This document shows positions 1 through 64,000 of a stretch of DNA of 64,000 bases, piece by piece. Below the pieces are notes generated by a model. The model ran no database searches and was not told the DNA's origin. It saw only the letters and a list, made by a program, of their open reading frames with translations. Both the position numbers and the translations under genes were made by a program. Positions within the stretch are counted from its first letter, which is position 1, and the number at the start of each line of letters is the position of its first letter. Origin of the DNA: Phytoactinopolyspora alkaliphila (lineage in GTDB: Bacteria > Actinomycetota > Actinomycetes > Jiangellales > Jiangellaceae); contig NZ_JAAGOB010000015.1 of the NCBI RefSeq assembly GCF_010550695.1, forward strand, positions 62,001-126,000. Direction: 5' to 3'.

Positions 1-134
1 GACGGCCCGAAATTCATCGGCTTCCGCGGCGGAGCACCCATGCCACCGAACCCCGGCCCGCCCGGTCCGCGTCCGCCGGGCATCGGGCTCGCAGGCCGCG
101 CCGTCGCGGCTGCCGTGCTGGACCCGGTGCTCAT
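1..134 (-). CDS. ABC transporter ATP-binding/permease protein, N-terminal fragment
   Basis: Only the first 44 codons are inside the window. The start codon at 134 overlaps the stop of the upstream half-transporter as ATGA, which indicates translational coupling. The visible N-terminus is a Gly/Pro/Met-rich cytoplasmic tail (MSTGSSTAAATARPASPMPG and onward) ending near KPMNFG. In actinobacterial heterodimeric exporters the second half-transporter commonly begins with such a tail before its first membrane helix. From this and its position I infer the partner subunit of the 131-1864 protein. No membrane or nucleotide-binding domain is visible, so the assignment rests on context. Confidence 0.7.
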   Translation of the reverse strand, partial: MSTGSSTAAATARPASPMPGGRGPGGPGFGGMGAPPRKPMNFGP

Positions 135-1864
135 GCGGCCTCCTCGGCGGTGAGTTGCGACTCGACGATCTCGGCATAGGCCGCGCAACTCGCGAGCAGC
201 TCGTCGTGCGAACCACGGCCGACGACGGCACCGTCGTCGAGCACCAGGATCTGGTCCGCGTCGATGATCGTGGCGATCCGCTGGGCGACGATCACCACCG
301 CGGCGTTCGACGTGTGCGGGCGCAGTGCGGCCCGCAGCCGCGCGTCGGTCGCCACGTCCAGTGCGGAGAACGAGTCGTCGAACAGATAGACGTCGGGTTT
401 GCGGACCAGGGCGCGGGCGATCGCGAGCCGTTGCCGCTGCCCGCCCGAGACGTTGGTACCGCCCTGCGAGATCGGCGAGTTCAGCCCGTCGGGCATCGCT
501 TCCACGAAGTCACGAGCCTGAGCGATCTCCAGCGCACGCCAGAGCTCGTCGTCGGTGGCTTCGGGGTTGCCGTAGCGCAGGTTGGTGGCGACGGTGCCGG
601 AGAACAGATACGCCTTCTGCGGCACCAGTCCCATCCTGCGGCGCATCAGAGCGGGCTCGATGTCCCGGACGTCGACGCCGCCGAACCGGACCACACCGGA
701 TGTCGTATCGATGAGCCGGGGAATGAGACTGATCAGGGTGGTCTTGCCGGCGCCGGTGCTGCCGACGACGGCGAGGGTCTGCCCCGGCTCCACCCGCAGG
801 TTCACGTCCCTGAGCACGGGCTCCTCGGCCCCGGGAAAGGCGAAACTCGCGCCGTCGAACTCCAACACCGCGTGGGCTGGCAGCTCCGTCACCGGATCGG
901 CCGGGCTCACGACCGACGACTCGGTATCGAGGACGCCCGCGATGCGCTCTGCCGACACCGCCGCCCGCGGCACCATGACGACCATGAACATCGCCATCAT
1001 CACCGACATCAAGATCTGCATGAGGTAGGTGAGGAAGGCGGTCAGCGCACCGACCTGCATGGAGCCGTTGTCGACGCGCATACCGCCGAACCACAGGACC
1101 GCGACGCTGGACGCGTTGAGCACCAGCATCACGAACGGGAACATCAGCGCCATCAACCGGCCCGCGCGAAGCGCTGTGTCCGTCAACGCCGTGTTGGCGC
1201 CGGCGAACCGCTCCGTCTCGAACGGTTCGCGCACGAACGCGCGCACCACCCTGATGCCCGTGATCTGCTCGCGCAACACCCGGTTCACCCCGTCGATGCG
1301 GTCCTGCATGGCGCGGAACTGCGGCACCATCCGCCGGGCGATCAGCAACACGCCGACCAGCAGGACCGGCACGCTGACGGCCATCAGCCAAGACAGCTCC
1401 ACATCCTGGCGGAGCGCCATGATCACGCCGCCCACGCCCATGATCGGCGCCATCACCAGCATGGTGGTGGACATCATCACAAGCATCTGGACCTGCTGGA
1501 CGTCGTTGGTGCTGCGGGTGATCAGCGACGGAGCACCGATCTGACCGACCTCCCGGGCCGAGAACATGCCCACCTGGTGGAAGACGGCGCCGCGCACGTC
1601 CCGGCCGAACGCCATCGCCGCGCGGGCGCCGTAATAGACGGCCGCGACGATGGTCACCACCTGGACGAGGGTCACGACGAGCATCCGCGCGCCCGTGGAC
1701 ATGATGTACGACGTGTTCCCCTGGGCGATGCCGTGATCGATGATGTCGGCATTCAAGCTCGGCAGGTACAAGGCCGCCAACGTGCCAATGAGCTGCAAGA
1801 CCACCACAGTTACAAGCCATGGCCGATACGGGCGGAGATAGGTCCGCAGAAGACGGATCAACAT
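131..1864 (-). CDS. ABC exporter half-transporter (fused permease and ATPase)
   Basis: This 577-residue protein has a six-helix exporter-type membrane domain (about residues 15-310) followed by an ABC ATPase. Walker A is GSTGAGKTT, the signature is NVSGGQRQRLAIARAL and Walker B is VYLFDDSFSALD. The Asp-Asp at the Walker B end, where many exporters have Asp-Glu, suggests a degenerate site of the kind found in one half of heterodimeric multidrug exporters. AGGAG precedes the ATG. It lies 84 bp downstream of a TetR gene and overlaps its partner gene at 131-134, so it is probably a TetR-controlled efflux operon. The substrate is unknown. Confidence 0.93.
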   Translation of the reverse strand: MLIRLLRTYLRPYRPWLVTVVVLQLIGTLAALYLPSLNADIIDHGIAQGNTSYIMSTGARMLVVTLVQVVTIVAAVYYGARAAMAFGRDVRGAVFHQVGMFSAREVGQIGAPSLITRSTNDVQQVQMLVMMSTTMLVMAPIMGVGGVIMALRQDVELSWLMAVSVPVLLVGVLLIARRMVPQFRAMQDRIDGVNRVLREQITGIRVVRAFVREPFETERFAGANTALTDTALRAGRLMALMFPFVMLVLNASSVAVLWFGGMRVDNGSMQVGALTAFLTYLMQILMSVMMAMFMVVMVPRAAVSAERIAGVLDTESSVVSPADPVTELPAHAVLEFDGASFAFPGAEEPVLRDVNLRVEPGQTLAVVGSTGAGKTTLISLIPRLIDTTSGVVRFGGVDVRDIEPALMRRRMGLVPQKAYLFSGTVATNLRYGNPEATDDELWRALEIAQARDFVEAMPDGLNSPISQGGTNVSGGQRQRLAIARALVRKPDVYLFDDSFSALDVATDARLRAALRPHTSNAAVVIVAQRIATIIDADQILVLDDGAVVGRGSHDELLASCAAYAEIVESQLTAEEAA

Positions 1865-1948
1865 GAATGGCTCCTGTGAGCGATGCGGATCGAGCTGTGC
1901 CGAAGATGCAGTGGCGAGCCTGGTGATACCACCGGCGCCCGATCGGGG

Positions 1949-2731
1949 TCAGGGTGACGGGTCGTCGCTGTGCTGGGATGGATCACCGGCCAGGCGGCGC
2001 AGAACGTCGTCGACGACGTGTGTGGTGCCGGTGCCCTTCGGCGTGTCGGCGCTTTCTGGGGTATTGGGGTCCTCCGGAGTGCCGGAGCGCTGCGTGCGGC
2101 CCTCCCACCCCGGTGCGTCGTCGTGGATTCGGATCCCGTTCAGCAGAAGGTCGACGATCTCCGCGGGCGTCAGGAGTGGACCGTCGGCGAGCCGCGGATG
2201 CGAACCGCCGAAGGCGATGATGCGCAATAGGCGAGCCGCATGGTCCGGCTCGACGCGAAGCTTGTCCCGATCCGGTTCGAAGATCTTGACGAGGAGCTGG
2301 TGGAGACGCTCGTGCTGCTCCCGCTGTTCGGCGGACTGTCCTCTGGGGAAGCTCGCCGGACCGACCACCGAGGCGAGCTCGACGAGGCCGGCCATCCGCC
2401 TCTGGAGCAGCTTCGCGGCCCATTCCAGCCGGGTGGGCAACGGTGACGTGAGATCGATGACCAGCAGCTTCTGCTCCATGTCACCGGGGTCCAGGGCGGC
2501 CTGCACGGCCTGAGTGAGCAACTCTTCCTTGGTGTCGAACGCGCGGAAGATGGTGCCCTCGGCGATGCCCGCCGCGTCGGCGATCTGCCGGGTGCTGACA
2601 TCGAAGCCATGGCTGCGGACGAGCGGGACGGTGGCGGCGATGATCGCCCGCCGCCGCTCCTCAGGAGACATCGGCGACGCACGTCGACGCCGGTCGCCGC
2701 TGCCCGTACGGCGGTCGGGTATCGGGGTCAC
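1949..2731 (-). CDS. TetR/AcrR family transcriptional regulator
   Basis: The protein carries an N-terminal TetR helix-turn-helix (IADAAGIAEGTIFRAFDTKEELL) and a longer C-terminal ligand domain ending in a low-complexity Asp/Pro/Thr tail. The frame is open up to a GTG at 2761, but a perfect palindrome (2747-2764) sits there. I prefer the GTG at 2731 just below it, which would give a leaderless or short-leader message; an ATG at 2671 is a further alternative. It is followed by the ABC exporter genes on the same strand. TetR regulators beside efflux genes usually repress themselves and the pump until a ligand binds. Family assignment is firm; start and target are inferred. Confidence 0.88.
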   Translation of the reverse strand: MTPIPDRRTGSGDRRRRASPMSPEERRRAIIAATVPLVRSHGFDVSTRQIADAAGIAEGTIFRAFDTKEELLTQAVQAALDPGDMEQKLLVIDLTSPLPTRLEWAAKLLQRRMAGLVELASVVGPASFPRGQSAEQREQHERLHQLLVKIFEPDRDKLRVEPDHAARLLRIIAFGGSHPRLADGPLLTPAEIVDLLLNGIRIHDDAPGWEGRTQRSGTPEDPNTPESADTPKGTGTTHVVDDVLRRLAGDPSQHSDDPSP

Positions 2732-2746
2732 GACGACCACTCTAAA

Positions 2747-2764
2747 TGAGTGAGGGCTCACTCA
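2747..2764. promoter_or_regulatory. Palindromic TetR-type operator
   Basis: TGAGTGAG-GG-CTCACTCA is a perfect 8-bp inverted repeat with a 2-bp centre, a typical TetR-dimer site. It lies 16 bp upstream of the preferred GTG start of the 1949-2731 TetR gene, so that protein probably binds here to repress itself and the downstream ABC genes. Confidence 0.75.
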
Positions 2765-2793
2765 CAAGCTCGCCCGGTCAACCCACAGCACAG

Positions 2794-3549
2794 CTACGCG
2801 CCGTAGGCCGCCAGGAAGACGCGCACCGCCTCGTCGGCGTAGCGCTCGAGCTCGTCGGTGCTGAACTGCACGTCCGGGCGGAACATCGTCCGGTTCATCG
2901 GGATCGACAAGATCAACCAGTTGAAGAGCTCGGCCGCGAGCAGCGGCTCGGGCACCACCAGAAGCCCACGGGCAGCAAGTCTCTCGAACCGCCGGGCCAG
3001 CGTCGCGTGAGCACGCTCCGGGCCGCGCGCATACCAGTGCCGGGCCAACTCCGGAAATCGGTCTGCCTCGCCGATGATGATGCGCCGCATCTGGACCAGG
3101 TGCGGCTGCATGACGACGACGACGTGCTGACGGGCGAACTGCCGGAGGTCGTTCTCCAGGTCCTCGGCGTCGGGCAACGCATCGACGAGCTCTTCGGAAC
3201 GCTCCTCCGCTTCGGTGATCGAGCCGGCGATGATCTCGGCGAACAGGCGTTCCTTGTCGGCGAAGTTCTTGTAGACGGTCTGCTTCGACACCTTGGCTAG
3301 AGCCGCGATCTGATCCATGCTGGCGCCCCCGTAGCCTTCGCGCATGAACACGGTTCGGGCGGCCTCGATGATCGCTTGACGCTTACGCGCTGATCGGGCC
3401 GGCGCCGCGGCTTGTCCGTCCTGGGCCGGCCCGCCGCGTCGATCGCCGTGCTCGCGGCTCCCCACGCCGCGCTCGAGGCTCCCAAGGCCACGCTCCGGAT
3501 TGCCATCGCCACGTCCGTGCATCTCGTGCTCAGTAGACATCTCGTCCAT
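2794..3549 (-). CDS. TetR/AcrR family transcriptional regulator
   Basis: A charged, Gly/Arg-rich N-terminal extension of about 45 residues precedes the TetR helix-turn-helix (MDQIAALAKVSKQTVYKNFADKERL without its first residues is the core). The C-terminal half resembles the TetR_C domains of AefR-like proteins. I chose the ATG at 3549 because GGGAG lies five bases upstream; GTG 3555 and ATG 3540 are alternatives. It is divergent from the hydrolase gene at 3649, and the gap holds two inverted copies of one 20-bp box, so it most likely represses both itself and the hydrolase. Confidence 0.88.
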   Translation of the reverse strand: MDEMSTEHEMHGRGDGNPERGLGSLERGVGSREHGDRRGGPAQDGQAAAPARSARKRQAIIEAARTVFMREGYGGASMDQIAALAKVSKQTVYKNFADKERLFAEIIAGSITEAEERSEELVDALPDAEDLENDLRQFARQHVVVVMQPHLVQMRRIIIGEADRFPELARHWYARGPERAHATLARRFERLAARGLLVVPEPLLAAELFNWLILSIPMNRTMFRPDVQFSTDELERYADEAVRVFLAAYGA

Positions 3550-3575
3550 CCACACTCCCTCGAGTTCGCCTCGAT

Positions 3576-3623
3576 AGTACTAGACGGTTCAGTACCAGAA
3601 TGAGTACTGTACCGTCTAGTACT
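3576..3623. promoter_or_regulatory. Two inverted 20-bp operator boxes between tetR and hydrolase
   Basis: AGTACTAGACGGTTCAGTAC at 3576-3595 recurs in reverse orientation at 3604-3623 with one base change, separated by 8 bp. Each box also has GTACT/AGTAC half-sites. The pair is centred between the divergent starts at 3549 and 3649, as expected for a cooperative TetR-family operator covering two promoters. Confidence 0.82.
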
Positions 3624-3648
3624 AGTCGCCGAGAGAAGGACACCCTCC

Positions 3649-4449
3649 ATGAACAACACATCGCAGGTGACGTCGAGAGACGGTACGGCTGTCGAGTTCT
3701 ACCGGTCAGGCAACGGGCCGGCGGTCATCCTTGTGGACGGCGCACTATGCCATCGGGGCTTCGGCCCGGCGGCCGAACTGGCGCAAGAGCTCTCGCCGTA
3801 CTTCACCGTCTACGCGTACGACCGTCGCGGACGCGGCCGGAGCGGAGACACGACCCCCTACGCCGTGGACCGCGAAATCGAGGACATCGACGCACTCATG
3901 ACCGAGGCAGGCGGATCGGCACACGTCTACGGGATCTCGTCGGGCGCGATTCTCGCGCTGCGCGCAGCGGCCAGCGGGCTGGCGATCACCAGGCTCGCGC
4001 TCTTCGAGCCGCCGTGCACCGCTGAGTTCGGCGATCCGCAGGAGGTGAAGGACGAGCACTCCCGGATCGATGAGCTGCTCGCCGCCGGTCGCCGAGGTGA
4101 CGTGGTGGAGATCTTCCTCTCCTATGTCATGCCTCCAGACGTGATCGCCGGGATGAAGGGCTCACCGGCGTGGCCGGCGCTCGAGGCTGTCGCACCGACC
4201 ATCGCTTACGACAACGCCGTGATGGGCGACGGCACCGTGCCGCGGGACGTGGCCGGCAAGGTGAAGGTGCCGACCCTGGTCCTCGCCGGAACCGAGAGTC
4301 CCGAGATCCTGCGCCAGTCAGCCCGCGCTCTCGCCGACGCGACCCCCCGCGCGGTCTACCGGACGCTGGACAACCAGACCCACACCAGTGCTCCGCAACC
4401 GCATGCTCCGATCTTGCGCGAATTCTTCTCCGCCCCTGACCTGAGGTGA
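3649..4449 (+). CDS. Alpha/beta fold hydrolase
   Basis: This is a 266-residue single-domain alpha/beta hydrolase without a signal peptide, so it should be cytoplasmic. The nucleophile elbow is GISSG (Ser at about 97), an Arg/Gly-rich DRRGRGRSG segment follows the second strand, and the likely catalytic His is in NQTHTSAP near the C-terminus. GAAGGA precedes the ATG. It is divergent from a TetR gene with a double operator between them, suggesting induction by the compound it hydrolyses or detoxifies. The substrate cannot be told from sequence. Confidence 0.88.
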   Translation: MNNTSQVTSRDGTAVEFYRSGNGPAVILVDGALCHRGFGPAAELAQELSPYFTVYAYDRRGRGRSGDTTPYAVDREIEDIDALMTEAGGSAHVYGISSGAILALRAAASGLAITRLALFEPPCTAEFGDPQEVKDEHSRIDELLAAGRRGDVVEIFLSYVMPPDVIAGMKGSPAWPALEAVAPTIAYDNAVMGDGTVPRDVAGKVKVPTLVLAGTESPEILRQSARALADATPRAVYRTLDNQTHTSAPQPHAPILREFFSAPDLR

Positions 4450-4517
4450 TCAGGAGCGCGGGCGAAACACGCGCGGACCGCGCCCCGCGCTGCTGGCGCT
4501 AGGGCAGGCGAGCCGCT

Positions 4518-4571
4518 ATGGTTGCCGCCATGTACGCATCCGCTCTGGGTTCCTGGTGGCACGCCATATAG
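4518..4571 (+). CDS. trpL: trp leader peptide (attenuator)
   Basis: A 17-codon frame encodes MVAAMYASALGSWWHAI with adjacent TGG TGG codons at 4554-4559 and a TAG stop. AGGCGAG lies upstream of the ATG at 4518; an internal ATG at 4530 is an alternative. It is followed by a GC-rich hairpin and then trpE(G). Ribosome stalling at the Trp pair when tryptophan is scarce is the known control of fused trpE(G) genes in streptomycetes, and the same layout is seen here. Confidence 0.85.
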   Translation: MVAAMYASALGSWWHAI

Positions 4572-4604
4572 GCGGCGCCCCCTCTCGCGTACTTCCACAC
4601 CTAG

Positions 4605-4628
4605 CGACCGCCTCGTCCCGGGCGGTCG
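4605..4628 (+). terminator. trp attenuator hairpin
   Basis: CGACCGCC (4605-4612) pairs perfectly with GGCGGTCG (4621-4628) around an 8-base loop, 33 bases after the leader stop. The following run is only moderately T-rich (tcgtcgtgttg), so termination may be weak or need the paused-ribosome context. Confidence 0.6.
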
Positions 4629-4683
4629 TCGTCGTGTTGCGGCTCCCCAGGTCGAGGCTCTCTCTGACCTGAAAGGGACCACC

Positions 4684-6582
4684 GTGGCACACCGCCTCGT
4701 CAGCCTCCTCACCGATCCCGCACCCCCTCCGTTCGCCATCCTCAAGCGCGCCGGAGGGCCCGGAATCGAGCTCCTGCTGGGCGACGTCGTCGACGTCGAA
4801 ACACTCTCCGACCTGCCGCTGCCGGCACCCACTGGAGACGGCACCCGGCCGCACCTGCTCGCATTGGTCCCGTACCGGCAGATGCGCGAACGAGGTTTCG
4901 CGTGCCACGACGACGACACACCTCTGCGCAGTCTCGTGGTCCGGGAACAGGTGGTACTCACCGACGACGACGCCCTCGCCAGCCTTCCGGATGATCCATT
5001 GGAGGTGAAGGGTACCGGTTTCGATGTCGACGACGACACGTACGCGGACATCGTCGGCACGGTCATCCGGGACGAGATCGGCCGTGGGGAAGGTGCGAAC
5101 TTCGTCATCCGCCGCGACTATCTGGCTCATACCGATGAGAACCCCGCCCATGCGGCGCTGCTGCTGTTCCGCCGCCTGCTGCGCAACGAGCCGAACGCGT
5201 ACTGGACCTTCGCCGTTCACGCCGGAGATGTCACGATGGTCGGCGCCACACCGGAGCGACATGTAAGCGCCACCGGCGGCAACGTCGTCATGAATCCGAT
5301 AAGCGGCACCTACCGGTACCCGGCCGAAGGAGTCTCCCGAGCGGGCGTGCTCCGGTTCCTCGCTGATCCCAAGGAGACAGAAGAGCTGTACATGGTGGTC
5401 GACGAAGAGCTCAAGATGATGAGCGCGGTCTGTGAGCACGGTGGGCGGGTGCTCGGTCCCTACCTAAAGGAGTTGGGTCACCTCGCGCACACGGAGTACC
5501 TGCTGGACGGCCATAGCACCCTCGACGTGCGAGATGTGCTGCGGGAAACGATGTTCGCCCCGACCGTGACCGGCTCCCCCGTCGAGAACGCCGCCCGGGT
5601 GATCACCCGGTACGAAGGGTCTGGCCGCGGCTACTACGCGGGCGTCGCAGCCCTGATCGGTCAGGATGACGACGGCCGGCGCACGCTGGATGCACCGATC
5701 CTGATCCGCACCGCCTACATCGACGCCTCCGGCCGGATCCGGGTACCCGTCGGAGCAACGCTCGTGCGTCACTCGGTCTCCACGTCAGAAGTCGCCGAGA
5801 CGTACGCCAAAGCCGCGGGGATCATGGGCGCTCTTGGACTCGATACGGATTCGAGCCGGCCGGTTCGCGCGTCCGGGGAGGCGCTTGCCGACCATCCAGA
5901 GGTGGCCGACGCGCTCAGCGCGCGCAACGTGACGCTGGCCCCGTTCTGGTTACGTGACCAGAGCGGACATGAACGCGGCCAGCTGGCCGGGCGTTCCGCG
6001 GTCATCGTGGATGCGGAAGATGCCTGGACGACAATGCTGGCGCACCTGTTGCGCCGGCTCGGCATGACCGCGGTGGTGGTGCCGTGGACGACGTCGAGTC
6101 ATGACGCCCGTCTCCGGGATCCCGACCTGGTGATCGCAGGCCCCGGGCCTGGCGATCCGCGCGATTCCACCGATCCCAGGATCCGGAGTCTTCGGCGGCT
6201 GGTGACCAAGCGACTCGTGGACGGCCGGCCACTGCTGGCCGTCTGCCTGAGTCATCAAGCTCTCGCTGATCTCCTCGGCTTTCCCGTGACGCCACTGAGC
6301 CACCCATACCAGGGCACCCAGCGTGAGATCGACTTTTACGGGCGGCGGACCAGGGCCGGGTTCTACAACACGTTCACCGCCCGGATGCCGCGAGGATCGC
6401 GTGCTACGTACCCTGACGTGGAGGTCGCCGCGGACTCCGCCACCGGCGAGATCCATGCACTGCGAGGACCTGGGTTCGCCTCCGTCCAGTTCCACCTGGA
6501 GTCGATCCTGACCACCGACGGCATCGAACTGCTGGCCGACCTCGTGTGCGAACTGCTCGTCCCCGCGCGCGCCACGCGCTGA
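4684..6582 (+). CDS. trpE: Anthranilate synthase, fused TrpE-TrpG
   Basis: The 632-residue protein joins a chorismate-binding anthranilate synthase domain (about 1-430; PISGTYRYPAEG, a DEELKMM segment and GRGYYAGVAAL are recognisable) to a class I glutamine amidotransferase domain (about 440-632). The amidotransferase has nucleophile Cys521 in AVCLSHQ and the His604-Glu606 pair in QFHLES. It would convert chorismate and glutamine to anthranilate, the first step of tryptophan synthesis. GTG 4684 is chosen because GAAAGGGA precedes it and the leader and attenuator lie upstream in the same frame. Fused enzymes of this type resemble phenazine PhzE, but the Trp leader argues for tryptophan synthesis. 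No other trp genes are adjacent. Confidence 0.92.
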   Translation: MAHRLVSLLTDPAPPPFAILKRAGGPGIELLLGDVVDVETLSDLPLPAPTGDGTRPHLLALVPYRQMRERGFACHDDDTPLRSLVVREQVVLTDDDALASLPDDPLEVKGTGFDVDDDTYADIVGTVIRDEIGRGEGANFVIRRDYLAHTDENPAHAALLLFRRLLRNEPNAYWTFAVHAGDVTMVGATPERHVSATGGNVVMNPISGTYRYPAEGVSRAGVLRFLADPKETEELYMVVDEELKMMSAVCEHGGRVLGPYLKELGHLAHTEYLLDGHSTLDVRDVLRETMFAPTVTGSPVENAARVITRYEGSGRGYYAGVAALIGQDDDGRRTLDAPILIRTAYIDASGRIRVPVGATLVRHSVSTSEVAETYAKAAGIMGALGLDTDSSRPVRASGEALADHPEVADALSARNVTLAPFWLRDQSGHERGQLAGRSAVIVDAEDAWTTMLAHLLRRLGMTAVVVPWTTSSHDARLRDPDLVIAGPGPGDPRDSTDPRIRSLRRLVTKRLVDGRPLLAVCLSHQALADLLGFPVTPLSHPYQGTQREIDFYGRRTRAGFYNTFTARMPRGSRATYPDVEVAADSATGEIHALRGPGFASVQFHLESILTTDGIELLADLVCELLVPARATR

Positions 6583-6727
6583 GCCTTGTCTACGACCAGT
6601 GCCCTGCGTCGGAACCGGCCGTCTGCCGACAACGAGGCCAGAGTGTCGAGACGGGGGCCGCGCGCGCCTTGCCGACGCCACGGGCGAAGGCCGCGCGGCC
6701 CGCGCACGACGGCTCAAACACGCTTGC

Positions 6728-7363
6728 TCAGGCGACCCCGCGTGGCCGGAATTGGACGCTGATCCGGGGGCCGACCGCACGTGCCGTCTTCGGCACGGCG
6801 TGTTCCCAGGTGCGTTGACAGGAGCCGCCCATCACCAACAGATCGCCGTGACCCAGCTGGAAACGCCGCGACGCCTCCCCACCGCCGCGGGGCCTGAGCA
6901 ACAGATTCCGCGGCTCACCGAGCGACAGAATAGCCACCATCGTGTCTTCGGTCTTGCTGCGTCCAATAGTGTCCCCGTGCCACGCGACGCTGTCCTTGCC
7001 GTCCCGGTAAAAGCACAAGCCGGCGGTCCGGAAAGGCTCGCCGAGCTCAGCCCGATAATGGGCGCTCAATGCGTCTCTCGCCTCCTCGAGGATGCGATCG
7101 GGCAACGGTGAATTCTCCCCGTACCAGCACACCAGCCGTGGGACGTCGACCATACGCTCATACATCTGACGCTGCTCGGCGCGCCACGGAACGTCGGTGG
7201 CGAGCGTGGAGAACAGCGCGTCGGAGCCGGCGACCCATCCCGGACGCACGTCTACCCATGCGCCCTCCGACAACAGTGTCCGCTCGACCGTCTCCCCGAG
7301 CTCCCCCAGAGCCGGCGCCACGGCAGGACTGTCGAACAAGGAGGGCTGCATCGCGATCGACAT
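6728..7363 (-). CDS. alkB: AlkB-like alpha-ketoglutarate-dependent dioxygenase
   Basis: The protein of about 211 residues contains the Fe(II)-binding HxD in AWHGDTIG, the distal His in WEHAVPK and the 2-oxoglutarate-binding Arg region GPRISVQFRPR. This is the arrangement of AlkB-family oxidative demethylases that repair alkylated DNA or RNA bases. Length and the GGEASRRFQLGHGDLLVMGG segment match bacterial AlkB homologues of the ALKBH2/3-like class. I use the ATG at 7363 (GTAGAG upstream). It is a single gene convergent with trpE(G); no SOS or ada box was recognised. Confidence 0.88.
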   Translation of the reverse strand: MSIAMQPSLFDSPAVAPALGELGETVERTLLSEGAWVDVRPGWVAGSDALFSTLATDVPWRAEQRQMYERMVDVPRLVCWYGENSPLPDRILEEARDALSAHYRAELGEPFRTAGLCFYRDGKDSVAWHGDTIGRSKTEDTMVAILSLGEPRNLLLRPRGGGEASRRFQLGHGDLLVMGGSCQRTWEHAVPKTARAVGPRISVQFRPRGVA

Positions 7364-7365
7364 AG

Positions 7366-7548
7366 CTCTACCATACACGGAAGCCGAACATACGTTCCAT
7401 AACTTTCACCCGCCCACCGGACCAGCTCGCTGCCTACGTGGACAAGTACGGCCATGCCATGGCCCGGCTCAGCGGTAGTGTCGAGGCGTTCGCATCGACG
7501 TATTCCGCGCCGATCCGGATCCACATCACTCGAGTGCGTGGCTTCTAG
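7366..7548 (+). other. Possible gene remnant without a start
   Basis: One frame is open for 61 codons with protein-like composition (PPDQLAAYVDKYGHAMARLS is readable) and ends at TAG 7546-7548. It lacks a plausible start codon, overlapping the alkB promoter side. It may be the 3' tail of a lost gene or chance. I do not recognise a family. Confidence 0.2.
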
Positions 7549-7625
7549 CGGGTGGCATCGGGAACCCTGCGTCTGCTCTTGGCAACGATGTGCGATACAG
7601 GAAGCTAGGGGCGCGTGGCCGCCAC

Positions 7626-10310
7626 TCAGAACGGCGGCACGTCTTCCTGGAAGTCAGCATCCTGAACGTCGCCCTGCCGATTCTCGCTGTAGTGACGATC
7701 GCCATTCTGCACGTCACCACGCGTACGGCCGCCACGGCACAAGTCGGCCAACCTCGTCCTCATGTCTTCGGGTGCGCGCATGCCGTGACGCGGGGCGGAT
7801 GGCATGGTGGGCATACGGCATCGGCACGTCCCCAGGCACCCGCATTGCCTCGTCTTCGGTGAGACAGGGCGTAGCCGATTCGTGGCCGACATCCAGGCGT
7901 CGTTCCCGGCCACCGACTCACTCCGGTCGTGTGCCTCTGCCCGCGGCCGCGGCTGGACATGGGGAGGCATGACAGGTGGCGCCCGGTTGATGTACCTGTG
8001 ACCCAGGGGGCTAATCCACGCCGTGGTGTCCGGCCCAAGCCTGTATACGCGCCACCCGCCCTCGTGCTTGAGCCGATGATCGTGACGACAGCAACACGCC
8101 AAGTTTCCGTCGACAGTAAGACCACCCTGAGCATGGTCACGGATGTGGTCCAGATCGGTGCGTGTAGCCGGGCGCCGGCATGCCGGGTGCGTGCAGCACC
8201 GGTCCCGCACCTGTACCGCCCGCCGCAGCCGGGTACCCGCGAAACGCCGCAGCACGTCCACATCGTCTTCACCGGCGAACATGTCGCCATCGAGCCCGGC
8301 GCCGTCGATACGACGAGAGTCGGCACCATGGGAGTCGACACCATGGGAGTCGGCACCATGGGAGTCGAGACGATGGAAATGGCGCGCGGCGTGAAACTTG
8401 TAGGCGATGTCGGCGACCACTCGATCCCAGCCCCGGCTCTTACCACTGAGCGCGGCACGAGCCAGCCGGTCCAGGTCCGCGGTCCGGACTTGCAACTCGA
8501 CGACCCCACCCCGACATGCAGCGGGCTGCCTACGGTGCTGCATGCGCACGGCCGGACCATCGGAAGGCAGAATGGGGCGCCGGCTGGTGATACCACATTC
8601 GAGCGGACGGCCATGTCGATCACACATCACCCATCGCCATTCGGCGGATCGCATCGTGTCGATCACTTGGCGCGCGACCGAGGCGGTAACGAAGCCCCAT
8701 CCCACGATCTCGCCCGGATGTTCGTCCATGTGAAGCAGCGTCGACACCTGCACACGCAGCTCTCGCACGGACCAGGCGGTGCCGGCGTGTCCCACACTCG
8801 GAGAGGGGTCCCCTGAGGTGGCGCCCCCGGGGGAGAAACTGTCTCCCGGGCGCGGGTCGATTGCTGGGTCGCGGTCGACTGCTGAGCCGCGGTCGCCTCC
8901 TACTGTGGCCGCGTCAGACGCGCCCGCACTACCGGCGTTTCCTCCCCCGGCGGAAGCAGCCGGCCGCCCCGACACCGCGGCGCCGTGATCATCTTGGCGA
9001 AATCCACCGTGGAAACTCGCAGATCCACCACCTGCAGGCCCACCATCACCATTCGCAAGCCCGTCGCTGCCTGAGGGACCACCGCCGCCCGAGGGACCAC
9101 CGCCGTCAGTTCCTCCACCACCTGCAGGCCCACCATCACCATCAGCGAGCCCATCGCCGCCCGAACCACCGTCACCCGAGGAGCCACCGTCGCCCGAGGG
9201 AGCACCGCCGTCAGTTCCTCCACCACCTGCAGGTCCGTCGTGGACAACCATGCCGGCACTGTTGTGATCGTGGCTCGCACCGGCTCCGGCGGAAGTGGCC
9301 TGTGCTTCATCCTCGTGGGCGAGAAAGGGATGCGCGACGACGTACTCCACGATCTGCTTGTCATTGAGCCCTACCAGGGCGCCGTCCAGCAGACCCAGAT
9401 AGATGTCGGCACGGATGTGATCGATACGCCGCCTGTCTCCAGCCCGCTTGCAGCACATCGCGAGGGTGTCGATGCGATCACACCCCGCTGCCGCACGCTC
9501 CACCGGCAAGTCCAAACCGTTGATGTTTGCCGTACCGTCGTCGTTTCGTGTGCCGACAACGCGCCGGCCCTTGACAGCCCTCTTGTACCGCTTTTCCGCC
9601 CACTGCGGGTCGATTCCCAACGCCGCGCGCTTGATCGCGTCGATCAGTTCGCCGACCAGCATCCCGGGCGCACGGGGAAGAAGGTCGGCACATACCTGCG
9701 CGGCTTGATCATCGGTGAGATCCGTGGTCCATTGGCACAACGCCGCAGCCCGCGGCTCATCCAGGTTCCCGGCATACAGGGCTTCGGCCACCATCGGTAA
9801 CCGCATGTGTATGTCCCACGAGAACTCGAACGCCGTCTCCGCCCTACGCCGAGACCAGATCAACTCCGCGCGGACGTGCTCAGCGGCGAACTCGCCCGGC
9901 TGCTCGACCCGGGAAACCGAGTCCCATGACTGCGGCTGTCGCATTCCGGACTCGAGCACGGCACGCAGGAACACGGTGCGATAGTGATTGGACAGCCGGT
10001 ACGCCGCTTTCATGACGTCGATCACGTCGTGGCCGGAAACCTGGCCTACCGAGATCTCAGCCAGCTGCGCCGCCAGCTCTGCTCCAGGAGGCATCTGCGC
10101 CAACCCGTCGGGGATCGGCTCCGTTGCCACGCCAGTGGCGTCGCGGCCCTCATTACCGAACCGGTGGTTACGGCCGGACCCATACCGGCCACCAGCGCCG
10201 TTGTTTCCGCCCGAGCCGCCGTGGCGTCCGCCCGAATCACCCTGGCGTCCGGAGCGCGTGAGCTCGGCACGCGGACCGCCACGCCCGGGATCCTTACGCC
10301 TGGGACGCAT
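7626..10310 (-). CDS. DUF222 and HNH endonuclease domain protein
   Basis: An 894-residue protein with an N-terminal Gly/Arg-rich tail, a DUF222 domain (about 60-330), a Gly/Asp/Ser low-complexity linker (about 350-480), further DUF222-type sequence and a C-terminal HNH motif (CTHPACRRPATRTDLDHIRD, metal-site His about 722, then CRHDHRLKHEGGW). DUF222-HNH genes are multicopy in actinobacteria and often called 13E12-family; function is unresolved, with DNA cleavage inferred from HNH. GGAGGTGCCGTG precedes the ATG at 10310. The linker arises from nearly identical DNA repeats, and a second short repeat encodes DSHGA/VDSHG units. Low-GC promoter DNA lies upstream. Confidence 0.88.
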   Translation of the reverse strand: MRPRRKDPGRGGPRAELTRSGRQGDSGGRHGGSGGNNGAGGRYGSGRNHRFGNEGRDATGVATEPIPDGLAQMPPGAELAAQLAEISVGQVSGHDVIDVMKAAYRLSNHYRTVFLRAVLESGMRQPQSWDSVSRVEQPGEFAAEHVRAELIWSRRRAETAFEFSWDIHMRLPMVAEALYAGNLDEPRAAALCQWTTDLTDDQAAQVCADLLPRAPGMLVGELIDAIKRAALGIDPQWAEKRYKRAVKGRRVVGTRNDDGTANINGLDLPVERAAAGCDRIDTLAMCCKRAGDRRRIDHIRADIYLGLLDGALVGLNDKQIVEYVVAHPFLAHEDEAQATSAGAGASHDHNSAGMVVHDGPAGGGGTDGGAPSGDGGSSGDGGSGGDGLADGDGGPAGGGGTDGGGPSGGGGPSGSDGLANGDGGPAGGGSASFHGGFRQDDHGAAVSGRPAASAGGGNAGSAGASDAATVGGDRGSAVDRDPAIDPRPGDSFSPGGATSGDPSPSVGHAGTAWSVRELRVQVSTLLHMDEHPGEIVGWGFVTASVARQVIDTMRSAEWRWVMCDRHGRPLECGITSRRPILPSDGPAVRMQHRRQPAACRGGVVELQVRTADLDRLARAALSGKSRGWDRVVADIAYKFHAARHFHRLDSHGADSHGVDSHGADSRRIDGAGLDGDMFAGEDDVDVLRRFAGTRLRRAVQVRDRCCTHPACRRPATRTDLDHIRDHAQGGLTVDGNLACCCRHDHRLKHEGGWRVYRLGPDTTAWISPLGHRYINRAPPVMPPHVQPRPRAEAHDRSESVAGNDAWMSATNRLRPVSPKTRQCGCLGTCRCRMPTMPSAPRHGMRAPEDMRTRLADLCRGGRTRGDVQNGDRHYSENRQGDVQDADFQEDVPPF
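8316..8369. repeat. 15-bp tandem repeat inside the DUF222-HNH gene
   Basis: The unit GAGTCGGCACCATGG occurs about 3.5 times head-to-tail with single-base changes. It encodes the pentapeptide series DSHGA/DSHGV between the second DUF222 segment and the HNH motif. Confidence 0.85.
9026..9240. repeat. Imperfect repeats encoding the Gly-rich linker
   Basis: Copies of a block containing CCACCACCTGCAGGCCCACC and the following CATCACCAT recur near 9030, 9117 and (diverged) 9217, separated by CCGCCCGAGGGACC-type units. They encode the GDGGPAGGGGTDGG and PSGGGG tracts of the DUF222-HNH protein; copy number probably varies between strains. Confidence 0.75.
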
Positions 10311-10468
10311 CACGGCACCTCCTTCGCGACCACGGAGCGGACAGCAACGAACCGACGACCTCAGCACGGGGAAGACCGCCAGCAGGGCTCTGGCATGACG
10401 AATGCTCCGTATCCACGAGCCGTCACGGCCACAAGCGACGTGGCGCCAATCCTTTCCGACTTAAGATC

Positions 10469-10497
10469 ATCATAGATCAAACACACGTTCGGATCAA
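10469..10497 (-). promoter_or_regulatory. Sigma-70-type promoter for the DUF222-HNH gene
   Basis: Reading the minus strand, TTGATC (10492-10497) is followed after exactly 17 bases by TATGAT (10469-10474), in a locally AT-rich stretch about 160 bp upstream of the ATG at 10310. No competing gene is present in the 10311-10677 gap, which otherwise holds only the short repeat at 10626-10691. Confidence 0.65.
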
Positions 10498-10625
10498 GCT
10501 CTTCTATCTGCCCGAAGAAGTTTCAACTCCATCGGTGACGATCGCCGACGATGGTACGGCCCCACGGTCCGCACTACGTGATGACTCAGGTCACCGCACT
10601 GCTGCCAGCCCAGACGCCCCCACCC

Positions 10626-10691
10626 GGTCGTCGTCAGCCCAGGTGCCGGTCGTCATCAGCCCAGGTGCCGGTCGTCATCAGCCCAGGTGCC
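10626..10691. repeat. Triplicated 22-bp unit at the 3' end of a hydrolase gene
   Basis: Three head-to-tail 22-bp units (10626-10647, 10648-10669, 10670-10691) differ at one base. The unit nearest the gene encodes the last residues and stop of the lipoprotein hydrolase; the other two are copies of that gene end lying downstream of it. Confidence 0.9.
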
Positions 10692-11847
10692 GGTCGAAGA
10701 ACTCCGCGGTCGTCTCGATGGACGCCTGCCACTGTGGCTCGAACGCGTGCTGTTCCCCTTCGTACACCTCAAGGGTCACATCCGCTCCCGCATCCGCCAG
10801 CGCGTCTCTGGTGTCATGAGCCCATTCGATCGGGCAAGTGTCGTCTGCCGTCCCGTGGTGCATCAGGACCGGCTCCGTCACCTGGTCGAAAAACGTGACC
10901 GGGGAAACGTCCTGCCAGAACCCCGGCGCGTCCTCGGGCGGACCGTAGGCATCGATGATCTCCTCGGTCAGCTCGGCCGCCTCGGGGTTTCCTCTCGTCC
11001 ACCGGTCGAAGTTGTCCACCGCGTCAGAGCTGACCGACGCGTACACGACGGCCGCATCCACCAGGCCCGGCTGGACGACGAGGGCGTTGAGCGTTACCCC
11101 GCCTCCCATCGACCGGCCGAGCAAGCCGACCCGGTCGCCGTCGAGGAACGGCAGCGACGAATCGCGGATCGCGAGCACGGCGTTCACCACATCTTCGGTG
11201 TATCCCAGGCGCAGTCGCACCTCGTTCTCCGGGTCGTCGTCGGACTGGGCGTGGTTGCGGTAGTCGGTATGCAGGACGGCGTACCCCTCCCGGGCAAGAT
11301 AGTCCTGCTCACGCGCGAGGCCGCGCCCGGTCGTGTAGATCTCCGGATCGATGTAGCCATGGGCGAGCACGAGTACGGGATGTGGACCGTCGCCCTCGGG
11401 GACGTTCATGATCCCCGAGACCGTCAGATCCCCGCTTCGGTACGTGACCGCGTATCGGATGTAACTGCCGGCATCTTCAAGGACATCCCCGAGCTCCAGA
11501 TCACCGCCATCGAACTCCTGCTCCATGAGTGCGGGTAGGGAGACCGGGTGCGGTGGCTCCGTCACCGGCGCCGAGGGTGAGGACGCCGTGTCCTCGCCCG
11601 CCGCGGGCGCTTCCGTCGGGGCGTCGGCCTCGGCGGGATCGGTCTCTGTCGAGTCCGTTTCGATGGGCTCGGGCGTACTCGGCGCGGGTCCCGTAGCGGG
11701 CTGCGTGGCGGACCCGGCCGCACCGTCGGCGCGACCGTCCGGGGCGCCGTCGTCGCCAGCAGAGCACGCCACCACACCGGTCATCGTCACGGCGACGAGC
11801 ATCGCGGCCCACGAGTGCACTCGATCGGCTCTCACACGCTCCATCAT
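10678..11847 (-). CDS. Secreted lipoprotein hydrolase (S9/acyl-peptidase-like alpha/beta fold)
   Basis: From ATG 11847 the protein has a basic N-terminus, a hydrophobic segment and lipobox VVAC, so it is probably lipid-anchored outside the membrane. About 75 residues rich in Thr/Pro/Glu/Ala form a linker to an alpha/beta hydrolase domain. The nucleophile motif is GRSMGGG, the Asp is in HHGTADDTCP and the His in GEQHAF, the order seen in prolyl-oligopeptidase (S9) and dienelactone-hydrolase relatives. It may cleave peptides or esters in the wall space; the substrate is unknown. It stands alone. Its last codons are copied twice downstream (10626-10691). Confidence 0.85.
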   Translation of the reverse strand: MMERVRADRVHSWAAMLVAVTMTGVVACSAGDDGAPDGRADGAAGSATQPATGPAPSTPEPIETDSTETDPAEADAPTEAPAAGEDTASSPSAPVTEPPHPVSLPALMEQEFDGGDLELGDVLEDAGSYIRYAVTYRSGDLTVSGIMNVPEGDGPHPVLVLAHGYIDPEIYTTGRGLAREQDYLAREGYAVLHTDYRNHAQSDDDPENEVRLRLGYTEDVVNAVLAIRDSSLPFLDGDRVGLLGRSMGGGVTLNALVVQPGLVDAAVVYASVSSDAVDNFDRWTRGNPEAAELTEEIIDAYGPPEDAPGFWQDVSPVTFFDQVTEPVLMHHGTADDTCPIEWAHDTRDALADAGADVTLEVYEGEQHAFEPQWQASIETTAEFFDRHLG

Positions 11848-12052
11848 GCAGCCAGAACGGCGCCGAACGCGAGGCACAGCCTCACCAGCCGGCGCAATCT
11901 CACCAGCCCGCGCGACCTCACCAGCCTCGCGCCGCATCAGCGCACAGCGCCGCATCAGCCTTCTGCCGACACCCAGCCCCTCGCCGCCGCATCAGGCCTT
12001 GTCGAGACATGGGTGTTCGTCGACGTGCCAAGGAGAAACACAAACGACGACG

Positions 12053-12559
12053 TCACGTCCAGTCGCGCAACGTCCTGCCCTGCTCGTCGCGGAACGAGCC
12101 GGTGGCGAGCACGATGAGGTCGATGAAGGCCCACACGCCGGACGCGACTCCGAACGTGCAGATGGCGAGCACGATCATGGCCGCGCCCGAGCCGTTCTTG
12201 CCCACGTAGAACCGGTGCGCGCCGAAGACACCGAGGAACAGGCACAGCAGGAAGCCCGGCATGATGGTTCGCGGGCTGGTATCGGGCGCCCGGTCCGGCA
12301 GCGGCGCAGGGCGAACCGGAGCCGGCGGCGCAGGGCGCATTGGCACGATGTCGGCCACGATCTTGGCGAGGTCTCCGTGAGTCTTCGCGGCGTACACGTG
12401 GCCCAGCCGGTCGTCGAGTTCGACAAGGTCCAGCCGGCCGTCTCCAGCGGCTGCCCTCACCATGGCCGCCACCTCGTCCCGCTGAGCATCCGTACTGCGA
12501 ATGTGGCTGGGGTGTTCTTGCGGGTGATATGGCGGTACAGGTGCACCCGTGGTACTCAC
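12053..12559 (-). CDS. DUF1707 and TM2 domain membrane protein
   Basis: The 168-residue protein has a DUF1707 domain (HIRSTDAQRDEVAAMV to about residue 75; predicted small regulatory or binding module), a Pro/Ala linker, then a TM2 domain of two helices (IMPGFLLCLFLGVFGAHRFY and GVWAFIDLIVLATG) with the typical GxFGAHRFYxG turn. GTG 12559 is chosen because the protein then begins MSTTGAPVPPYHP, directly before DUF1707; the larger open frame upstream is a shadow of the phosphate transporter. There is no clear ribosome site, so it may be leaderless. Function unknown. Confidence 0.8.
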   Translation of the reverse strand: MSTTGAPVPPYHPQEHPSHIRSTDAQRDEVAAMVRAAAGDGRLDLVELDDRLGHVYAAKTHGDLAKIVADIVPMRPAPPAPVRPAPLPDRAPDTSPRTIMPGFLLCLFLGVFGAHRFYVGKNGSGAAMIVLAICTFGVASGVWAFIDLIVLATGSFRDEQGRTLRDWT

Positions 12560-12693
12560 AGCATCATGATATGTCGTGATCAACCAGCGCCCAACGGCAT
12601 GTGACCCCACGGCCAGCGGCGACACGGCCGGCATGGCACACCCGGCCAGGCGCGCGATACGTCCGGCGTGGCACGCCCATCGGAGCGGAACGC

Positions 12694-13650
12694 TCACGAC
12701 AACGCCGCGGCCACCAGACCGGCCACCGCGGCGGCGCCGAAGCTGACCGGGAGGGTCACCACCCACGCCAGGGCAAGATTGCGGACGACGCGCCAGCGCA
12801 CCCGCCGATAGCTCTCGTGAACCCCAGCGCCGAGCAGTCCACCGGCGATCGACTGGGTCATGCTGACCGGCGCGCCTACCGCGGCACTGCCGAGAACGGC
12901 CGCGGCCGCGGAGAATTCGGCCGTCACCGCGTGCGTGGGACGGGTGCTGAGGATGCCGTTGCCCACCGTGCGCGCGATCTTGGGCAATCCGAGCACCGCA
13001 CCCACGCCGAACCCTGCGACGATGACCAGGTACGCCCACCACGGCACAGCCCGCCCGCCGTTGCCCGCGGCCGTCGCGGCCATGAAAAGCACCAGCATCT
13101 TCTGACCGTCGTTCGCCCCGTATGCCACGCATTGGGCGACGAAGGCCGCCATGTGCGAACGCCGGACGGTGGAAAGGTACGAGGCATCGCGCGCGGCACG
13201 CCAAATCCAGGAACCCGCCAGCGCCAGCAGCATTCCGACGATGGGTGCGGCCATCCCGATGCTCAGCACCCGGATCACCGAGTTCCAACCTACGGCGAGA
13301 TCCATGCCAAGTCCCGCGCCGGCGATCGCCCCGATCACGGCCAGCGTCAAGCTTGTCGGCAAGCCGGCCCACGCGAGGCTCATCACCACGACGATCGCCA
13401 CCAGGAAGCCGATGGCCAGAGCCGTGGGCGCGTCGTCGTCGTTCGAAACGATCGCACCGGCCATCGTGTCGGCGACAGCGGTGCTCACCAGGAGGGGAAG
13501 GGCGACGACGGCGGTGGTGAGGATGGCTAGACTGACCGGTACCGACAGCGCCGGTACCCGCAGCCCCGGCGCGATCAGCGCACCCCCGTCGTTCATACCG
13601 GTCACCACCACGAACGCGACCGCTAGAGCGATCAGCAACTCCGGTGCCAC
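12694..13650 (-). CDS. pit: PiT-family inorganic phosphate transporter
   Basis: A 318-residue membrane protein with about nine to ten helices and the two inverted PiT signatures, GMNDGG near residue 18 and YGANDGQK in the second half. PiT proteins are low-affinity phosphate (often metal-phosphate) symporters. Start GTG 13650 has GGGAGG upstream. It lies 109 bp downstream of the DUF47 gene on the same strand, the standard pairing of a Pit accessory protein with its transporter, and a PHO box precedes the pair. Confidence 0.92.
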   Translation of the reverse strand: MAPELLIALAVAFVVVTGMNDGGALIAPGLRVPALSVPVSLAILTTAVVALPLLVSTAVADTMAGAIVSNDDDAPTALAIGFLVAIVVVMSLAWAGLPTSLTLAVIGAIAGAGLGMDLAVGWNSVIRVLSIGMAAPIVGMLLALAGSWIWRAARDASYLSTVRRSHMAAFVAQCVAYGANDGQKMLVLFMAATAAGNGGRAVPWWAYLVIVAGFGVGAVLGLPKIARTVGNGILSTRPTHAVTAEFSAAAAVLGSAAVGAPVSMTQSIAGGLLGAGVHESYRRVRWRVVRNLALAWVVTLPVSFGAAAVAGLVAAALS

Positions 13651-13759
13651 AGTCCTCCCTTGTCATACCGGCACCGTCGTGGCCGGTCCTCGGTCAGGTC
13701 CGACGTCGCAGCCCCCTTGACGGCCTGCCTGGAACCTGGGTTCCTGCACCGCAGGACCA

Positions 13760-14437
13760 CTAGTAACCGCGCTTGAGCGCTCCGTCGGTGAGGACGTCGG
13801 CGGCATCATTGATCCGGACGCCGACCCAGTCAAGTCGTTTGATCAGCTCGCGGTGCTTGAGGGCATGCGGAGAGAGCTCGCCGCCGACGATCTTGGCGAA
13901 CTCCTCTTGGTACGCGCGGTTGACCGCGCGTGCGGCCTTCTTCGCGTCGAGAGACTTCATCGGCACCCGCTGCGGTTTGCTCCACAGCGACTCGACCGCC
14001 TCCTCCAGCGACTCGATCGCGGCGACGACGGCGTCGACAAAGGGCCGGTATGTCTTGCGGTTCTCGATCTGATAGAGGTCGGCTTCCCGGACGAAGTCGC
14101 GGATGGTGTCGAGAACGTCGTCGATGGAACGGGAGAGCCGGAACAGGTCTTCGCGGTCCAGCGGAGCCACAAGGGTCTTGGACAGCCGCTCGACCAGTTC
14201 GGCGCGCATCTCGTCACCGCGGTGCTCGACGTCGGCGATCTGCTCCCGCGCCTCGGCTGGAGTGACCTTCTTGTTGACCATGGCCTGGGCCAAAGCGGCG
14301 CCCTCCAGTGCGGCATGCACCTGGCCGGTCAGGGCTCGGGACAGGTCAGCATCACTGCCCCCGCGCCACGACGACCTCCATCGTCGTAGTCGTCGCCAGG
14401 GCGACTTCACCGTCGGCATCTCCTCTTGGGTTTTCAT
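13760..14437 (-). CDS. DUF47/PhoU-like Pit accessory protein
   Basis: The 225-residue protein is nearly all alpha-helical, with a basic N-terminus and the DUF47 core (ADVEHRGDEMRAELVERL, then LDREDLFRLSRSIDDVLD), resembling PhoU. Members sit beside PiT genes and are thought to adjust phosphate uptake. GGGAG precedes the ATG at 14437. Three PhoP-type direct repeats lie immediately upstream, so the pair is probably phosphate regulated. A comparable pit plus accessory gene is a PhoP target in Streptomyces coelicolor. Confidence 0.9.
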   Translation of the reverse strand: MKTQEEMPTVKSPWRRLRRWRSSWRGGSDADLSRALTGQVHAALEGAALAQAMVNKKVTPAEAREQIADVEHRGDEMRAELVERLSKTLVAPLDREDLFRLSRSIDDVLDTIRDFVREADLYQIENRKTYRPFVDAVVAAIESLEEAVESLWSKPQRVPMKSLDAKKAARAVNRAYQEEFAKIVGGELSPHALKHRELIKRLDWVGVRINDAADVLTDGALKRGY

Positions 14438-14446
14438 TCATCTCCC

Positions 14447-14475
14447 GTTCAACTTCCGTTCACGTAATGTTCAGT
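14447..14475. promoter_or_regulatory. PHO box (three PhoP direct-repeat units)
   Basis: GTTCAAC, GTTCACG and GTTCAGT start at 14447, 14458 and 14469, exactly 11 bp apart, matching the actinobacterial PhoP unit GTTCACC. The array ends 10 bp from the DUF47 start codon. Confidence 0.85.
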
Positions 14476-14529
14476 ATCGCATGAGTCGTAGTTGAACCCT
14501 TTGCCTGTCATTACCCAATCGGGGCGAGT

Positions 14530-15567
14530 TCAGGGTTTGACGACCCCTGGCAACGCCCTGCCGTCGAGATATGCGGCCACCACGCCCGCGCCCAGCTCCG
14601 CAGCGCGATGTGCGGTCTGCCGGGTAGCTCCGGCCAGGTGAGGAGTCATGACGACCTTCTCCGAGCGCAGAAGCGGCCACCCGTCCGCAATGGGCTCGGA
14701 CGGGTACACGTCCAGGCCCGCGCCCGCGAGATGACCGGCGTCGAGCGCTTCGGTGAGGGCGTCGTAGTCGACCAGGCCACCTCGCGCCGTGTTCACCAGA
14801 TAGCTTCCCGGCCGCATCGCGGCCAGCGTCTCCCGATTGATCATACCGGCGGTCTCCGGCGTCATGCGAGCATGCAAGCTCACCACGTCGCTGCGGTTCA
14901 GGAGCTCGTCCAAATCCACCAGCTCGACACCCGGCAGGACGTCGGCGGGGCCGATGAACGGATCGTGGACCAGAACGTCGGCCTCGAATGCCAGAAGGAT
15001 CTTCGCCACTCGCCGCCCGATCGCTCCGTACCCGACCAGACCGACCGTGGAGCCACCGAGCTCGAGCCCGCACTCGTCGTACGCGTAGAGGTCGCTGCGC
15101 CACTGACCGGCCGCTACACCGGCGTGGATGCGCGGGATCGACCGCAGCGTGCTCAGCATCAGGGTCACGGCATGCTCGGCCGCGGCCACCGCGTTCCGGC
15201 CGGGAGTGTTGCAGACGACGACGCCACGCTCGGCCGCCGCGGGGACGTTGACGTTGACCGGTCCGCCTCGGGTGCACACGATGAGCTTGAGCTGCGGCGC
15301 GGCGTCGAGCACGCGGGCGGTGAACGGAGCCATCTGGGTCACGGCGATCTCCGCGCCGGCGATGAGCTCGACCATCTCGTCCTCGACGTCGGAGGCCTCG
15401 TCGACCTCGCCGACCGAACCGAAGGGGATGAGAGGCCACGGAAGATCCAGGCGCGTGACGTCGAGAACGTGCCGCGGATGCTCCACGACCCGGCGCAGGC
15501 GGTCCTCCAGTAGATCATTGCCGACGAAGTGGTCTCCCGCCAGAAGCACCCGGCGTGCGGTGTTCAT
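14530..15567 (-). CDS. 2-hydroxyacid dehydrogenase (D-3-phosphoglycerate dehydrogenase family)
   Basis: The 345-residue enzyme has the D-isomer-specific fold: NAD-binding GLVGYGAIGRRVA, catalytic Arg in SLHARMTPET, Glu in DVYPSEPI and His in MTPHLAGATRQT. It would interconvert a 2-keto and a 2-hydroxy acid with NAD(P)H. ATG 15567 follows GAGGAAGAGAGACTG. It lies 19 bp after the FGGY kinase stop, forming the end of a five-gene run (kinase, phosphatase, DeoR, kinase, dehydrogenase), so it likely serves the same catabolic route. Serine synthesis is less likely because the ACT domain is absent. Confidence 0.87.
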   Translation of the reverse strand: MNTARRVLLAGDHFVGNDLLEDRLRRVVEHPRHVLDVTRLDLPWPLIPFGSVGEVDEASDVEDEMVELIAGAEIAVTQMAPFTARVLDAAPQLKLIVCTRGGPVNVNVPAAAERGVVVCNTPGRNAVAAAEHAVTLMLSTLRSIPRIHAGVAAGQWRSDLYAYDECGLELGGSTVGLVGYGAIGRRVAKILLAFEADVLVHDPFIGPADVLPGVELVDLDELLNRSDVVSLHARMTPETAGMINRETLAAMRPGSYLVNTARGGLVDYDALTEALDAGHLAGAGLDVYPSEPIADGWPLLRSEKVVMTPHLAGATRQTAHRAAELGAGVVAAYLDGRALPGVVKP

Positions 15568-15586
15568 CAGTCTCTCTTCCTCTCGG

Positions 15587-17059
15587 TCACAGAGCCCGCC
15601 ACGATTCGCGGGCACTCGTCACGCGGTTCAGGTAGTCGGCGAATGCGTCGTCGTACAGCTGCCGATTGCCTTCGCCCGGTTCCACGACGTGCCGCGGGAC
15701 CGGCCAGTCCGGCGCCTGGCCCTGCGCCTCCAGCGCCGAGAGCACGGCGCCGTAGGCTCCGGCCTGGGCGATGTCGACCACCTCCAGGGGGCGGCCGAGC
15801 ACGTCGGCGAAGAGCTGGGTCCACTCGGCGCTCTGTGCACCGCCGCCGCAGACAGCGAGCCGCCCCGTCAGCCCGGCGGCGTCGAAGCAGTGCCGCGCGG
15901 CGAAGGCTAGCCCTTCGCACAGCCCGCGGACCAGGTCGGATCGCGATGTGCCCAGGTGTAGCCCGTCGAAGCGCCCGCGCGCCGACGAGTCCACGAAAGG
16001 CGCCCGTTCCCCCGACGCCGACCAGTACGGCAGTACCCGCACCCCGCGCGCGCCGGGCGGCGAGGCGTCGAGGAACCCCCCGAGCTCGTCCACCGACGAC
16101 CCGATGGCATCCAGCAGCCATCCCAGCGAGGCCGTACCCACCATGGCCGGCATCGCGCGCATCCACAGCGCGTCGTCCCACATCCCGAGCAGCAGCCCGG
16201 CGCGTAACAGCGCGTTCTCCTCCACACTGGGATCCGTGTCCACGATGGGCGAGGGATCGTCCGTGATCACCTGACAGCTCAGCGTCGTGCCGACGATCAG
16301 CAGGCCGTCCCCGGGGGCGACGACGCCACTACCCCGTGCCGAGGCCAAGAGGTCGTACGGCCCCGCGGACACCGGGGTACCGGCCGGGACGCCCAGCGAC
16401 TCCGCCGCACCGGCCGTCAGTTCTGCCACCGGGCCGCCCGCTGCCGTGACCGGGGGCAGGAGGTCGCGGCGATGCTCCAGACCGCAGGCCCGAACGATCG
16501 CCTCGTCGTAGTCGCGACGACGAGGATCGAGGAACGGGTACGACGCGTCGGACACGTCGATCTCACGCGCACCAGTCAGCCTATGGAACACCACACCGAG
16601 GCAGTGCGTCGCCGTGGATGCCCGGTCCAGCACCGCGGGTTCGTCCCGGTCGAGGGCGGCGAGAATGGCGGCGGACGCTCCGGGGAAGACCATGCCTCCG
16701 TTGCGGCTCAGGATGAGATCGGCCGTGCCGTCGTCGTCCCACCTCCGCACGATGTCCGAGGCCCGCGCGTCCAGCCAGGACACCGCGGGCCGGACCGCTC
16801 GTCCTTGCTCGTCGTGCAGCCAGCAGCCGTCTCCCTGCCCGGTCAGGGCCAGCAGCGCGGGCGGTGAGGGCAGTTCTGCCGACACGGCCCGGACCACGTC
16901 GGCGACGGACTCGACGACGGCGTCGATGTCCTGTTCGACCTGGCCCTCGGCGGGATACGCCAGCTGCGTGGGCACACTGTGCACCGCCACCTGATCTCCC
17001 CCGGGGCCATAGGCGACCGCCTTGGTCAGCGACGTCCCGATATCGACTCCGATATACAT
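15587..17059 (-). CDS. FGGY-family carbohydrate kinase
   Basis: The 490-residue protein begins MYIGVDIGTSLTKA (phosphate-1 loop), has a GQGDG segment where many family members bind sugar, and a C-terminal ATPase lobe with CGGGAQSAEWTQLFADVLG. The family phosphorylates ketoses, polyols or glycerol. The protein is closest in general form to xylulokinase/ribulokinase-like enzymes, but the substrate cannot be assigned. It lies 91 bp after a DeoR gene and just before a 2-hydroxyacid dehydrogenase, in a same-strand catabolic run. Confidence 0.88.
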   Translation of the reverse strand: MYIGVDIGTSLTKAVAYGPGGDQVAVHSVPTQLAYPAEGQVEQDIDAVVESVADVVRAVSAELPSPPALLALTGQGDGCWLHDEQGRAVRPAVSWLDARASDIVRRWDDDGTADLILSRNGGMVFPGASAAILAALDRDEPAVLDRASTATHCLGVVFHRLTGAREIDVSDASYPFLDPRRRDYDEAIVRACGLEHRRDLLPPVTAAGGPVAELTAGAAESLGVPAGTPVSAGPYDLLASARGSGVVAPGDGLLIVGTTLSCQVITDDPSPIVDTDPSVEENALLRAGLLLGMWDDALWMRAMPAMVGTASLGWLLDAIGSSVDELGGFLDASPPGARGVRVLPYWSASGERAPFVDSSARGRFDGLHLGTSRSDLVRGLCEGLAFAARHCFDAAGLTGRLAVCGGGAQSAEWTQLFADVLGRPLEVVDIAQAGAYGAVLSALEAQGQAPDWPVPRHVVEPGEGNRQLYDDAFADYLNRVTSARESWRAL

Positions 17060-17150
17060 ACCGGCCTCCCTTGGGCTTCAGGACTACTACTCGTATTGGT
17101 CCCGGACACGACTCCCTTTCGGCGCTTGAGCGAGGGACGCTCGCTCAAGA

Positions 17151-17969
17151 TCAACCGGCGGCCGGGTTCGGATCGACCTCCGCGATATGCACGTTCACGC
17201 GCCGGTCGCGCAGCGCGCGGACCACGTCGGACGGCGCTCCGCCGTCCACCACGACGTCGTCGAAGTCGGTCAGTGGCGCCAGCTGGTGCAGCGCCGTCCC
17301 ACTCAGCTTGGTGTGGTCGATCAGCAGCACTTTCCTCGCGGCGGACCTCATCATCGCCCGCTTCACCAGGACGATCTCTTGCTCCTGATGGAACGCATGC
17401 GTGGGCGACACGGCCGAGGTAGAGGTGAACAGAACGTCCGCGCGCAGCGATTCGATCGCCTCGATGCAGGGCACACCCAGAAATGAGTCGTGCGTCGGGT
17501 AGTACTCCCCGCCCAGCGAGATCAGCCGGATGCCCGGCATCTGACTCACTGTCTTGATCACTTCCAGGAAGTTCGTGATCACCGTGAGCGGTGCCGCGTC
17601 GTCGAGGAGGTACGCCACCTGCAGCGTGGTGGTGGAATCGTCGAGCATGACCGCCATGCCCGGCTCCACGAGCGTCCGGGCGTGCTGGGCGATGGCGGCC
17701 TTCTCCGCCTGGGCCGAGCGCAGCCGATATGCGACGTTGCTTTCGAAAACGCTGGACGGCTGGGCGCTGACTCCGCCGCGGAACTTGCGGACGACGCCCT
17801 GCCGCTCCAGCTCATCGAGGTCCCGGTGCACGGTCATCAGACTGACGTCGAACAGGTCAGCCAGCTGGCTGGCGGACACCGAGCCCTCCCGCAGGACGTA
17901 CTCGGCGATCTTGTTCTGCCGGTCCCCACGGGAGTTCCGGCTCACCGCGGGTTCAAAGGACCTGGCCAT
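17151..17969 (-). CDS. DeoR/GlpR-family transcriptional regulator (first of two paralogues)
   Basis: The 272-residue protein has an N-terminal DeoR winged HTH (ASQLADLFDVSLMTVHRDLD) and a sugar-phosphate-sensing domain of the isomerase-like DeoR C-terminal type (DDSTTTLQVAYLL, ITNFLEVI, LLIDHTKLSG). Its recognition segment SLMTVHRDLDEL and the following GVVRKF-GGVSAQPS are nearly identical in the paralogue at 20325, implying the same operator. The start overlaps the histidine phosphatase stop by 17 bp. DeoR proteins typically repress sugar-catabolism genes until a phosphorylated sugar binds. Confidence 0.93.
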   Translation of the reverse strand: MARSFEPAVSRNSRGDRQNKIAEYVLREGSVSASQLADLFDVSLMTVHRDLDELERQGVVRKFRGGVSAQPSSVFESNVAYRLRSAQAEKAAIAQHARTLVEPGMAVMLDDSTTTLQVAYLLDDAAPLTVITNFLEVIKTVSQMPGIRLISLGGEYYPTHDSFLGVPCIEAIESLRADVLFTSTSAVSPTHAFHQEQEIVLVKRAMMRSAARKVLLIDHTKLSGTALHQLAPLTDFDDVVVDGGAPSDVVRALRDRRVNVHIAEVDPNPAAG

Positions 17970-18636
17970 GTGGCGCCCCTCCGGCGTGTTCCTGTGCTTG
18001 CGTATGCGATTCGACGTGGTCAGACGGCGTGCGGTTGTAATATTCGAGCGTCACGGTGCCGCCGGCGCGCACCGACAGCTGTGTCGTGGCCGTGGGCGCC
18101 ATCCCCCGCAGCGCCGTGCGGTAGGCGCTCAGCGGGACGCCCAGGTACCGGCAGACGATCAACCGAATGAGCGTGTTGTGGCAGATCACGAGGACATCCT
18201 GCCCCGGATGCCGGCCCGCGATCTCGGTGAGCGCCGACGTCGCTCGCGTCGCGGCGTCCTCCGGGTGCTCACCTCCCGGTAGGTGGTGTGCGGAAGGGTC
18301 CTGGAGGAACAGTTCGACCGCCCGCGGATGAGTGACCCGCAGCTCGTCGAGCGTGTGCCCTTCCGCCTCGCCGAAGTCCAGTTCGCACAGGCGGGCGTCG
18401 GTGGTGACGTCCAGCCCGAGGGTCTCGCCCACCGGCTGCGCGGTCTGTCTGGCCCGCAGCATCGTCGACGCGTACACGTGATGGGGCTTGGCGTCCGCGG
18501 CCCAGATCGCGAGGGCGCGCGCCTGCTGCTGCCCGACGTCGTCGATGCCGATGTCGGAGGAGCCCGTGTAGCGGTTGCCTTCGTGCCACGGCGTGCGGCC
18601 GTGCCGGGCGAGGGTGAGCGTGGTCGGCGAGGTCAT
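17953..18636 (-). CDS. Histidine phosphatase family protein
   Basis: A 227-residue branch-1 histidine phosphatase/phosphoglycerate-mutase-like protein. The phosphohistidine motif is LARHGRTPWHEGNRYTG, with the second His region in VLVICHNTLIRLIV and the acidic residue in ELDFGEAEGHTLDEL. Such enzymes remove phosphate from sugar phosphates and small phosphoesters. Its ATG overlaps the kinase stop (ATGA at 18633-18636) and its 3' end overlaps DeoR, so it is tightly embedded in the kinase-phosphatase-DeoR operon. Confidence 0.88.
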   Translation of the reverse strand: MTSPTTLTLARHGRTPWHEGNRYTGSSDIGIDDVGQQQARALAIWAADAKPHHVYASTMLRARQTAQPVGETLGLDVTTDARLCELDFGEAEGHTLDELRVTHPRAVELFLQDPSAHHLPGGEHPEDAATRATSALTEIAGRHPGQDVLVICHNTLIRLIVCRYLGVPLSAYRTALRGMAPTATTQLSVRAGGTVTLEYYNRTPSDHVESHTQAQEHAGGAPHGQVL

Positions 18637-20150
18637 GACGTACTCCGGGAAAGATCGACGGTGAAACTCTCGTTGATGTACCCGCGGCGCACAAGTTCGG
18701 CCGCCAGCGTGGCGTAGCCGGCGCTGAAACGTTCATGCGCGTGCGGTCGGGGTTCCACGATGGCCTTGGTGGTCACCATCCGGCCGGCACGCGCGGTAAC
18801 GCTCTCCTCGCGCGACGACGCCAGTACCGCCATCCCGAATGACGGCTCCGGGCTCTCGGGCAGGACGAGCGGTCGGCCGAGGACGTCGGCGCGCAGCTGG
18901 TTCCAATACGCGCTGCGGGTGGCGCCGCCGGTCACGCTGATGTGGCCCGAGACGTCGGCGCCGATGGCCGCCAGATGCTCGAAGCACAGCCGCTCGACGA
19001 AGGCCACACCCTGGATCATCGCCGCGTACTTCTCCTCGGGAGCACTCACGTCTCCCAGCTGGAAGCCCGTGGCGTCGGGCCGGACGAAGGGAAACCGCTC
19101 CCCCCGGGCGCTCAGCGGATAGATCACCGCACCAGCCGGCTCGAAACGGCTCGCAGCGTCGCTGAGCCGGTCCAGGTCATGGGTGCCGAACTCCTCGGTG
19201 ATGACGCCGGCCCCCACGTTCGATGCCCCGCCGGGGAGCCAGCCGCCGTCTGGATGCAGGTGGCTGTAGACCGCGCCGTCCGGATCCGCGATGAGTTCCG
19301 ACGAGACGCCCTTCAGCACCAGGGTCGTGCCCAGCACCGAGTTCCACGTGCCCGGTGCGAGTGATCCCGCGGCGATCTGCGCGGCGCAGCCGTCGGTCAT
19401 GCCGGCCACCACGGGCGTTCCGGCGGGAATACCGGTGTGTGTGGCGGCGTGGGCGGTCACCGTACCCAGTGTGGTCCCCGGCCTGACGACCTCCGGAAGA
19501 ACGGCCAGGTCCACGCCCGCGGCATCGGCGAGCGCATGGTTCCATCCACCCTTCACCACGTCGTATCCCGACTTGAGCGCGTGACTCGTGTCCGTGTGCG
19601 TGCGGTGCCCCACCAGGTTGGCGGCGATCACGTCCGCGCTGTGCGCCACCCATCTGCCAGGTGGCGCGGCTCGGTTCCCCGCACCGGTACCCGCACGATG
19701 GCGCATCAGCCACCCGAGCTTGGGCAGCGCCCAGGACAACTGGACGTCCGCGCTCTGCGGGACGACGTCGCTCAGGGCGTGGATTCGGGCCAGCTCGTCG
19801 CCGGCACGGGCGTCGTCGTACATCAACGCCGGCGTCAGCGGCGCGCCGCGCTCATCGGTCAGCAGCACGGTGCCGGAGGTGCTGCAGATGGCCACGCCGC
19901 CGATGTGACCGGGGACGACATCGGATGACAGCGCAGCGAACGCGCTCCGGGAGGCCTCCCCGACGGCATCCCACCACTGATGGGGGTCCTGCTCGTGCTG
20001 ACGGCTGCCTTCCACGGTGCGCCGCCGGCTGGCCAACGGTGCGGATCCCAGCGACAGCACGGAGCCGTGATCATCCACGATCGCCGCTCGTACGCTCTGG
20101 GTCCCAAGATCGATCCCGACCCAGGCGACGTCCGTCGCGGGCGCCTCCAT
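18633..20150 (-). CDS. FGGY-family carbohydrate kinase
   Basis: The roughly 505-residue kinase starts with WVGIDLGTQSVRAAIVDDHG and contains ICSTSGTVLLTDERG, MYDDARAGDEL and the C-terminal ATP-site region SVTGGATRSAYWNQLRADVL. The YDDARA segment is unlike typical xylulokinases and recalls the D-ribulokinase-like subgroup, but that is only an impression. ATG 20150 is preferred because GTGGAGG lies five bases upstream; GTG 20162 is an alternative. It heads the minus-strand operon and is divergent from the second DeoR gene across an operator-like palindrome. Confidence 0.87.
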   Translation of the reverse strand: MEAPATDVAWVGIDLGTQSVRAAIVDDHGSVLSLGSAPLASRRRTVEGSRQHEQDPHQWWDAVGEASRSAFAALSSDVVPGHIGGVAICSTSGTVLLTDERGAPLTPALMYDDARAGDELARIHALSDVVPQSADVQLSWALPKLGWLMRHRAGTGAGNRAAPPGRWVAHSADVIAANLVGHRTHTDTSHALKSGYDVVKGGWNHALADAAGVDLAVLPEVVRPGTTLGTVTAHAATHTGIPAGTPVVAGMTDGCAAQIAAGSLAPGTWNSVLGTTLVLKGVSSELIADPDGAVYSHLHPDGGWLPGGASNVGAGVITEEFGTHDLDRLSDAASRFEPAGAVIYPLSARGERFPFVRPDATGFQLGDVSAPEEKYAAMIQGVAFVERLCFEHLAAIGADVSGHISVTGGATRSAYWNQLRADVLGRPLVLPESPEPSFGMAVLASSREESVTARAGRMVTTKAIVEPRPHAHERFSAGYATLAAELVRRGYINESFTVDLSRSTS

Positions 20151-20179
20151 CCAAACCTCCACTATGCGCCGACCTGAAA

Positions 20180-20228
20180 CTTAACGTTCAAGCTCCACAT
20201 TGATAACAGTGGAGGATGTTAAGATACA
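20180..20228. promoter_or_regulatory. Divergent promoter/operator between FGGY kinase and DeoR
   Basis: Two nested inverted repeats occur: CTTAAC (20180-20185) with GTTAAG (20218-20223), and CTCCAC (20193-20198) with GTGGAG (20209-20214). On the plus strand TTGATA (20200-20205), 17 bases, then GATACA (20223-20228) could be the promoter of the DeoR gene. The TTAACGTT core resembles the sites before the two ABC operons. Confidence 0.6.
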
Positions 20229-20324
20229 CCATGTTCCGATAGAGATCGGGCCGAAATGGGGAAGAGTTTCAATGACGCAGCGCGGTGCCGCGCACAACGC
20301 ACGTCGGTAGGACAGACTTGTCAC

Positions 20325-21131
20325 ATGGCAGCCACGCACGGCGGAAAGGGTCCACTGTCTAAGCGCACGCAGGCACGCGAGGTGCGTCAGCAGACGATCG
20401 TCGACCACGTGGTGGCCAACGGCGTGGCGACGGCGGCGGAGCTCACCGACCTCACCGGCGCCAGCCTGATGACCGTGCACCGCGATCTTGACGAGCTCGC
20501 CCGCCGCGGTGTCGTCCGCAAGTTCCACGGCGGGGTGTCGGCACAGCCGTCCACGGTCTTCGAGAGCAGCTCGGAGTACCGGCTGCGGGTTCAAGTGCGG
20601 GAGAAGGAGGCCTTGGCCGGCGCGGCCCTGGATGTGATCGAACCGGGGATGTCGATGATGCTTGACACCTCGACCACGAACCTCTTCCTCGCCCGCCGCC
20701 TCAGCGAGCTCGACCACGGGCCCCTCACCGTCGTGACCAACTACCTGCCGATCATGCAGACCTTGCGGACCGTACCCGACGTCCACCTGATCGGCATCGG
20801 TGGCGACTACAACTCCACTCACGACGCCTTCCTCGGCATGGGCGCGATCGAGGCAATCAGCGCCCTCAGTGTTGACCTGGCCTTCCTCAGCACATCGGCG
20901 ATGACGCCGGAGACCGCCTACCACCAGGAGCCCGAGATCGTCATGGTCAAACGGGCCATGATGGAATCCGGGCGGCGACGCGTCCTGCTGATGGACCACA
21001 CCAAGCTGGGCAAGACCGCACTGCATCGGCTGGGACCCGTCTCGGAGTTCCATCAGCTGATCGTCGACGCCGCCGCCGACGACGCCCTCCTTCGCGAGGT
21101 CGGCGAACACCTGCACGTCCGGCGCGCCTGA
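20325..21131 (+). CDS. DeoR/GlpR-family transcriptional regulator (second paralogue)
   Basis: A DeoR regulator of 268 residues from ATG 20325 (AGGACA upstream; ATG 20256 is a weaker start). The HTH is TAAELTDLTGASLMTVHRDL without the last residues, and the effector domain has DTSTTNLFLARRL, VTNYLPIMQTL and LLMDHTKLGKTALH. It is clearly a paralogue of the 17151 protein, with matching DNA-contact residues but more divergence in the effector half. It is followed by the first UgpB-like operon and divergent from the kinase operon, so it is the best candidate regulator of both. Paired paralogues may sense two related phosphorylated compounds. Confidence 0.93.
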   Translation: MAATHGGKGPLSKRTQAREVRQQTIVDHVVANGVATAAELTDLTGASLMTVHRDLDELARRGVVRKFHGGVSAQPSTVFESSSEYRLRVQVREKEALAGAALDVIEPGMSMMLDTSTTNLFLARRLSELDHGPLTVVTNYLPIMQTLRTVPDVHLIGIGGDYNSTHDAFLGMGAIEAISALSVDLAFLSTSAMTPETAYHQEPEIVMVKRAMMESGRRRVLLMDHTKLGKTALHRLGPVSEFHQLIVDAAADDALLREVGEHLHVRRA

Positions 21132-21482
21132 TACGGCTGCTCCAGCGAATCTTCGCACCGCACGTCCGGGGTGACGGTCACCGAGCTCGGACATCCCGGA
21201 TCCCTCCGCGATCACAGCTACCTGCACGCGGTGCGTCCCCGCTGGGCGGGCGATCACCTGACGCAACGCAGGGGCGGAGGGTGCGATGGACATCAGATCA
21301 CCTACCTTCCAATGAGCCTGCGTTGGCCGTCCGTTCATAACGTATTCAAGTTAACTCTATCGTTCTTTACGTTAATACTGTTAGAGTTTTGCCACGAAAG
21401 TTCGCCGACGGTCCCATTCCGGCGGCTCACCGCACCGGTTTCACACCATCGCCCGGCCCCACAACTCGGAAGGACCCCAGCG
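21132..21482. other. Non-coding gap upstream of the first ABC import operon
   Basis: No gene is supported in these 351 bases. The left 170 bases are ordinary GC-rich DNA; the AT-rich block at 21333-21400 holds the operator described separately and must contain the operon promoter. Confidence 0.7.
21333..21384 (+). promoter_or_regulatory. Operator/promoter of the first UgpB-like operon
   Basis: A low-GC block carries GTTA at 21350, 21371 and 21380 (spacing 21 and 9) and CTATCGT in between. The same layout is found at 28198-28233 with 25 of 36 bases identical, and TAAC-CTA-CGTT-ACGTTAATA recurs at 39406-39432. GTTCATAAC at 21333 also recurs at 34465. Probable binding site of the local DeoR proteins. 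Confidence 0.65.
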
Positions 21483-22832
21483 ATGAGACAACGGCTCGTG
21501 GCAGCGGCCGCCATCATGGCCGCACTCACACTCACCACCGCTTGCAACACCGGCGACGGCGGAGATGAAGGAGACGGAGGAAGCGCCGGCGACTTCGACG
21601 GGACGATCAGCTTCTGGTACGCCATGGCCGGCCGCAACGGCGAGGCCATCATCGAGCTCGTCGACCGCTACAACGAGCAGAACGACATGGACGTACAGGT
21701 CGAGGCGATCTACCAGGGCAACTACAACGACACACTCACCAAGTTGCGAGCCTCCGCGCAGTCCGGGGATCTGCCCAGCATGGTGCAGGTCAACGAGCTG
21801 AGCACGCGATTCATGTTCGACTCCGGCCTGGCGACCCCGGTACAGGAACTGGCCGACCGGGCCGGCTACTCCTTCGACGATCTCAACCAGAAGCTCGTCG
21901 ACTACTACACGGTGGACGGCGTGGTGCAGTCGATGCCGTTCAACGTGTCGGCTCCGACTCTGTACTACAACAAGGACGCCTTCGCGGAGGCAGGACTGGA
22001 TCCGGAGGACCCGCCGCAGACACTAGAGGCGATTCGGGATGCTGCCGGGCAGCTCGCCGGCGGCAGCACCGAGCACGGCTTCGTAGCCTCGATCGACGGC
22101 TATCTGATCGAGCAGTACCTCGCTATGGCCGACGCCCCCTACTGCGACGCGGGCAATGGCCGCGACGGCCTCGCCACCCAGGTGGAGTGGGACAACGACG
22201 TCACCGAGTACATCGTCGACTGGTGGGCCGGCATGGTCGAGGATGATCTGGCGGTCAACGTCGGCAGGAACAACAACAACGCCTCCGCCGCGTTCCAGTC
22301 CGGCAACGCCGCCATGATGACGTTCACCTCGGCAAACCTGCGCGACATCATCGATGGCTCGGACTTCGAGGTCGGCCTCGCACCCTTCCCGAAGCCGCGC
22401 GAGGGCGACGCCGGCGGGCCACTGCTCGGCGGCGGATCGCTCTGGGCTCTGGCGGGCCAGTCCGACGAGGCCAAGGACGCCGTCTTCGATTTCATGGCCT
22501 TCATGATGTCCCCGGAGAGCCAGGCGATGTGGTCCACTCAGACCGGCTACGTTCCAGTCAATGAGCGTGCCACCGAGTTGCCTGAGTACACCGAGGTCCT
22601 GGCCAACTACCCGGACCTCGAGCTCGCGGGTGAGCAGCTCGCCGGCACCCCGGAGGGCGCGAATACCACGGGTTGCCTGATGGGGGTCATGCCGCAGGCG
22701 CGGGACCGGATGAACGACGCCGTCGAGGCGGCGCTGCTCGGCGTGAAGGAACCGAGGCAAGCGCTGCAGGACGCCGCGGCATCACTGACGTCGGCGATCG
22801 AGCAGTACAACGATTCGGTCGGCACCAACTAG
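21483..22832 (+). CDS. UgpB-like extracellular solute-binding lipoprotein
   Basis: The 449-residue protein has a lipoprotein signal (lipobox LTTAC, Cys about 21), an acidic Gly/Asp linker and a family-1 solute-binding fold. ISFWYAM, YQGNYNDTL, MPFNVSAPTLYYNKDAFAEA with the following GLDPEDPP, and LGGGSLWAL match, by recall, the conserved landmarks of Escherichia coli UgpB, the sn-glycerol-3-phosphate/glycerophosphodiester binder. GGAAGGA precedes ATG 21483. It heads an operon with a glycerophosphodiester phosphodiesterase, IMPase-like enzyme and two permeases, which supports a phosphodiester-related ligand. A sugar ligand remains possible. Confidence 0.88.
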   Translation: MRQRLVAAAAIMAALTLTTACNTGDGGDEGDGGSAGDFDGTISFWYAMAGRNGEAIIELVDRYNEQNDMDVQVEAIYQGNYNDTLTKLRASAQSGDLPSMVQVNELSTRFMFDSGLATPVQELADRAGYSFDDLNQKLVDYYTVDGVVQSMPFNVSAPTLYYNKDAFAEAGLDPEDPPQTLEAIRDAAGQLAGGSTEHGFVASIDGYLIEQYLAMADAPYCDAGNGRDGLATQVEWDNDVTEYIVDWWAGMVEDDLAVNVGRNNNNASAAFQSGNAAMMTFTSANLRDIIDGSDFEVGLAPFPKPREGDAGGPLLGGGSLWALAGQSDEAKDAVFDFMAFMMSPESQAMWSTQTGYVPVNERATELPEYTEVLANYPDLELAGEQLAGTPEGANTTGCLMGVMPQARDRMNDAVEAALLGVKEPRQALQDAAASLTSAIEQYNDSVGTN

Positions 22833-22848
22833 GAGGCGAAGGACACTC

Positions 22849-23520
22849 GTGCTCACCTTGATCGGACACCGCGGAACCCCTTCCGAGTTCACCGAGAACA
22901 CGGTCACGTCGCTGCGAAACGCGGAGGCGCTGGGCGCCGACGGCGTCGAGTTCGACGTCCGGCTCACCCGGGACGGGGTTCCCGTACTCCTCCACGACGC
23001 TGATCTGAACCGGATCTGGGGCAGGCCCGACCAGCTGGCCGACGTCGACTTCGGCGATGTCAGCGACATCCTGCCGTCGTTGGCCGACGTGCTCGACGCG
23101 GTCTCGATCCAGCTCGTCGTCGACTGCAAGGGTTCTGGGACCGTCCAGCGAGCGATTCCGGTGCTACGGGACGGTGCGGCGCTGGACCGGTCCGTGTTCA
23201 TCGGTCAGCACGAGGTTCTTCGCGAGGTACGAGCGGAGCTGCCCGATGCTCGGCTCGCACTGTCCTGGGCCGGCGACAGTACGCCGCCGGCCCAGGTCGT
23301 GGAGGCGTTGCAGCCGGAGATCATGAACGTGCGCTGGCGCGACCTCGATCCGTCCGTCTTGGGCTGGTACCGAAGCGTCGGACTCACCACCTGGTGGACA
23401 TACACGATCGACGACGCCAATGCGCTCCGCCAAGCGGTAGACCTCGGCTTCACCGGACTCATCACCAACGATCTGCCCGGTGTCTCCGCGGCCGCGACGA
23501 AGACCGGGGTGGCGGGATGA
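22849..23520 (+). CDS. Glycerophosphodiester phosphodiesterase (cytoplasmic, UgpQ-like)
   Basis: A 223-residue GDPD TIM-barrel enzyme without signal peptide. It shows the active-site HR in GHRGTPSEFTENT, the metal-binding ExD in GVEFDVRLTRDG and the second His in LLHDADL. Such enzymes hydrolyse glycerophosphodiesters to an alcohol and glycerol phosphate. GTG 22849 has AGGAGG upstream and lies 16 bp after the binding-protein gene. Placement directly behind a UgpB-like gene parallels the enteric ugpBAECQ arrangement, implying that the diester is imported intact and split in the cytoplasm. Confidence 0.9.
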   Translation: MLTLIGHRGTPSEFTENTVTSLRNAEALGADGVEFDVRLTRDGVPVLLHDADLNRIWGRPDQLADVDFGDVSDILPSLADVLDAVSIQLVVDCKGSGTVQRAIPVLRDGAALDRSVFIGQHEVLREVRAELPDARLALSWAGDSTPPAQVVEALQPEIMNVRWRDLDPSVLGWYRSVGLTTWWTYTIDDANALRQAVDLGFTGLITNDLPGVSAAATKTGVAG

Positions 23521-24368
23521 CTCAGGACACTCGCACCGAGCGCGACCTCGGCGGGGCGCACGACGTCGCCATCGAGCTCACCAGGTGGGCGCAGGCCCGG
23601 ATCTCCGGCAGCAGACCGGGCAACGACGACGCGCAGGAGAAGGCCGGACCGGGCGACTGGGTGACCTCGGTGGACCGTGCCGTCGAGGAGCACATCCGGG
23701 CGGAGTTGCTCAGCCGGTTCCCGGGGGACGTCGTCGTGGGCGAAGAGGCCGGAACATCCTCCTCGCACCCGGACGACTCCGGCCGTGACTCGTTGACCTG
23801 GTACATCGACCCGATCGATGGCACCACCAACTTCGTCCACGGCCTGCCCGGTGTGAGTGTGAGCGTCGCCGCCGTGGACCCGCGAGGCACCGCCGTCGGC
23901 GTCGTGCACGACGTCTACCGGAACGAGGTGTTCAGCGCGATCCGGAACGGCGGAGCGAGGCTCGACGGCCGGCCCATCACCCCGGCCGTCGACCGTGCCG
24001 GCCTGCGCGGAGGGCTACTGCTCACCGAGTGGTCCGGTATCTCACCATGGACCGGCATGCAGGGCCTCATCGAGAGCCTGCAGGGTGAGTACACCGCCAC
24101 CCGGATCCTCGGGTCCTGCGCGCTCAGCCTGGCCTCCGTGGGCGCGGGCCGCGCCACAGCCGCGGTGCTCGGCGGGCACTACAACCCGTGGGACGTCCTC
24201 GCCGGGGCTCTGATCGCCGTCGAGGCCGGCTGCGTGATGTTCGACGTCGACGGCGCCGTCGACGCAGTGCCGATGACAGGCCTCGGGGTCGCACAGCCAG
24301 ACGTCGCGGAGACAGTTCAGCGCAGATGGAAGGCAGCCGCTGCCGAAAGCTCCGGAGGCCCGTCATGA
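23517..24368 (+). CDS. Inositol monophosphatase family phosphatase
   Basis: The 283-residue protein has the IMPase metal site: VGEEAGT, then WYIDPIDGTTNFVHGLPGVS, and the C-terminal YNPWDVLAGALIAVEAGC. The family removes phosphate from inositol, sugar or polyol monophosphates using Mg2+. ATG 23517 overlaps the GDPD stop (ATGA), and its own stop overlaps the permease start, so it is translationally coupled to both. The GDPD followed by an IMPase suggests sequential diester then monoester cleavage, for example glycerophosphoinositol to inositol, which is an inference. Confidence 0.9.
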   Translation: MTQDTRTERDLGGAHDVAIELTRWAQARISGSRPGNDDAQEKAGPGDWVTSVDRAVEEHIRAELLSRFPGDVVVGEEAGTSSSHPDDSGRDSLTWYIDPIDGTTNFVHGLPGVSVSVAAVDPRGTAVGVVHDVYRNEVFSAIRNGGARLDGRPITPAVDRAGLRGGLLLTEWSGISPWTGMQGLIESLQGEYTATRILGSCALSLASVGAGRATAAVLGGHYNPWDVLAGALIAVEAGCVMFDVDGAVDAVPMTGLGVAQPDVAETVQRRWKAAAAESSGGPS

Positions 24369-25321
24369 GCCAGCCCGCGGCGACGAAGACACGTATCTCC
24401 GGCACCGCGCCGCCGTCTGTTCCAGTGGGGAAACGGCCCAAGTACAACCGCCGCGAACTCCTGACCGCGGCGTTGCTTCTGTTGCCGTCGATGGCCATCT
24501 TCGCCGTCTTCAACTTCTATCCGCTGTTCCAGTCCATCTATCTGAGCCTCCACGCCAACGACATTCTCGGCCTGCCCACCCGGTTCGTCGGGATGGATCA
24601 GTACATCGAGTTCTTCTCCAACCCGGAGCTGCGCCGGATCACCGTGGTCACAGCGGTCTTCGTCGTCATGACCGCACTGCCGAGCGTGGTCATCGGGATC
24701 TTCCTGGCGTTGACACTGCAGGCACGGATCCGTGGCGTCAACGTCTTCCGCACGTTGATGTCGACGCCGTTCGGTTTCTCCGCCGCGGCGACGGCGGTGG
24801 TGTTCGCGGTCTTCTTCAATCCGGCCGTCGGAGTCTTCAACGGCATCCTGCGCATGATGGGGATGGACAGCGTCGGCTGGCTCACCAACCCGACCTTCGC
24901 ATTACCCAGCCTCGCCATGGTCTGCGTCTGGGGGAACATCGGCTACACGCTGCTGGTGGCGTCCGCTGGTCTGCAGAACATCCCCGACGAGCTGTACGAG
25001 GCCGCGCGCCTCGACGGCGCTGGTCGATGGACGGTGATCCGCCAGGTCGTCCTGCCTCTGCTCACACCCACCATCTTCTTCCTGATCGTGATCATGACGA
25101 TCAACTCGCTGCAGACCTTCGGCGAGATTCACATCCTCACCGGCGGCGGTCCCAACGGCGCGACCACCACCCTCGTCTACGGCATCTACCAGACGGCGTT
25201 CGCCTACGGCGGCAGCAACTACGGCCTGGCCTCGGTCCAGGCGGTGGTACTGCTCGTGGTGGTGACCGCGGCCACCTGGCTCCAGTTCCGAGTCCTCCAG
25301 CGCAAGGTGTTCTACGGATGA
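24365..25321 (+). CDS. Carbohydrate ABC transporter permease (UgpA-like)
   Basis: A 318-residue permease with six predicted helices, the first at LLTAALLLLPSMAIFAVF. The EAA loop that docks the ATPase reads YEAARLDGAGRWTVIRQVVL without the final residue. The start at 24365 overlaps the IMPase stop (ATGA) and its stop overlaps the second permease. It forms the import channel with the 25318 protein. No ATPase gene is nearby, so the importer probably uses a shared MsiK/UgpC-type ATPase encoded elsewhere, as is common in actinobacteria. Confidence 0.92.
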   Translation: MSQPAATKTRISGTAPPSVPVGKRPKYNRRELLTAALLLLPSMAIFAVFNFYPLFQSIYLSLHANDILGLPTRFVGMDQYIEFFSNPELRRITVVTAVFVVMTALPSVVIGIFLALTLQARIRGVNVFRTLMSTPFGFSAAATAVVFAVFFNPAVGVFNGILRMMGMDSVGWLTNPTFALPSLAMVCVWGNIGYTLLVASAGLQNIPDELYEAARLDGAGRWTVIRQVVLPLLTPTIFFLIVIMTINSLQTFGEIHILTGGGPNGATTTLVYGIYQTAFAYGGSNYGLASVQAVVLLVVVTAATWLQFRVLQRKVFYG

Positions 25322-26160
25322 GCACACAAACAGGCCTGTTCAGACCGAGCACACTTCGATCCCTGCCCGCCTACGCCGGGCTCACCGTCCTCACCGCGGT
25401 CATCGTCTTCCCGCTCTACTACGCCGTCGCCGGCTCAGTGATGACCGACCGGGAGCTGACGTCGTTCCCGCCCGCCCTGTTCCCCAGCGAATTCACGCTA
25501 CGCAACTATGCCGACGTGCTGGACGCCATACCCCTGATCCGGCAGTACTTCAACAGCATCTTCGTGGCCCTCGTGGTGGTGGGCGGAGCCGTCCTCACGT
25601 CGTTGCTGGCCGCGTACGCGTTCGTATTCCTCAGATTCCCACTGAAGAACACCCTGTTCGCCCTGTTCCTCGTCACCATCATGGTCCCCGGGGAATCGCT
25701 GATCATCCCTAACTACCTGACCATCTCCAACCTCGGCCTCCTCGACACCTTCCCGGCGCTGACGCTGCCGTTCCTGGCCATGGGGTTCGGCACATTCCTG
25801 CTGCGCCAGTTCTTCGCGTCGTTCCCCAAGGAGATCTACGAGGCGGCCCGGATGGACGGGTGCAGTCACATGCGGTTCATGTTCTCGATCCTGACCCCCC
25901 TGTCCCGGCCCGCGCTTGCGGCGCTGGCCATCTACGCCTTCATCACCACCTACAACAAGTACTTCTGGCCGCTTCTGGTCACCAGGACGCCGGAGATGCA
26001 GACGTTGCAGATCGGACTGAGTCAGCTGCGGTCCCTGGAGGCGCGCGACCCCGGCCTGATCCTGGCCGGCGTGACCTTGGCCATCATCCCCATGCTGATC
26101 CTCATCTACTTCTTCCAGCGCAACATCATCCGAGGGCTGACCAGCGGATCCGTCAAGTAG
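25318..26160 (+). CDS. Carbohydrate ABC transporter permease (UgpE-like)
   Basis: The 280-residue second channel subunit has six helices and the EAA loop IYEAARMDGCSHMRFMFSIL. Overlap with the first permease (ATGA at 25318-25321) indicates coupling. C-terminal FFQRNIIRGLTSGSVK is typical of UgpE/MalG-type subunits. It completes the binding protein and two-permease set of the first operon. Confidence 0.92.
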   Translation: MSTQTGLFRPSTLRSLPAYAGLTVLTAVIVFPLYYAVAGSVMTDRELTSFPPALFPSEFTLRNYADVLDAIPLIRQYFNSIFVALVVVGGAVLTSLLAAYAFVFLRFPLKNTLFALFLVTIMVPGESLIIPNYLTISNLGLLDTFPALTLPFLAMGFGTFLLRQFFASFPKEIYEAARMDGCSHMRFMFSILTPLSRPALAALAIYAFITTYNKYFWPLLVTRTPEMQTLQIGLSQLRSLEARDPGLILAGVTLAIIPMLILIYFFQRNIIRGLTSGSVK

Positions 26161-26283
26161 AGGCCACCACGCCAGGCGTTTGCGCCGCATGGGCGGTGCG
26201 GTACCGAGGCCGAAGCGACCTCAGACCGTCTGCCCAGCACGAGTGATCGAGTCCCATCCCCCACCCCCGAAGGAGAAAGACCC

Positions 26284-27948
26284 GTGACCCGTCAACCTGA
26301 CCATCCCACATCCCCCGCTCGCAGGAATCTGTTCCGCCTCGCGACGGCCGGTGCCATGTCCACGGCCGCGGCGGTAGCGGTCTCCGGCTCCGCCTGGGCG
26401 CGGCCGGGGGTTCCGGCCAGCCCGTCCGGAACCCCCTTCGTGGAGAAGGACACCCTCGTCGTCAACGTCCTGGACCACGGAGCCACCGGCGACGGCAGCA
26501 CCGACGACACCCAAGCCCTCCAGGCCGCGCTCGACGCCGGCCGCGGCCGGACCGTCTACATACCGCCAGGCGTGTACCTGGTGTCCACCATGCTCAGCGT
26601 CTTCTCCGGAACGACGGTCCTGGCCACGGCCACCAGCGTGGTGCGGCGAACCGACGGGCCGAGCATCCTCGGCAACGGTGTGCTCGGCGACATGACCGCC
26701 ACCAAGTTCGACGGCGAGTCCAACATCGTCATCCAAGGCGGCGTGTGGGACGTCAACGCGAGGAATGTGGCGCGGAACGCGAACGCGTTCTCGTTCAGCC
26801 ACGGCCGCAACATCCGGGTCTACGACGTGCGCGTGCTCGACGTACAGGGCTGGCATGCGATGGAGCTCAACGCCGTGGAGACCGTGCGAGTGGCGAACAG
26901 CAGGTTCGAAGGCTTCTCCGACCCGGCGGGCAACCGCCAGTACTCCGAGGCTGTACACATGGACTATGCCGGCGGCGCGGGACACTTCACCCTCTTCGGG
27001 GCGCCCGACTTCTACGGCTGCAAGGACATCGAGGTCATTGGATGCTACTCCGGGCCATCTGCCGATTTCCCGTCCTATCCGCGGCTGGTCGGCTCGCACG
27101 GCGGCCCGGACGGCCACCAGCACACCGGCCTCCGTGTCATCAGCAACTACGCTGACCAGTGCAGCGAGTGGGCGATCAGGCTCTACGACTGGCTGGACGG
27201 GGTGGTCGAGGGAAACCAGATCGCCGACGGCGGCGGCGGAATCCAGATCGGACCTGCAGGGGTGCAGACCGGAGGCAACATCGTCGTGCGCGGCAATACG
27301 CTCCGCAAGCTCACGGGGGTCCAAGAGGCCGACGGCCGGCCGCCGGACGCCGCCATCTGCATCGGCCGTCTCAACAACTCGCGCACGCACCGGCTCACTG
27401 TCACCGGCAACATCGTCGAGGACGTCGACATGGAGGGCATCGCCGTGTACCGCACTGACGGCGCAGTGGTGTCGGCCAACGTCGTCGAGGACTGCGCCGG
27501 CGTCGGAATCCGGGTGAACGACGCGCCTCGCGCCGTGGTCACGTCCAACAGCATCCGGCGAACCGGCCGCGAGGGTGTCGTCGTCCATGCCGGCAGTAAC
27601 GGCGCGCTCGTTTCCGGGAATCTCACCGAGGACACGGGCGCGTACGGGATGAGCATCACCAACGCGGTCGAAGACGTCGTCGTACGGGACAACATCCTTC
27701 TCGGCAGCGGCACGGCCGACGGCACCGTGGCTGCCCTACGGGTGAGCAACAACGCCAACCGGGTGACCCTGGCCGGCAACACGGTCCGCCGACGCGACAG
27801 TGGTGCCCATGCGGAGTACGGCATCTCGATCACCAGCACGTGTACAGGTACCTGGTACACCGGCAACGACCTCCGCGACTCCGGAGCGACGGCCGCCGTG
27901 TCCGACCAGGGCAGCGACTCGTCGACCGATCCGGCGGGACTCTCGTGA
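26284..27948 (+). CDS. Tat-exported right-handed beta-helix protein (pectate-lyase superfamily)
   Basis: A 554-residue protein with a Tat signal (SPARRNLFRLATAGAMSTAA, cleavage near WARPG), then an N-terminal cap of the pectate_lyase_3 type (LDHGATGDGSTDDTQALQAA) and many NxVxxN-type beta-helix turns to the C-terminus. The fold occurs in polysaccharide lyases, epimerases and hydrolases, and no specific catalytic site can be assigned. GTG 26284 follows GAAGGAG. It lies 123 bp after the permease on the same strand, so it may be the secreted enzyme that releases the imported compound from a polymer. Link to the operon is inferred. Confidence 0.85.
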   Translation: MTRQPDHPTSPARRNLFRLATAGAMSTAAAVAVSGSAWARPGVPASPSGTPFVEKDTLVVNVLDHGATGDGSTDDTQALQAALDAGRGRTVYIPPGVYLVSTMLSVFSGTTVLATATSVVRRTDGPSILGNGVLGDMTATKFDGESNIVIQGGVWDVNARNVARNANAFSFSHGRNIRVYDVRVLDVQGWHAMELNAVETVRVANSRFEGFSDPAGNRQYSEAVHMDYAGGAGHFTLFGAPDFYGCKDIEVIGCYSGPSADFPSYPRLVGSHGGPDGHQHTGLRVISNYADQCSEWAIRLYDWLDGVVEGNQIADGGGGIQIGPAGVQTGGNIVVRGNTLRKLTGVQEADGRPPDAAICIGRLNNSRTHRLTVTGNIVEDVDMEGIAVYRTDGAVVSANVVEDCAGVGIRVNDAPRAVVTSNSIRRTGREGVVVHAGSNGALVSGNLTEDTGAYGMSITNAVEDVVVRDNILLGSGTADGTVAALRVSNNANRVTLAGNTVRRRDSGAHAEYGISITSTCTGTWYTGNDLRDSGATAAVSDQGSDSSTDPAGLS

Positions 27949-28310
27949 GGCAATCCCGTCCGGATACACCTTGATAACAGTCATCGTGGTGCTTGACTAC
28001 CAAACCGGCATCTCCGGGTCAGGGTTCACCGCTGGCGCCGGTTCCGTCATGGAAAGCATCTGACCGGCCGATCACGGCTTTGACCAGGCCATTTGAGACC
28101 ACGTACCTCGTGTCGCCACCCTCGCTCCGGATGCCGTTCAGGGTCCGGGGCGGGGCGTGGACACTTCCACGACACTCACATTTCGCGCTTCGTTTCTAGT
28201 TACATCTATCGTCAGCGATGTTAAATCTGTTACTGTCGGCTCGATCGTTCACGTGAATGACGGTCAGCCAGACAGTACAGACCAGTACCACGCCCCTGGA
28301 AGGCACTTCG
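27949..28310. other. Non-coding gap between the two ABC import regions
   Basis: No gene is supported. The first 240 bases show nothing recognisable; the operator at 28198-28233 lies at the right end, then a short leader to the TTG start at 28311. Confidence 0.6.
28198..28233 (+). promoter_or_regulatory. Operator/promoter of the second ABC import operon
   Basis: AGTTA, TCTATCGT, GTTAA and CTGTTA occur with the same spacing as in 21349-21384 (GTTA at 28199, 28220 and 28229). Identity is 25 of 36 bases although flanking DNA is unrelated, so the two operons probably share one repressor. Confidence 0.68.
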
Positions 28311-29282
28311 TTGACGTCTCACTCCACGGCATCGCCGCCCTCGTCCATCGGCGGCGACGCCGGTGCGCGCGGCGCAGCTGACCGTACCGTGACGCGGCGC
28401 CGGCGACGCCGCCACAGCCGCGAGTACCTCCTGTTCCTTGTCCTCGTCTCCCCGAACCTGCTGCTGATCGGCACGTTCGAGTACTGGCCGGTGATCTACA
28501 ACGCTTACCTGAGCCTGACTCGCTGGAACATGTTGTCAGGTGTGCCGGTCTGGGTGGGCCTGGACAACTACCAGAGCCTGTTGACCAGTTCGAGCTTCCA
28601 CACGGTCATGTACAACACGCTGCTGTTCACCGGCACCGTCGTGATCGGGAGCGTCGTGATCGGGTTGGCCCTCGCGGTGTTGTTCAACCAGAAGGTACGC
28701 GGCCGCGGATTCGTCCGCACGGTCGCCTTCGCCCCGCACATCGTGAGCGGCGCGGCGGTCGCCACCCTCTGGCTGTTCATCTTCAACCCGGACTACGGAC
28801 TGTCCCGCTTCGTGCTCAATCAGGTGGGGCTCTCTTCGCCGCGGTGGGTCTCGGACAGCGACTGGGCGCTGGCGAGCCTGATCATCGTGTTCCTCTGGAA
28901 GGGCATCGGGTTCGTCGCGATCGTCTACCTCGCCGGGCTGCAAAGCCTGCCGGAGGACGTCTACGAGGCGGCCAAGCTCGACGGCGCCCGGGCATGGACC
29001 ACATTCCGGCGGATCACTCTCCCGCTGTTGTCTCCGGTGACGTTCTTCGTGCTGGTCATCACCATCATCGGCACGTTCCAGGCGTACGACATGATCGCCG
29101 TGATGACCGGCGGCGGTCCGGGGAACGCCACGACCACCCTCTCCTGGTACATCTACGAACAGGGGTTCCAGGCTTCTGACGCCGGCCGCGCGGCCGCGAG
29201 CGCCATGATCCTCTTCGTCATCCTGCTCATCGTCACCGGTCTGCAGACGAAGTATGCGCAGCGCAAGGTCCACTACCAATGA
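28311..29282 (+). CDS. Carbohydrate ABC transporter permease (UgpA/MalF type)
   Basis: A permease of about 323 residues with an Arg-rich cytoplasmic N-terminus (TVTRRRRRRHSREYLLF), six helices and the EAA loop VYEAAKLDGARAWTTFRRIT. TTG 28311 is preferred because GGAAGG lies seven bases upstream; ATG 28257 in the same frame has no ribosome site and sits close to the operator. The stop overlaps the next permease start (ATGA, 29279-29282). No ATPase gene is present in the operon. Confidence 0.9.
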   Translation: MTSHSTASPPSSIGGDAGARGAADRTVTRRRRRRHSREYLLFLVLVSPNLLLIGTFEYWPVIYNAYLSLTRWNMLSGVPVWVGLDNYQSLLTSSSFHTVMYNTLLFTGTVVIGSVVIGLALAVLFNQKVRGRGFVRTVAFAPHIVSGAAVATLWLFIFNPDYGLSRFVLNQVGLSSPRWVSDSDWALASLIIVFLWKGIGFVAIVYLAGLQSLPEDVYEAAKLDGARAWTTFRRITLPLLSPVTFFVLVITIIGTFQAYDMIAVMTGGGPGNATTTLSWYIYEQGFQASDAGRAAASAMILFVILLIVTGLQTKYAQRKVHYQ

Positions 29283-29464
29283 GCGGCGAGACGAGGAGCG
29301 AGCGTAGTGGACGGTCCGACGAAGGAGGTCCGGCCGCGGAGCAAGCGACGAACCGAGCGCGACCACAGGCAATGAGCGGCGAGACGAGGAGCGAGCGTAG
29401 TGGACGGTCCGACGAAGGAGGTCCGGCCGCGGAGCAAGCGACGAACCGAGCGCGACCAGAGGCA
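29279..29464. repeat. Two 93-bp in-frame tandem repeats at a permease junction
   Basis: Units 29279-29371 and 29372-29464 are identical except for one base (Gln versus Glu codon). Each is 31 codons, begins ATGAGCGGCGAG and ends with ...GGCA before the next ATG, so the ATGA-type junction and reading frame are preserved. A partial third version (ATGAGGAACGAGAGGAGCG) follows at 29465. Confidence 0.95.
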
Positions 29465-30382
29465 ATGAGGAACGAGAGGAGCGAAGGGGTGGCCATCGAC
29501 GAGCGGACCACGTCCCAGGAGGCCCAGCGACGGCGCACAGGCCCCAACACCCGGGACGGCGAGACCGTGGTCCGCAAAGTTCTTCTCTATGCCGCCCTGG
29601 TGGCGGTGGCTCTCCTGTTCATCGGCCCGCTGTACTGGCTGTTCTCGTCCGCGCTGAAAGAGCCCGGCGACATCTACCAGTACCCTCCGCATTGGGTGCC
29701 GCTGCGACCACACGTGGAGAATTTCGCCAACGCCTGGCAGGCCGCGCCGTTCGGCAACTTCTTCATGAACTCACTGATCGTGACGGCAGGTGGCGCAGCG
29801 ATCAAGCTGGTCAACGCCACGCTCACCGCGTACGCGTTCGTCTTCCTGCGGTTCCCGTTCAAGAACGTGCTCTTCCTGGTGATGCTCGGCGCGCTGATGG
29901 TGCCGAACAACGTCACCTTGATCGTCAACTACATCACGGTGTCCAACCTGGGCTGGATCAACACGTACCTGGGCCTGATCATCCCGAGTGCCGGTTCCAT
30001 CTTCGGCATGTTCCTCCTGCGCCAGTACATGATGACGCTGCCGAGGGACATCATCGAAGCAGCCAAGGTGGACGGTGCCGGCCACATACGCACGTTGTGG
30101 CAAGTGGTCCTGCCCATGTGCAAGCCGATGCTCGTCACGGTCGCCATCATCGCCATCGTCGACATGTGGAACGACTTCATCTGGCCACTGATCGTCACCA
30201 ACACGGTGGAGATGCGGACTCTGCCCATCGGCCTGCTCTACCTGCGCACCACCGAGGGCTACTCCAACTGGGGAGCGATCATGGCAGGCACGGTCATGGT
30301 GGCGCTCCCGATGCTGATCCTCTTCCTGTTTGCCCAGCGGCACATCGTCCGCGGTCTGACCGGCGGCGCCGTCAAGGGCTAG
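29279..30382 (+). CDS. Carbohydrate ABC transporter permease (UgpE/MalG type) with repeated N-terminus
   Basis: The core (from about residue 95) is a standard six-helix permease with EAA loop IIEAAKVDGAGHIRTLWQVV and C-terminal HIVRGLTGGAVKG. The annotated N-terminus from ATG 29279 adds two copies of a 31-residue polar peptide (MSGETRSERSGRSDEGG and onward) made by the 93-bp DNA repeat. ATGs at 29372 and 29465 are in frame and each would give a shorter protein; which is used is unclear. Overlap with the previous gene favours 29279. It pairs with the 28311 permease. Confidence 0.87.
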   Translation: MSGETRSERSGRSDEGGPAAEQATNRARPQAMSGETRSERSGRSDEGGPAAEQATNRARPEAMRNERSEGVAIDERTTSQEAQRRRTGPNTRDGETVVRKVLLYAALVAVALLFIGPLYWLFSSALKEPGDIYQYPPHWVPLRPHVENFANAWQAAPFGNFFMNSLIVTAGGAAIKLVNATLTAYAFVFLRFPFKNVLFLVMLGALMVPNNVTLIVNYITVSNLGWINTYLGLIIPSAGSIFGMFLLRQYMMTLPRDIIEAAKVDGAGHIRTLWQVVLPMCKPMLVTVAIIAIVDMWNDFIWPLIVTNTVEMRTLPIGLLYLRTTEGYSNWGAIMAGTVMVALPMLILFLFAQRHIVRGLTGGAVKG

Positions 30383-30430
30383 CCCGGCTCGTGTATCACT
30401 CGACGTTCGATTGAAAGGACGCGTACCACC

Positions 30431-31825
30431 ATGAGTAACAGACTTCCCCGTCACAGTTCCCTCCGCCGGCCGAGCCGCCGGTCCTTCCTCGGCATGACCG
30501 CTGCCGGCCTGAGCGTGCCGATCCTGGGCTCGTGCGCAGGTGGCGTCAGTTCCAGCGACGACGGCGAGGGTGGCGGGAACGAACTCGGCCAGGTCGACAT
30601 CAGCCCGCCCAGCAAGTACCGCGGACGTGACGTGAACGTCGTCATGTGGAGCGCCATGGGCGGTGTCAACGGCGAGGCCCTCGACGCGCTGGTCGAGAAG
30701 TTCAACGAGTCGCAGGATTCCATCTACGCCGAGGTCCAATTCCAGGGCAACTACCACGAGTCGTCGCCCAAGCTGACCGCGGCGTTGCGCGCCGGTGCCG
30801 TGCCGGACATCATGATGCTCGCCGACACATTCTGGGGCAGGTTCCTGCTCAACGACGTTTTGGAGCCGCTGAACGGCTACTTGACCGACGACTTCAACCG
30901 CGACAACTATGTCGAGGCTCTGTTCGACGAAGGGCTCGTCGGTGATGAGCTGTACTGGCTGTCCTACGGCCGCAGCACGCCGCTGTTCTACTACAACAAG
31001 GACGCGTTCGCTGAGATCGGCCTACCCGACCGCGGGCCGGAGACGTGGACCGAGCTGCGCGAGTGGGGCGCGGAGCTGTCCAAGCTGACTGTGCAGGGCC
31101 AGCCGCTGAAGGTGCACGCCTTCACCGGGGATGACGACTGGCAGTTCATGTCCGCTGCCTGGCAGTTCGGCGGCAGCCTCTCCGACGGTCTCGATGTCAC
31201 CATCAACACCGGCGGTGCCGTCGACGCGGCCGCATGGCAGCAGCGGTTCATCTTCGAGGACCAGATGGGCTACATGGCGGAGAGCTCCGCGGTCGACTTC
31301 GGCACCGGCGTCGTCGCCACCACCATCACCTCCACCGGTGCGCTGCGCGGCATTTACGAGAACGCTGAGTTCGAGGTGGGCACCGCGTTCCTGCCGGCAG
31401 AGGTCACCACCGGCGTCCCCACCGGCGGCATGGGCTTCTCCCTGCTGCGCGACGTGCCGCAGGAGCGCAAGGACGCCGCCTTCGAGGTATTGAAGTTCCT
31501 CGGCCAGCCGGACAACGCGGCGGAATGGAGCCTTGCGTCCGGATACCTGCCGATCGTCAAAGCAGCGGTCGATGAGCCTGAGCTCGCCGAACAGATCGCG
31601 GAGGACCCGAACCGCAGCACGGCGGTGGAGCAGCTGCCGATGGCTCAAGGTAGCGACGCGATCCGCTCCTACCTGCCCAACGGCACGGACATCATCATCA
31701 GCGGACTGCAGGAGATCTTCAGCAGTGGTAGCGCGGACGTCCAGAGCGTCTTCGACCGCGTAGCAGGCGAGCTGGAGGAAGGCGTCGAGCGCATCCGGGA
31801 CGACTACGACCGCTACTTCGGCTAG
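30431..31825 (+). CDS. Extracellular solute-binding lipoprotein (UgpB-like), Tat-exported
   Basis: The 464-residue protein has a Tat motif and lipobox in one signal (RRSFLGMTAAGLSVPILGSC). The binding domain has MWSAMGGVNGEALDALV, FQGNYHESSPKL, SYGRSTPLFYYNKDAFAE and a family-1 fold, like the 21483 protein but clearly diverged, so a related yet different ligand is likely. ATG 30431 follows GAAAGGA. It lies after the two permeases and before a 21-bp hairpin and a GDPD gene, giving the second operon an order permease-permease-binding protein-GDPD. Confidence 0.88.
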   Translation: MSNRLPRHSSLRRPSRRSFLGMTAAGLSVPILGSCAGGVSSSDDGEGGGNELGQVDISPPSKYRGRDVNVVMWSAMGGVNGEALDALVEKFNESQDSIYAEVQFQGNYHESSPKLTAALRAGAVPDIMMLADTFWGRFLLNDVLEPLNGYLTDDFNRDNYVEALFDEGLVGDELYWLSYGRSTPLFYYNKDAFAEIGLPDRGPETWTELREWGAELSKLTVQGQPLKVHAFTGDDDWQFMSAAWQFGGSLSDGLDVTINTGGAVDAAAWQQRFIFEDQMGYMAESSAVDFGTGVVATTITSTGALRGIYENAEFEVGTAFLPAEVTTGVPTGGMGFSLLRDVPQERKDAAFEVLKFLGQPDNAAEWSLASGYLPIVKAAVDEPELAEQIAEDPNRSTAVEQLPMAQGSDAIRSYLPNGTDIIISGLQEIFSSGSADVQSVFDRVAGELEEGVERIRDDYDRYFG

Positions 31826-31852
31826 AGGGCCCGGCCGCGAGGCAAGTACCGC

Positions 31853-31902
31853 GTTGCGTCCTGCAGGGCGAGCGCTCGAGGGCTCGCCCTGCAGGACGCA
31901 AC
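31853..31902. terminator. Strong stem-loop between binding protein and GDPD genes
   Basis: A perfect 21-bp inverted repeat (31853-31873 with 31882-31902; arms GTTGCGTCCTGC... and ...GCAGGACGCAAC) with an 8-base loop. It has no T-tract. It probably protects the binding-protein mRNA 3' end and reduces read-through into the GDPD gene, which begins 19 bp later. Confidence 0.75.
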
Positions 31903-31920
31903 ATGAAACATGGAGTATGA

Positions 31921-32631
31921 ATGAACTTCATCAACTGCGGCCATCGGGGCGCGATGAGCACGGCACCGGAGAACACCCTGTCCTCCTTCGCCGCCGCGGT
32001 CGAACAAGGCGCCAACGAGATCGAGCTGGACCTACGGTTGTCGAAGGACGGCACCATCGTCGTCATTCACGACGCCACGGTCGACCGCACGACGGACGGC
32101 TCCGGGGCGGTCTCGACGCTGACACTGGACGAGCTGCGCACCTTCGACGCCGGCGACAGTGAACGCATACCCACGTTCGACGAGGTCCTGGACGCCACAG
32201 ATGTGGCGCTGCAGATCGAGATCAAGGACCCAGCCGTCATCGAGCCGCTGTCGGCTCTGCTGGCGGACCGCGCCGATCACCTTGACCGGCTCTCTCCCAC
32301 CAGTTTCGACGAGGATGTCGTCGGCGACGTCGCCCGCAGGCTGCCGTCCACTCTGGTGGGTTTGATCTCCAAGACCGCCTCCTACGAGCTGCTCGACAGA
32401 GCAGAGGCGCTCGGGGCCCGCCGGGTCCTGGTGGGATGGGAAGGTACCGACCGTCCGCTGGTCCGAACGGCGCAGGACCGCGGCTTCCACGTCAACGTCT
32501 GGCCGGTCAATTCCGCCGAACAGCTGCGCACCGCGGCCGAGCTCGGTGTCGACGGCTTCACCACCGACTATCCCGGCCTACTGTTCGAGCACGGCTACGA
32601 CCTACGCGACGGCCGGCTCGTCAGCCGCTGA
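31921..32631 (+). CDS. Glycerophosphodiester phosphodiesterase
   Basis: A 236-residue cytoplasmic GDPD: GHRGAMSTAPENTLSSFA, metal-binding IELDLRLSKDG and VVIHDATVDRTTDG. It is a second, diverged copy of the 22849 enzyme, again placed behind a UgpB-like gene. GGAG precedes ATG 31921. Its last 11 bases overlap the end of the convergent metallophosphoesterase gene. It probably splits the diester imported by the second ABC system. Confidence 0.9.
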   Translation: MNFINCGHRGAMSTAPENTLSSFAAAVEQGANEIELDLRLSKDGTIVVIHDATVDRTTDGSGAVSTLTLDELRTFDAGDSERIPTFDEVLDATDVALQIEIKDPAVIEPLSALLADRADHLDRLSPTSFDEDVVGDVARRLPSTLVGLISKTASYELLDRAEALGARRVLVGWEGTDRPLVRTAQDRGFHVNVWPVNSAEQLRTAAELGVDGFTTDYPGLLFEHGYDLRDGRLVSR

Positions 32632-34186
32632 GCGGAACCATGAGGTGGACGTTGCGGTCCACCGGCGTGCCGCCCAGCCCGTATCGGGCGCCGCCACGCC
32701 AGACATCGTTCGCGGCGAGCTGGCGGTGTAGAGAGGCCAGCTCGGCCACGTCCGTCGGCTCCGGACCGGGGTCGAGCGGCGCCCCGTGGTCGACGATGGT
32801 GGACGTGATCCGGAGCACCCCGTCGTCCTGCTGGATCAGCTCCAGGACCCTCGCCTGCGTGGGATAGTCGGTCATGGACGCGGTGGTGACTTCGAACAGA
32901 CCGCCCCCACCTCGGCGGTGGTGTGCCACGATGCGGTTGGCGTGGTGGTGGCCGTTGAGCCACAGAACCACGTTGGGGCAGGACAGCGCCACCTCCAGCA
33001 ACTCCGCGGCGTACGCGACGCCCGCCGGTGAGTCTGGGCAGATGCCGTAGCCGTTGCCCATGGACGGCGTGCCGTGATGGGAGGCGAGGATGACGACCGG
33101 CTGGTCCGGCCCGGTCAGTGCCCGAAGCTCGTCGGCCAGCCACGACAACTGTTCCCGGTCGATGCTGCCGTCCCACATCCCCTCGCGATGGTTCGTGTCC
33201 AGAACGAGGATGCACACGCCTGGAGCAGGGTCGTGACGGAAATAGCCCGTGCCCGTGTCCTGGTTGGACTCGGTGAACCCATGGCCGGCCGGGCCGGGAC
33301 CGCCTTCGCGGGCACGGTGAGCGGCCACGTAGCCGGCTGTATCCACCAGGTGCCGTTCTGGGTCGGGACTCACCTCGCGCGCCGGACCGGAGAAGATCGC
33401 CGACGGCCGCGCGAGAAAGGTGGTGAGTTCCTCTCCGGCGACGATGCCGTCCGGCAACGCCACCGGCTTGCTGTCTCCGGTGGCGATCAAGCTGAGGTCC
33501 CTTGAAGGGGCTGTGGTGCCGCCGACCAGGGCGTCGTGATTGCCCAGGCATGCCAGCCAGGGAGCGCCGACGCCCGGCGAATCGAACGGCTTGGAGGCGG
33601 CCGGAATCACCTGCGGCAACGTCGGGTACCCCCACAGTCGCTGGTATCGGCTGTCCCCCGTCTCCGGCACCCAGTACCACGGATCACCCCAGCCGGGACT
33701 CTGCGGGCCGTGATAGACGCCCCCGGCCGAGACGGGACGCACGACGCCGCCGTCCATCACCGACAGATACACCTCGACCTCGTTGAACTGGGCGTTGTCG
33801 ACGCTGTCCCCGGTCAGGACGGCGACATCGAGCTCGAGACGGGACAGGGTCTCCACCATCGCCGCTACAGCGTGACTGGTCAGGAGCTCGTTGGCCCGGA
33901 ACGCGTAGGTCGCGGCGCCTCCCCAGCCGGGCCGCTCAATGGCGGTCTTGGCGGCGAAGTCCAGTCGCAGCGGTGACTGTGTATCAGCGATGTGGAGGTC
34001 GGTGAGGTGCGCGGATCGCAGAAGAGGCCGTCCTGGCCCCACCACCGCGCCAGGGACCAGATCTGCTCGCACCCCGTGCGCTTCGCCCGGTGCCTCGTCG
34101 AATCCGAAGTACGGGTGCTCAAGGCCGTACCGGATTGGACGTCCGATGACCAGGGTTCGCTCCGTGGTGCTTCCGTGCTCACGCAT
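32621..34186 (-). CDS. Metallophosphoesterase (TIGR03767-like)
   Basis: The 521-residue protein contains calcineurin-type metal motifs: SAHLTDLHIADTQSP (DxH), LTGDSVDNAQ (GDxxDN), CLGNHDALV (GNHD), ILASHHGTPS and NGHHHANR (GHxH). The long insert between the second and third motifs fits the actinobacterial TIGR03767 group. There is no signal peptide. The substrate is unknown, but its place beside GDPD, in a region rich in phosphodiester genes, suggests a phosphomono- or diester. GGGAG precedes ATG 34186. Confidence 0.85.
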   Translation of the reverse strand: MREHGSTTERTLVIGRPIRYGLEHPYFGFDEAPGEAHGVRADLVPGAVVGPGRPLLRSAHLTDLHIADTQSPLRLDFAAKTAIERPGWGGAATYAFRANELLTSHAVAAMVETLSRLELDVAVLTGDSVDNAQFNEVEVYLSVMDGGVVRPVSAGGVYHGPQSPGWGDPWYWVPETGDSRYQRLWGYPTLPQVIPAASKPFDSPGVGAPWLACLGNHDALVGGTTAPSRDLSLIATGDSKPVALPDGIVAGEELTTFLARPSAIFSGPAREVSPDPERHLVDTAGYVAAHRAREGGPGPAGHGFTESNQDTGTGYFRHDPAPGVCILVLDTNHREGMWDGSIDREQLSWLADELRALTGPDQPVVILASHHGTPSMGNGYGICPDSPAGVAYAAELLEVALSCPNVVLWLNGHHHANRIVAHHRRGGGGLFEVTTASMTDYPTQARVLELIQQDDGVLRITSTIVDHGAPLDPGPEPTDVAELASLHRQLAANDVWRGGARYGLGGTPVDRNVHLMVPLSG

Positions 34187-34591
34187 CTCGCACTCCCATC
34201 ACCGATGGCGCCGCGCGCGACGCGGAAGGCGCAGCGCGTCGATACGTCCGACGCGCCGCGCTTCCGCACAGGCACACACAGCATTGCTGATGAGAAACTA
34301 GCGGCAGTTCACGATAATCTCAATCCCCTCAGACCGCCCACGGTGGGACGAACCGGCGACCTCCGCCAGTGAGGGATGATGGTCTCTTCGATCAAGAAGT
34401 GGATGTGACCAGGTCTTTTGATGCAAAGGATGGTGCGACCATGACGACGAGCGGAGCGGGAGGAGTTCATAACATATTTTCTGTTAATTCTTCTCGACTT
34501 GGCCCAGAAGATCGGCGGCCGGTCCACCTACCGCCCGGCAGTCCGTCCGGCGGCTCCTGCCCGGATACCGTGTGTGCGCGCTCGTGGCGGA
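34187..34591. other. Non-coding gap upstream of the metallophosphoesterase
   Basis: No convincing gene in 405 bases. An AT-rich block near 34465-34495 has GTTCATAAC and, 18 bases on, GTTAA, like the 21333 region, and a TAACA-N7-TGTTA palindrome at 34471-34487. It may be a regulatory site for the phosphoesterase, though it is nearly 300 bp from that start codon. Confidence 0.4.
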
Positions 34592-36775
34592 TCAGCTCCC
34601 CGCTGCGGCCAGGTCCTGGCCGGCGTCGACGCGGACCGCCTCGATCAGTGCGAGCCGTTCCGGATAGAGCGTCGGCGCCTGCACCCCGGCCTCGGAGGCG
34701 AACTGGCCGGTGACCACGGCGCCGTCCTCCCACCATCCCAGTGGTGAGCGGGTGGGACCGTCGATGCGATCGCCCGGAGGCAGCGGCGCGATCCGGTAGC
34801 GCGAGCGGGGGTCCAGGCCTGGGAGCCTGATCAGGCCGGTAGGCGCCTGCGCGCTGGTGGCCAGCTGTACCACCGCGAAGATCGCCCGGGATCGATCCGC
34901 AGCGACGACGCCGTGCACAAGAACCGCCGGGTCGGGATGATCGCCTCGCACTACGTCTCCGGTGTGCAGCAGCTCACGGATCCGCTTGTACAAGGCCACC
35001 CAGCCGCCCAGTTCCCGGCGTTCCTCCGGGGTGGCCGTGGTGAGGTCCCATTCGATGCCGAAGTGGCCGAACAGGGCCGTCCCCGCCCGGAAGCCGAGAG
35101 TGTGTCTGCGTCCCGTGGTGTGCGACACGGTGGCACCTACGTGCGCTCCGATCATGTCGAGCGGCACCAGGAGGCTGGTCCAGAGCTGTATCTGCTGGCG
35201 TTCCAGGGCATCGATGCAGTCCGAGGCCCAGATCCGGTCGGTGCGCTCGAGGATGCCGAGATCCACCCGGCCGCCGCCCGACGAGCACGACTCGATCTCC
35301 ACCTGCGGATGCCGGACCTTCAGCTCGTCGATCAGCCGGTATGTGGCCAGCGTCTGCCGGTGCACCGCCGCCGAGCCGCCATCGCCCCGGTGACCCGCGT
35401 CCACGAGATCCCGATTGTGGTCCCACTTGAGATACCCGATGGGATACTCGCTGAGCAGGGCGTCGAGCCGCTCCAGGATGTAGGCGTACGCGCCCGGATG
35501 GCCGAGATTGAGTACCTGCTGATGCCGGGCCTCCGGAGGCAACCGGTCACCGGCGGCCATGATCCACTCCGGGTGGGCTCTCGCCAAGCGGGAGTCCGGA
35601 TTGATCATCTCCGGTTCCACCCACAAGCCGAACTGCATGTCCAGCTTGGCAACGTGGTCGATCAACGGGTGCAGCCCGTCGGGCCAGACGTCGGTGTCCA
35701 CGTACCAGTCGCCGAGCCCGGCGCGGTCGTCGCGTCGGCCGCTGAACCACCCGTCGTCGAGCACGAACCGCTCCACGCCCACGTCGGCCGCCAGGTCGGC
35801 GAGCTGGCTGAGCCGGCCCAGGTCGTGGTCGAAGTAGACCGCTTCCCACGTGTTCAGCGTGACCGGCCGAGGCGAGCGGGCGTGTCCGGGACGGTGGCGA
35901 AGATGCTGGTGGAAGCGGCGCGAGACCTCGTCCAGCCCGTCGCCGTGTGAGCCGTAGATCCAGGGACTGGTGTAACGCTCCCCCGGGGCGAGACGGACCT
36001 CGCCGGGCAGAAGCAACTCGCCGCCGGCCAGGACGGCAACACCACGCGGCGTACGCTCAGCCAGGACGCGGTGGTTGCCGCTCCAGGCGACGTGCATCGC
36101 CCACACCGCGCCGGACCGGAATCCGAAGCCGCTCTCACCCGCCGCGAGCAGCAGGGTCGCGTCGAGTCCGGTGCGCCCGCGGCGGTTCTCCCGCAGATAC
36201 GTGCCGGCGGTGAACCGCGACCGCTGCGGGCTGCGCTCCCGCAAGTGTCGGCCCGTCATGTCGAGGAGCTCAGTCGCGACGGCCGGGACCGGCAGCGCCA
36301 GGTTCAGCCCGTCGACAACGTAGGTGTCCTCGCCCGTGTTCTCGACGCTCGCCCGCATCCGTACGAGTCCGGCGCCCGTCACGCCGATCTCCAGGATCAG
36401 CCGGAGGCGCGCGGCCGCGTCCTCCGCCGTGATCGTCACGTTCCTGCCGCCATCGGCCACGGCATCGGCTCGGCCAGCGACGGCGAACAGTGCCGAGAAC
36501 GCCGGGCCACCGCGGTGTCCCGAGAGCCCGGGAGTGCCGGTCCATCCGTAGGCGGGTTCAGGAAGCAGCCCGACCGGAACATCCCGGTCGATGCTGTTGT
36601 ACACCTGCTGCGGGCGCCGGGTCAGCGCCACGGCGGCCAGCTCGTCGTCGCTGAGCTCGCCCAGGTCGCGTCCCCAGTACACGACATGTGGCAGCTGGCT
36701 CCCCCGGCACTCAATCAGCAGGCTCGTTCCGCCCGCCCGGCAATGTATGAGCTCGTGGGCTTCGTCAGAGGTCAT
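34592..36775 (-). CDS. Alpha-galactosidase (GH36)
   Basis: The 727-residue protein has an N-terminal beta-sandwich, a TIM barrel with nucleophile Asp452 in GYLKWDHNRD and acid/base Asp519 in RIWASDCIDALERQ, the CSSGGGRVD substrate motif and a C-terminal beta domain. This is the GH36 alpha-galactosidase layout, hydrolysing terminal alpha-galactosides with retention. No signal peptide, so it acts on imported oligosaccharides. GGGAG precedes ATG 36775; GTG 36790 is possible. It is divergent from a ROK regulator. TTGACA (36833-36838, minus strand) may be its -35 box. Confidence 0.92.
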   Translation of the reverse strand: MTSDEAHELIHCRAGGTSLLIECRGSQLPHVVYWGRDLGELSDDELAAVALTRRPQQVYNSIDRDVPVGLLPEPAYGWTGTPGLSGHRGGPAFSALFAVAGRADAVADGGRNVTITAEDAAARLRLILEIGVTGAGLVRMRASVENTGEDTYVVDGLNLALPVPAVATELLDMTGRHLRERSPQRSRFTAGTYLRENRRGRTGLDATLLLAAGESGFGFRSGAVWAMHVAWSGNHRVLAERTPRGVAVLAGGELLLPGEVRLAPGERYTSPWIYGSHGDGLDEVSRRFHQHLRHRPGHARSPRPVTLNTWEAVYFDHDLGRLSQLADLAADVGVERFVLDDGWFSGRRDDRAGLGDWYVDTDVWPDGLHPLIDHVAKLDMQFGLWVEPEMINPDSRLARAHPEWIMAAGDRLPPEARHQQVLNLGHPGAYAYILERLDALLSEYPIGYLKWDHNRDLVDAGHRGDGGSAAVHRQTLATYRLIDELKVRHPQVEIESCSSGGGRVDLGILERTDRIWASDCIDALERQQIQLWTSLLVPLDMIGAHVGATVSHTTGRRHTLGFRAGTALFGHFGIEWDLTTATPEERRELGGWVALYKRIRELLHTGDVVRGDHPDPAVLVHGVVAADRSRAIFAVVQLATSAQAPTGLIRLPGLDPRSRYRIAPLPPGDRIDGPTRSPLGWWEDGAVVTGQFASEAGVQAPTLYPERLALIEAVRVDAGQDLAAAGS

Positions 36776-36968
36776 GGAGTCTCCCAGCACGGCGATCAGG
36801 TGCTGATTAGTTTTGTGTCAGAACTTATGATTGTCAACAGCCCGCAAGAACGTCACCTTCGCCGTGATCACCGGGCGAGGACCGACGTGCCTCCCGCTAA
36901 TATTTGTCGTTGCCGAATTAATCCAGATGGCTAGACTGACGTCCCCAGACATGGTGTGAGGGGGTTCG

Positions 36969-38120
36969 ATGGGCGTGGCACGGCCGCTGTGGAACGGACT
37001 CACCGACCCCGCGCGCTCGGTCGCACTGGAGGTGCTCCATCACGGTCCCCTGTCCCGCGCGGAGCTCGCGCGGCGGCTGTCGCTGTCGGCCGGTAGCCTC
37101 ACCAGGCTGTCCAAGCCGCTGCTGGATATCGGGGTTCTCACGGAGATCGGGACCGACGCCGAGAGGCGCATCGGCCGTCCGGCCGTTCTGCTCGACGTCG
37201 TGCCGTCATCGCGCCATTTCATCGGGGTCAAGCTGACCGGCGACGAAGCTCACGCGGTCCTGACCACACTCCGCGCCGAGGTGGTCGCCAGCGAGCGGGC
37301 GCCGCTGACCAGTCATCGCCCGGAAGACGTCGTCGCCATCGTGACCCGTCTTGTCCAGGACCTCTCGGACCACGTGGACGGCGTCGCCGCGCTCGGAGTG
37401 AGCTTCGGCGGAACTTCCCTGGACAGCGCGACCGTCGCGAGCGCCTTCTATCTCGAGTGGACCGATGTCCCGCTGGCCAGGATGCTCGCCGACGCCACCG
37501 GCATTCCCGCCGTCATCGAGAACGACGTCGTGGCGGTCACCGAGGCTGAGCACTGGTTCGGCGCGGGACGGCAATGCGAGCGGTTCGCCGTCATCACCAT
37601 CGGCGTGGGCATCGGATACGGGCTAGTCGTCCACGACCGGCTCGTCACCAGCCTGGACGTCGGGATCGGGCTGATCGGTCACGTGCCGCTCGATCCGCTC
37701 GGGCCGCGATGCCCCTTGGGCCACCGCGGGTGTGCCTACGCCATGCTCTCCATTCCCGCTATCCGCTCGTCGGTCTCCGTGGCGCACGGGCGAGACGTCT
37801 CCTACGACGAGTGCCTAGATCTCGCGGTGGCAGGCGACCCCCCGGCCCGGCGGGTGATCGACGACGCCGGTGGGGCGCTCGGGCAACTGGTTGCTCTGGT
37901 GGCCAATCTGACCATGCCGCACAAGGTCATGGTCGCTGGTGACGGCGTGCGATTGGCGCACGTCGCGCGGCCTGCGGTACTCCGCCGCATCCGCGATCAG
38001 CGCGACCCGAGAGCTGCGCCGGTCGATCTGGACGTCCAGGAGTTCGGCTTCCTGGAGTGGGCTCGCGGGGCAGCCGTGATCGCCATTCAAAAATACGTCC
38101 TGGACGAGCTGTCCCAGTGA
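36969..38120 (+). CDS. ROK-family transcriptional regulator with degenerate zinc site
   Basis: The 383-residue protein has an N-terminal winged HTH (SRAELARRLSLSAGSLTRL) and a ROK sugar-kinase-like domain (GVSFGGTSL, ENDVVAVTEAEHW, ITIGVGIGYGLV). The usual CxCGxxGCxE zinc motif reads CPLGHRGCAYA, missing one Cys and the Glu. GAGGGGG lies upstream of ATG 36969. It is divergent from alpha-galactosidase and likely controls it in response to a sugar. The incomplete zinc site and END rather than DND suggest altered ligand binding or loss of kinase activity. Confidence 0.88.
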   Translation: MGVARPLWNGLTDPARSVALEVLHHGPLSRAELARRLSLSAGSLTRLSKPLLDIGVLTEIGTDAERRIGRPAVLLDVVPSSRHFIGVKLTGDEAHAVLTTLRAEVVASERAPLTSHRPEDVVAIVTRLVQDLSDHVDGVAALGVSFGGTSLDSATVASAFYLEWTDVPLARMLADATGIPAVIENDVVAVTEAEHWFGAGRQCERFAVITIGVGIGYGLVVHDRLVTSLDVGIGLIGHVPLDPLGPRCPLGHRGCAYAMLSIPAIRSSVSVAHGRDVSYDECLDLAVAGDPPARRVIDDAGGALGQLVALVANLTMPHKVMVAGDGVRLAHVARPAVLRRIRDQRDPRAAPVDLDVQEFGFLEWARGAAVIAIQKYVLDELSQ

Positions 38121-38121
38121 C

Positions 38122-38169
38122 GATCAGATGGCCGGCGCGGCGTGATCTCGTCGTACCGGCCATCTGATC
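38122..38169. terminator. Bidirectional stem-loop between convergent genes
   Basis: GATCAGATGGCCGG (38122-38135) pairs perfectly with CCGGCCATCTGATC (38156-38169), a 14-bp stem with a 20-base loop, placed between the stops of the ROK gene and the TagC-like gene. No T-tract. Confidence 0.7.
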
Positions 38170-38214
38170 TGTGCGCCCATCTGACCTGTCTCGCCCGGTG
38201 ACGCAAACCCCGCG

Positions 38215-39357
38215 TCAGCGGCGCGGCGCGTCCTTGTACAGGATGGTGCAGAGCCGGTCGTCGGCCGGGTCGGCCGTCACGCTGGTGCCGAAGGCGAAGC
38301 CCAGGCGAGCGCTCTTGAGCTGACCAGGTGCGGACAGCCACACACCCATGCCTTCCGGCTCACGCCGGTGCAGTTCGTGGAAGTCGGTGACCCAGACCCG
38401 CTGCTCGACCTCACCGGTCCGCCAGTTGACCCTGGTCAAGTGGGTGTTTCCACGTCCCTCGGGCGGGTTGGAATCGTTGTAGATCTGACCGTCGAGGAGG
38501 TAGAGGTACTGTCCGAAGGTCGCGTAGCCCTGGAAGGTGGTGCCGATGAGCACGTCGGGCTGCGCGACGTCCGCGATCGGTTCGTAACTGTCACGTTCGT
38601 CGCGCACGTGGTCGAGCCGGAACAGCCCGTACCGGAAGCTGCCGTCCCTCCGGTACCGCATCACCAGGGTGCGGTACGCCGGGTCCACGTTGCAGGTGGT
38701 GCGGTCGACTCCCGGGACGAGCACCCGCCGCTGGAGGCCGGTGTCGCGTTCGGCATCGATGACGGCCCCGTCCTCGAACGGGAACCGGAGCAGGCGCGTT
38801 CCCCAGCCGCTGGCTCCCTCGGTGACGGCGTCGACCTCAGTCCAGAGATGCACGGACTGCCCGGTGCGCTCCACACCGATCGCCACGCCGTGTCCGAACC
38901 GCTTGAGGTACATGTGCCCGAGCATGTTTCCAGCCAGGTCGAGCTTCGTCATGGTCAGATCGCCGCGCGCGTTGCGGCGGGCATACTCTTCGTCGCCGGG
39001 CTCGTCGCCGGGCAGAGTGGTGCCGGCCTGGGTGAGCTGCACAACGTAGACGTGGCCACCGACGCTGTCCACCGCGAACGACTGCATGATGGTGCGCTGG
39101 TCCTTCAGACCGGCGTTGACGAACTGGGCACTGGTGGGACCCTCCAGATCGAACCAGGCCGAGACCGGAACCCGCCGCTGAGATGTGGCCGCCGCGGTAC
39201 CGCCCGGGCCAGTAGCCCACGCCGGTATGCCGGCACCGGCGGCGCCCGCGGCGAGGGTAGTGGCAGCCGCGGCTCCCAGCCCGAAGAGCCGCCGCCGGCT
39301 CATCGAGGTGCCACGGGGCATGGGGTCGCCATTGCCAGTCCTGCTCCGCTCCGCCAT
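38215..39357 (-). CDS. Tat-exported TagC-like/phage-P68-RBP-like beta-propeller protein
   Basis: A 380-residue protein from ATG 39357 (GGAGGAGGAG upstream). It has a Tat signal (SRRRLFGLGAAAATTLAAGA, cleavage near AWATGPG), then a repetitive beta-rich domain (QSFAVDSVGGHVYVVQL, NMLGHMYLKRFGHGVAIGVE, GYATFGQYLYLLDGQIYND). By recall this matches the TagC-like/P68 receptor-binding beta-propeller family, annotated as teichoic acid biosynthesis protein C or baseplate protein. The name implies no proven function; binding or cleaving wall polymers is plausible. It is monocistronic with an operator-like site upstream shared with both ABC operons. Confidence 0.72.
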   Translation of the reverse strand: MAERSRTGNGDPMPRGTSMSRRRLFGLGAAAATTLAAGAAGAGIPAWATGPGGTAAATSQRRVPVSAWFDLEGPTSAQFVNAGLKDQRTIMQSFAVDSVGGHVYVVQLTQAGTTLPGDEPGDEEYARRNARGDLTMTKLDLAGNMLGHMYLKRFGHGVAIGVERTGQSVHLWTEVDAVTEGASGWGTRLLRFPFEDGAVIDAERDTGLQRRVLVPGVDRTTCNVDPAYRTLVMRYRRDGSFRYGLFRLDHVRDERDSYEPIADVAQPDVLIGTTFQGYATFGQYLYLLDGQIYNDSNPPEGRGNTHLTRVNWRTGEVEQRVWVTDFHELHRREPEGMGVWLSAPGQLKSARLGFAFGTSVTADPADDRLCTILYKDAPRR

Positions 39358-39401
39358 GTTCTCCTCCTCCACGCGCCGTGCGGCGCTAATTCTCACGGAT
39401 G

Positions 39402-39437
39402 GAGGTAACGCTAACGTTGAAAGACGTTAATAACAAG
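39402..39437. promoter_or_regulatory. Operator/promoter of the TagC-like gene
   Basis: TAACGCTAACGTTG followed by ACGTTAATA (39406-39432) matches the first ABC-operon site (TAACTCTATCGTTC then ACGTTAATA, 21352-21377) apart from one extra spacer base and a few changes. On the minus strand TTGTTA, 17 bases, TAGCGT overlap the site and form a plausible promoter for the gene starting at 39357. Confidence 0.65.
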
Positions 39438-39533
39438 ATTTTTATCTCAAACATACGGTAACTTCTCACCGGCCCGCTCGACGACGATGCCGGTCACCGT
39501 GGAGCCGCCACGTATCCAGCGGACAGCTGCGGA

Positions 39534-40640
39534 TCAGACCAGGGTCGCCGCGAGGGGGTCCCAATCGCCGGAGAGCGGATCCGGTCGGTCGGCACCGGTC
39601 TTCAGAGTCACGAACCGGCCGCTTTCGGCCGACTCGGCGATGCCCGCCATCAGCTCCAGCACGTGCAGGGCGATCTCGGCGGAGGCCCGGTGCGACTGTC
39701 CGGCACGGATCGCGCGGGCCATCTCCACCACGCCGATACCCCGGCCCAGAGTGGCTCCGCTGACCGGCAGGCGCTCCCAGTCTTCCGCCCCGGGACGCAG
39801 CACCTCGAGTGAGCCCTCGAACCGATTGGGATCCGGCACCGACAGGGTGCCCTCCGTGCCGGCGATCTCGATCATGGTCCGGCGCACCACCGAGTCGAAG
39901 CTGAAGGTCGACGACGCCGTGGGACCGCCGTCGAAGTCCACCAGTGCGTTCACGTGCGTGGGCACTTCTACGCTGAACCGGGTGCCGGCTTTCGGACCGG
40001 ACCCGATCACCCGCTCAGCCCGCCCGGTGCGCGCGGTGGCGGCGACCCGGTGCGCGGAGCCGAACAGCGTCACCAACGTGGTGAGGTAGTACGGCCCGAG
40101 ATCGAACAACGGGCCGGCGCCGGACTGGAAGAGGAACTCCGGGCTGGGGTGCCAGATCTCCGGCCCGAACGACTGGACGGCTGTGGTCGCCGCGATCGGT
40201 GTTCCGATCACGCCTGCCGAGATCGCCCGCGCGGTCGACTGGATGCCGGATCCGAGCACAGTGTCCGGTGCGCACCCTATCCGCAGGCCCTTCTCGGCGG
40301 CCTCCGCGAGGAGCTTCTCGCCCTCGGTCACGTCGAGTACGAGGGGCTTCTCCCCGAACACGTGCTTCCCGGCAGCCAGCGCGGCCCGGGCCACCGTGGC
40401 GTGCGCCGCGGGGACGGTCAGGTTCACGACGAGCTCGACGTCGTCACGCACCAGGATCGTCGCGACGTCCCCTGCCACCGGAACCTCGTGCTCGGCCGCG
40501 ACCGCCGAGGCACGATCCACGTCGAGGTCGGCCACGGCTACCACGGAGACATCGGGGCACCTGGTCAGGTTGGCAAGATACTGCTTGCTGATCACGCCGG
40601 CGCCGACGACCGCGACACCAACCGGTCCGCTGTTCATCAT
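39534..40640 (-). CDS. Gfo/Idh/MocA-family oxidoreductase
   Basis: The 368-residue protein has the N-terminal Rossmann fold (GVAVVGAGVISKQYLANL) and the family motif GEKPLVLDVTEG containing the catalytic-side EKP. The C-terminal alpha/beta domain binds substrate (DLGPYYLTTLVTLFG). Such enzymes oxidise or reduce sugars or inositols with NAD(P). ATG 40640 overlaps the isomerase stop (ATGATGA), with GGAGAAGG upstream. It is the last gene of a run with two TIM-barrel isomerases and another Gfo protein, so it acts in that pathway. Substrate unknown. Confidence 0.9.
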   Translation of the reverse strand: MMNSGPVGVAVVGAGVISKQYLANLTRCPDVSVVAVADLDVDRASAVAAEHEVPVAGDVATILVRDDVELVVNLTVPAAHATVARAALAAGKHVFGEKPLVLDVTEGEKLLAEAAEKGLRIGCAPDTVLGSGIQSTARAISAGVIGTPIAATTAVQSFGPEIWHPSPEFLFQSGAGPLFDLGPYYLTTLVTLFGSAHRVAATARTGRAERVIGSGPKAGTRFSVEVPTHVNALVDFDGGPTASSTFSFDSVVRRTMIEIAGTEGTLSVPDPNRFEGSLEVLRPGAEDWERLPVSGATLGRGIGVVEMARAIRAGQSHRASAEIALHVLELMAGIAESAESGRFVTLKTGADRPDPLSGDWDPLAATLV

Positions 40641-41395
40641 GCGCCTTCTCCGGATCGATCCAGCGTGGCCAAGTACCGGTAACTCGCCTCGAGCGCGTCG
40701 AGCACGTCCGTCGCGCAGGTGTCGAACTCCACCACTCGCCACGCGTCCGGCGCCGCCGCCAGGTAGTCCTCGACCGGGATCTCGCCCTCACCCACCGCGA
40801 CGTTCGGCTCGCCGCGCACCACCGGGCCGTCCTTCACGTGCAGGAGACGGACCCGGTCACCGTGCCGGCGCAGCAGATCCGGCACGTCGGCCCCGCCGAC
40901 CGCCGCCCAATAGGTGTCGATCTCCAGGAAGATCTCCGGCGCCAGCAGGTCGGCCAGCACGTCCAGCGCGTGCCGGCCGTCCACGATGTATTCGAGTTCG
41001 TGGTCGTGGTTGTGGTAGCCGAATCGCAACCCCCGAGCCCGTGCCTGATCTGCTATCCCGTTGAGACGGTCCGCGATCCGGGCCAGTCCGTCCGCCGTCG
41101 CGAACTCCTCCCGCGGGATACCTCCGGGGACGATCACCAGCTCTGTGCCGAGCGTGTGCACGGCGTCGAAGATCTCCGCGGCGTCCTCACCTCGCATCAG
41201 GCCGGTGGCGTGGGTGGCGCACACCGCCAGTCCCAGGTCGTCGGCGATGCGGCGGAACCCCGCCGGGTCGTCGGTCGGAGCGAAAGGCTCCACTGCCGCG
41301 TACCCGATCTCCGCCAGGCGGCGAAGCACGCCCGCGCGGTCGTCGGCCAGTCGGTCACGGGCCGAGTACAGCTGGACGGCCAGGGGCGTGCTCAT
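40637..41395 (-). CDS. Sugar phosphate isomerase/epimerase (AP-endonuclease-2-like TIM barrel)
   Basis: The 252-residue single-domain TIM barrel has the family's metal-binding pattern: IVPGGIPREEF, GLRFGYHNHDHELE, FLEIDTYWAAVGG and LLHVKDGP. It is like IolE/IolI or xylose-isomerase-like epimerases and acts in the cytoplasm. It overlaps the downstream oxidoreductase and lies 66 bp after another isomerase gene. Pairing with Gfo/Idh/MocA enzymes is typical of 3-keto-sugar or inositol pathways. Confidence 0.88.
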   Translation of the reverse strand: MSTPLAVQLYSARDRLADDRAGVLRRLAEIGYAAVEPFAPTDDPAGFRRIADDLGLAVCATHATGLMRGEDAAEIFDAVHTLGTELVIVPGGIPREEFATADGLARIADRLNGIADQARARGLRFGYHNHDHELEYIVDGRHALDVLADLLAPEIFLEIDTYWAAVGGADVPDLLRRHGDRVRLLHVKDGPVVRGEPNVAVGEGEIPVEDYLAAAPDAWRVVEFDTCATDVLDALEASYRYLATLDRSGEGA

Positions 41396-41461
41396 AGGGT
41401 GACGTCTCCTTCGAAGTGCCGGCTTTCACTCGCGTCGGTCATGAAGAGTTGTGGGACTGGG

Positions 41462-42469
41462 TCACGAGTCGGAGCTGAACGCGGCGTCGAACGACGCCGT
41501 CGGCGCGTCGAAGAGCTGCGTGCGGATGTACTCGATGGCTTCGGCCGCTCCGCGTAGCCGGTCCATGCCGGCGTCCTCCCATTCGATGGAGATGGGTCCG
41601 TCGTAGCCGATCGTGTTGAGCATCCGGAACGCGGCCTCCCACGGCACGTCGCCGTGACCGGTGGAGACGAAGTCCCAGCCGCGCCGCGGATCCGCCCAAG
41701 CCAGGTGGGAGCCCAGCCGGCCGTTGCGGCCATTGCCGACCTGGCGCTTGGTGTCCTTGCAGTCCACGTGGTAGATCCGGTCCTTGAAGTCCCACAGGAA
41801 GCTCACCGGGTCGATGTCCTGCCACACCATGTGGCTGGGGTCCCAGTTGAGACCGAAGGCCTCGCGATGACCGATCGCCTCCAGCGTGCGCACGGTGGTC
41901 CAGTAGTCGTAGGCGATCTCGGACGGATGCACCTCGTGCGCGAACCGGACACCCACCTCGTCGAACACGTCGAGAATCGGATTCCAGCGGTCCGCGAAGT
42001 CCTGGTAACCGGCGTCGATGACGTCCTGTGACACCGGGGGGAACATCGCGACGTACTTCCAGATGGCCGAGCCGGTGAATCCCACGACCGTGTCGACGCC
42101 GAGCTTCGCCGCCGCCCGGGCGGTGTTCTTCATCTCCTCCGCGGCTCGCCGGCGCACACCTTCGGCTTCGCCGTCGCCCCAGATCCGGTCCGGCAGGATT
42201 CCCCGGTGCCGGATGTCGATGGGGTCGTCGCACACGGCCTGGCCGCCGAGGTGATTGGAGATGGCCCATACCTTCAGGCCGTTCTTCTCCAGGATGTCCA
42301 GCCGGGACTGGGCGTACGCGTCGTCCTCGGCCGCGCGCGCCACGTCGAGATGATCGCCCCAGCAGGCGACCTCGAGCCCGTCGTACCCCCACTCGGATGC
42401 CAGGCGCGCGACCTCCTCGAACGGCAGATCGGCCCACTGACCGGTGAACAATGTGATTGGACGGCTCAT
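41462..42469 (-). CDS. Sugar phosphate isomerase/epimerase (TIM barrel)
   Basis: About 335 residues, longer than its neighbour. It has the TIM-barrel metal ligands in [35 protein letters not shown] and [11 protein letters not shown]. The start ATG 42469 has AGGAG seven bases upstream; GTG 42475 is possible. It lies between an upstream Gfo oxidoreductase (75 bp away) and the smaller isomerase. It presumably isomerises, epimerises or dehydrates the keto-sugar made by the dehydrogenases. Confidence 0.88.
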
Positions 42470-42544
42470 GGTCACACTCCTTTGTCAGACCTGCGGGCGG
42501 TCATTGACGAACCTCTACCCGATGATGTGCGTGAGCGTCAACGA

Positions 42545-43636
42545 TCATGGTGCGACGTCCACCCAGCTCTGCTTCTGAGCCGACTCCATCACCGCGTCCG
42601 CCACGAGCGCGGCGCGCAGTCCGTCGTCGAACGTCGGCAGGCCATCCGGTGCGGCGCCGTCGATGGCCGCGTAGGTGTCGGCGACGAAATGGTCGAAGCA
42701 GTCTTGATAGCCCTGTGGGTGACCGGCCGGCACCCGGGCATAGCGTGCCGCGGCCGGAGAGAGTGTCTCCGGGTCCCGGACCAGCACGCTGCTGCGCTCA
42801 CGGCCGCCATGCCAGAGCAGCTCCGGGTTCTCCTGATCGAAGGTGAACGTGCCCTCGGTGCCCGAGATCTCCAGGAGCAACCGGTTCTTCCGCCCGGCCG
42901 ACATCTGGCTGATCACCGCCGAGCCGATCGCGCCCGCGGCAGTGGCGAACTGCAGCGTGACGACGTCCTCGGTGTCGACCGGCCGGTTGTGATCGCCCCG
43001 GCTGGCGTGCACCGTGCTCGACTGGGCGGAGACCCGGTCGATCCGATCGCCGGTGACGAACTCCAGGAGGTCGCACCAATGCGAGCCGATGTCGCCGAAG
43101 GCCCGCAACGGCCCGCCGAGCGAGGGATCGACCCGCCAGTTGTCGTCGGTGCGCCGCAGCAGCCAGTCCTGCAGGTAGCTCCCGTGCGACAGGACGACCG
43201 TCCCGATGTCCCCACGCCGGACCCGCTCTCGCGCCTCGCGCACCATCGGGTGGAATCGGTAGATGAACGGCACCGTCGCCACGCGGCCGGCGTCGGCCGC
43301 GGCGCGCGTCATGGCGCCGGCGGTCGCACCGTCGAGGCTCAGCGGCTTCTCGCACACCACGTGCTTGCCGGCGGCCAGCGCGGCGAACGTGATCTCGGCG
43401 TGCAGGTGATTGGGTGTGCAGACGTGCACGACGTCGACGTCGACCGCGGCGATCAGTTCCTCGAGCGAGCCGAACGCCCGATCAGCTCGAAGACTTGGCC
43501 TGGCGGTCTCGGCCCGCTCCGCCGTGGAGCCAACCACACCGACGACCCGGCCGCCGGCCACCTCGACAGCACGGGCGTGCACCCGTCCCATGAAGCCGGT
43601 GCCGATGATCGCCGCCGGCCGTTTCGCGTCTGACAC
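42545..43636 (-). CDS. Gfo/Idh/MocA-family oxidoreductase
   Basis: The 363-residue protein starts AAIIGTGFMGRVHARAVEVA and has VVCEKPLSLDGATAG (EKP motif), FIYRFHPMVREAR and DIGSHWCDLLEFVTG in the substrate domain, where Asp and His usually contribute to catalysis. GTG 43636 is chosen for AAAGGACT upstream; the larger upstream open frame overlaps the ROK gene on the other strand and is not real. It heads the oxidoreductase-isomerase run and is divergent from a ROK regulator, its probable repressor. An inositol or myo-inositol-like substrate is possible. Confidence 0.9.
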   Translation of the reverse strand: MSDAKRPAAIIGTGFMGRVHARAVEVAGGRVVGVVGSTAERAETARPSLRADRAFGSLEELIAAVDVDVVHVCTPNHLHAEITFAALAAGKHVVCEKPLSLDGATAGAMTRAAADAGRVATVPFIYRFHPMVREARERVRRGDIGTVVLSHGSYLQDWLLRRTDDNWRVDPSLGGPLRAFGDIGSHWCDLLEFVTGDRIDRVSAQSSTVHASRGDHNRPVDTEDVVTLQFATAAGAIGSAVISQMSAGRKNRLLLEISGTEGTFTFDQENPELLWHGGRERSSVLVRDPETLSPAAARYARVPAGHPQGYQDCFDHFVADTYAAIDGAAPDGLPTFDDGLRAALVADAVMESAQKQSWVDVAP

Positions 43637-43855
43637 GTTGAGTCCTTTCGGGCGGGCAGCAACCGGCCGCGGCCGACACTGGCTCACGTCGCGCCACCGC
43701 TGCCCGGTGGGTGCTTTGAGTGCCGCCACGCCGACGACATCCCATCGCCTGAACGCTATCCAGACTTCTGTTTGCGAGTCAACCAAAAGTTGCCACTTCG
43801 GCGACACACCTGTGCATTCGGGACAGTCATAAGGGTTCCATGCTTGACTGTGAAC

Positions 43856-45130
43856 ATGCGTGGACGTGCCGAACACCCCGCGGCCAGACACGGCCTGCCC
43901 GGGGCTGCCGCCCACGATCCGGGTTTCGGCGTGGGCGCCCTCTTTCAGCTGCTGAGAGACGGGCGGCCGCGCACTCGCGCCGAGCTGGCCACCGAGACAG
44001 GTCTGGCGCGCTCCACCATCACCCAGCGTGTGGACGTGCTGCTCGCGGCCAATCTGATCGGAGCGGCGGACAGGGCCGCGTCGAGCGGTGGGCGTCCGCC
44101 CACCCGGTTCGCCTTCAATCCAGCCGCTCGCCGGGTGCTGGCTGCGGACGTGGGCGCCTCGCACGCCCGAATCGCCGTCACCGATCTGGCCGGGCAGCTC
44201 ATCTCGGCCGCGGGCGTGGAGATCTCCATCGCCGATGGACCGGAACAGGTGCTCACCTGGATCGTCGAGAACGCCCGGAAACTTCTGCACGACACCGGTG
44301 GCCCACCGTCGGAGCTGGCGGGCATCGGTGTGGGCCTGCCAGGCCCGGTCGAGCATTCCACCGGCAGGCCGGTCAGCCCGCCCATCATGCCCGGCTGGGA
44401 CGGGTTCGACGTGACCGGCTTCCTCAGCGACCGGCTGGACACCCGGGTACTGGTCGACAACGACGTCAATATCATGGCGCTCGGCGAGCACTTCACCCAT
44501 TGGCGCGACGCCGCACACCTGATGTTCGTGAAGGTCGCCACCGGGATCGGCAGCGGCCTGATCAGCGATGGTCGCCTGCATCGTGGGGCGCAGGGCGCGG
44601 CCGGTGATCTGGGGCACGTCCAGGTTCCGCGCAGCATCGACGGCGCGGGCTCACCGGCCGCGCCGGGTCCCGGGCCTGTCGCGCCGCGCGCCGACGTCGT
44701 GTGCCGCTGCGGCAACATCGGGTGCCTGGAAGCCGTCGCCAGCGGGGCCGCCATCGCGGCGGCGTTACGCGAACGCGGCCTCACGGCCTCCAGCAGCGGC
44801 GACGTCGTGGCCCTGGCACGATCCGGATCCCTCGACGCGTTGCAGCTGATCCGGCAGGCGGGCCGGGACATCGGCGACGTCCTGGCAGCCGCGGTCAGCT
44901 TGTTCAACCCGTCGGTGATCGTCGTCGGCGGATCACTCTCGCAGGTGGGCGAGCACCTGATCGCCGGAGTGCGCGAAGTGGTCTACCGGCGCTCGCTGCC
45001 CCTCGCCACGCAGCACCTGCGGATCGTGCAGTCGAAGATGGGCGACCGGGCGGGCGTCATCGGCGCGGCCGTGATGGTCATCGATCACGCCTTGTCGCCG
45101 GACCAGATCAACGCGCTCGCCCGCGCGTGA
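43856..45130 (+). CDS. ROK-family transcriptional regulator
   Basis: The 424-residue protein has an N-terminal winged HTH (TRAELATETGLARSTITQRV) and a ROK domain with DNDVN (VLVDNDVNIMALGEHF), the GIGSGL phosphate loop and intact zinc motif CRCGNIGCLE. An Ala/Pro-rich insert of about 20 residues sits between GH and CxC. No clear ribosome site precedes ATG 43856. It is divergent from the Gfo-isomerase operon, so it probably controls it. Compare the ROK at 36969, where the zinc site is incomplete. Confidence 0.9.
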   Translation: MRGRAEHPAARHGLPGAAAHDPGFGVGALFQLLRDGRPRTRAELATETGLARSTITQRVDVLLAANLIGAADRAASSGGRPPTRFAFNPAARRVLAADVGASHARIAVTDLAGQLISAAGVEISIADGPEQVLTWIVENARKLLHDTGGPPSELAGIGVGLPGPVEHSTGRPVSPPIMPGWDGFDVTGFLSDRLDTRVLVDNDVNIMALGEHFTHWRDAAHLMFVKVATGIGSGLISDGRLHRGAQGAAGDLGHVQVPRSIDGAGSPAAPGPGPVAPRADVVCRCGNIGCLEAVASGAAIAAALRERGLTASSSGDVVALARSGSLDALQLIRQAGRDIGDVLAAAVSLFNPSVIVVGGSLSQVGEHLIAGVREVVYRRSLPLATQHLRIVQSKMGDRAGVIGAAVMVIDHALSPDQINALARA

Positions 45131-45173
45131 GCGGGCGAGTATGTCCAGGTACGAGCGGGCGAGTATGTCCAGG
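45129..45173. repeat. Two 24-bp direct repeats at the end of the ROK gene
   Basis: GAGCGGGCGAGTATGTCCAG plus G occurs at 45129 and 45153. The first copy includes the stop codon region, so the repeat copies the gene end, similar in kind to 10626-10691. Confidence 0.85.
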
Positions 45174-45211
45174 CCACCAGAACGCCGGTTCCCACGCTGA
45201 TGCGGACCCCT

Positions 45212-46003
45212 CTACGGGCGCGTCGTCGTGTGGGCGACCCGGAGCTCATACAAATAAGCCTTGGTGATCTCGCCGCCGTACTCGTCGTCGATCAGCCGGG
45301 CGACGCACTCGAACAGGCCTTGGCGGCGCGCGGGATCCAGTGCCCTGTGCCCCGAGTACGTCGCAAGGGTGTTCAGGTAGGTCGCGGTGGTGTACGTGAT
45401 GTTCTGCCGGTAGCGGCGGCGAATGGCGGGCTCGAACAGCTCGGAGCGGTCCACCTCGTCGAGCGCGGGCGGGATGTCGTCGTCGGAAAGCAACCGGACA
45501 TCAGGAGGTGTGGCCGGATCCCAGCGCTCATAGCATTCCTGCACCTTGCTGAAGAACGCCTCCGAACCCCCTAGCACATGAAACGTCGTGACCGTGGCCA
45601 GCGCACCCCCGGGGCGCAATATGGCAGCGGCCTTCGCGGCTCGGACAGCCGGATCCAACCAGTGCCAGGCGGTGAAGGCGGCGAAAGTGTCGAAGGGCTC
45701 GATCGGCGGCGGCCAGTCCTCGAAGGTGGACACGACGACGTCGACCGGCATTCCCGCGACCTTGCGCTGGAGCACGCGCGCCAGGTGGGCTCCCAACTCG
45801 ACCGCCACGACGTGGCTCCCCCGCGCGGCGAGTGGCTGCGTGGCCTGGCCGGTACCTGGGCCGATCTCGACAACCCGCGCACCGGGTCCGATCTTCGCCA
45901 ACGAACCGAGAGCGTCGAACAAGGCAGTGGGGTAGCCCGGTCTGGCTCGGTCGTACAGGTCCGCGTCTTCGTCGAACGTCGCCCGCAGGTGCTTGTCCGC
46001 CAC
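45212..46003 (-). CDS. Class I SAM-dependent methyltransferase
   Basis: The 263-residue protein shows the SAM-binding motif I VVEIGPGTGQATQPLAARG, the acidic end of strand 2 (VVAVELGAHLA) and motif FAAFTAWHWLDPAVRA typical of small-molecule methyltransferases. It is a single gene, convergent with the ROK gene and followed on the same strand only by its own end. Substrate unknown. Confidence 0.87.
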   Translation of the reverse strand: MADKHLRATFDEDADLYDRARPGYPTALFDALGSLAKIGPGARVVEIGPGTGQATQPLAARGSHVVAVELGAHLARVLQRKVAGMPVDVVVSTFEDWPPPIEPFDTFAAFTAWHWLDPAVRAAKAAAILRPGGALATVTTFHVLGGSEAFFSKVQECYERWDPATPPDVRLLSDDDIPPALDEVDRSELFEPAIRRRYRQNITYTTATYLNTLATYSGHRALDPARRQGLFECVARLIDDEYGGEITKAYLYELRVAHTTTRP

Positions 46004-46131
46004 GCGGCAATCCTCGCAGACGTCTCATCGGGCTTCCCAGACGCGTCATCGGTCCAGAGCTGGAGACCGTGCCGCCGTCCCGAGATGTGGGGTTCCGGGG
46101 GTTCCCACCCGTGGGAACTCCCGAAACGGCT

Positions 46132-46563
46132 TCACTCCGACCAGGAGTCAAGGCGTTCCTGCACTTGGTCCGCCGTCAGATCCTCGGTGCGCTGGGAGAT
46201 GATCCACTGGTAGCCGAACGGGTCACGCACGCGGCCCTGCCGGTATCCGTAGGGCATGTCGCCCACCTCGAAGATCGTCGTCGCGCCCGCAGCGAGCATG
46301 GCGTCGGCGGTCGCCGAGGCGTCGTCGACGTTGAGCGTGAGGATGACCGCCGAGCCACCGAGCGAGGTGGCCGCCTTGTCGGTGCCGTCCTCGTCCTTGA
46401 CGTTGATCGTCGCCTCGCCGATGCGCAGCTCGGAGAAGACGACGGACCCGTCGGGCGCGGCGTAGCGGACGGTGAGTTCGGCGCCGAGCGCGTTCTGATA
46501 GAACTCGATCGCCCGATCCGCGCCGGCCACGACGAGCTTCGGTACCACTGTCGAAATACTCAT
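46132..46563 (-). CDS. VOC-family (glyoxalase/PhnB-like) protein
   Basis: A 143-residue protein of two beta-alpha-beta-beta-beta units, PhnB/YycE-like: VVPKLVVAGADRAIEFYQNA, GSAVILTLNVDDASA, and C-terminal GRVRDPFGYQWIISQRTEDL. The family includes metal-dependent lyases, dioxygenases and resistance proteins. It lies 75 bp downstream of an AraC regulator on the same strand and is probably controlled by it. Confidence 0.88.
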   Translation of the reverse strand: MSISTVVPKLVVAGADRAIEFYQNALGAELTVRYAAPDGSVVFSELRIGEATINVKDEDGTDKAATSLGGSAVILTLNVDDASATADAMLAAGATTIFEVGDMPYGYRQGRVRDPFGYQWIISQRTEDLTADQVQERLDSWSE

Positions 46564-46638
46564 GAGTCCAGCATGGCGCAGCGAACACCGGCCGGGATTG
46601 GAAATTCTTGCAGCCGTGCGCCGCTATCCACGGGGACT

Positions 46639-47469
46639 CTATCCGCCGATCGGGATGTGGTTCTGCTCCCCGGGCGAACGCGGGCGATACCGAGCCGGCG
46701 TGACACCGGTGAGTGCCCGGAACTCGTTGATCAGGTGCGACTGGTCGAAGTAGCCGGCGTCGGCGGCCGCGGCGGCCCAGTCGGACCGGTCCCCGTCGAT
46801 GGTGCGCAGGAGCCTCTGCAGCCGCTGAACGCGCGCGAACGGCTTCGGGTTGACGCCGACGACGGAACGGAACCGCCGGTTGAAGGTCGAGGGCGTCAGG
46901 CCTGCCTGGTCGGCAACGTGGCGAACCGCCGCTCCAGAGCTCAGCGCGGCGGTGGCGTGCTCGATCATGGGATCCGGCCGGCCGGACGACAACGCGTGTC
47001 TTGTGTCCGCGCGGATGACCCGCTCGAGCAGTGCCCGTTCCAGGGTCCGCAGCGTGGTTTCCGGCGACGGCTGCTCGAGCAGTCGCTCACGCAGCACCGC
47101 ACCGGCACGCCCCCACAGCGAATCCAGACCGATCACCGGCTCGCACAAGGCATCCGCCGGCGGGTGGAAGAAGGGCACCGCTCCACCCGGCCGGAAGCTG
47201 GCTCCGACGCACCATGCCTGGTCGGCGGCGTCGATCCCGATAGGGCGGGCGATCGATCCGCACAGACCGCTGCCGGTGACAGTGTGCGCCTCGGTGAAGC
47301 CTTCAGCGTCGAGCCACCGAAGGCCGTCCCGGCGCAGATTGACGACGAGCTGCATGGTGCCGGTGGGTATCGCACGCTCGAGCCCAACCAGCGTGGGCTC
47401 GTCGATGTACCAGACGGCGTCGACGAACGACGCCAGAGCCGGCACCGGCCTGCGCAGCACGCTCACCAT
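46639..47469 (-). CDS. AraC-family transcriptional regulator
   Basis: The 276-residue protein has an N-terminal sensing domain of the type seen in actinobacterial AraC regulators (IPTGTMQLVVNLRRDG, GASFRPGGAVPFF) and a C-terminal double HTH (VRHVADQAGLTPSTFNRRFR and GYFDQSHLINEFRALTGVTP). It is upstream of a VOC gene, a frequent pairing in which the regulator activates the neighbour. Confidence 0.9.
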   Translation of the reverse strand: MVSVLRRPVPALASFVDAVWYIDEPTLVGLERAIPTGTMQLVVNLRRDGLRWLDAEGFTEAHTVTGSGLCGSIARPIGIDAADQAWCVGASFRPGGAVPFFHPPADALCEPVIGLDSLWGRAGAVLRERLLEQPSPETTLRTLERALLERVIRADTRHALSSGRPDPMIEHATAALSSGAAVRHVADQAGLTPSTFNRRFRSVVGVNPKPFARVQRLQRLLRTIDGDRSDWAAAAADAGYFDQSHLINEFRALTGVTPARYRPRSPGEQNHIPIGG

Positions 47470-47509
47470 GAGTCTCGAGCGTACCCCGTGGCCGGCGCCG
47501 GAACCCGCG

Positions 47510-48659
<1,150 letters not shown>

Positions 48660-48669
48660 AGGTGCGCGG

Positions 48670-49203
48670 TCAGGCAGTTCGGTCGAGACGGTCGAGCGGT
48701 CGCAGCGTGCGGTCGGTGATGGAGCGCGAGCCGCGGCCGACAGCCACCACGCCGGATTGTACGAGCTCACGGATCCCGTACGGTTCCAGGACCCGGAGGA
48801 ATGCTTCCAGCTTGTCGGTCGAGCCGGTCGCCTCGATCGTCACGGCATCGGCCGCCACATCGATCACTTTGGCCCGGAACAGTTCCACGGTCTGCAGAAT
48901 GTGCGGGCGGGTGTCGTTGTCGGTCCGGACCTTGAGCAACAGCAGTTCACGTTGTACCGACTGCGTGGGCTCGAGCTCCACGATCTTGATGACGTTGACC
49001 AGCTTGTTGAGCTGCTTCGTCACCTGCTCCAGCGGCGAGTCCTCCACGTCGACGACGACGGTCATCCGGGAGACGGCCGGATACTCGGTGGGTCCCACCG
49101 CCAGGGAGTCGATGTTGAACCCACGCCGGGAGAACAGGGCCGCGATCCGGGCCAGCACGCCGGGCTTGTTCTCCACCAGCACCGACAACGTATGTTTACT
49201 CAT
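48670..49203 (-). CDS. ilvN: Acetolactate synthase small (regulatory) subunit
   Basis: The 177-residue protein has an N-terminal ACT domain (TLSVLVENKPGVLARIAALF, RRGFNIDSLAVGPTE) and the ALS-SS C-terminal domain (RELLLLKVRTD to the end). It confers valine feedback on the catalytic subunit. GGACAAGAGG lies before ATG 49203. It follows ilvB by 288 bp, unusually far for this pair, with a long inverted repeat in the gap. Confidence 0.95.
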   Translation of the reverse strand: MSKHTLSVLVENKPGVLARIAALFSRRGFNIDSLAVGPTEYPAVSRMTVVVDVEDSPLEQVTKQLNKLVNVIKIVELEPTQSVQRELLLLKVRTDNDTRPHILQTVELFRAKVIDVAADAVTIEATGSTDKLEAFLRVLEPYGIRELVQSGVVAVGRGSRSITDRTLRPLDRLDRTA

Positions 49204-49315
49204 CCTCTTGTCCTCACTGTTTCACTGTGGATCGCACGACGACGGACTGAATCGGGTGGGGCTGCCGCAGTGCGGGCCGGATGGCGTTCCACCCGGCGAG
49301 GGTCCCGCACGGCGA

Positions 49316-49422
49316 GGGTGATGGTCGCAGGCTTCCGGCAGCCGACCTCAAGGCGACGGATGTGGCATGCTTCATCGCCACGTCCGTCGACAGTCGGCAG
49401 AGGAAGTCTGCGACCATCACCC
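49316..49422. repeat. Long nested inverted repeat between ilvB and ilvN
   Basis: Outer arms 49316-49336 and 49402-49422 pair over 21 positions with one G.T; 49341-49346 pairs with 49393-49398; inner arms 49354-49366 and 49377-49389 pair over 13 positions with one T.G, 10-base loop. Both non-Watson-Crick pairs are wobbles only when the plus strand is read as RNA, opposite to the ilv transcript. Confidence 0.85.
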
Positions 49423-49491
49423 ACCCAAGCCGGGCGCGACGCCCGCGGAGCACCAGCCGGGCTGCCGCCACCCAACAGGCCGCCCCACGCC

Positions 49492-51258
49492 TCACTCATC
49501 GCTGCGGTCCCAGTCCGGTGCCATGCCCTTGGCGATCTGGATCTCGTCGTTGCTGGTGCCGGCCGCCACCATCGGCCACACCATCGCGTCGCGATGGACG
49601 CCGAAGTCGACGACGACGGGCTGGTCGTCCACGGCCATCGCCTTCTCGATGGTGGCGTCGACGTCGTCGGCCTTGTCGCAGCGCAGACCCACGCACCCGT
49701 AGGCCTCGGCCAGCTTGGCGAAGTCGGGGATTCGCTGGCTGTGCAGGTCGGTGTTGGAGTACCGCTGGTTGTAGAACAGCGTCTGCCACTGCCGGACCAT
49801 GCCGAGGCTGGCGTTGTTGATGACCGCCACCTTGATCGGGATGCCCTCGATGGCGCAGGTGGCCAGTTCCTGGTTGGTCATCTGGAAGCAGCCGTCGCCG
49901 TCGATGGCCCACACTGTGGAGTCCGGCTTGCCGACCTGTGCCCCCATCGCGGCGGGCACGGCGAATCCCATGGTGCCGAGTCCGCCGGAGTTGAGCCACG
50001 TGCCGGGCTTCTCGTAGGAGACGAACTGCGAGGCCCACATCTGGTGCTGCCCGACGCCCGCGACGTACAACGCGTCCGGTCCGGCGATCTTGCCGATCCG
50101 CTCGATGACGTACTGCGGCGCGAGCTCGCCGCCGTCGGAGGTGGTGTAGCCGAGCGGGTAGCGCTCGCGCCACTGGTTCAGCTGGCTCCACCATCCGGCG
50201 TAGTCGCCGTGCCGCCCGGCGGCGTGCTCGGCCTGGACGGCAGCGGTCAGCTCTGCGATGACCTCCTTGCAGTCACCGACAATCGGGACGTCCGCCGTCC
50301 GGTTCTTGGAGATCTCGGCCGGGTCGATGTCCGCGTGGACGATCGTGGCTCCGGGCGCGAACGACGAGAGCTTGCCGGTGACCCGGTCGTCGAACCGGGC
50401 GCCGAGCGCGACGATGAGGTCGGACTTCTGCAGTGCGGTGACGGCGGAGACGGTGCCGTGCATGCCCGGCATACCGAGATGCAGAGGGTGACTGTCCGGG
50501 AATGCGCCCCTGGCCGTCAGCGTGGTGACGACGGGCAGGCCGGCGAGCTCGGCCAGCTGCCGCAGCTCCGTCCACGCGCGGGCCCGCAGGACGCCGCCGC
50601 CCACGTAGAGGACCGGGCGCCGCGCGCCGACGACGAGCCGGGCGGCTTCCCTGATCTGCTTCGCGTGCGGCTTGGTTGTGGGGTGGTACCCCGGCAAGTC
50701 GAGCGAGGTGGGCCAGACGAACTCCGTCTGCGCCTGCATCGCATCCTTGGCGACGTCGACGAGCACCGGACCGGGCCGGCCGGTGGAGGCGATGTGGAAC
50801 GCCTCGGCGATGGTTCGGGGAATCTCCGCCGGGTCGGTGACCAGGTAGTTGTGCTTGGTGATCGGCATGGTGATGCCGCGGATGTCGGCCTCCTGGAAGG
50901 CGTCGGTGCCGATGGCGGCGCTGGCGACCTGACCGGTCACGGCCACCATCGGGATGGAGTCCATGTGGGCGTCGGCGATCGGTGTCACCAGATTCGTGGC
51001 GCCGGGGCCCGACGTCGCCATGCAGACTCCCACGCGGCCGGTGGCCAGCGCATACCCTTCAGCGGCGTGCCCGGCCCCCTGCTCGTGACGGACCAGGATG
51101 TGCCTGATCTTCTCGGAATCGAACATCGGGTCGTAGGCAGGAAGGATGGCACCACCGGGAATGCCGAATACGGTGTCGACGCCGGCCTCTTCGAGCGAGC
51201 GGATCAGGCTCTCCGCACCGGTCATCGTCGTCGATTCGTCGCTGTGTCCCTGCACCAT
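49492..51258 (-). CDS. ilvB: Acetolactate synthase large (catalytic) subunit
   Basis: The 588-residue ThDP enzyme has the active-site Glu in [20 protein letters not shown], the FAD-binding middle domain and the ThDP motif [20 protein letters not shown] (GDG to NN, with [10 protein letters not shown]). It condenses pyruvate units to acetolactate, or with 2-ketobutyrate, for branched-chain amino acids. ATG 51258 follows GAGGCCGGACG. Upstream are a leader peptide with Ile/Leu/Val codons and a terminator, so expression is attenuated by branched-chain amino acids. Confidence 0.96.
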
Positions 51259-51333
51259 CGTCCGGCCTCTTCTGCTCGGTCTGCGTGTCTTGCTCGGCTG
51301 GTGTACGTCGTGTGGTCCGAAACTCTCCTAGCA

Positions 51334-51369
51334 ACAAAAAACCCCTCGGCCCGAAGGCTCACGAGGGGT
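51334..51369 (-). terminator. Intrinsic terminator (ilv attenuator)
   Basis: On the minus strand ACCCCTCG (51362-51369) pairs with CGAGGGGT (51341-51348), with an inner GCC/GGC step and GCC-CGAA-type loop, followed by TTTTTTGTTG. This is a textbook intrinsic terminator 75 bp before ilvB. Confidence 0.9.
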
Positions 51370-51370
51370 A

Positions 51371-51398
51371 GCGCGTGGGCGGATCTCCGCCGACGCGC
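51371..51398 (-). promoter_or_regulatory. Pre-terminator hairpin of the ilv leader
   Basis: GCGCGT-G-GGCGGA-TC-TCCGCC-G-ACGCGC forms a near-perfect 12-13 bp hairpin starting at the leader peptide stop codon. It is probably the 1:2 pause/protector stem; a competing antiterminator pairing is implied but I could not fold it. Confidence 0.65.
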
Positions 51399-51427
51399 TA
51401 GTGAAGTACGAGAATGCCGAAACGCAC
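51398..51427 (-). CDS. ilvL: ilvB leader peptide (branched-chain attenuator)
   Basis: GTG start, then MRFGILVLH and TAG. Four consecutive codons are Ile-Leu-Val-Leu, and AAGGTGA lies five bases before the GTG. With the two hairpins that follow, it is a classic attenuation leader sensing charged Ile/Leu/Val tRNAs. Confidence 0.85.
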   Translation of the reverse strand: MRFGILVLH

Positions 51428-51435
51428 GGTGTCAC

Positions 51436-51464
51436 CTTAGACTCAAGCCGTCGACTTCCGTCAA
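51436..51464 (-). promoter_or_regulatory. Possible ilvB operon promoter
   Basis: Minus strand TTGACG (51459-51464), 17 bases, then TCTAAG (51436-51441). The -10 match is weak, and transcription would start at the leader peptide GTG (leaderless). It would overlap the apparent ribosome site, so the true start may lie further upstream in the 51428-51624 gap shared with the divergent kinase. Confidence 0.4.
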
Positions 51465-51624
51465 GGCCAGCGACGGATCGTCTCGCCATCCGGACTTGCC
51501 GTCCAGATGGCGGGCGTCGCACATGTGGCCGCGAGACCGAGGGGCGTCCGTTCTGTGGCGACGATGATCGCCCCGGAGCTGAACGTGGCACTATGAGCCG
51601 ACGGATGAACAGAGGGGAATCACC

Positions 51625-53424
51625 ATGTCCGGGGCGCAACGCGCAGGCGGGGGGACATCCAGCGACGCCTGGGCACCGCAGCCGGGAACTACCGCCGCAG
51701 GGACGCCGGGTGGCGGACCACCCGAGACGTTCCGGTTGGCCGGCTACCACGGCTTCACCGAGGTGGCCCGGGGCGGCGACAGCATCGTGTACCGCGCCCG
51801 CCAGGACGGACTGGACCGCGACGTCGCGATCAAGGCGGTGGCCATCGAGGATCCCGCCAACCGGGCGCGGTTCGAGCGTGAGCTCGACATCACCGTCCGG
51901 CTCGGCCGCCAGCACCCGCACATCATCACCGTGCTCGACACCGGCACCAGCTCGGCCGGGCACGCCTGCATCGTCATGGACTTCTTCGACCTCGGCTCCC
52001 TGCACGACCGGCTCGCCGCCCACGGTCCTCTGCCCGGCGACGAGGTGGTCACGGCGGGCACGGTGGTGGCCGACGCCCTCGACTTCGCCCACGCGCACGG
52101 CGTCCTGCACCGCGACATCAAGCCGCAGAACATCCTGGTGCTGCCCACGTCGTATGTGCTGGCCGACTTCGGGATCGCCCGGATGGCCGACGCCGGGCAC
52201 ACCGCCTCCCTGGAGCGGTTCAGCTACCGGCATGCCTCGCCGCAGGTCCTGGACGGGGAGCCGCCCACCGCCGCGGACGACGTGTGGTCGCTGGGATCCA
52301 CCTTGTTCACCCTGCTCGACGGCCGTCCGCCTTTCGCCGCCGACGATCCGGACGACGACACCGCGCTGGCGTATCTGCGACGCGTCCGAACCGCCGAGTC
52401 GCGGCCGCTGAATCGCCCGGACGTGGCCCCGGAGCTGGTCCGGATCGTCGAGCGATGCCTGAGCGCCCAGCGGGAAGACCGCTTCGCCGACGCGGCGACG
52501 CTCCGGGCGGCGCTCGGTGGCGTGCGCTCCGAGCACCGGGGCTGGGCACCGGACAGCCCCGGCACCCCGGTCCACCCTGCCGGCGATGGTCGGTCTTCGG
52601 CTGACCCACATCCCTCCGGCGACGAAGAACCCGGTGGTGACGCGGACCCCCCGGCCGCCCCCTCGTCCTCCACACCGGCGAGTTCCGATCCGTGGGCCGC
52701 CGTGCACGCCGTGCCGTCCCTGCCTCCCCCGCAGCCGACCACGCCCGGACCGGTCGCGCCGTCGGCGCTCGCCCACCTCTCCGATCCGGGTGCCGGTGCT
52801 CAGGCGCTGAGCCGGACCGCTCGCGCCGGCTCGGCGTTCGACGCCGACCTCGACGCCACCGGCCTGCGGCCGAGCGAGCCCGCCCATGCCGAGCCGGCGG
52901 TGCCCACCGAACCCGGCACCCCCGGCGAGCCGCGGCACGGCTCCCGCCGCTGGCTCACGATGGTCGGGTTCCTGGCCGGAGCCCTTCTGCTCGGCACACT
53001 CGGTGGCGCACTGATCGCCGTTCTCGGCTCCGGCGACGAGCCCGACCCGGCGGCTTCGCCGCCGCCCACCCTGGTCGCGGAAGCCGTCCCGACATCGACG
53101 TCCGCCCCGGTCGAGGACGACGCCTTGGACCCCGACCTCAGCGATCCGGCGATCGCGCCGCAGGACGTCCAGCTGATCGATCAGGGCACCAGCATCCGGG
53201 TCAGCTGGACCGACCCCACCGGCGGTAACGCGTTCTTCGTCGTCGTCGACGTCACCGACGAGGCCCAGCCGAACGCGCTGCGGCAGGTGAGCCAGGATCA
53301 GACCCAGCTCACCGTCGAGGGCATCGACCCCGGCCAGGCCCAGGTGTGTGTGAGCGTCGTCGGCATCCTGGCCAATGAGAGAGATCGCTTCGGCGCGTCG
53401 AAACCGGAGTGCGTCACCCGCTGA
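51625..53424 (+). CDS. Membrane Ser/Thr protein kinase with external Fn3-like domain
   Basis: The 599-residue protein has a Hanks-type kinase domain (about 40-295): Gly loop ARGGDSIVYRA, Lys70 in VAIKAV, HRDIKPQN with catalytic Asp164, DFG at 181. The activation segment has ASPQV where APE is usual. A Pro/Ser/Thr-rich juxtamembrane stretch (about 315-440) leads to one membrane helix (443-466), then an extracytoplasmic Fn3-like domain (VSWTDPTGGNAFFVVVDV). GAGGGGAATCACC precedes ATG 51625. It is divergent from the ilv operon. Actinobacterial kinases of this plan sense wall or envelope signals; this one lacks PASTA repeats. Confidence 0.92.
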   Translation: MSGAQRAGGGTSSDAWAPQPGTTAAGTPGGGPPETFRLAGYHGFTEVARGGDSIVYRARQDGLDRDVAIKAVAIEDPANRARFERELDITVRLGRQHPHIITVLDTGTSSAGHACIVMDFFDLGSLHDRLAAHGPLPGDEVVTAGTVVADALDFAHAHGVLHRDIKPQNILVLPTSYVLADFGIARMADAGHTASLERFSYRHASPQVLDGEPPTAADDVWSLGSTLFTLLDGRPPFAADDPDDDTALAYLRRVRTAESRPLNRPDVAPELVRIVERCLSAQREDRFADAATLRAALGGVRSEHRGWAPDSPGTPVHPAGDGRSSADPHPSGDEEPGGDADPPAAPSSSTPASSDPWAAVHAVPSLPPPQPTTPGPVAPSALAHLSDPGAGAQALSRTARAGSAFDADLDATGLRPSEPAHAEPAVPTEPGTPGEPRHGSRRWLTMVGFLAGALLLGTLGGALIAVLGSGDEPDPAASPPPTLVAEAVPTSTSAPVEDDALDPDLSDPAIAPQDVQLIDQGTSIRVSWTDPTGGNAFFVVVDVTDEAQPNALRQVSQDQTQLTVEGIDPGQAQVCVSVVGILANERDRFGASKPECVTR

Positions 53425-53466
53425 GCCCACTCCGCGGCAGCCGGGACAACGTGTCCCAGTTCCATG

Positions 53467-54858
53467 TCAGACGAACGCGCTCACGGCGAAGGCGAGCAGG
53501 AAGCCGATGCCGCCGATCAGGGTCACCATGACCGTCCAGGTCTTCAGCGTGGTCTTCACGTCCATGTCGAAGAACCGGCCGACGAGCCAGAAGCCCGAGT
53601 CGTTGACGTGACTGAGCACCGTCGCGCCGGCCGCGATCGCGATCACCGTCAGAGCCTTGTATGCCTCGCTGAAATCGCCCGTCTCCACGACCGGTGAGAT
53701 CAGGCTGGCTGCCGTGATCAGAGCGACGGTGGCCGACCCCTGGCTGACCCGCAGCGCGACCGCGACCACGAACGCGGCGAGGATCACCGGCATCCCGGTC
53801 TCCTCCAGCGTGTCGGCGAGCGCATCGCCGATGCCGCTGGCCCTCAGCACCGCACCGAACATCCCACCGGCTCCGGTGATCAGGATGATCGACGCGACGG
53901 GTCCGAACGCGCCGTCGGTGATCTGCTCGACCTCCTCGCGGGATCGGCGCTGAGCCAGCCCGCATACGACGATGGCGACCAGCACCGCGATGAGCAGCGC
54001 CACCGGCGTCTGGCCGACCATCCGTACTGCCTGCACGACGGGGTTGTCGCCGTCCACCGTGCCCTGTTCCTCCAGCGTGCTGAGTCCGGTCTCACCGAAG
54101 ATCAGCACGAGAGGCAGCAGGAGGATCAGCAGGACGGAGCGGAATCGCGGCGGCGTCCGTTCAGCTGTCTCGCGCTCCAGCTCGTCGGATCGCGCCAGCA
54201 GCTGCGGCACGGGAACGTGGATGCGCCGGCCCATGAGAACACCGAAGAGGTAGGAGCCCACGAACCACGTCGGGAGGCCGATGGCCAAGCCGAAGACGAG
54301 CACCAGCCCGACGTTGGCGTCGATCAGCCCGGCCGCGGCGACCGGGCCCGGGTGCGGTGGGACGAACGCGTGCATCATGGCGAACGCACCGGCCACCGGC
54401 AGCCCGAAGGTCAGCAGGGATCCCCCCAGCCGCCGCGCGACGGTGAACAGGATCGGAAGGAAGACGACCAGCCCGGCGTCGAAGAAGATCGGGAATCCGA
54501 ACAGCAGTGCCGCGACACCCAATGCCAGGGCGGCGCGGTTGTCCCGGGTGCGCCCCACGAGGGCGTCGGCGAGCACCTGTGCGCCGCCGCTGATCTCCAG
54601 CAACCGACCCAGGATCGCTCCCAGTGCCACCAGGAGCGCCACGTTCCCGAGCGTGCCGCCGAGCCCGTCCACCACCGTGGGCACGACCTCCGACAGCGGT
54701 ATCCGGGTCGCGAGCGCGGTGAGCAGGCTGACCACGATCAGGGCGAGGAAGGCGTGCAGCCGCACCTTCATGATCAGGAACAGCAGCACGGCGACCGCGG
54801 CGGCCGCGATCAGCAGAAGTGGGCCGGTCGAGAGTACGGGCTCGACGTCGCTGTCCAT
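53467..54858 (-). CDS. GntP-family gluconate/hydroxyacid permease
   Basis: The 463-residue protein has 12-14 hydrophobic helices and GntP landmarks: AFALIVVSLLTALATRIPLS-like first helices (LHAFLALIVVSLLTALA), GAFAMMHAFVPPHPGPVAAA and LSHVNDSGFWLVGRFF with the conserved HVNDSGFW. Members are proton symporters for gluconate, idonate or glycerate-like acids. GGAGGGCCC precedes ATG 54858. It is convergent with the kinase gene and has no metabolic partner here; a 2-hydroxyacid substrate could feed the dehydrogenase at 14530, which is speculative. Confidence 0.92.
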   Translation of the reverse strand: MDSDVEPVLSTGPLLLIAAAAVAVLLFLIMKVRLHAFLALIVVSLLTALATRIPLSEVVPTVVDGLGGTLGNVALLVALGAILGRLLEISGGAQVLADALVGRTRDNRAALALGVAALLFGFPIFFDAGLVVFLPILFTVARRLGGSLLTFGLPVAGAFAMMHAFVPPHPGPVAAAGLIDANVGLVLVFGLAIGLPTWFVGSYLFGVLMGRRIHVPVPQLLARSDELERETAERTPPRFRSVLLILLLPLVLIFGETGLSTLEEQGTVDGDNPVVQAVRMVGQTPVALLIAVLVAIVVCGLAQRRSREEVEQITDGAFGPVASIILITGAGGMFGAVLRASGIGDALADTLEETGMPVILAAFVVAVALRVSQGSATVALITAASLISPVVETGDFSEAYKALTVIAIAAGATVLSHVNDSGFWLVGRFFDMDVKTTLKTWTVMVTLIGGIGFLLAFAVSAFV

Positions 54859-54996
54859 GGGCCCTCCAGGGGATCTTGGTGCACTTCCAGCTACCCCGGG
54901 ACAGTCATGTTCACACTTGCGAGAGGTCAACGTCCGGCCTCACACCGACGGCGGGCAGGAGTCACGCAGAGCACTGGCTCCCGCCGTGCCCCGGAT

Positions 54997-55744
54997 CTAT
55001 CCGAACCGGTCCAGCTCGACCGGCACCCGCCACGTCCCGGTACCGGTCCGGGCATTGTCGATCACCAGGAACTCCTCCACGGTCGCATCCGCGAGGCTTA
55101 CCGTGACGCCCACGATCGCCGTCTCGCTCCCGCCCGCACATCGGCTCACCCCCGCCGGGCAGGCGGTCACGTAGGTACGCAACCGGTGCACCGTCCCCGG
55201 TTCGAGGTGCGCGAGGGTGACCAGGTGCCGGCCGGCGCGCAGCCCAGAGTTTTCCCGTTCCAGCCAGCCGCTGACCGCCTCCACCGTCAGCCGGTCGAGA
55301 TCCTGGCGCTCGGCGTGGGAGAACACCGGCCGCAGCGACGACGCCGCCGGTAGTGGATCACCGCCCGGGAACGTGGCGAAGACGGTGTAGGCCGTCGCTC
55401 GTTCCAGTGCGGCCAGCCGGGCGGTGTGTGCCAGCCTGCTCACCGTCGGCAGGCCGGCGTCGGCTTCCGGTAGCCGGGACATGCGCGACGGGTCGGCGAT
55501 GCTGATCGACAACGACCGCGAACGTCACCTCGGTGCCGATCCGCGCGGGCACGAGCGTCCTGGTCGCCACCACGGTGAGCTCGCCCGGGAACTCCTCGTC
55601 GGCGAGGTCCTGCGTGGATCGGACGTTGCGCTCGTGATCCGTGACGCACCCGGCGACCGCCAGGACACCGGCCAGCGCGGCACCGCCCAGCGCCCCGGGC
55701 CGCAGCCGACGCAGCCACCGCACCACCCGGCGCCGGGTCCTCAC
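54997..55744 (-). pseudogene. Frameshifted lipoprotein gene
   Basis: The upstream part (GTG 55744, overlapping the previous gene stop as GTGA) encodes a basic N-terminus and lipobox LAVAGC, then sense sequence to GTEVTFAV. At about 55513 one extra base shifts the frame into a nonsense tail rich in Arg. The other frame resumes with LSISIADPSRMSRLPEADAG and runs to 54997 (VPVELDRFG). Joined, they make one roughly 248-residue lipoprotein; the 3' part has no start or ribosome site of its own. Real mutation or sequencing error. Function unknown. Confidence 0.75.
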
Positions 55745-56544
55745 GATCCGCCGTCGCCGAAACGCGCCAGGTAGCCGTCGATCTCGATGTCCAGGATCTC
55801 GCGTTGCTGGAGCACCTTCTCGGCGCGCTCCACCATGTTGTAGTCCGAACGCTGAGGGTCACACTCGAAGGCGACCACCGGCTTGTTCCGTTCAACGGCG
55901 TCGTCGATCCGATCGATGTCCCCGGAGGTCAGGAACTCCGGGACGTCGCGCAGGACGGTGACATCGACCTGGTACTCGCCGTCGTGGCATGTGTCGGCGT
56001 AGATCTGATGCCAAACGACGTCGATCAACATGCTCGAGTAGCGGTTGACGATGTCGGCGTGGAGCTCGTCCCGGCTCAGGTTCTCCGCGAAGTTGAGCGC
56101 CATCTGCTCGGTCTCGGCATTGAGTCCCTCGTACGTGATGCCGAACGCCGCGTCGCCAGCATCGTCACCGTCGCCGAACGGCCACACGTCACCGAGATCG
56201 ATCAGTCCTGCGGAGTGCGGGAGTTGCACCAGGCAGATCACACCGGCCACCGAGGCCAGGGCGGAGCGCAGACGACGCTGACCGCCTCTCGCGACGAGGG
56301 CGCGCCAGGCCATCACAAGCCCCGCGATCGCCAGGACCAAACCGAGCATGTTGAACCGGCTGTCCTGGACCACCTCGCCGTTGACCGTCGTCGTACTGCT
56401 CGCGCCGGCGAAGAGGACGAACGGCAGCAGCCCCAGGGCCGCGGCGACCACCGGGCGGACCACGTCGTGTCCGAGATCGACATCGGGCGCCACCGGCCGG
56501 TCCGGTGCCGTGTCCTGACCTCCCGGGCGTCTGTGACCTTCCAT
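55741..56544 (-). CDS. Uncharacterised membrane protein
   Basis: About 267 residues: a polar N-terminus, two or three helices (VVRPVVAAALGLLPFVLF, LGLVLAIAGLVMAW, LASVAGVICLVQL) and an exported soluble domain with two Cys (YADTCHDGEYQ and FECDPQ) that could form a disulfide. ATG 56544 is chosen with GGAGG upstream; longer forms are possible. It lies 17 bp after the transglutaminase-like gene and overlaps the frameshifted lipoprotein, so it belongs to the MoxR-DUF58 operon. No family recognised. Confidence 0.75.
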   Translation of the reverse strand: MEGHRRPGGQDTAPDRPVAPDVDLGHDVVRPVVAAALGLLPFVLFAGASSTTTVNGEVVQDSRFNMLGLVLAIAGLVMAWRALVARGGQRRLRSALASVAGVICLVQLPHSAGLIDLGDVWPFGDGDDAGDAAFGITYEGLNAETEQMALNFAENLSRDELHADIVNRYSSMLIDVVWHQIYADTCHDGEYQVDVTVLRDVPEFLTSGDIDRIDDAVERNKPVVAFECDPQRSDYNMVERAEKVLQQREILDIEIDGYLARFGDGGS

Positions 56545-56561
56545 GTCAGACACACCTCCGC

Positions 56562-58769
56562 TCATCTGCGCAACACGCGCGGATCGATCCACCACAACAG
56601 CCGTCGCGGCCATGCGGATCCGCGCCGAACGCCGCGGGCCAGCGCGGTCGCCACCTTCCAGTGCGGGAGCCGGTCGCCCGCCGGGCTGCGGCTCCCGCCG
56701 CCCTGTACATCCGGGCCGCCTCGTACGCTGCCCCGTCCTGACCCGGCCGTCGTGACGGGCGGGCCGAACGCCTCACGTTCCGCGACGGCCGCCAGCCCGG
56801 CAGCGCCGTCGCCGCCACCGAGCCTGGCGAGGTCGCCGGCGAGATCCGGTGCGGCCCTGCTGACCGGAGCCCGCACCCCGGCCAGCCACATCGCGTCCAG
56901 CGCCTCGTCCCACGCGCCCACCGCTCCCGCACGGCGGTGCCGGAGCCGGCGCTGGACCCGCAGGACGAACAGCACCACCACCGCCGTGAGCAGCACGCCG
57001 ATCACCACGGTGATCGCGGCGGGCCAGGCCAGGCCGGAGCGCGACTCGTCGGGCACCTCGTCACCGCCTGGCGGCTCGGCCACAGGCTCGCTCGCCTCGT
57101 CGTCCTCGCCCGGGTCGTCCTCGTCGACCAGCTCGTCCTCGCCCACCAGAGTGGTCCGGTCCCCGTCCCCGACCTCCCGGTCCGAGGGCGTGGGGTCGAA
57201 GGCCACCCATCCGGCCCCGGACAGGTAGACCTCCGGCCACGCGTTGGCATGCTTCCCGTACACCGTGGCGGCATCGCCGTCGCCCGCGCGGGGAACGTCG
57301 AATCCGACGACGAGCCGGCTCGGGATGCCGAGGGAACGAGCCATCACGATGAATGCCGTCGCGAACTGCTCACTGGTGCCGCTTTGCGCACCAGGGGCGT
57401 CGTCGCCGAAGAGGAACTCCCGCAACCGGGCGTACGACGAGCCCACCGGAGCCAGCGGATCCAGGGACCGGTCTGTGCGGACCAGTGTCTCGAGCGCCTG
57501 CGCCTGCTCGAATCGTGAGCGAGCGTTGACCGTGGCCTCGGCCGCGTAGGTGGCGAACTCGCGCGGCAGGCCCGGCACAGCGAGGTACCGCTCTGGTGCG
57601 TCCGCGGGGACGCCCGCGCTGCGAAGGAGGCCGGCGCTGCCCTGGTCCACCTCCCCGCGGATCGCGTACTGGAGTCCAGCGGGCGTGCCCGCGGGCCGGA
57701 CGAGCGAGCCGGTGTCGACGTCGACGTACACGTCGGCGAGTGAGCTTCCGGTCGGCGTTCCGGCCGCGGGAAGCCAGAGTCCGGGAAGGTCGACGACGTC
57801 CACGACGACGTCGTATGCCCCTCGGTGCCGCCCCGGCGGCAGATCGGGAGCGCGCACCGCCCCCATGGGCTGGAACTGGGCGTCCGCGCTCCATCCCGCA
57901 CCGTCGTACTCCGGGAGGACGACCAGCGCCAGCCGGTCCGGTGCGGTGCCGCGGACCCGGAACAGCTCCAGGTCGCTCTCCTCGCCCCACAGGCTGAGCA
58001 TCGGCAGCGGGTTGGTCGCCTCGATGCTGACCACCGGCGGCGTCACGAGCTCGCGGGGCTCGAACGGCTCCGAGCTGGGCAGCGCAGCCGCCACCAGGGT
58101 GACCGAGCCCACGACCGCGAGGCCGGCGACACCGGAGAGCATGGCGGCACGTCTGCCGGGCGTGCGGCGGGTGGCGGCGCGATCGGACCGGGACTGATTC
58201 TCCGGCCTGTCCAGCAGTACCCAGCCCGCCCCGCTGAGAACGACGACGACCAGCGCCGCCACCCCGTGCCGGTCCGCCTCACCCGCGGTGAGCAGCGCCG
58301 CGCACACATAGAGCACAGCGGCGCCCATCACCGGTGAGACGCCGGGCCCCGGACAGCGGCCGGCCAGCAGGTACACGGTGAGCGAGATCAGCGCCACCAG
58401 CAACATGACCGGCGTCAGCATCTCGGCGTCTCCCGGAGCGGGCCGGGGGCCGGTGAGCAGCCGCGGCACCGAGTCGATGAGCGGGCCGAGGACCGACAGA
58501 CCCGGTGAGTCCCGCCACGCGGGCATGTCGATGAGCGGCAGTCCTTGTTCCGCGGTGCGCAGCACACCGAGTGCGGCCGCGGTGCACAGGCCGCTGACCG
58601 CCGTCGCCACCAGCCAGGCCGGCAGCTTCAGCCAGCGGCCTGCCGCCACCAGGGCCAGCGGGAGAAGGACCGCGACCAGCAGGGCGGGAAGGATCACCCA
58701 GCCGTCGTAGGCGCGGGCGAGCGGCAGGCTCGCGGCCAGGAGCACCAGGGCCGCCCAGGCGTATCTCAT
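56562..58769 (-). CDS. TgpA-like transglutaminase-domain membrane protein (Cys replaced)
   Basis: The 735-residue protein has an N-terminal set of about seven helices (DUF3488/TgpA_N), an external transglutaminase-like domain (about 420-540), and a C-terminal helix followed by an acidic region. The site that is GxCExF in active enzymes is SGTSEQFATAF, so Cys is Ser466; His (KHANAWPEVYL) and Asp (AFDPTPSD) remain. It is probably non-proteolytic or uses altered chemistry. ATGA overlap with neither end is seen, but the DUF58 gene ends at 58766, overlapping its start by 4 bp. Confidence 0.88.
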   Translation of the reverse strand: MRYAWAALVLLAASLPLARAYDGWVILPALLVAVLLPLALVAAGRWLKLPAWLVATAVSGLCTAAALGVLRTAEQGLPLIDMPAWRDSPGLSVLGPLIDSVPRLLTGPRPAPGDAEMLTPVMLLVALISLTVYLLAGRCPGPGVSPVMGAAVLYVCAALLTAGEADRHGVAALVVVVLSGAGWVLLDRPENQSRSDRAATRRTPGRRAAMLSGVAGLAVVGSVTLVAAALPSSEPFEPRELVTPPVVSIEATNPLPMLSLWGEESDLELFRVRGTAPDRLALVVLPEYDGAGWSADAQFQPMGAVRAPDLPPGRHRGAYDVVVDVVDLPGLWLPAAGTPTGSSLADVYVDVDTGSLVRPAGTPAGLQYAIRGEVDQGSAGLLRSAGVPADAPERYLAVPGLPREFATYAAEATVNARSRFEQAQALETLVRTDRSLDPLAPVGSSYARLREFLFGDDAPGAQSGTSEQFATAFIVMARSLGIPSRLVVGFDVPRAGDGDAATVYGKHANAWPEVYLSGAGWVAFDPTPSDREVGDGDRTTLVGEDELVDEDDPGEDDEASEPVAEPPGGDEVPDESRSGLAWPAAITVVIGVLLTAVVVLFVLRVQRRLRHRRAGAVGAWDEALDAMWLAGVRAPVSRAAPDLAGDLARLGGGDGAAGLAAVAEREAFGPPVTTAGSGRGSVRGGPDVQGGGSRSPAGDRLPHWKVATALARGVRRGSAWPRRLLWWIDPRVLRR

Positions 58770-59929
58770 CGGACCACCGCCAGGTCCCAGCCGTTGAGCA
58801 CGTCCTCGGCGCGTGGCCCGCGCAGCACCACCACGCCGCCGACCACGTCGCTGAGCCGGTTCGCGTGGGCATCCACCAGGGCCAGGACACCGAGACTCGA
58901 TCTGCCGGCATCCACCAGGAGAGAGGCTGTGGGCGCCCGTTCGCCGGAGACGACGGCGACGATGTCGGAACCGTGCAGGGCGGCCGCCGCGGCGGACATC
59001 TCGTCGCCGTCCACCGGATCGATCCCCGCGAGGGCATCCAGCACGGGCGCGGCGAGCAGGCCGGCGCTCGCGTAGTCTCCGGCGCTCTCCGGGCCGGCAG
59101 GCAAGTCCACGTCCAGTGCCCCGCTGACCGTCACCAGCCGGGCGGGGTTGCTCGACGTCGCCGCTTCGTTGATGAGCGAGGCCGCGATGTCCGCCGCCTC
59201 CTCGAAGCCGTCGCCGGCGTAACTCGACGCCCGATCGTCCAGCAATACGGTGAGATGCGGAAGGGACGGGTCGGCGTCGTCCCGGATCATCAGGGTCCCG
59301 GTCTTGGCGCTGGTGGCCCAGTGCAGGCGGCGCAGGTCGTCACCGGGTACGTATTCGTGCAGTCCCACCAGGTCGGTCCCTCCGTGCTCGACCCGCTCGT
59401 CGGCACCGACGTGACTGCGCTGGACACCGGAAGGCAGGCCGAGCACCGGCAGGACGCGGGGCACCACGGTGACGACACTGCGTTCGCCGTGCGCGCTGCG
59501 AGCGACCGCGAGGCGAGCCAGGCCGCGCCGGGCCAGCGTCAGCGGACCGAGTTCCACCGTGCCGCGCCGGGCCGTGGGGACGGTGAAGCCGGCCTGGCGC
59601 GACGCACCGGCCGCCAGCGCCGGAATCCGCACCTGAACCGGCACCCCGCCCACGAGATCCTCACCCTCCACCCGGACCGGGAGCCAGGGCGAGCGGTTGG
59701 TGACGGTGAGCGTGCCGTGCGATTCGCAGAGCCGGGTCACCCGAGCTGACGGCACGATTCGGCTGACCTCAAGCGGCGCCGGAAGGAGCACGCCGGCCGC
59801 CGACGCGACCACCATGGCCAGCAACGCGGCGCCGAAGCCGGCGACGCCCGGATACTGCGCCCAGAGCCCACCGGCCAGCAGCACGGCCGCGGTGCCGAGC
59901 ACCGCCCAGCCGCGTGGAGTGATGGTCAT
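58766..59929 (-). CDS. DUF58 domain protein
   Basis: The 387-residue protein begins with two hydrophobic helices, followed by a DUF58/vWA-like region with the signature YVPGDDLRRLHWATSAKTG and DDADPSLPHLTVLLDD. DUF58 proteins are nearly always encoded with MoxR ATPases and are thought to be chaperone or metal-insertion partners. It overlaps the TgpA-like gene by 4 bp and lies 5 bp after MoxR. Confidence 0.92.
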   Translation of the reverse strand: MTITPRGWAVLGTAAVLLAGGLWAQYPGVAGFGAALLAMVVASAAGVLLPAPLEVSRIVPSARVTRLCESHGTLTVTNRSPWLPVRVEGEDLVGGVPVQVRIPALAAGASRQAGFTVPTARRGTVELGPLTLARRGLARLAVARSAHGERSVVTVVPRVLPVLGLPSGVQRSHVGADERVEHGGTDLVGLHEYVPGDDLRRLHWATSAKTGTLMIRDDADPSLPHLTVLLDDRASSYAGDGFEEAADIAASLINEAATSSNPARLVTVSGALDVDLPAGPESAGDYASAGLLAAPVLDALAGIDPVDGDEMSAAAAALHGSDIVAVVSGERAPTASLLVDAGRSSLGVLALVDAHANRLSDVVGGVVVLRGPRAEDVLNGWDLAVVR

Positions 59930-59934
59930 CGTCG

Positions 59935-60921
59935 TCAGGCCGACGTGGGCCGTGGCACCTCGACCCGGGCGAGGACGTCGTCGAGCACGCCCTCCCGGGT
60001 CTCGCCGGCCAGCATCGCCTCCCGGGTCAGCATCAGCCGGTGCGCCAGGACGGGGGTGACCAGCCGCTGGACGTCGTTCGGGACCACGTAATGGCGGCCC
60101 TGAGCGGCGGCGTAGGCCTGGACGCAGCGGACCAGTCCGCGCAGGCTGCGGGTGCTGGCGCCGAGGCGGAGGCGGTGATCGTCGCGGGTAGCCGCGCCGA
60201 CGGCGCGGACATAGCGCAGGATCGGCTCCGCCACGTGCAGGCGGTACAGCGCCCGGGTCTGCGCGGCCACCTCCTCCGGGCTGGTGACCGTGGCCACGGC
60301 GGAGACGGCTCCCGCGCCGCTGCCCGGGCGCAGGACGTCGACCTCGTGCTCGCCGTCGGGGTAGCCGATGGTGGTACGCAGCAGGAACCGGTCCAGCTGT
60401 GCCTCGGGCAGCCGGTACGTGCCGTCCAGGTCGATCGGGTTCTGGGTGGCGATGACGATGAACGGGTCGGGGACGGTGTGCCCGACGCCGTCCACGGTGA
60501 CCGTGTGCTCCTCCATGACTTCGAGCAGGGCCGACTGCGTCTTGGCCGCGGCGCGGTTGATCTCGTCGGCGAGCACCACGTTGCTGAAGACGGGTCCAGC
60601 CCGGAACCGGATCTCACCGCTCTGCGGGTCGTAGATCGAGGTGCCGGTGACGTCCGACGGCAGCAGGTCGGGCGTGAACTGCACCCGCCGCGACGAGCCG
60701 CCCACCGCGGCCGCCAGCGAACGGGCCAGCGTAGTCTTCCCGGTGCCCGGCACGTCCTCGAGCAGCACGTGACCACCCGCGAACATCGCCACTGCCACCA
60801 GTTCCACGACGGCCCGCTTGCCCCGCAGTGCCGTCTCGACGGTGTCGACGACCCTCCCGTGCAGCATGCGGAACGAGGCGACCTCCGCCTCGCTGAGGGC
60901 CTCTACGCCGGTCACGGTCAT
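59935..60921 (-). CDS. MoxR-family AAA+ ATPase
   Basis: The 328-residue protein has Walker A EDVPGTGKTTLARSLA, Walker B VVLADEINRAAAKTQ, sensor 1 VIATQNPIDLDGTYRLPEAQ (without last residues the core) and the C-terminal lid LGASTRSLRGLVRCVQAYA. MoxR ATPases act as chaperones for vWA-type partners. ATG 60921 overlaps the upstream multi-Fn3 gene stop (ATGA). Confidence 0.94.
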   Translation of the reverse strand: MTVTGVEALSEAEVASFRMLHGRVVDTVETALRGKRAVVELVAVAMFAGGHVLLEDVPGTGKTTLARSLAAAVGGSSRRVQFTPDLLPSDVTGTSIYDPQSGEIRFRAGPVFSNVVLADEINRAAAKTQSALLEVMEEHTVTVDGVGHTVPDPFIVIATQNPIDLDGTYRLPEAQLDRFLLRTTIGYPDGEHEVDVLRPGSGAGAVSAVATVTSPEEVAAQTRALYRLHVAEPILRYVRAVGAATRDDHRLRLGASTRSLRGLVRCVQAYAAAQGRHYVVPNDVQRLVTPVLAHRLMLTREAMLAGETREGVLDDVLARVEVPRPTSA

Positions 60922-63900
60922 CGTTGGTTCTCCATCGTCATATCGGTGTCTGTGCCGGTCCCGTCGCCGGTGCCGGTGTTCTCATGGGTGCCCGTGCGTC
61001 CGCGCAACCGGACCGCGCGGAGGGCACCCGCCAGCCCGAGGCCGCCGAGGCCGATCAGGGACTGCATCGAGGCGAGCCCACCACCGGCCTGCGGTTCTGC
61101 GGACTCGACGCTCGTGTTGCGAAGGTTGTGCGGCGGCGGGATCGGGCACCAAGTGTTGGCTGGATCCGCCGGATAGGGCCCCGGCCAGTAACAGTCGGGC
61201 GGCTCGCCCGCCGAAAGAGTCACAGCGGCGGAGTCGGCGACCGTTGTACCCGAGGAAAGCGCTCGGACGAACACCGTGACGTCGCCCGCAGTGGGATACG
61301 AGACCGAACCCAGGTAGTAACTCCTGGCAGCACCACAGTCGATCGCCTGAGTGCCGCTGAGCGTGCCGGACCAGCGAAGCTCACAGGTTCCGCCATGTGC
61401 CGCCCAGCTCGACGGGGGCGACAAGGTGACGGAGTACGACGTCGTCCCGGACTGATCGTCCTGGCTCCGGGTGGTCTGCCCGTACCCAGAACTGATCACG
61501 CTGTCGCCGTTGGCCGGGGGTGGCGGCGGCGGTGCCGGCACGCTGGCGTTGGCCGTCCCAGCCGGGCCGGTCGCGGCCGCGTTGGTAGCCGTCACGCTCA
61601 CCGTCACCGTCCCCGAATTGGAACAGAGAGCCGCCCCCGAACAGTTGATATCCAACGTCGTGCTCGTCGCACCGCCACCCGCAGAAGCGGTGCCCGACGC
61701 TCCTCCACCACTGCCGGAGATGCTGTACCCGCTGATCGCCGCACCGCCATCGCTCGGCGGCGGCTGCCACGACACCGTCATCCGAACCGTGTTCGGATCC
61801 GGCCGCTGAACATTCGAAACCGACACGCTCTGTGGTGCAGACGGCGGGTCAGGATCCGGTGGTGGCGGCGCCGGCACCTCGGCGCTTCCGGTCTCTGCCG
61901 GGCTGTCGCCCGCGGTGTTCACCGCGACCACGCTCAGGTTCACCGTGCCGCCGCTGGTGCACAGCGCCTGCCCACCACAGCTGATCGTCAACGTCGCGCT
62001 CGTCCCCGTCGCCGTCTCGTTCGAGCCGCCGCCGGAGATCCGGTACCTGTCGATCGCCGCGCCACCGTTGCTCAACGGCGCCTGCCACGACACATCCACC
62101 CGGACCGTGTTCGCATCCGGCCGGTCCCGGAACGATCCCGACACGTTCCGCGGCGTCGACGGCCGGTCAGGAGCCGGCGGGCTGACGGTGACCTGCGCGC
62201 TCGGGTCCGACACCGCCTCCACCCCGTTGCGGGTGGCCACGACCTCGTAGCGGGCCGTGGTGCCGAAGGTCTGCGACAGCTCGACGCTGGTGGCGGCCGG
62301 GTTCACGCTGGTGCCCGAGCCGGTGCCCACGCGGCGAACCATCAGCGATTCCTGCTGGACCGACGGAGCGTTCCACGTGACCCGCACCAGCTCTTGGGTG
62401 CCGACCTGCTGGGCTTGAACTCCGGTGGGCGCCTCCGGGGGATCCGGTGGCGTCTCCATCACCGTGACTAGCGACGAGTCTGAGCCGGCTGTCTCGCCGT
62501 TGAGGACAGCCTCGACCCGGAACGCCACGGAGGCGCCCTCGGTGAGCCCGGTGATCTCGGTCGACTGGCGGCTTCCGTTCAACACCACCGGGGTGATCGA
62601 GCCGCCGCTGATCTGCGTCACCCGGTACTCGTCCGGCAGGATGTCGAGGTCGCCGTGCCGCCAGCTCAGATCCACCCCGCCCGGAGTGGTGCTCAGCGCC
62701 GTCACGTCCAGCGGCGCGACCGGGTCCGGCGGCACACCCGGCACGTCGAAGGGCGCACTCCAGGCGGAGGACGTGCGCTGACCATCGGCCCCGACCGATA
62801 TCACCCGGTACCGGATGCTGGTTCCCGGCCGCAGGTCGGTCACCACCACACTGGTGGTGTCGCCGGACACGGTTTCGTTCGATCCGGCTCCCCACAGCTC
62901 CGGCTCCACCCGGTAGGACTCGGGGCGTCGCTCGGGATGATCCCACGTCACCACGTAGGCGCCGGCGGTCTCGCCGATCCGTACGTTGCTGGCCGGCTGC
63001 GGGGCGTCCGTCTCCGGCTCGTCCGTGCCGTCGTCCGTGCCGCCGTCGGCGCCGTCGTCGTTCCCCGGCTCGTCGCCCGAGTCGGTGCCGTCGTCGGAAC
63101 CGGTGTCCGATCCACCGTCGTCGGTGCCGATGTCGTTGCCGGTGTCGTCGTTGCCACGATCCCGGTCACGGTCTCGATCTCCGTCACCATCGCCCGGGCC
63201 GCCGGGATTGCCTGGACCACCGGGGCGTTCGGGGCCGCCGTTCTGATCACCGTCGCGGTCACGATCGCCCCCGTTGCCGTTGGAACGGTCACGTTCCTCG
63301 CGGTTGTCACGGTTGTCGCGCCCGGGGTTGTCCTGCCCAGGGTTGCCGGGTGGAGGTCCACCGGAGCCGTTGTTCGCGGGGGGACGCAGGGACGGCGGCA
63401 CGTCCGGAATCGTGACGTCCTTGGGCGGGGCTTCCGGATCGAACACCTCGACCCCCTCACCGCCAATGTCGATCACCCGGGTGGAGCCGTCGGGCTCCAC
63501 GACGACGAGTTCCTCGCCGCCGGCCGTGGAGACGAGCAGACGGCCGTCGTCCACCGCGAGATCCGGGTCGCCCCCGTCGGGAGTGAAGATGTCTTCCCCG
63601 GCGCGCATGCCGTCTGCGCCGAGGACCACCACCTTGCCGGCGTTCAGGCACGGCACATACACCTTGCCGGAGAACACCACCGGCGCGCCCGGATCGGCGC
63701 ACCCCATCGCGGAGACGTTCACCTCCAGGACGTCGTCGCCGGAGACCATCGCCACGGTCGAGGAGTCGGTGAACGATCCCGGCGACATCTCGACCGGCGC
63801 GCCGGGCGCCGCGAGGACGCCACCGGAGACGTCGAACAGCGGGAGGGCGAACTCACGCTCGGTGCCGAACTGGCCGACGACCGGGCCCTCGGGCGCGAAC

Positions 63901-64000
63901 ACCGTGACACCTTCGTCGTGCGGCACCAGTCGGGACTGGGAGCCGGCGTGCGCCACCGGACGCGAGGACTCCAGGACGAACCGCTGCGCCGTCGGCGAGT
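60918..64000 (-). CDS. Giant multi-Fn3 surface protein, N-terminus beyond window
   Basis: The frame stays open to the right edge (sense sequence SPTAQRFVLESSRPVAHAGS before any start), so over 1,027 residues are visible. An N-terminal repeat region (beta-propeller-like: VFSGKVYVPCLNAGKVVVLG, VVEPDGSTRVIDI) is followed by a 100-residue Asp/Arg/Gly-rich linker, five Fn3 domains (about residues 330-860) and a C-terminal beta domain. A single hydrophobic segment (SLIGLGGLGLAGALRAVRL) near the end is followed by a short Gly/Thr-rich tail. Probably anchored outside the cell. It overlaps MoxR. Confidence 0.87.
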   Translation of the reverse strand, partial: SPTAQRFVLESSRPVAHAGSQSRLVPHDEGVTVFAPEGPVVGQFGTEREFALPLFDVSGGVLAAPGAPVEMSPGSFTDSSTVAMVSGDDVLEVNVSAMGCADPGAPVVFSGKVYVPCLNAGKVVVLGADGMRAGEDIFTPDGGDPDLAVDDGRLLVSTAGGEELVVVEPDGSTRVIDIGGEGVEVFDPEAPPKDVTIPDVPPSLRPPANNGSGGPPPGNPGQDNPGRDNRDNREERDRSNGNGGDRDRDGDQNGGPERPGGPGNPGGPGDGDGDRDRDRDRGNDDTGNDIGTDDGGSDTGSDDGTDSGDEPGNDDGADGGTDDGTDEPETDAPQPASNVRIGETAGAYVVTWDHPERRPESYRVEPELWGAGSNETVSGDTTSVVVTDLRPGTSIRYRVISVGADGQRTSSAWSAPFDVPGVPPDPVAPLDVTALSTTPGGVDLSWRHGDLDILPDEYRVTQISGGSITPVVLNGSRQSTEITGLTEGASVAFRVEAVLNGETAGSDSSLVTVMETPPDPPEAPTGVQAQQVGTQELVRVTWNAPSVQQESLMVRRVGTGSGTSVNPAATSVELSQTFGTTARYEVVATRNGVEAVSDPSAQVTVSPPAPDRPSTPRNVSGSFRDRPDANTVRVDVSWQAPLSNGGAAIDRYRISGGGSNETATGTSATLTISCGGQALCTSGGTVNLSVVAVNTAGDSPAETGSAEVPAPPPPDPDPPSAPQSVSVSNVQRPDPNTVRMTVSWQPPPSDGGAAISGYSISGSGGGASGTASAGGGATSTTLDINCSGAALCSNSGTVTVSVTATNAAATGPAGTANASVPAPPPPPPANGDSVISSGYGQTTRSQDDQSGTTSYSVTLSPPSSWAAHGGTCELRWSGTLSGTQAIDCGAARSYYLGSVSYPTAGDVTVFVRALSSGTTVADSAAVTLSAGEPPDCYWPGPYPADPANTWCPIPPPHNLRNTSVESAEPQAGGGLASMQSLIGLGGLGLAGALRAVRLRGRTGTHENTGTGDGTGTDTDMTMENQR

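Follow-up and report, generated by a model that had tools for sequence, protein, structure and literature searches.

Judged from their sequence, the repeated blocks in the promoters of four transcription units of Phytoactinopolyspora alkaliphila are real, conserved control sites, and they most likely serve a DeoR-type pair of regulators that jointly control two operons for nutrient uptake, another that encodes kinases, and a TagC-like secreted protein. All four units lie in the window, the 64,000-nucleotide stretch of DNA that was analyzed. We consider it highly probable that the blocks are GTTAA-half-site operators of the DeoR1/DeoR2 subfamily, at which binding of these proteins would repress the four units. 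Three lines of evidence support the original prediction, in which one operator-like site links both ABC operons to the TagC-like gene and the kinase/deoR region: its uniqueness across the genome, its retention at these promoters in related genomes, and a corresponding operator next to the orthologous deoR of other actinomycetes.

DeoR1 (20256-21131, plus strand) and its paralog DeoR2 (17151-17969, minus strand; 53% identical) both scored above the gathering score for an N-terminal HTH_DeoR domain and a C-terminal DeoRC sensor domain, and their recognition helix, SLMTVHRDLDEL, is identical. The kinase operon (kinB-hisP-deoR2-kinA) encodes, on the minus strand, the FGGY carbohydrate kinase KinB as its first gene (18633-20162), a histidine phosphatase superfamily protein (hisP, 17953-18636) and the xylulokinase-like FGGY kinase KinA (15587-17059; below cut-off). 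ABC operon 1 has the order SBP1-GDPD1-IMP-perm1A-perm1B-pectate-lyase-like, and ABC operon 2 the order perm2A-perm2B-SBP2-GDPD2. SBP1 (21483-22832, plus strand) is a UgpB-like solute-binding protein (E. coli UgpB 4aq4, 1.4e-59), and SBP2 (30431-31825, plus strand) is like actinobacterial UgpB/UspB (6r1b, 1.8e-63). The ABC permease perm2A (28257-29282, plus strand) was assigned through its orthologs. The TagC-like protein (38215-39396, minus strand) matches a 5-bladed propeller domain (PF21311), and its translation, read by eye, begins with a putative signal sequence.

The sites upstream of the two ABC operons are direct repeats. Blocks at 21349-21384 and 28198-28233 share 25 of their 36 bases. 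GTTA starts at 21350, 21371 and 21380 in one and at 28199, 28220 and 28229 in the other (spacings of 21 and 9 in both), and the 60 bp on each side are unrelated (10/60 and 14/60 identities). Identity, spacings and differing flanks had all been claimed beforehand and were exact on realignment. The second-ranking match to either block within the window reached 19-22/36, the 22/36 being that of site 1 with its reverse complement, and 20,000 composition-matched random sequences never attained 25 identities (maximum 24). In the whole 5.5-Mb genome GTTA-N17-GTTA-N5-GTTA occurs only twice; a degenerate consensus allowing up to 3 mismatches matched only the two ABC sites, and the reversed-pattern control gave 0. 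The candidate operator/promoter of operon 1 (21350-21387, plus strand) is a GTTAA-N16-GTTAA direct repeat of 21 bp whose third GTTA runs into the predicted -10 element TAGAGT (21382-21387). That of operon 2 (28199-28236, plus strand) reads GTTA-N17-GTTAA-N4-GTTA, with a predicted -10 element TACTGT at 28231-28236. The middle half-site is absent from the ABC sites, which have ATAGA where GTTAA is expected. The sites lie in AT-rich promoter pockets within a GC-rich genome.

An inverted form, TTAAC-N10-GTTA, is common to 39404-39430, upstream of the TagC-like gene, and 20204-20222, between the divergent kinB and deoR1, and is kept in relatives. At tagC the candidate operator/promoter (39404-39436, minus strand) combines the inverted pair with a third half-site, GTTACC (39430-39404); the words repeated there from the first ABC site, reported for 39406-39432, are present as claimed. 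The candidate operator of the kinB/deoR1 intergenic region (20181-20222) contains TTAACATCCTCCACTGTTA on the minus strand (20222-20204) and an outer GTTAA half-site at 20185-20181, 22 bp further on. The TTAACGTT that had been assigned to a palindrome between the kinase operon and deoR is present, at 20181, as an extra half-site on the edge of the intergenic region. When the genome was scanned for random occurrence of the motif, as the original prediction proposed, the direct repeat was confined to its two sites, but the inverted form had four copies, two in this cluster and two outside. The inverted form is not fully specific by itself, and control matches were seen in some relatives. A 9-bp-spacer inverted repeat upstream of a metallophosphoesterase gene (34470-34487) was rejected as a target, being no commoner than the control in Jiangellaceae. 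No GTTA half-site was found in the alpha-galactosidase/ROK intergenic region, and these genes were excluded from the regulon.

Among 22 family genomes, GTTA-N17-GTTA-N5-GTTA had 18 matches at this gene cluster (reversed control, 0) and GTTAA-N16-GTTAA had 19, every one at the coordinates of this cluster. Many of these ABC sites, being from Jiangella species that are close relatives, do not count as independent. The operon 1 site is kept upstream of SBP1 in four loci (L013, L014, L223 and L224), and Jiangella and its relatives keep the operon 2 site upstream of perm2A. The inverted repeat between kinB and deoR1 holds its position across Jiangellaceae loci and also in L077, a locus without deoR1. 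Upstream of tagC, genomes G027 and G026 have the layout of TTAAC-N10-GTTA plus a third half-site, G024 and G025 have a 21-bp direct repeat instead, and G026 has both forms. No exact site was found in G019 despite the presence of deoR2 and the kinB operon. The promoters of the DeoR neighborhood carry a repeat that is conserved and specific in the genome, as would a local operator.

In more distant actinomycetes, TTAAC-N9-GTTAA-N1/2-TTAAC was found beside the orthologous deoR. Across an outgroup set of 69 loci (1.30 Mb), TTAAC-Nx-GTTA occurred at x=9 only, with 34 of its 36 matches no more than 1.5 kb from a deoR gene. The three-half-site layout had spacers of (9,1) in 41 outgroup loci and (9,2) in 18, other spacings reaching at most 6, and a predicted TTG..CATGAT promoter surrounds the half-site in 35 of the outgroup loci. 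Clusters of this kind, encoding an FGGY kinase, a 2-hydroxyacid dehydrogenase, a phosphatase and DeoR in Streptomyces, Saccharopolyspora, Amycolatopsis and others, share with the Jiangellaceae a DeoR homolog whose core helix is the same and an operator, TTAAC-N9-GTTAA, that matches the Jiangellaceae form. They differ in the spacer (9 bp compared with 10 bp), and the Streptomyces locus that was examined carries an MFS transporter whereas the Jiangellaceae regulon has ABC importers. The basic operator would be TTAAC-N9/10-GTTAA-N1/2-TTAAC, in which a single half-site, GTTAA, occurs three times and is read by the HTH with recognition helix SLMTVHRDLDEL. With the inner spacer of 10 bp in Jiangellaceae, the kinB/deoR1 region would retain the inner inverted pair and the ABC promoters the outer pair, arranged as a direct repeat of 21 bp; tagC would carry the inverted or the direct form, or, in one relative, both.

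The shared recognition helix and the retention of sites in a genome without DeoR1 favor the reading of one half-site by both DeoR1 and DeoR2. MTVHRDLD was present in every homolog whose helix was extracted. In six further DeoR proteins encoded by this genome the helix has T[IV]RRD in place of TVHRD, and their loci contain no GTTAA or TTAAC word; the link of helix to half-site is a correlation across few DeoR proteins. It is possible, but in our judgment unlikely, that the labor is divided, with DeoR1 restricted to the direct repeats of the ABC operons and DeoR2 to the inverted repeats of the kinase operon and tagC, the two being separate operators alike by descent. The exact 21-bp direct repeat and deoR1 do coincide, the pattern being present in all 12 of the 22 genomes that have a deoR1 ortholog and in no other; in L077 (G021) and G008, deoR2 and the inverted site are present and both deoR1 and a direct repeat are absent. 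The genomes without deoR1, G026 aside, are also without a close perm2A ortholog, and this accounts for the co-occurrence. G026 itself, in which deoR1 is absent and a direct repeat with 22-bp spacing stands upstream of perm2A, overturns a strict rule, and DeoR2 alone is probably sufficient there. The alternation of inverted and direct forms at tagC and the identical helices also argue against such a division.

The candidate operators overlap predicted -35/-10 regions. TAnnnT ends the ABC sites in 18/18 cases, the tagC operator lies inside a predicted promoter, TTGTTA (39436-39431)-N17-TAGCGT (39413-39408), and predicted promoters of the form TTGTnn-N17/18-TAnnnT surround the tagC operator in three genomes. 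This overlap favors repression, most likely of every one of the four transcription units by the DeoR proteins, which a phosphorylated pathway metabolite would release; DeoR itself may have an activator role. The invariant TAnnnT end, and the placement of the block upstream of an operon every time, would also suit a promoter for a dedicated sigma factor or activator with no DeoR operator. We find this improbable, since the same half-site recurs in other geometries at kinB/deoR1, at tagC and beside the outgroup deoR, and at tagC it sits between separate -35 and -10 elements.

GlpR, AgaR, UlaR, SrlR and DeoR of E. coli are DeoR-family repressors of sugar-phosphate catabolism with known operators. 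DeoR1 and DeoR2 resemble them in combining HTH_DeoR with DeoRC, in having sites in uptake and kinase operon promoters, and in a regulator gene that adjoins its own regulon and is apparently a member of it. They differ in an operator that is an array of GTTAA half-sites and in falling below every NCBIfam equivalog cut-off (best 128.8 bits against 260 for AgaR, 127.5 against 400 for YgbI and 121 against 300 for GlpR_Halo).

As in Ugp systems for sn-glycerol-3-phosphate/glycerophosphodiester uptake, the ABC operons combine UgpB-like binding proteins and permeases with glycerophosphodiesterases. Together with the two FGGY kinases, the phosphatase and the TagC-like propeller, these importers suggest a role in scavenging glycerophosphodiesters, or perhaps teichoic acid or teichoic-acid-like material. 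Unlike Ugp systems, the regulon includes FGGY kinases and a TagC-like protein, and its operons have a DeoR-linked operator and no recognizable Pho box. Operons of the ugp type are often under Pho control, and tandem repeats spaced about two turns apart recall a phosphate-starvation PhoP box, but this identity for the ABC sites is very improbable: their half-site is GTTAA at 21-bp spacing, tied to deoR genes, and tandem GTTCACC-type units every 11 bp were not found at these promoters. The only strong repeat of that type in the window is at 14447, by PhoU/Pit genes. Chance likeness of AT-rich promoter pockets in a GC-rich genome is refuted by conservation, with uniqueness and fixed spacing also against it, and its probability is negligible.

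Returning to operators of the DeoR1/DeoR2 pair, the chances seem about even that these proteins represent an undescribed actinobacterial DeoR subfamily (TVHRD, GTTAA) whose modular three-half-site operator swaps inverted and direct forms, shifts from 9 to 10 bp and controls glycerophosphodiester/teichoic acid scavenging. In open-licence papers no description of a GTTAA-half-site operator was found. The regulon is newly described, and the kind of bacterial gene control is ordinary. Four transcription units, including the TagC-like protein and two Ugp-type importers, are joined by sequence as one regulon, and a testable rule follows, recognition of GTTAA by helix SLMTVHRDLDEL, which would apply to a regulator subfamily present in several actinomycete orders. 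The relatives vary between direct and inverted repeats, 9 and 10 bp, 21 and 22 bp, and one and two DeoR paralogs, and this variation offers a good system for studying change in operator geometry without loss of the regulator.

The blocks upstream of SBP1, the solute-binding protein gene that opens ABC operon 1 (21349-21384), and of perm2A, the permease gene that opens ABC operon 2 (28198-28233), were as alike as the original prediction held: 25 of 36 bases were identical and GTTA was spaced 21 and 9 in each, while the flanks were unrelated (10/60 and 14/60 identities). None of 20,000 composition-matched random sequences equalled the 25/36 match, and a scan of the whole 5.5-Mb genome found no match to the ABC consensus (≤3 mismatches) beyond these two. 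The words cited at 39406-39432 and at 20181 were also present. Together with the sites at tagC and kinB/deoR1, these blocks very probably represent a shared operator for DeoR-family regulators.

To examine relatives, DeoR1 (20256..21131, plus strand) was used to scan bacterial genomes, which yielded 78 loci; six search patterns were used, the peptide MTVHRDLD among them. Jiangella and Phytoactinopolyspora carried a block resembling GTTAAGTCTATCGTTCTTTGTGTTAAGTCTGTTACGGTC, placed upstream either of perm2A in the operon orthologous to ABC operon 2 or of SBP1 in a second cluster. Among 22 family genomes, GTTA-N17-GTTA-N5-GTTA gave 18 matches versus 0 for the reversed pattern, and the simpler direct repeat GTTAA-N16-GTTAA (21 bp) gave 19, all in this cluster by coordinate comparison; many of the source genomes are closely related, so these counts overstate independence. 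Mean information content was 1.59 bits/position in the aligned block compared to 0.3-1.0 in its flanks. In 18/18 aligned sites the third GTTA ran into TAnnnT, which fits a -10 element.

The kinB/deoR1 intergenic region (20181-20222) and the tagC promoter (39404-39436; TagC-like gene 38215..39396, minus strand) shared an inverted form, TTAAC-N10-GTTA, kept at kinB/deoR1 in Jiangellaceae loci and at tagC in genomes G027 and G026. The inverted form alone was less specific: two of its four copies in the window's genome lay outside the cluster. At tagC in the window, G027 and G026, the operator took up the 17 or 18 bases that separate TTGTnn from TAnnnT in a predicted promoter. The tagC promoters of relatives G024 and G025 had the 21-bp GTTAA direct repeat in place of the inverted form, and in G026 both forms coincided (GTTAACTTAACAGCAAATTTAGTTAA). 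Of all the evidence, this interchange speaks most strongly for a single type of regulator reading both geometries. The G026 promoter (L217 14139-14165) holds a complete operator, GTTAAcTTAACagcaaatttaGTTAA, with an overlapping further TTAAC-N8-GTTAA, and would be the most suitable natural sequence for binding assays. Jiangella tagC follows GDPD2 in ABC operon 2, and the upstream stretch read there had no GTTA site.

DeoR1 and DeoR2 (17151..17969, minus strand) were 53% identical, and both had HTH_DeoR and DeoRC domains and the recognition helix SLMTVHRDLDEL. All homologues with an extracted helix carried MTVHRDLD, in a sample biased towards this peptide as a search pattern. Six further DeoR proteins encoded in this genome had T[IV]RRD helices, and their loci lacked GTTAA/TTAAC words. 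Neither DeoR1 nor DeoR2 reached the curated cut-off for named DeoR regulators. DeoR1 co-occurred with the exact direct repeat in family genomes, the 12 with GTTA-N17-GTTA-N5-GTTA being the same 12 with a deoR1 orthologue, yet G026 lacks DeoR1 and retained a 22-bp direct repeat at perm2A. Because G026 was the only deoR1-less genome with a close perm2A orthologue, the co-occurrence reflects the ABC operon and is no proof of DeoR1 specificity. On balance, we favour each DeoR protein reading both geometries. Since the sites overlap predicted -35/-10 regions, repression is likely rather than activation, and would be lifted by a phosphorylated metabolite. No description of this operator was found in open-licence literature; it may be described elsewhere.

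In 69 loci of other actinomycetes (1.30 Mb), TTAAC-Nx-GTTA, searched for x = 0 to 25, was present at x = 9 only (36 matches, 34 within 1.5 kb of deoR). GTTAA-N1-TTAAC (23 matches) and GTTAA-N1-TTCAC (22) always lay near deoR; reversed-word controls gave 2 matches, neither near deoR. The N1 variant of TTAAC-N9-GTTAA-N1/2-TTAAC was present in 41 loci and the N2 variant in 18, while no other spacing was seen in more than 6. In 35 loci the half-site fell within a predicted promoter that pairs a TTG-type -35 with a CATGAT-like -10 across 17-18 bases. From these alignments we infer a single three-half-site model uniting the site types: the window's tagC site (TTAACGTCTTTCAACGTTAGCGTTACC) would be such an operator with a 10-bp spacer, and the ABC direct repeats its outer two half-sites, the middle one being degenerate (ATAGA). 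Near deoR in L020, L033, L064 and other outgroup loci, TGTTAAATTAACA or GTTAATTTCAC accompanied a TTG...CATGAT promoter, an arrangement that several actinomycete orders conserve next to a cluster of kinase, 2-hydroxyacid dehydrogenase, phosphatase and DeoR genes.

The closest solved structures were E. coli UgpB for SBP1 and mycobacterial UgpB/UspB for SBP2, and each ABC operon included a glycerophosphodiesterase-like gene. The kinase operon (kinB-hisP-deoR2-kinA) encodes two FGGY kinases and a histidine phosphatase and is followed by a 2-hydroxyacid dehydrogenase gene and phosphate-transport genes; the TagC-like protein has a propeller domain. This gene content suggests a role in glycerophosphodiester uptake and use, perhaps with teichoic acids as the source.

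Upstream of a metallophosphoesterase gene (32621-34186, minus strand) lies TTAAC-N9-GTTA (34469-34487). This gene could be another regulon member, although TTAAC-N9-GTTA was at control level in this family. Its promoter in Jiangella reads GTTAATCTATCATG...TTTTAACATC. A Pho-box-like tandem repeat (GTTCAACTTCCGTTCACG; 14447-14470) directly precedes the PhoU-like/Pit phosphate-transport genes. A long imperfect inverted repeat at 48540-48700 (AAATGATCATGTTAACCA ... TGGTTTACATGATCATTT), upstream of gene 47510-48553, looks like the operator of another regulator. The start of the perm2B ORF contains a near-perfect tandem duplication (29279-29460; SGETRSERSGRSDEGGPAAEQATNRARP twice); since the conserved permease starts farther downstream, the duplication may be an intergenic DNA repeat and not real coding sequence.

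Follow-up and report, generated by a model that had tools for sequence, protein, structure and literature searches.

What is a 93-bp sequence, present twice in tandem, doing at the start of an ABC sugar permease gene, and does it belong to that gene alone? The question arises in a stretch of 64,000 nucleotides, called the window in the following, in which two permease genes overlap by an ATGA and the second opens with both units. The features of this locus are, line by line:

28257..29282 (+): upstream ABC sugar permease (BPD_transp_1)
29279..29282 (+): ATGA overlap between the upstream permease stop and the ATG of unit 1, matching the empty site of relatives
29279..30382 (+): downstream ABC sugar permease ORF (BPD_transp_1), 367 codons, of which the first 62 are both units
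29279..29371 (+): repeat unit 1, 93 bp, 31 codons, MSGETRSERSGRSDEGGPAAEQATNRARPQA, covariance-model match of 99 bits
29307..29375 (+): mini-ORF in unit 1, GTG start with a strong Shine-Dalgarno, terminated by the TGA within the following ATGA
29372..29464 (+): repeat unit 2, differing from unit 1 at one base, detected as tandem repeat and as covariance-model match
29400..29468 (+): equivalent mini-ORF in unit 2, GTG start with a strong Shine-Dalgarno
29465..29493 (+): degenerate partial third copy of the 5' end of the unit, including ATG 29465 and GTG 29489
29475-29482 (+): Shine-Dalgarno AGAGGAGC within the third partial copy
30431..31825 (+): solute-binding protein gene, the next gene of the permease cluster

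An earlier sequence-only reading had described an in-frame duplication of 93 bp with a one-base difference that keeps the ATGA junction, and this description is borne out. The units at 29279-29371 and 29372-29464 mismatch at 1 of 93 positions, Tandem Repeats Finder reports positions 29277-29469 with a period of 93, 2.1 copies, 99% match and a score of 379, and ATG 29279 shares bases with the stop codon that ends the upstream permease. As this score is by far the highest among the 17 Tandem Repeats Finder rows of the window, the arrangement is far from what chance would give. The third partial copy claimed in the same reading does begin at 29465, but it is degenerate: only its first few bases are exact, the remainder resembling the 5' end of the unit. 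Similarly, the three start codons that it counted (ATG 29279, 29372 and 29465) do share one open frame of 367 codons, but a fourth in-frame start, GTG 29489, had been missed. Elsewhere in the window, a 22-bp unit is repeated at positions 10624-10696 (3.3 copies, 98% match).

The repeat is not confined to the permease junction. A DNA search of its own genome, a draft assembly of 33 contigs, returned 19 places at E<=1, including arrays at the thyA-folA, tal-pgi and nuoD-nuoE junctions (at junctions, gene names were read from the sequence on either side, unless Pfam is cited); the further copies whose search had been advised are thus present. A covariance model built from 13 units, R1, found 106 matches in all five Phytoactinopolyspora genomes (21, 28, 32, 18 and 7), and it had matches in 14 of the 22 genomes of the taxonomic family, in 34 of the 296 of the class and in 5 of the 14 named ones. 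Identical match coordinates link G002, G003 and G004 to P. halotolerans, P. endophytica and P. limicola; the scan of named genomes returned Phytoactinopolyspora as the genus and Jiangella as a neighbour. With a second model, R2, used with strict filters and 10 candidates scored per genome, the own genome stood alone among 396 genomes of the phylum. Run directly on the R1 loci, R2 gave 20 matches, so the difference in spread between the two models is one of sampling or filtering. As for earlier descriptions, Rfam at gathering scores gave no match within the 64-kb window, a literature search, whose scope left out most subscription journals, found no description of the element, and the accessible portions of PMC12306157 and PMC4255298 hold nothing on it.

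We consider it likely, for this reading as a whole, that the 93-bp unit belongs to a family of short palindromic elements dispersed through actinobacterial genomes, which lie in sense orientation at DTGA overlaps and carry an open frame of 3n length, so that read-through adds a polar tail to the next protein. The view of the unit as an intergenic repeat that has become coding therefore captures part of the situation, as the repeat is genome-wide and in frame with the permease, but it falls short in that the element is structured and interspersed, lies in sense at stop/start overlaps, has an open sense frame and also occurs in frame inside genes.

The genomic position of the element was surveyed for all R1 arrays of the genus, the other genomes of the taxonomic family in the survey being G005 (9 of 10 matches) and G014 (7 of 8), with flanking genes called by a codon-score gene caller. 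By R1, the surveyed loci hold 123 units in 86 arrays, of which 67 lie in sense between co-directional genes, 3 are antisense, 7 are flanked by divergent and 2 by convergent genes, 6 fall within called genes and 1 is at the end of a contig; counted by orthologous junction (n=61), the same classes number 44, 3, 5, 2, 6 and 1. After three sense arrays containing N were dropped, 64 could be scored for their register relative to the upstream gene. In 25 of them, the window included, the last base of the upstream stop falls on position 4 of the unit (register A); it falls on position 16-17 in 10 and on position 11 in 4. In register A, the first four bases of the unit are the DTGA stop of the upstream gene. 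Copy number at shared junctions differs between species.

At these sites the reading frame is preserved. The first unit, mostly 93 or 99 bp in register A, is both stop-free in the frame of its first ATG and 3n long in 22 of the 25 register-A arrays versus 13 of 46 elsewhere, many of the 25 being one 99-bp subfamily found mainly in two species; the cases are hence not fully independent, and a founder effect may account in part for the 3n length. Counted per junction, the frame is preserved in 17/20 register-A cases versus 12/39 others (Fisher p=9e-5). Of the 91 different units of full length, 75 have an open sense frame 0 (43.8 in shuffled units, sd 4.5), compared with 14 for frame 1 and 24 for frame 2 (about 46 when shuffled).

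We propose that the main sites at which units insert, or at which they are tolerated, are DTGA stop/start overlaps within operons, where they take the sense orientation. The DTGA that opens the unit would then provide the stop of the upstream gene, and a DTGA or a start just past the unit would remain for the downstream gene. A ribosome starting or re-initiating at the first ATG would read through the stop-free unit, whose peptide is rich in R, S, E, G and A, and each copy would thereby lengthen the next protein by 31-33 residues, forming a polar tail that is probably disordered. Tandem duplication would change the copy number. The element's own DTGA, together with its open 3n frame, would keep the operon translated. 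Presumably the element is mobile, and it probably serves no host function.

Whether such a tail is made can be judged in part from the ribosome-binding signals. Across the family of elements, Shine-Dalgarno medians are -8.0 before the first unit versus -5.6 right after the array (Wilcoxon p=0.003), and the signal before the first unit is also stronger than that of 69 other called starts (-5.0). The window reverses this order, with a value of -3.3 at ATG 29279 versus -8.3 at GTG 29489, the best among the in-frame candidate starts of the downstream permease. The tail of this permease may therefore not be made, and the start of the protein may lie at 29465 or at GTG 29489; translation from the first unit is an inference. 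An AlphaFold model of the downstream permease, weak overall (mean pLDDT 52) and used solely for this point, predicts at low confidence that residues 1-75 lack secondary structure.

These signals also fit a different account, in which the units couple the two genes in the manner of the mycobacterial interspersed repetitive units (MIRUs): they would be translated as mini-ORFs only, re-initiation would take place at the ATGA, and the permease would start at 29465 or 29489 and contain no repeat residues. Both units of the window indeed have a GTG mini-ORF with a Shine-Dalgarno of -8.1 that ends at the next ATGA, the best in-frame start signal lies at GTG 29489, and an internal ORF that couples genes with a spacing of -4 nt is described for MIRUs in the accessible part of PMC12548453. 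However, a mini-ORF ending exactly at the post-array ATGA is found in 9 of the 25 register-A arrays, the window among the nine, versus 22 of 25 for the read-through frame, and we rejected the mini-ORF as a general rule on these counts. The in-frame units within MurE and NuoL described below, which indicate that a unit can form part of a protein, likewise speak against this account, and we regard it as unlikely.

Copies within proteins make up 6 of the 86 arrays. They lie in frame within longer ORFs, all six have lengths that are multiples of 3, and they use unit frame 2 in five cases and frame 0 in one; as out-of-frame inserts would escape calling as internal copies, this set of six is biased to in-frame cases. 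The copies are:

L214: in-frame internal unit in MurE (Pfam)
L254: in-frame internal unit in NuoL (Pfam)
L257: in-frame internal unit in RecO (Pfam)
L240: in-frame internal unit in an MGH1-like glycosidase (Pfam)
L208: in-frame internal unit in IucA/IucC (Pfam)
L186:1486-3102 (-): own genome, three tandem 93-bp units in frame, adding 93 residues between CbiX and 2Fe-2S matches

In the L186 ORF, both the CbiX and the 2Fe-2S matches are just below the Pfam cut-offs; the gene caller had classed this array between genes, and it was then moved to the in-gene set. The L212 array, 'inside' according to the gene caller, is a fusion at the start of a gene and was excluded as non-internal. NuoL aligns with the solved NuoL 8e9g_L over 39-676, with a gap of 19 residues exactly at the unit, and alignments of MurE are interrupted at the position of the unit, which among 21 aligned MurE proteins of the taxonomic family is present in G003 only. 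The MurE of G002 (L280) has a longer, unrelated insert at the domain boundary where G003 has the unit.

How does this element relate to known ones? MIRUs target DTGA and are not known to have dyad symmetry. Like them, the element consists of short interspersed direct repeats, often in tandem and within operons (67/86 arrays between co-directional genes), its site is the DTGA stop/start overlap (25/64 at position 4 and 10/64 at 16-17, with empty sites in relatives), and it is oriented with the genes (67 arrays in sense versus 3 antisense; 44 junctions versus 3). By contrast, an internal ORF ending at the next start with a -4 nt spacing occurs here in 9/25 register-A arrays, and the unit has an end-to-end covarying hairpin. 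The units are also mostly 87-99 bp, usually 3n at DTGA sites, and predicted to read through into the next protein instead of stopping at the next TGA, and copies occur in frame inside genes, a comparison made by description only. In the accessible parts of the literature, MIRUs appear as mobile-looking units that insert at start codons (Supply et al. 1997, as cited in PMC12548453; PMC4213456), with 77- and 53-bp units at senX3-regX3 and ETR-D/MIRU04 whose tandem copy number varies (PMC2453075).

A second group of relevance is that of the Rickettsia palindromic elements (RPEs), portrayed in the available text of PMC10969869, PMC3733652 and PMC2996958 as in-frame coding palindromes in unrelated housekeeping genes, with cases in Wolbachia and Methanocaldococcus. 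The element resembles them as a palindrome and by its in-frame insertion in unrelated conserved genes (6/86 arrays). It differs from RPEs and from the Wolbachia and Methanocaldococcus palindromes by its high-GC actinobacterial lineage, its main target, the operon stop/start overlap, its tandem arrays and its GA-rich ladder hairpin, again compared by description only. As it shares the target of MIRUs and the in-frame life of RPEs but lacks MIRU-defining features, it appears to be a variant within known kinds.

The unit is a covarying hairpin, the sense strand of which is able to fold end to end. RNAalifold on a MAFFT alignment of 13 units (A1) gave 21 pairs, 10 of them with compensatory changes, with 96.7% paired cells versus 84.8% in shuffled alignments and a covariation score of 0.410 versus 0.194 shuffled and <=0.096 for slid versions. 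With 111 distinct units fitted to the model (A2), paired cells reach 95.2% versus 82.2% shuffled, two-sided changes are present in 20/21 pairs versus 12.7, and the score is 0.392 versus 0.190 shuffled and <=0.067 slid. Twenty units from outside Jiangellaceae (A3) still show two-sided changes in 13/21 pairs versus 7.8 shuffled and a score of 0.395 versus 0.161. At four positions, internal loops have GA facing GA in 85, 91, 76 and 85 of the 111 units, which we take to be the tandem sheared G.A motif, present on the sense strand only. The sense strand would form a hairpin in which short G-C rungs alternate with GA dinucleotides that face each other. As for the folding of single copies, 7 of 8 units are close to their shuffles (z -1.63 to +0.72, the window copy at +0.72), and one thyA-folA copy folds well beyond them (z -6.4). 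We set aside single-copy folding as weak evidence of structure, and the hairpin claim hence rests on covariation.

A hairpin of this kind might be kept as an RNA element, as in REP sequences, acting in mRNA decay or termination between operon genes, the open frame being incidental. Strong covariation and the sense orientation are in keeping with such a role, and the element shares with REP/BIME elements, which have RAYT transposases, the short interspersed hairpins and a possible effect on mRNA. Nevertheless, its unit of about 93 nt is sense-oriented and frame-preserving, the frame is kept at DTGA sites, in-frame copies lie inside genes, and most single copies fold no better than shuffles. REP elements are moved by Y1 transposases. 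No Y1_Tnp domain (PF01797) was found in the 22 genomes of the taxonomic family (control rings, 5/14), which argues against this account and led us to reject a Y1/RAYT transposase as the mover. Altogether, an RNA element of this type appears quite improbable.

Returning to the reading of the unit as an interspersed coding palindrome, relatives show sites with and without it. Among 12 relatives compared at the permease junction, G003 has one unit, G002 a remnant and 10 none; the G002 sequence is, in our own reading, probably a remnant left by internal deletion. A bare ATGA is found in G001, whose permease is 91% identical, and in eight g3 genomes, and G004 has a short gap and no unit. At thyA-folA, compared in 11 genomes, G000 has two units, G001, G004 and G005 a bare ATGA, and five g3 genomes a bare GTGA. 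That the tandem is a local duplication or an assembly artefact of no wider meaning is highly improbable, since, although its genome is a draft, the family is tandem in many genomes, including three copies in the one-contig genome G014, and a unit lies at the same permease junction in another species. At thyA-folA, G003 and G002 (L266, L270) have a different palindromic insert where the genome of the window carries the unit. L024 and L265 are remnants with the first 7-8 and the last 11-13 bases of the unit, as though the inside of the hairpin had been lost.

Tentatively, and with doubt outweighing confidence, we also put forward a broader view: a palindrome of actinobacteria that colonises proteins, acting as an RNA or ssDNA hairpin with no known transposase, might spread into termination/re-initiation sites and occasionally into enzymes that are essential, MurE and complex I among them. 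Because it carries an open frame, each jump would add about 31 residues rather than kill the operon. As far as the accessible literature goes, the coding palindromes described so far come from one archaeon and from bacteria that live inside cells, Rickettsia and Wolbachia. With an element linked to stop/start overlaps and a particular hairpin in actinobacteria that can be cultivated, it becomes testable how such elements move, how operons are spared polar damage by a mobile element and where new disordered stretches of protein come from. At the nuoD-nuoE junction, the unit is found in several genera and in family f17 (L168, L170, L150, L151, L190, L219 and L245), which reflects either a recurrent target or an old insertion.
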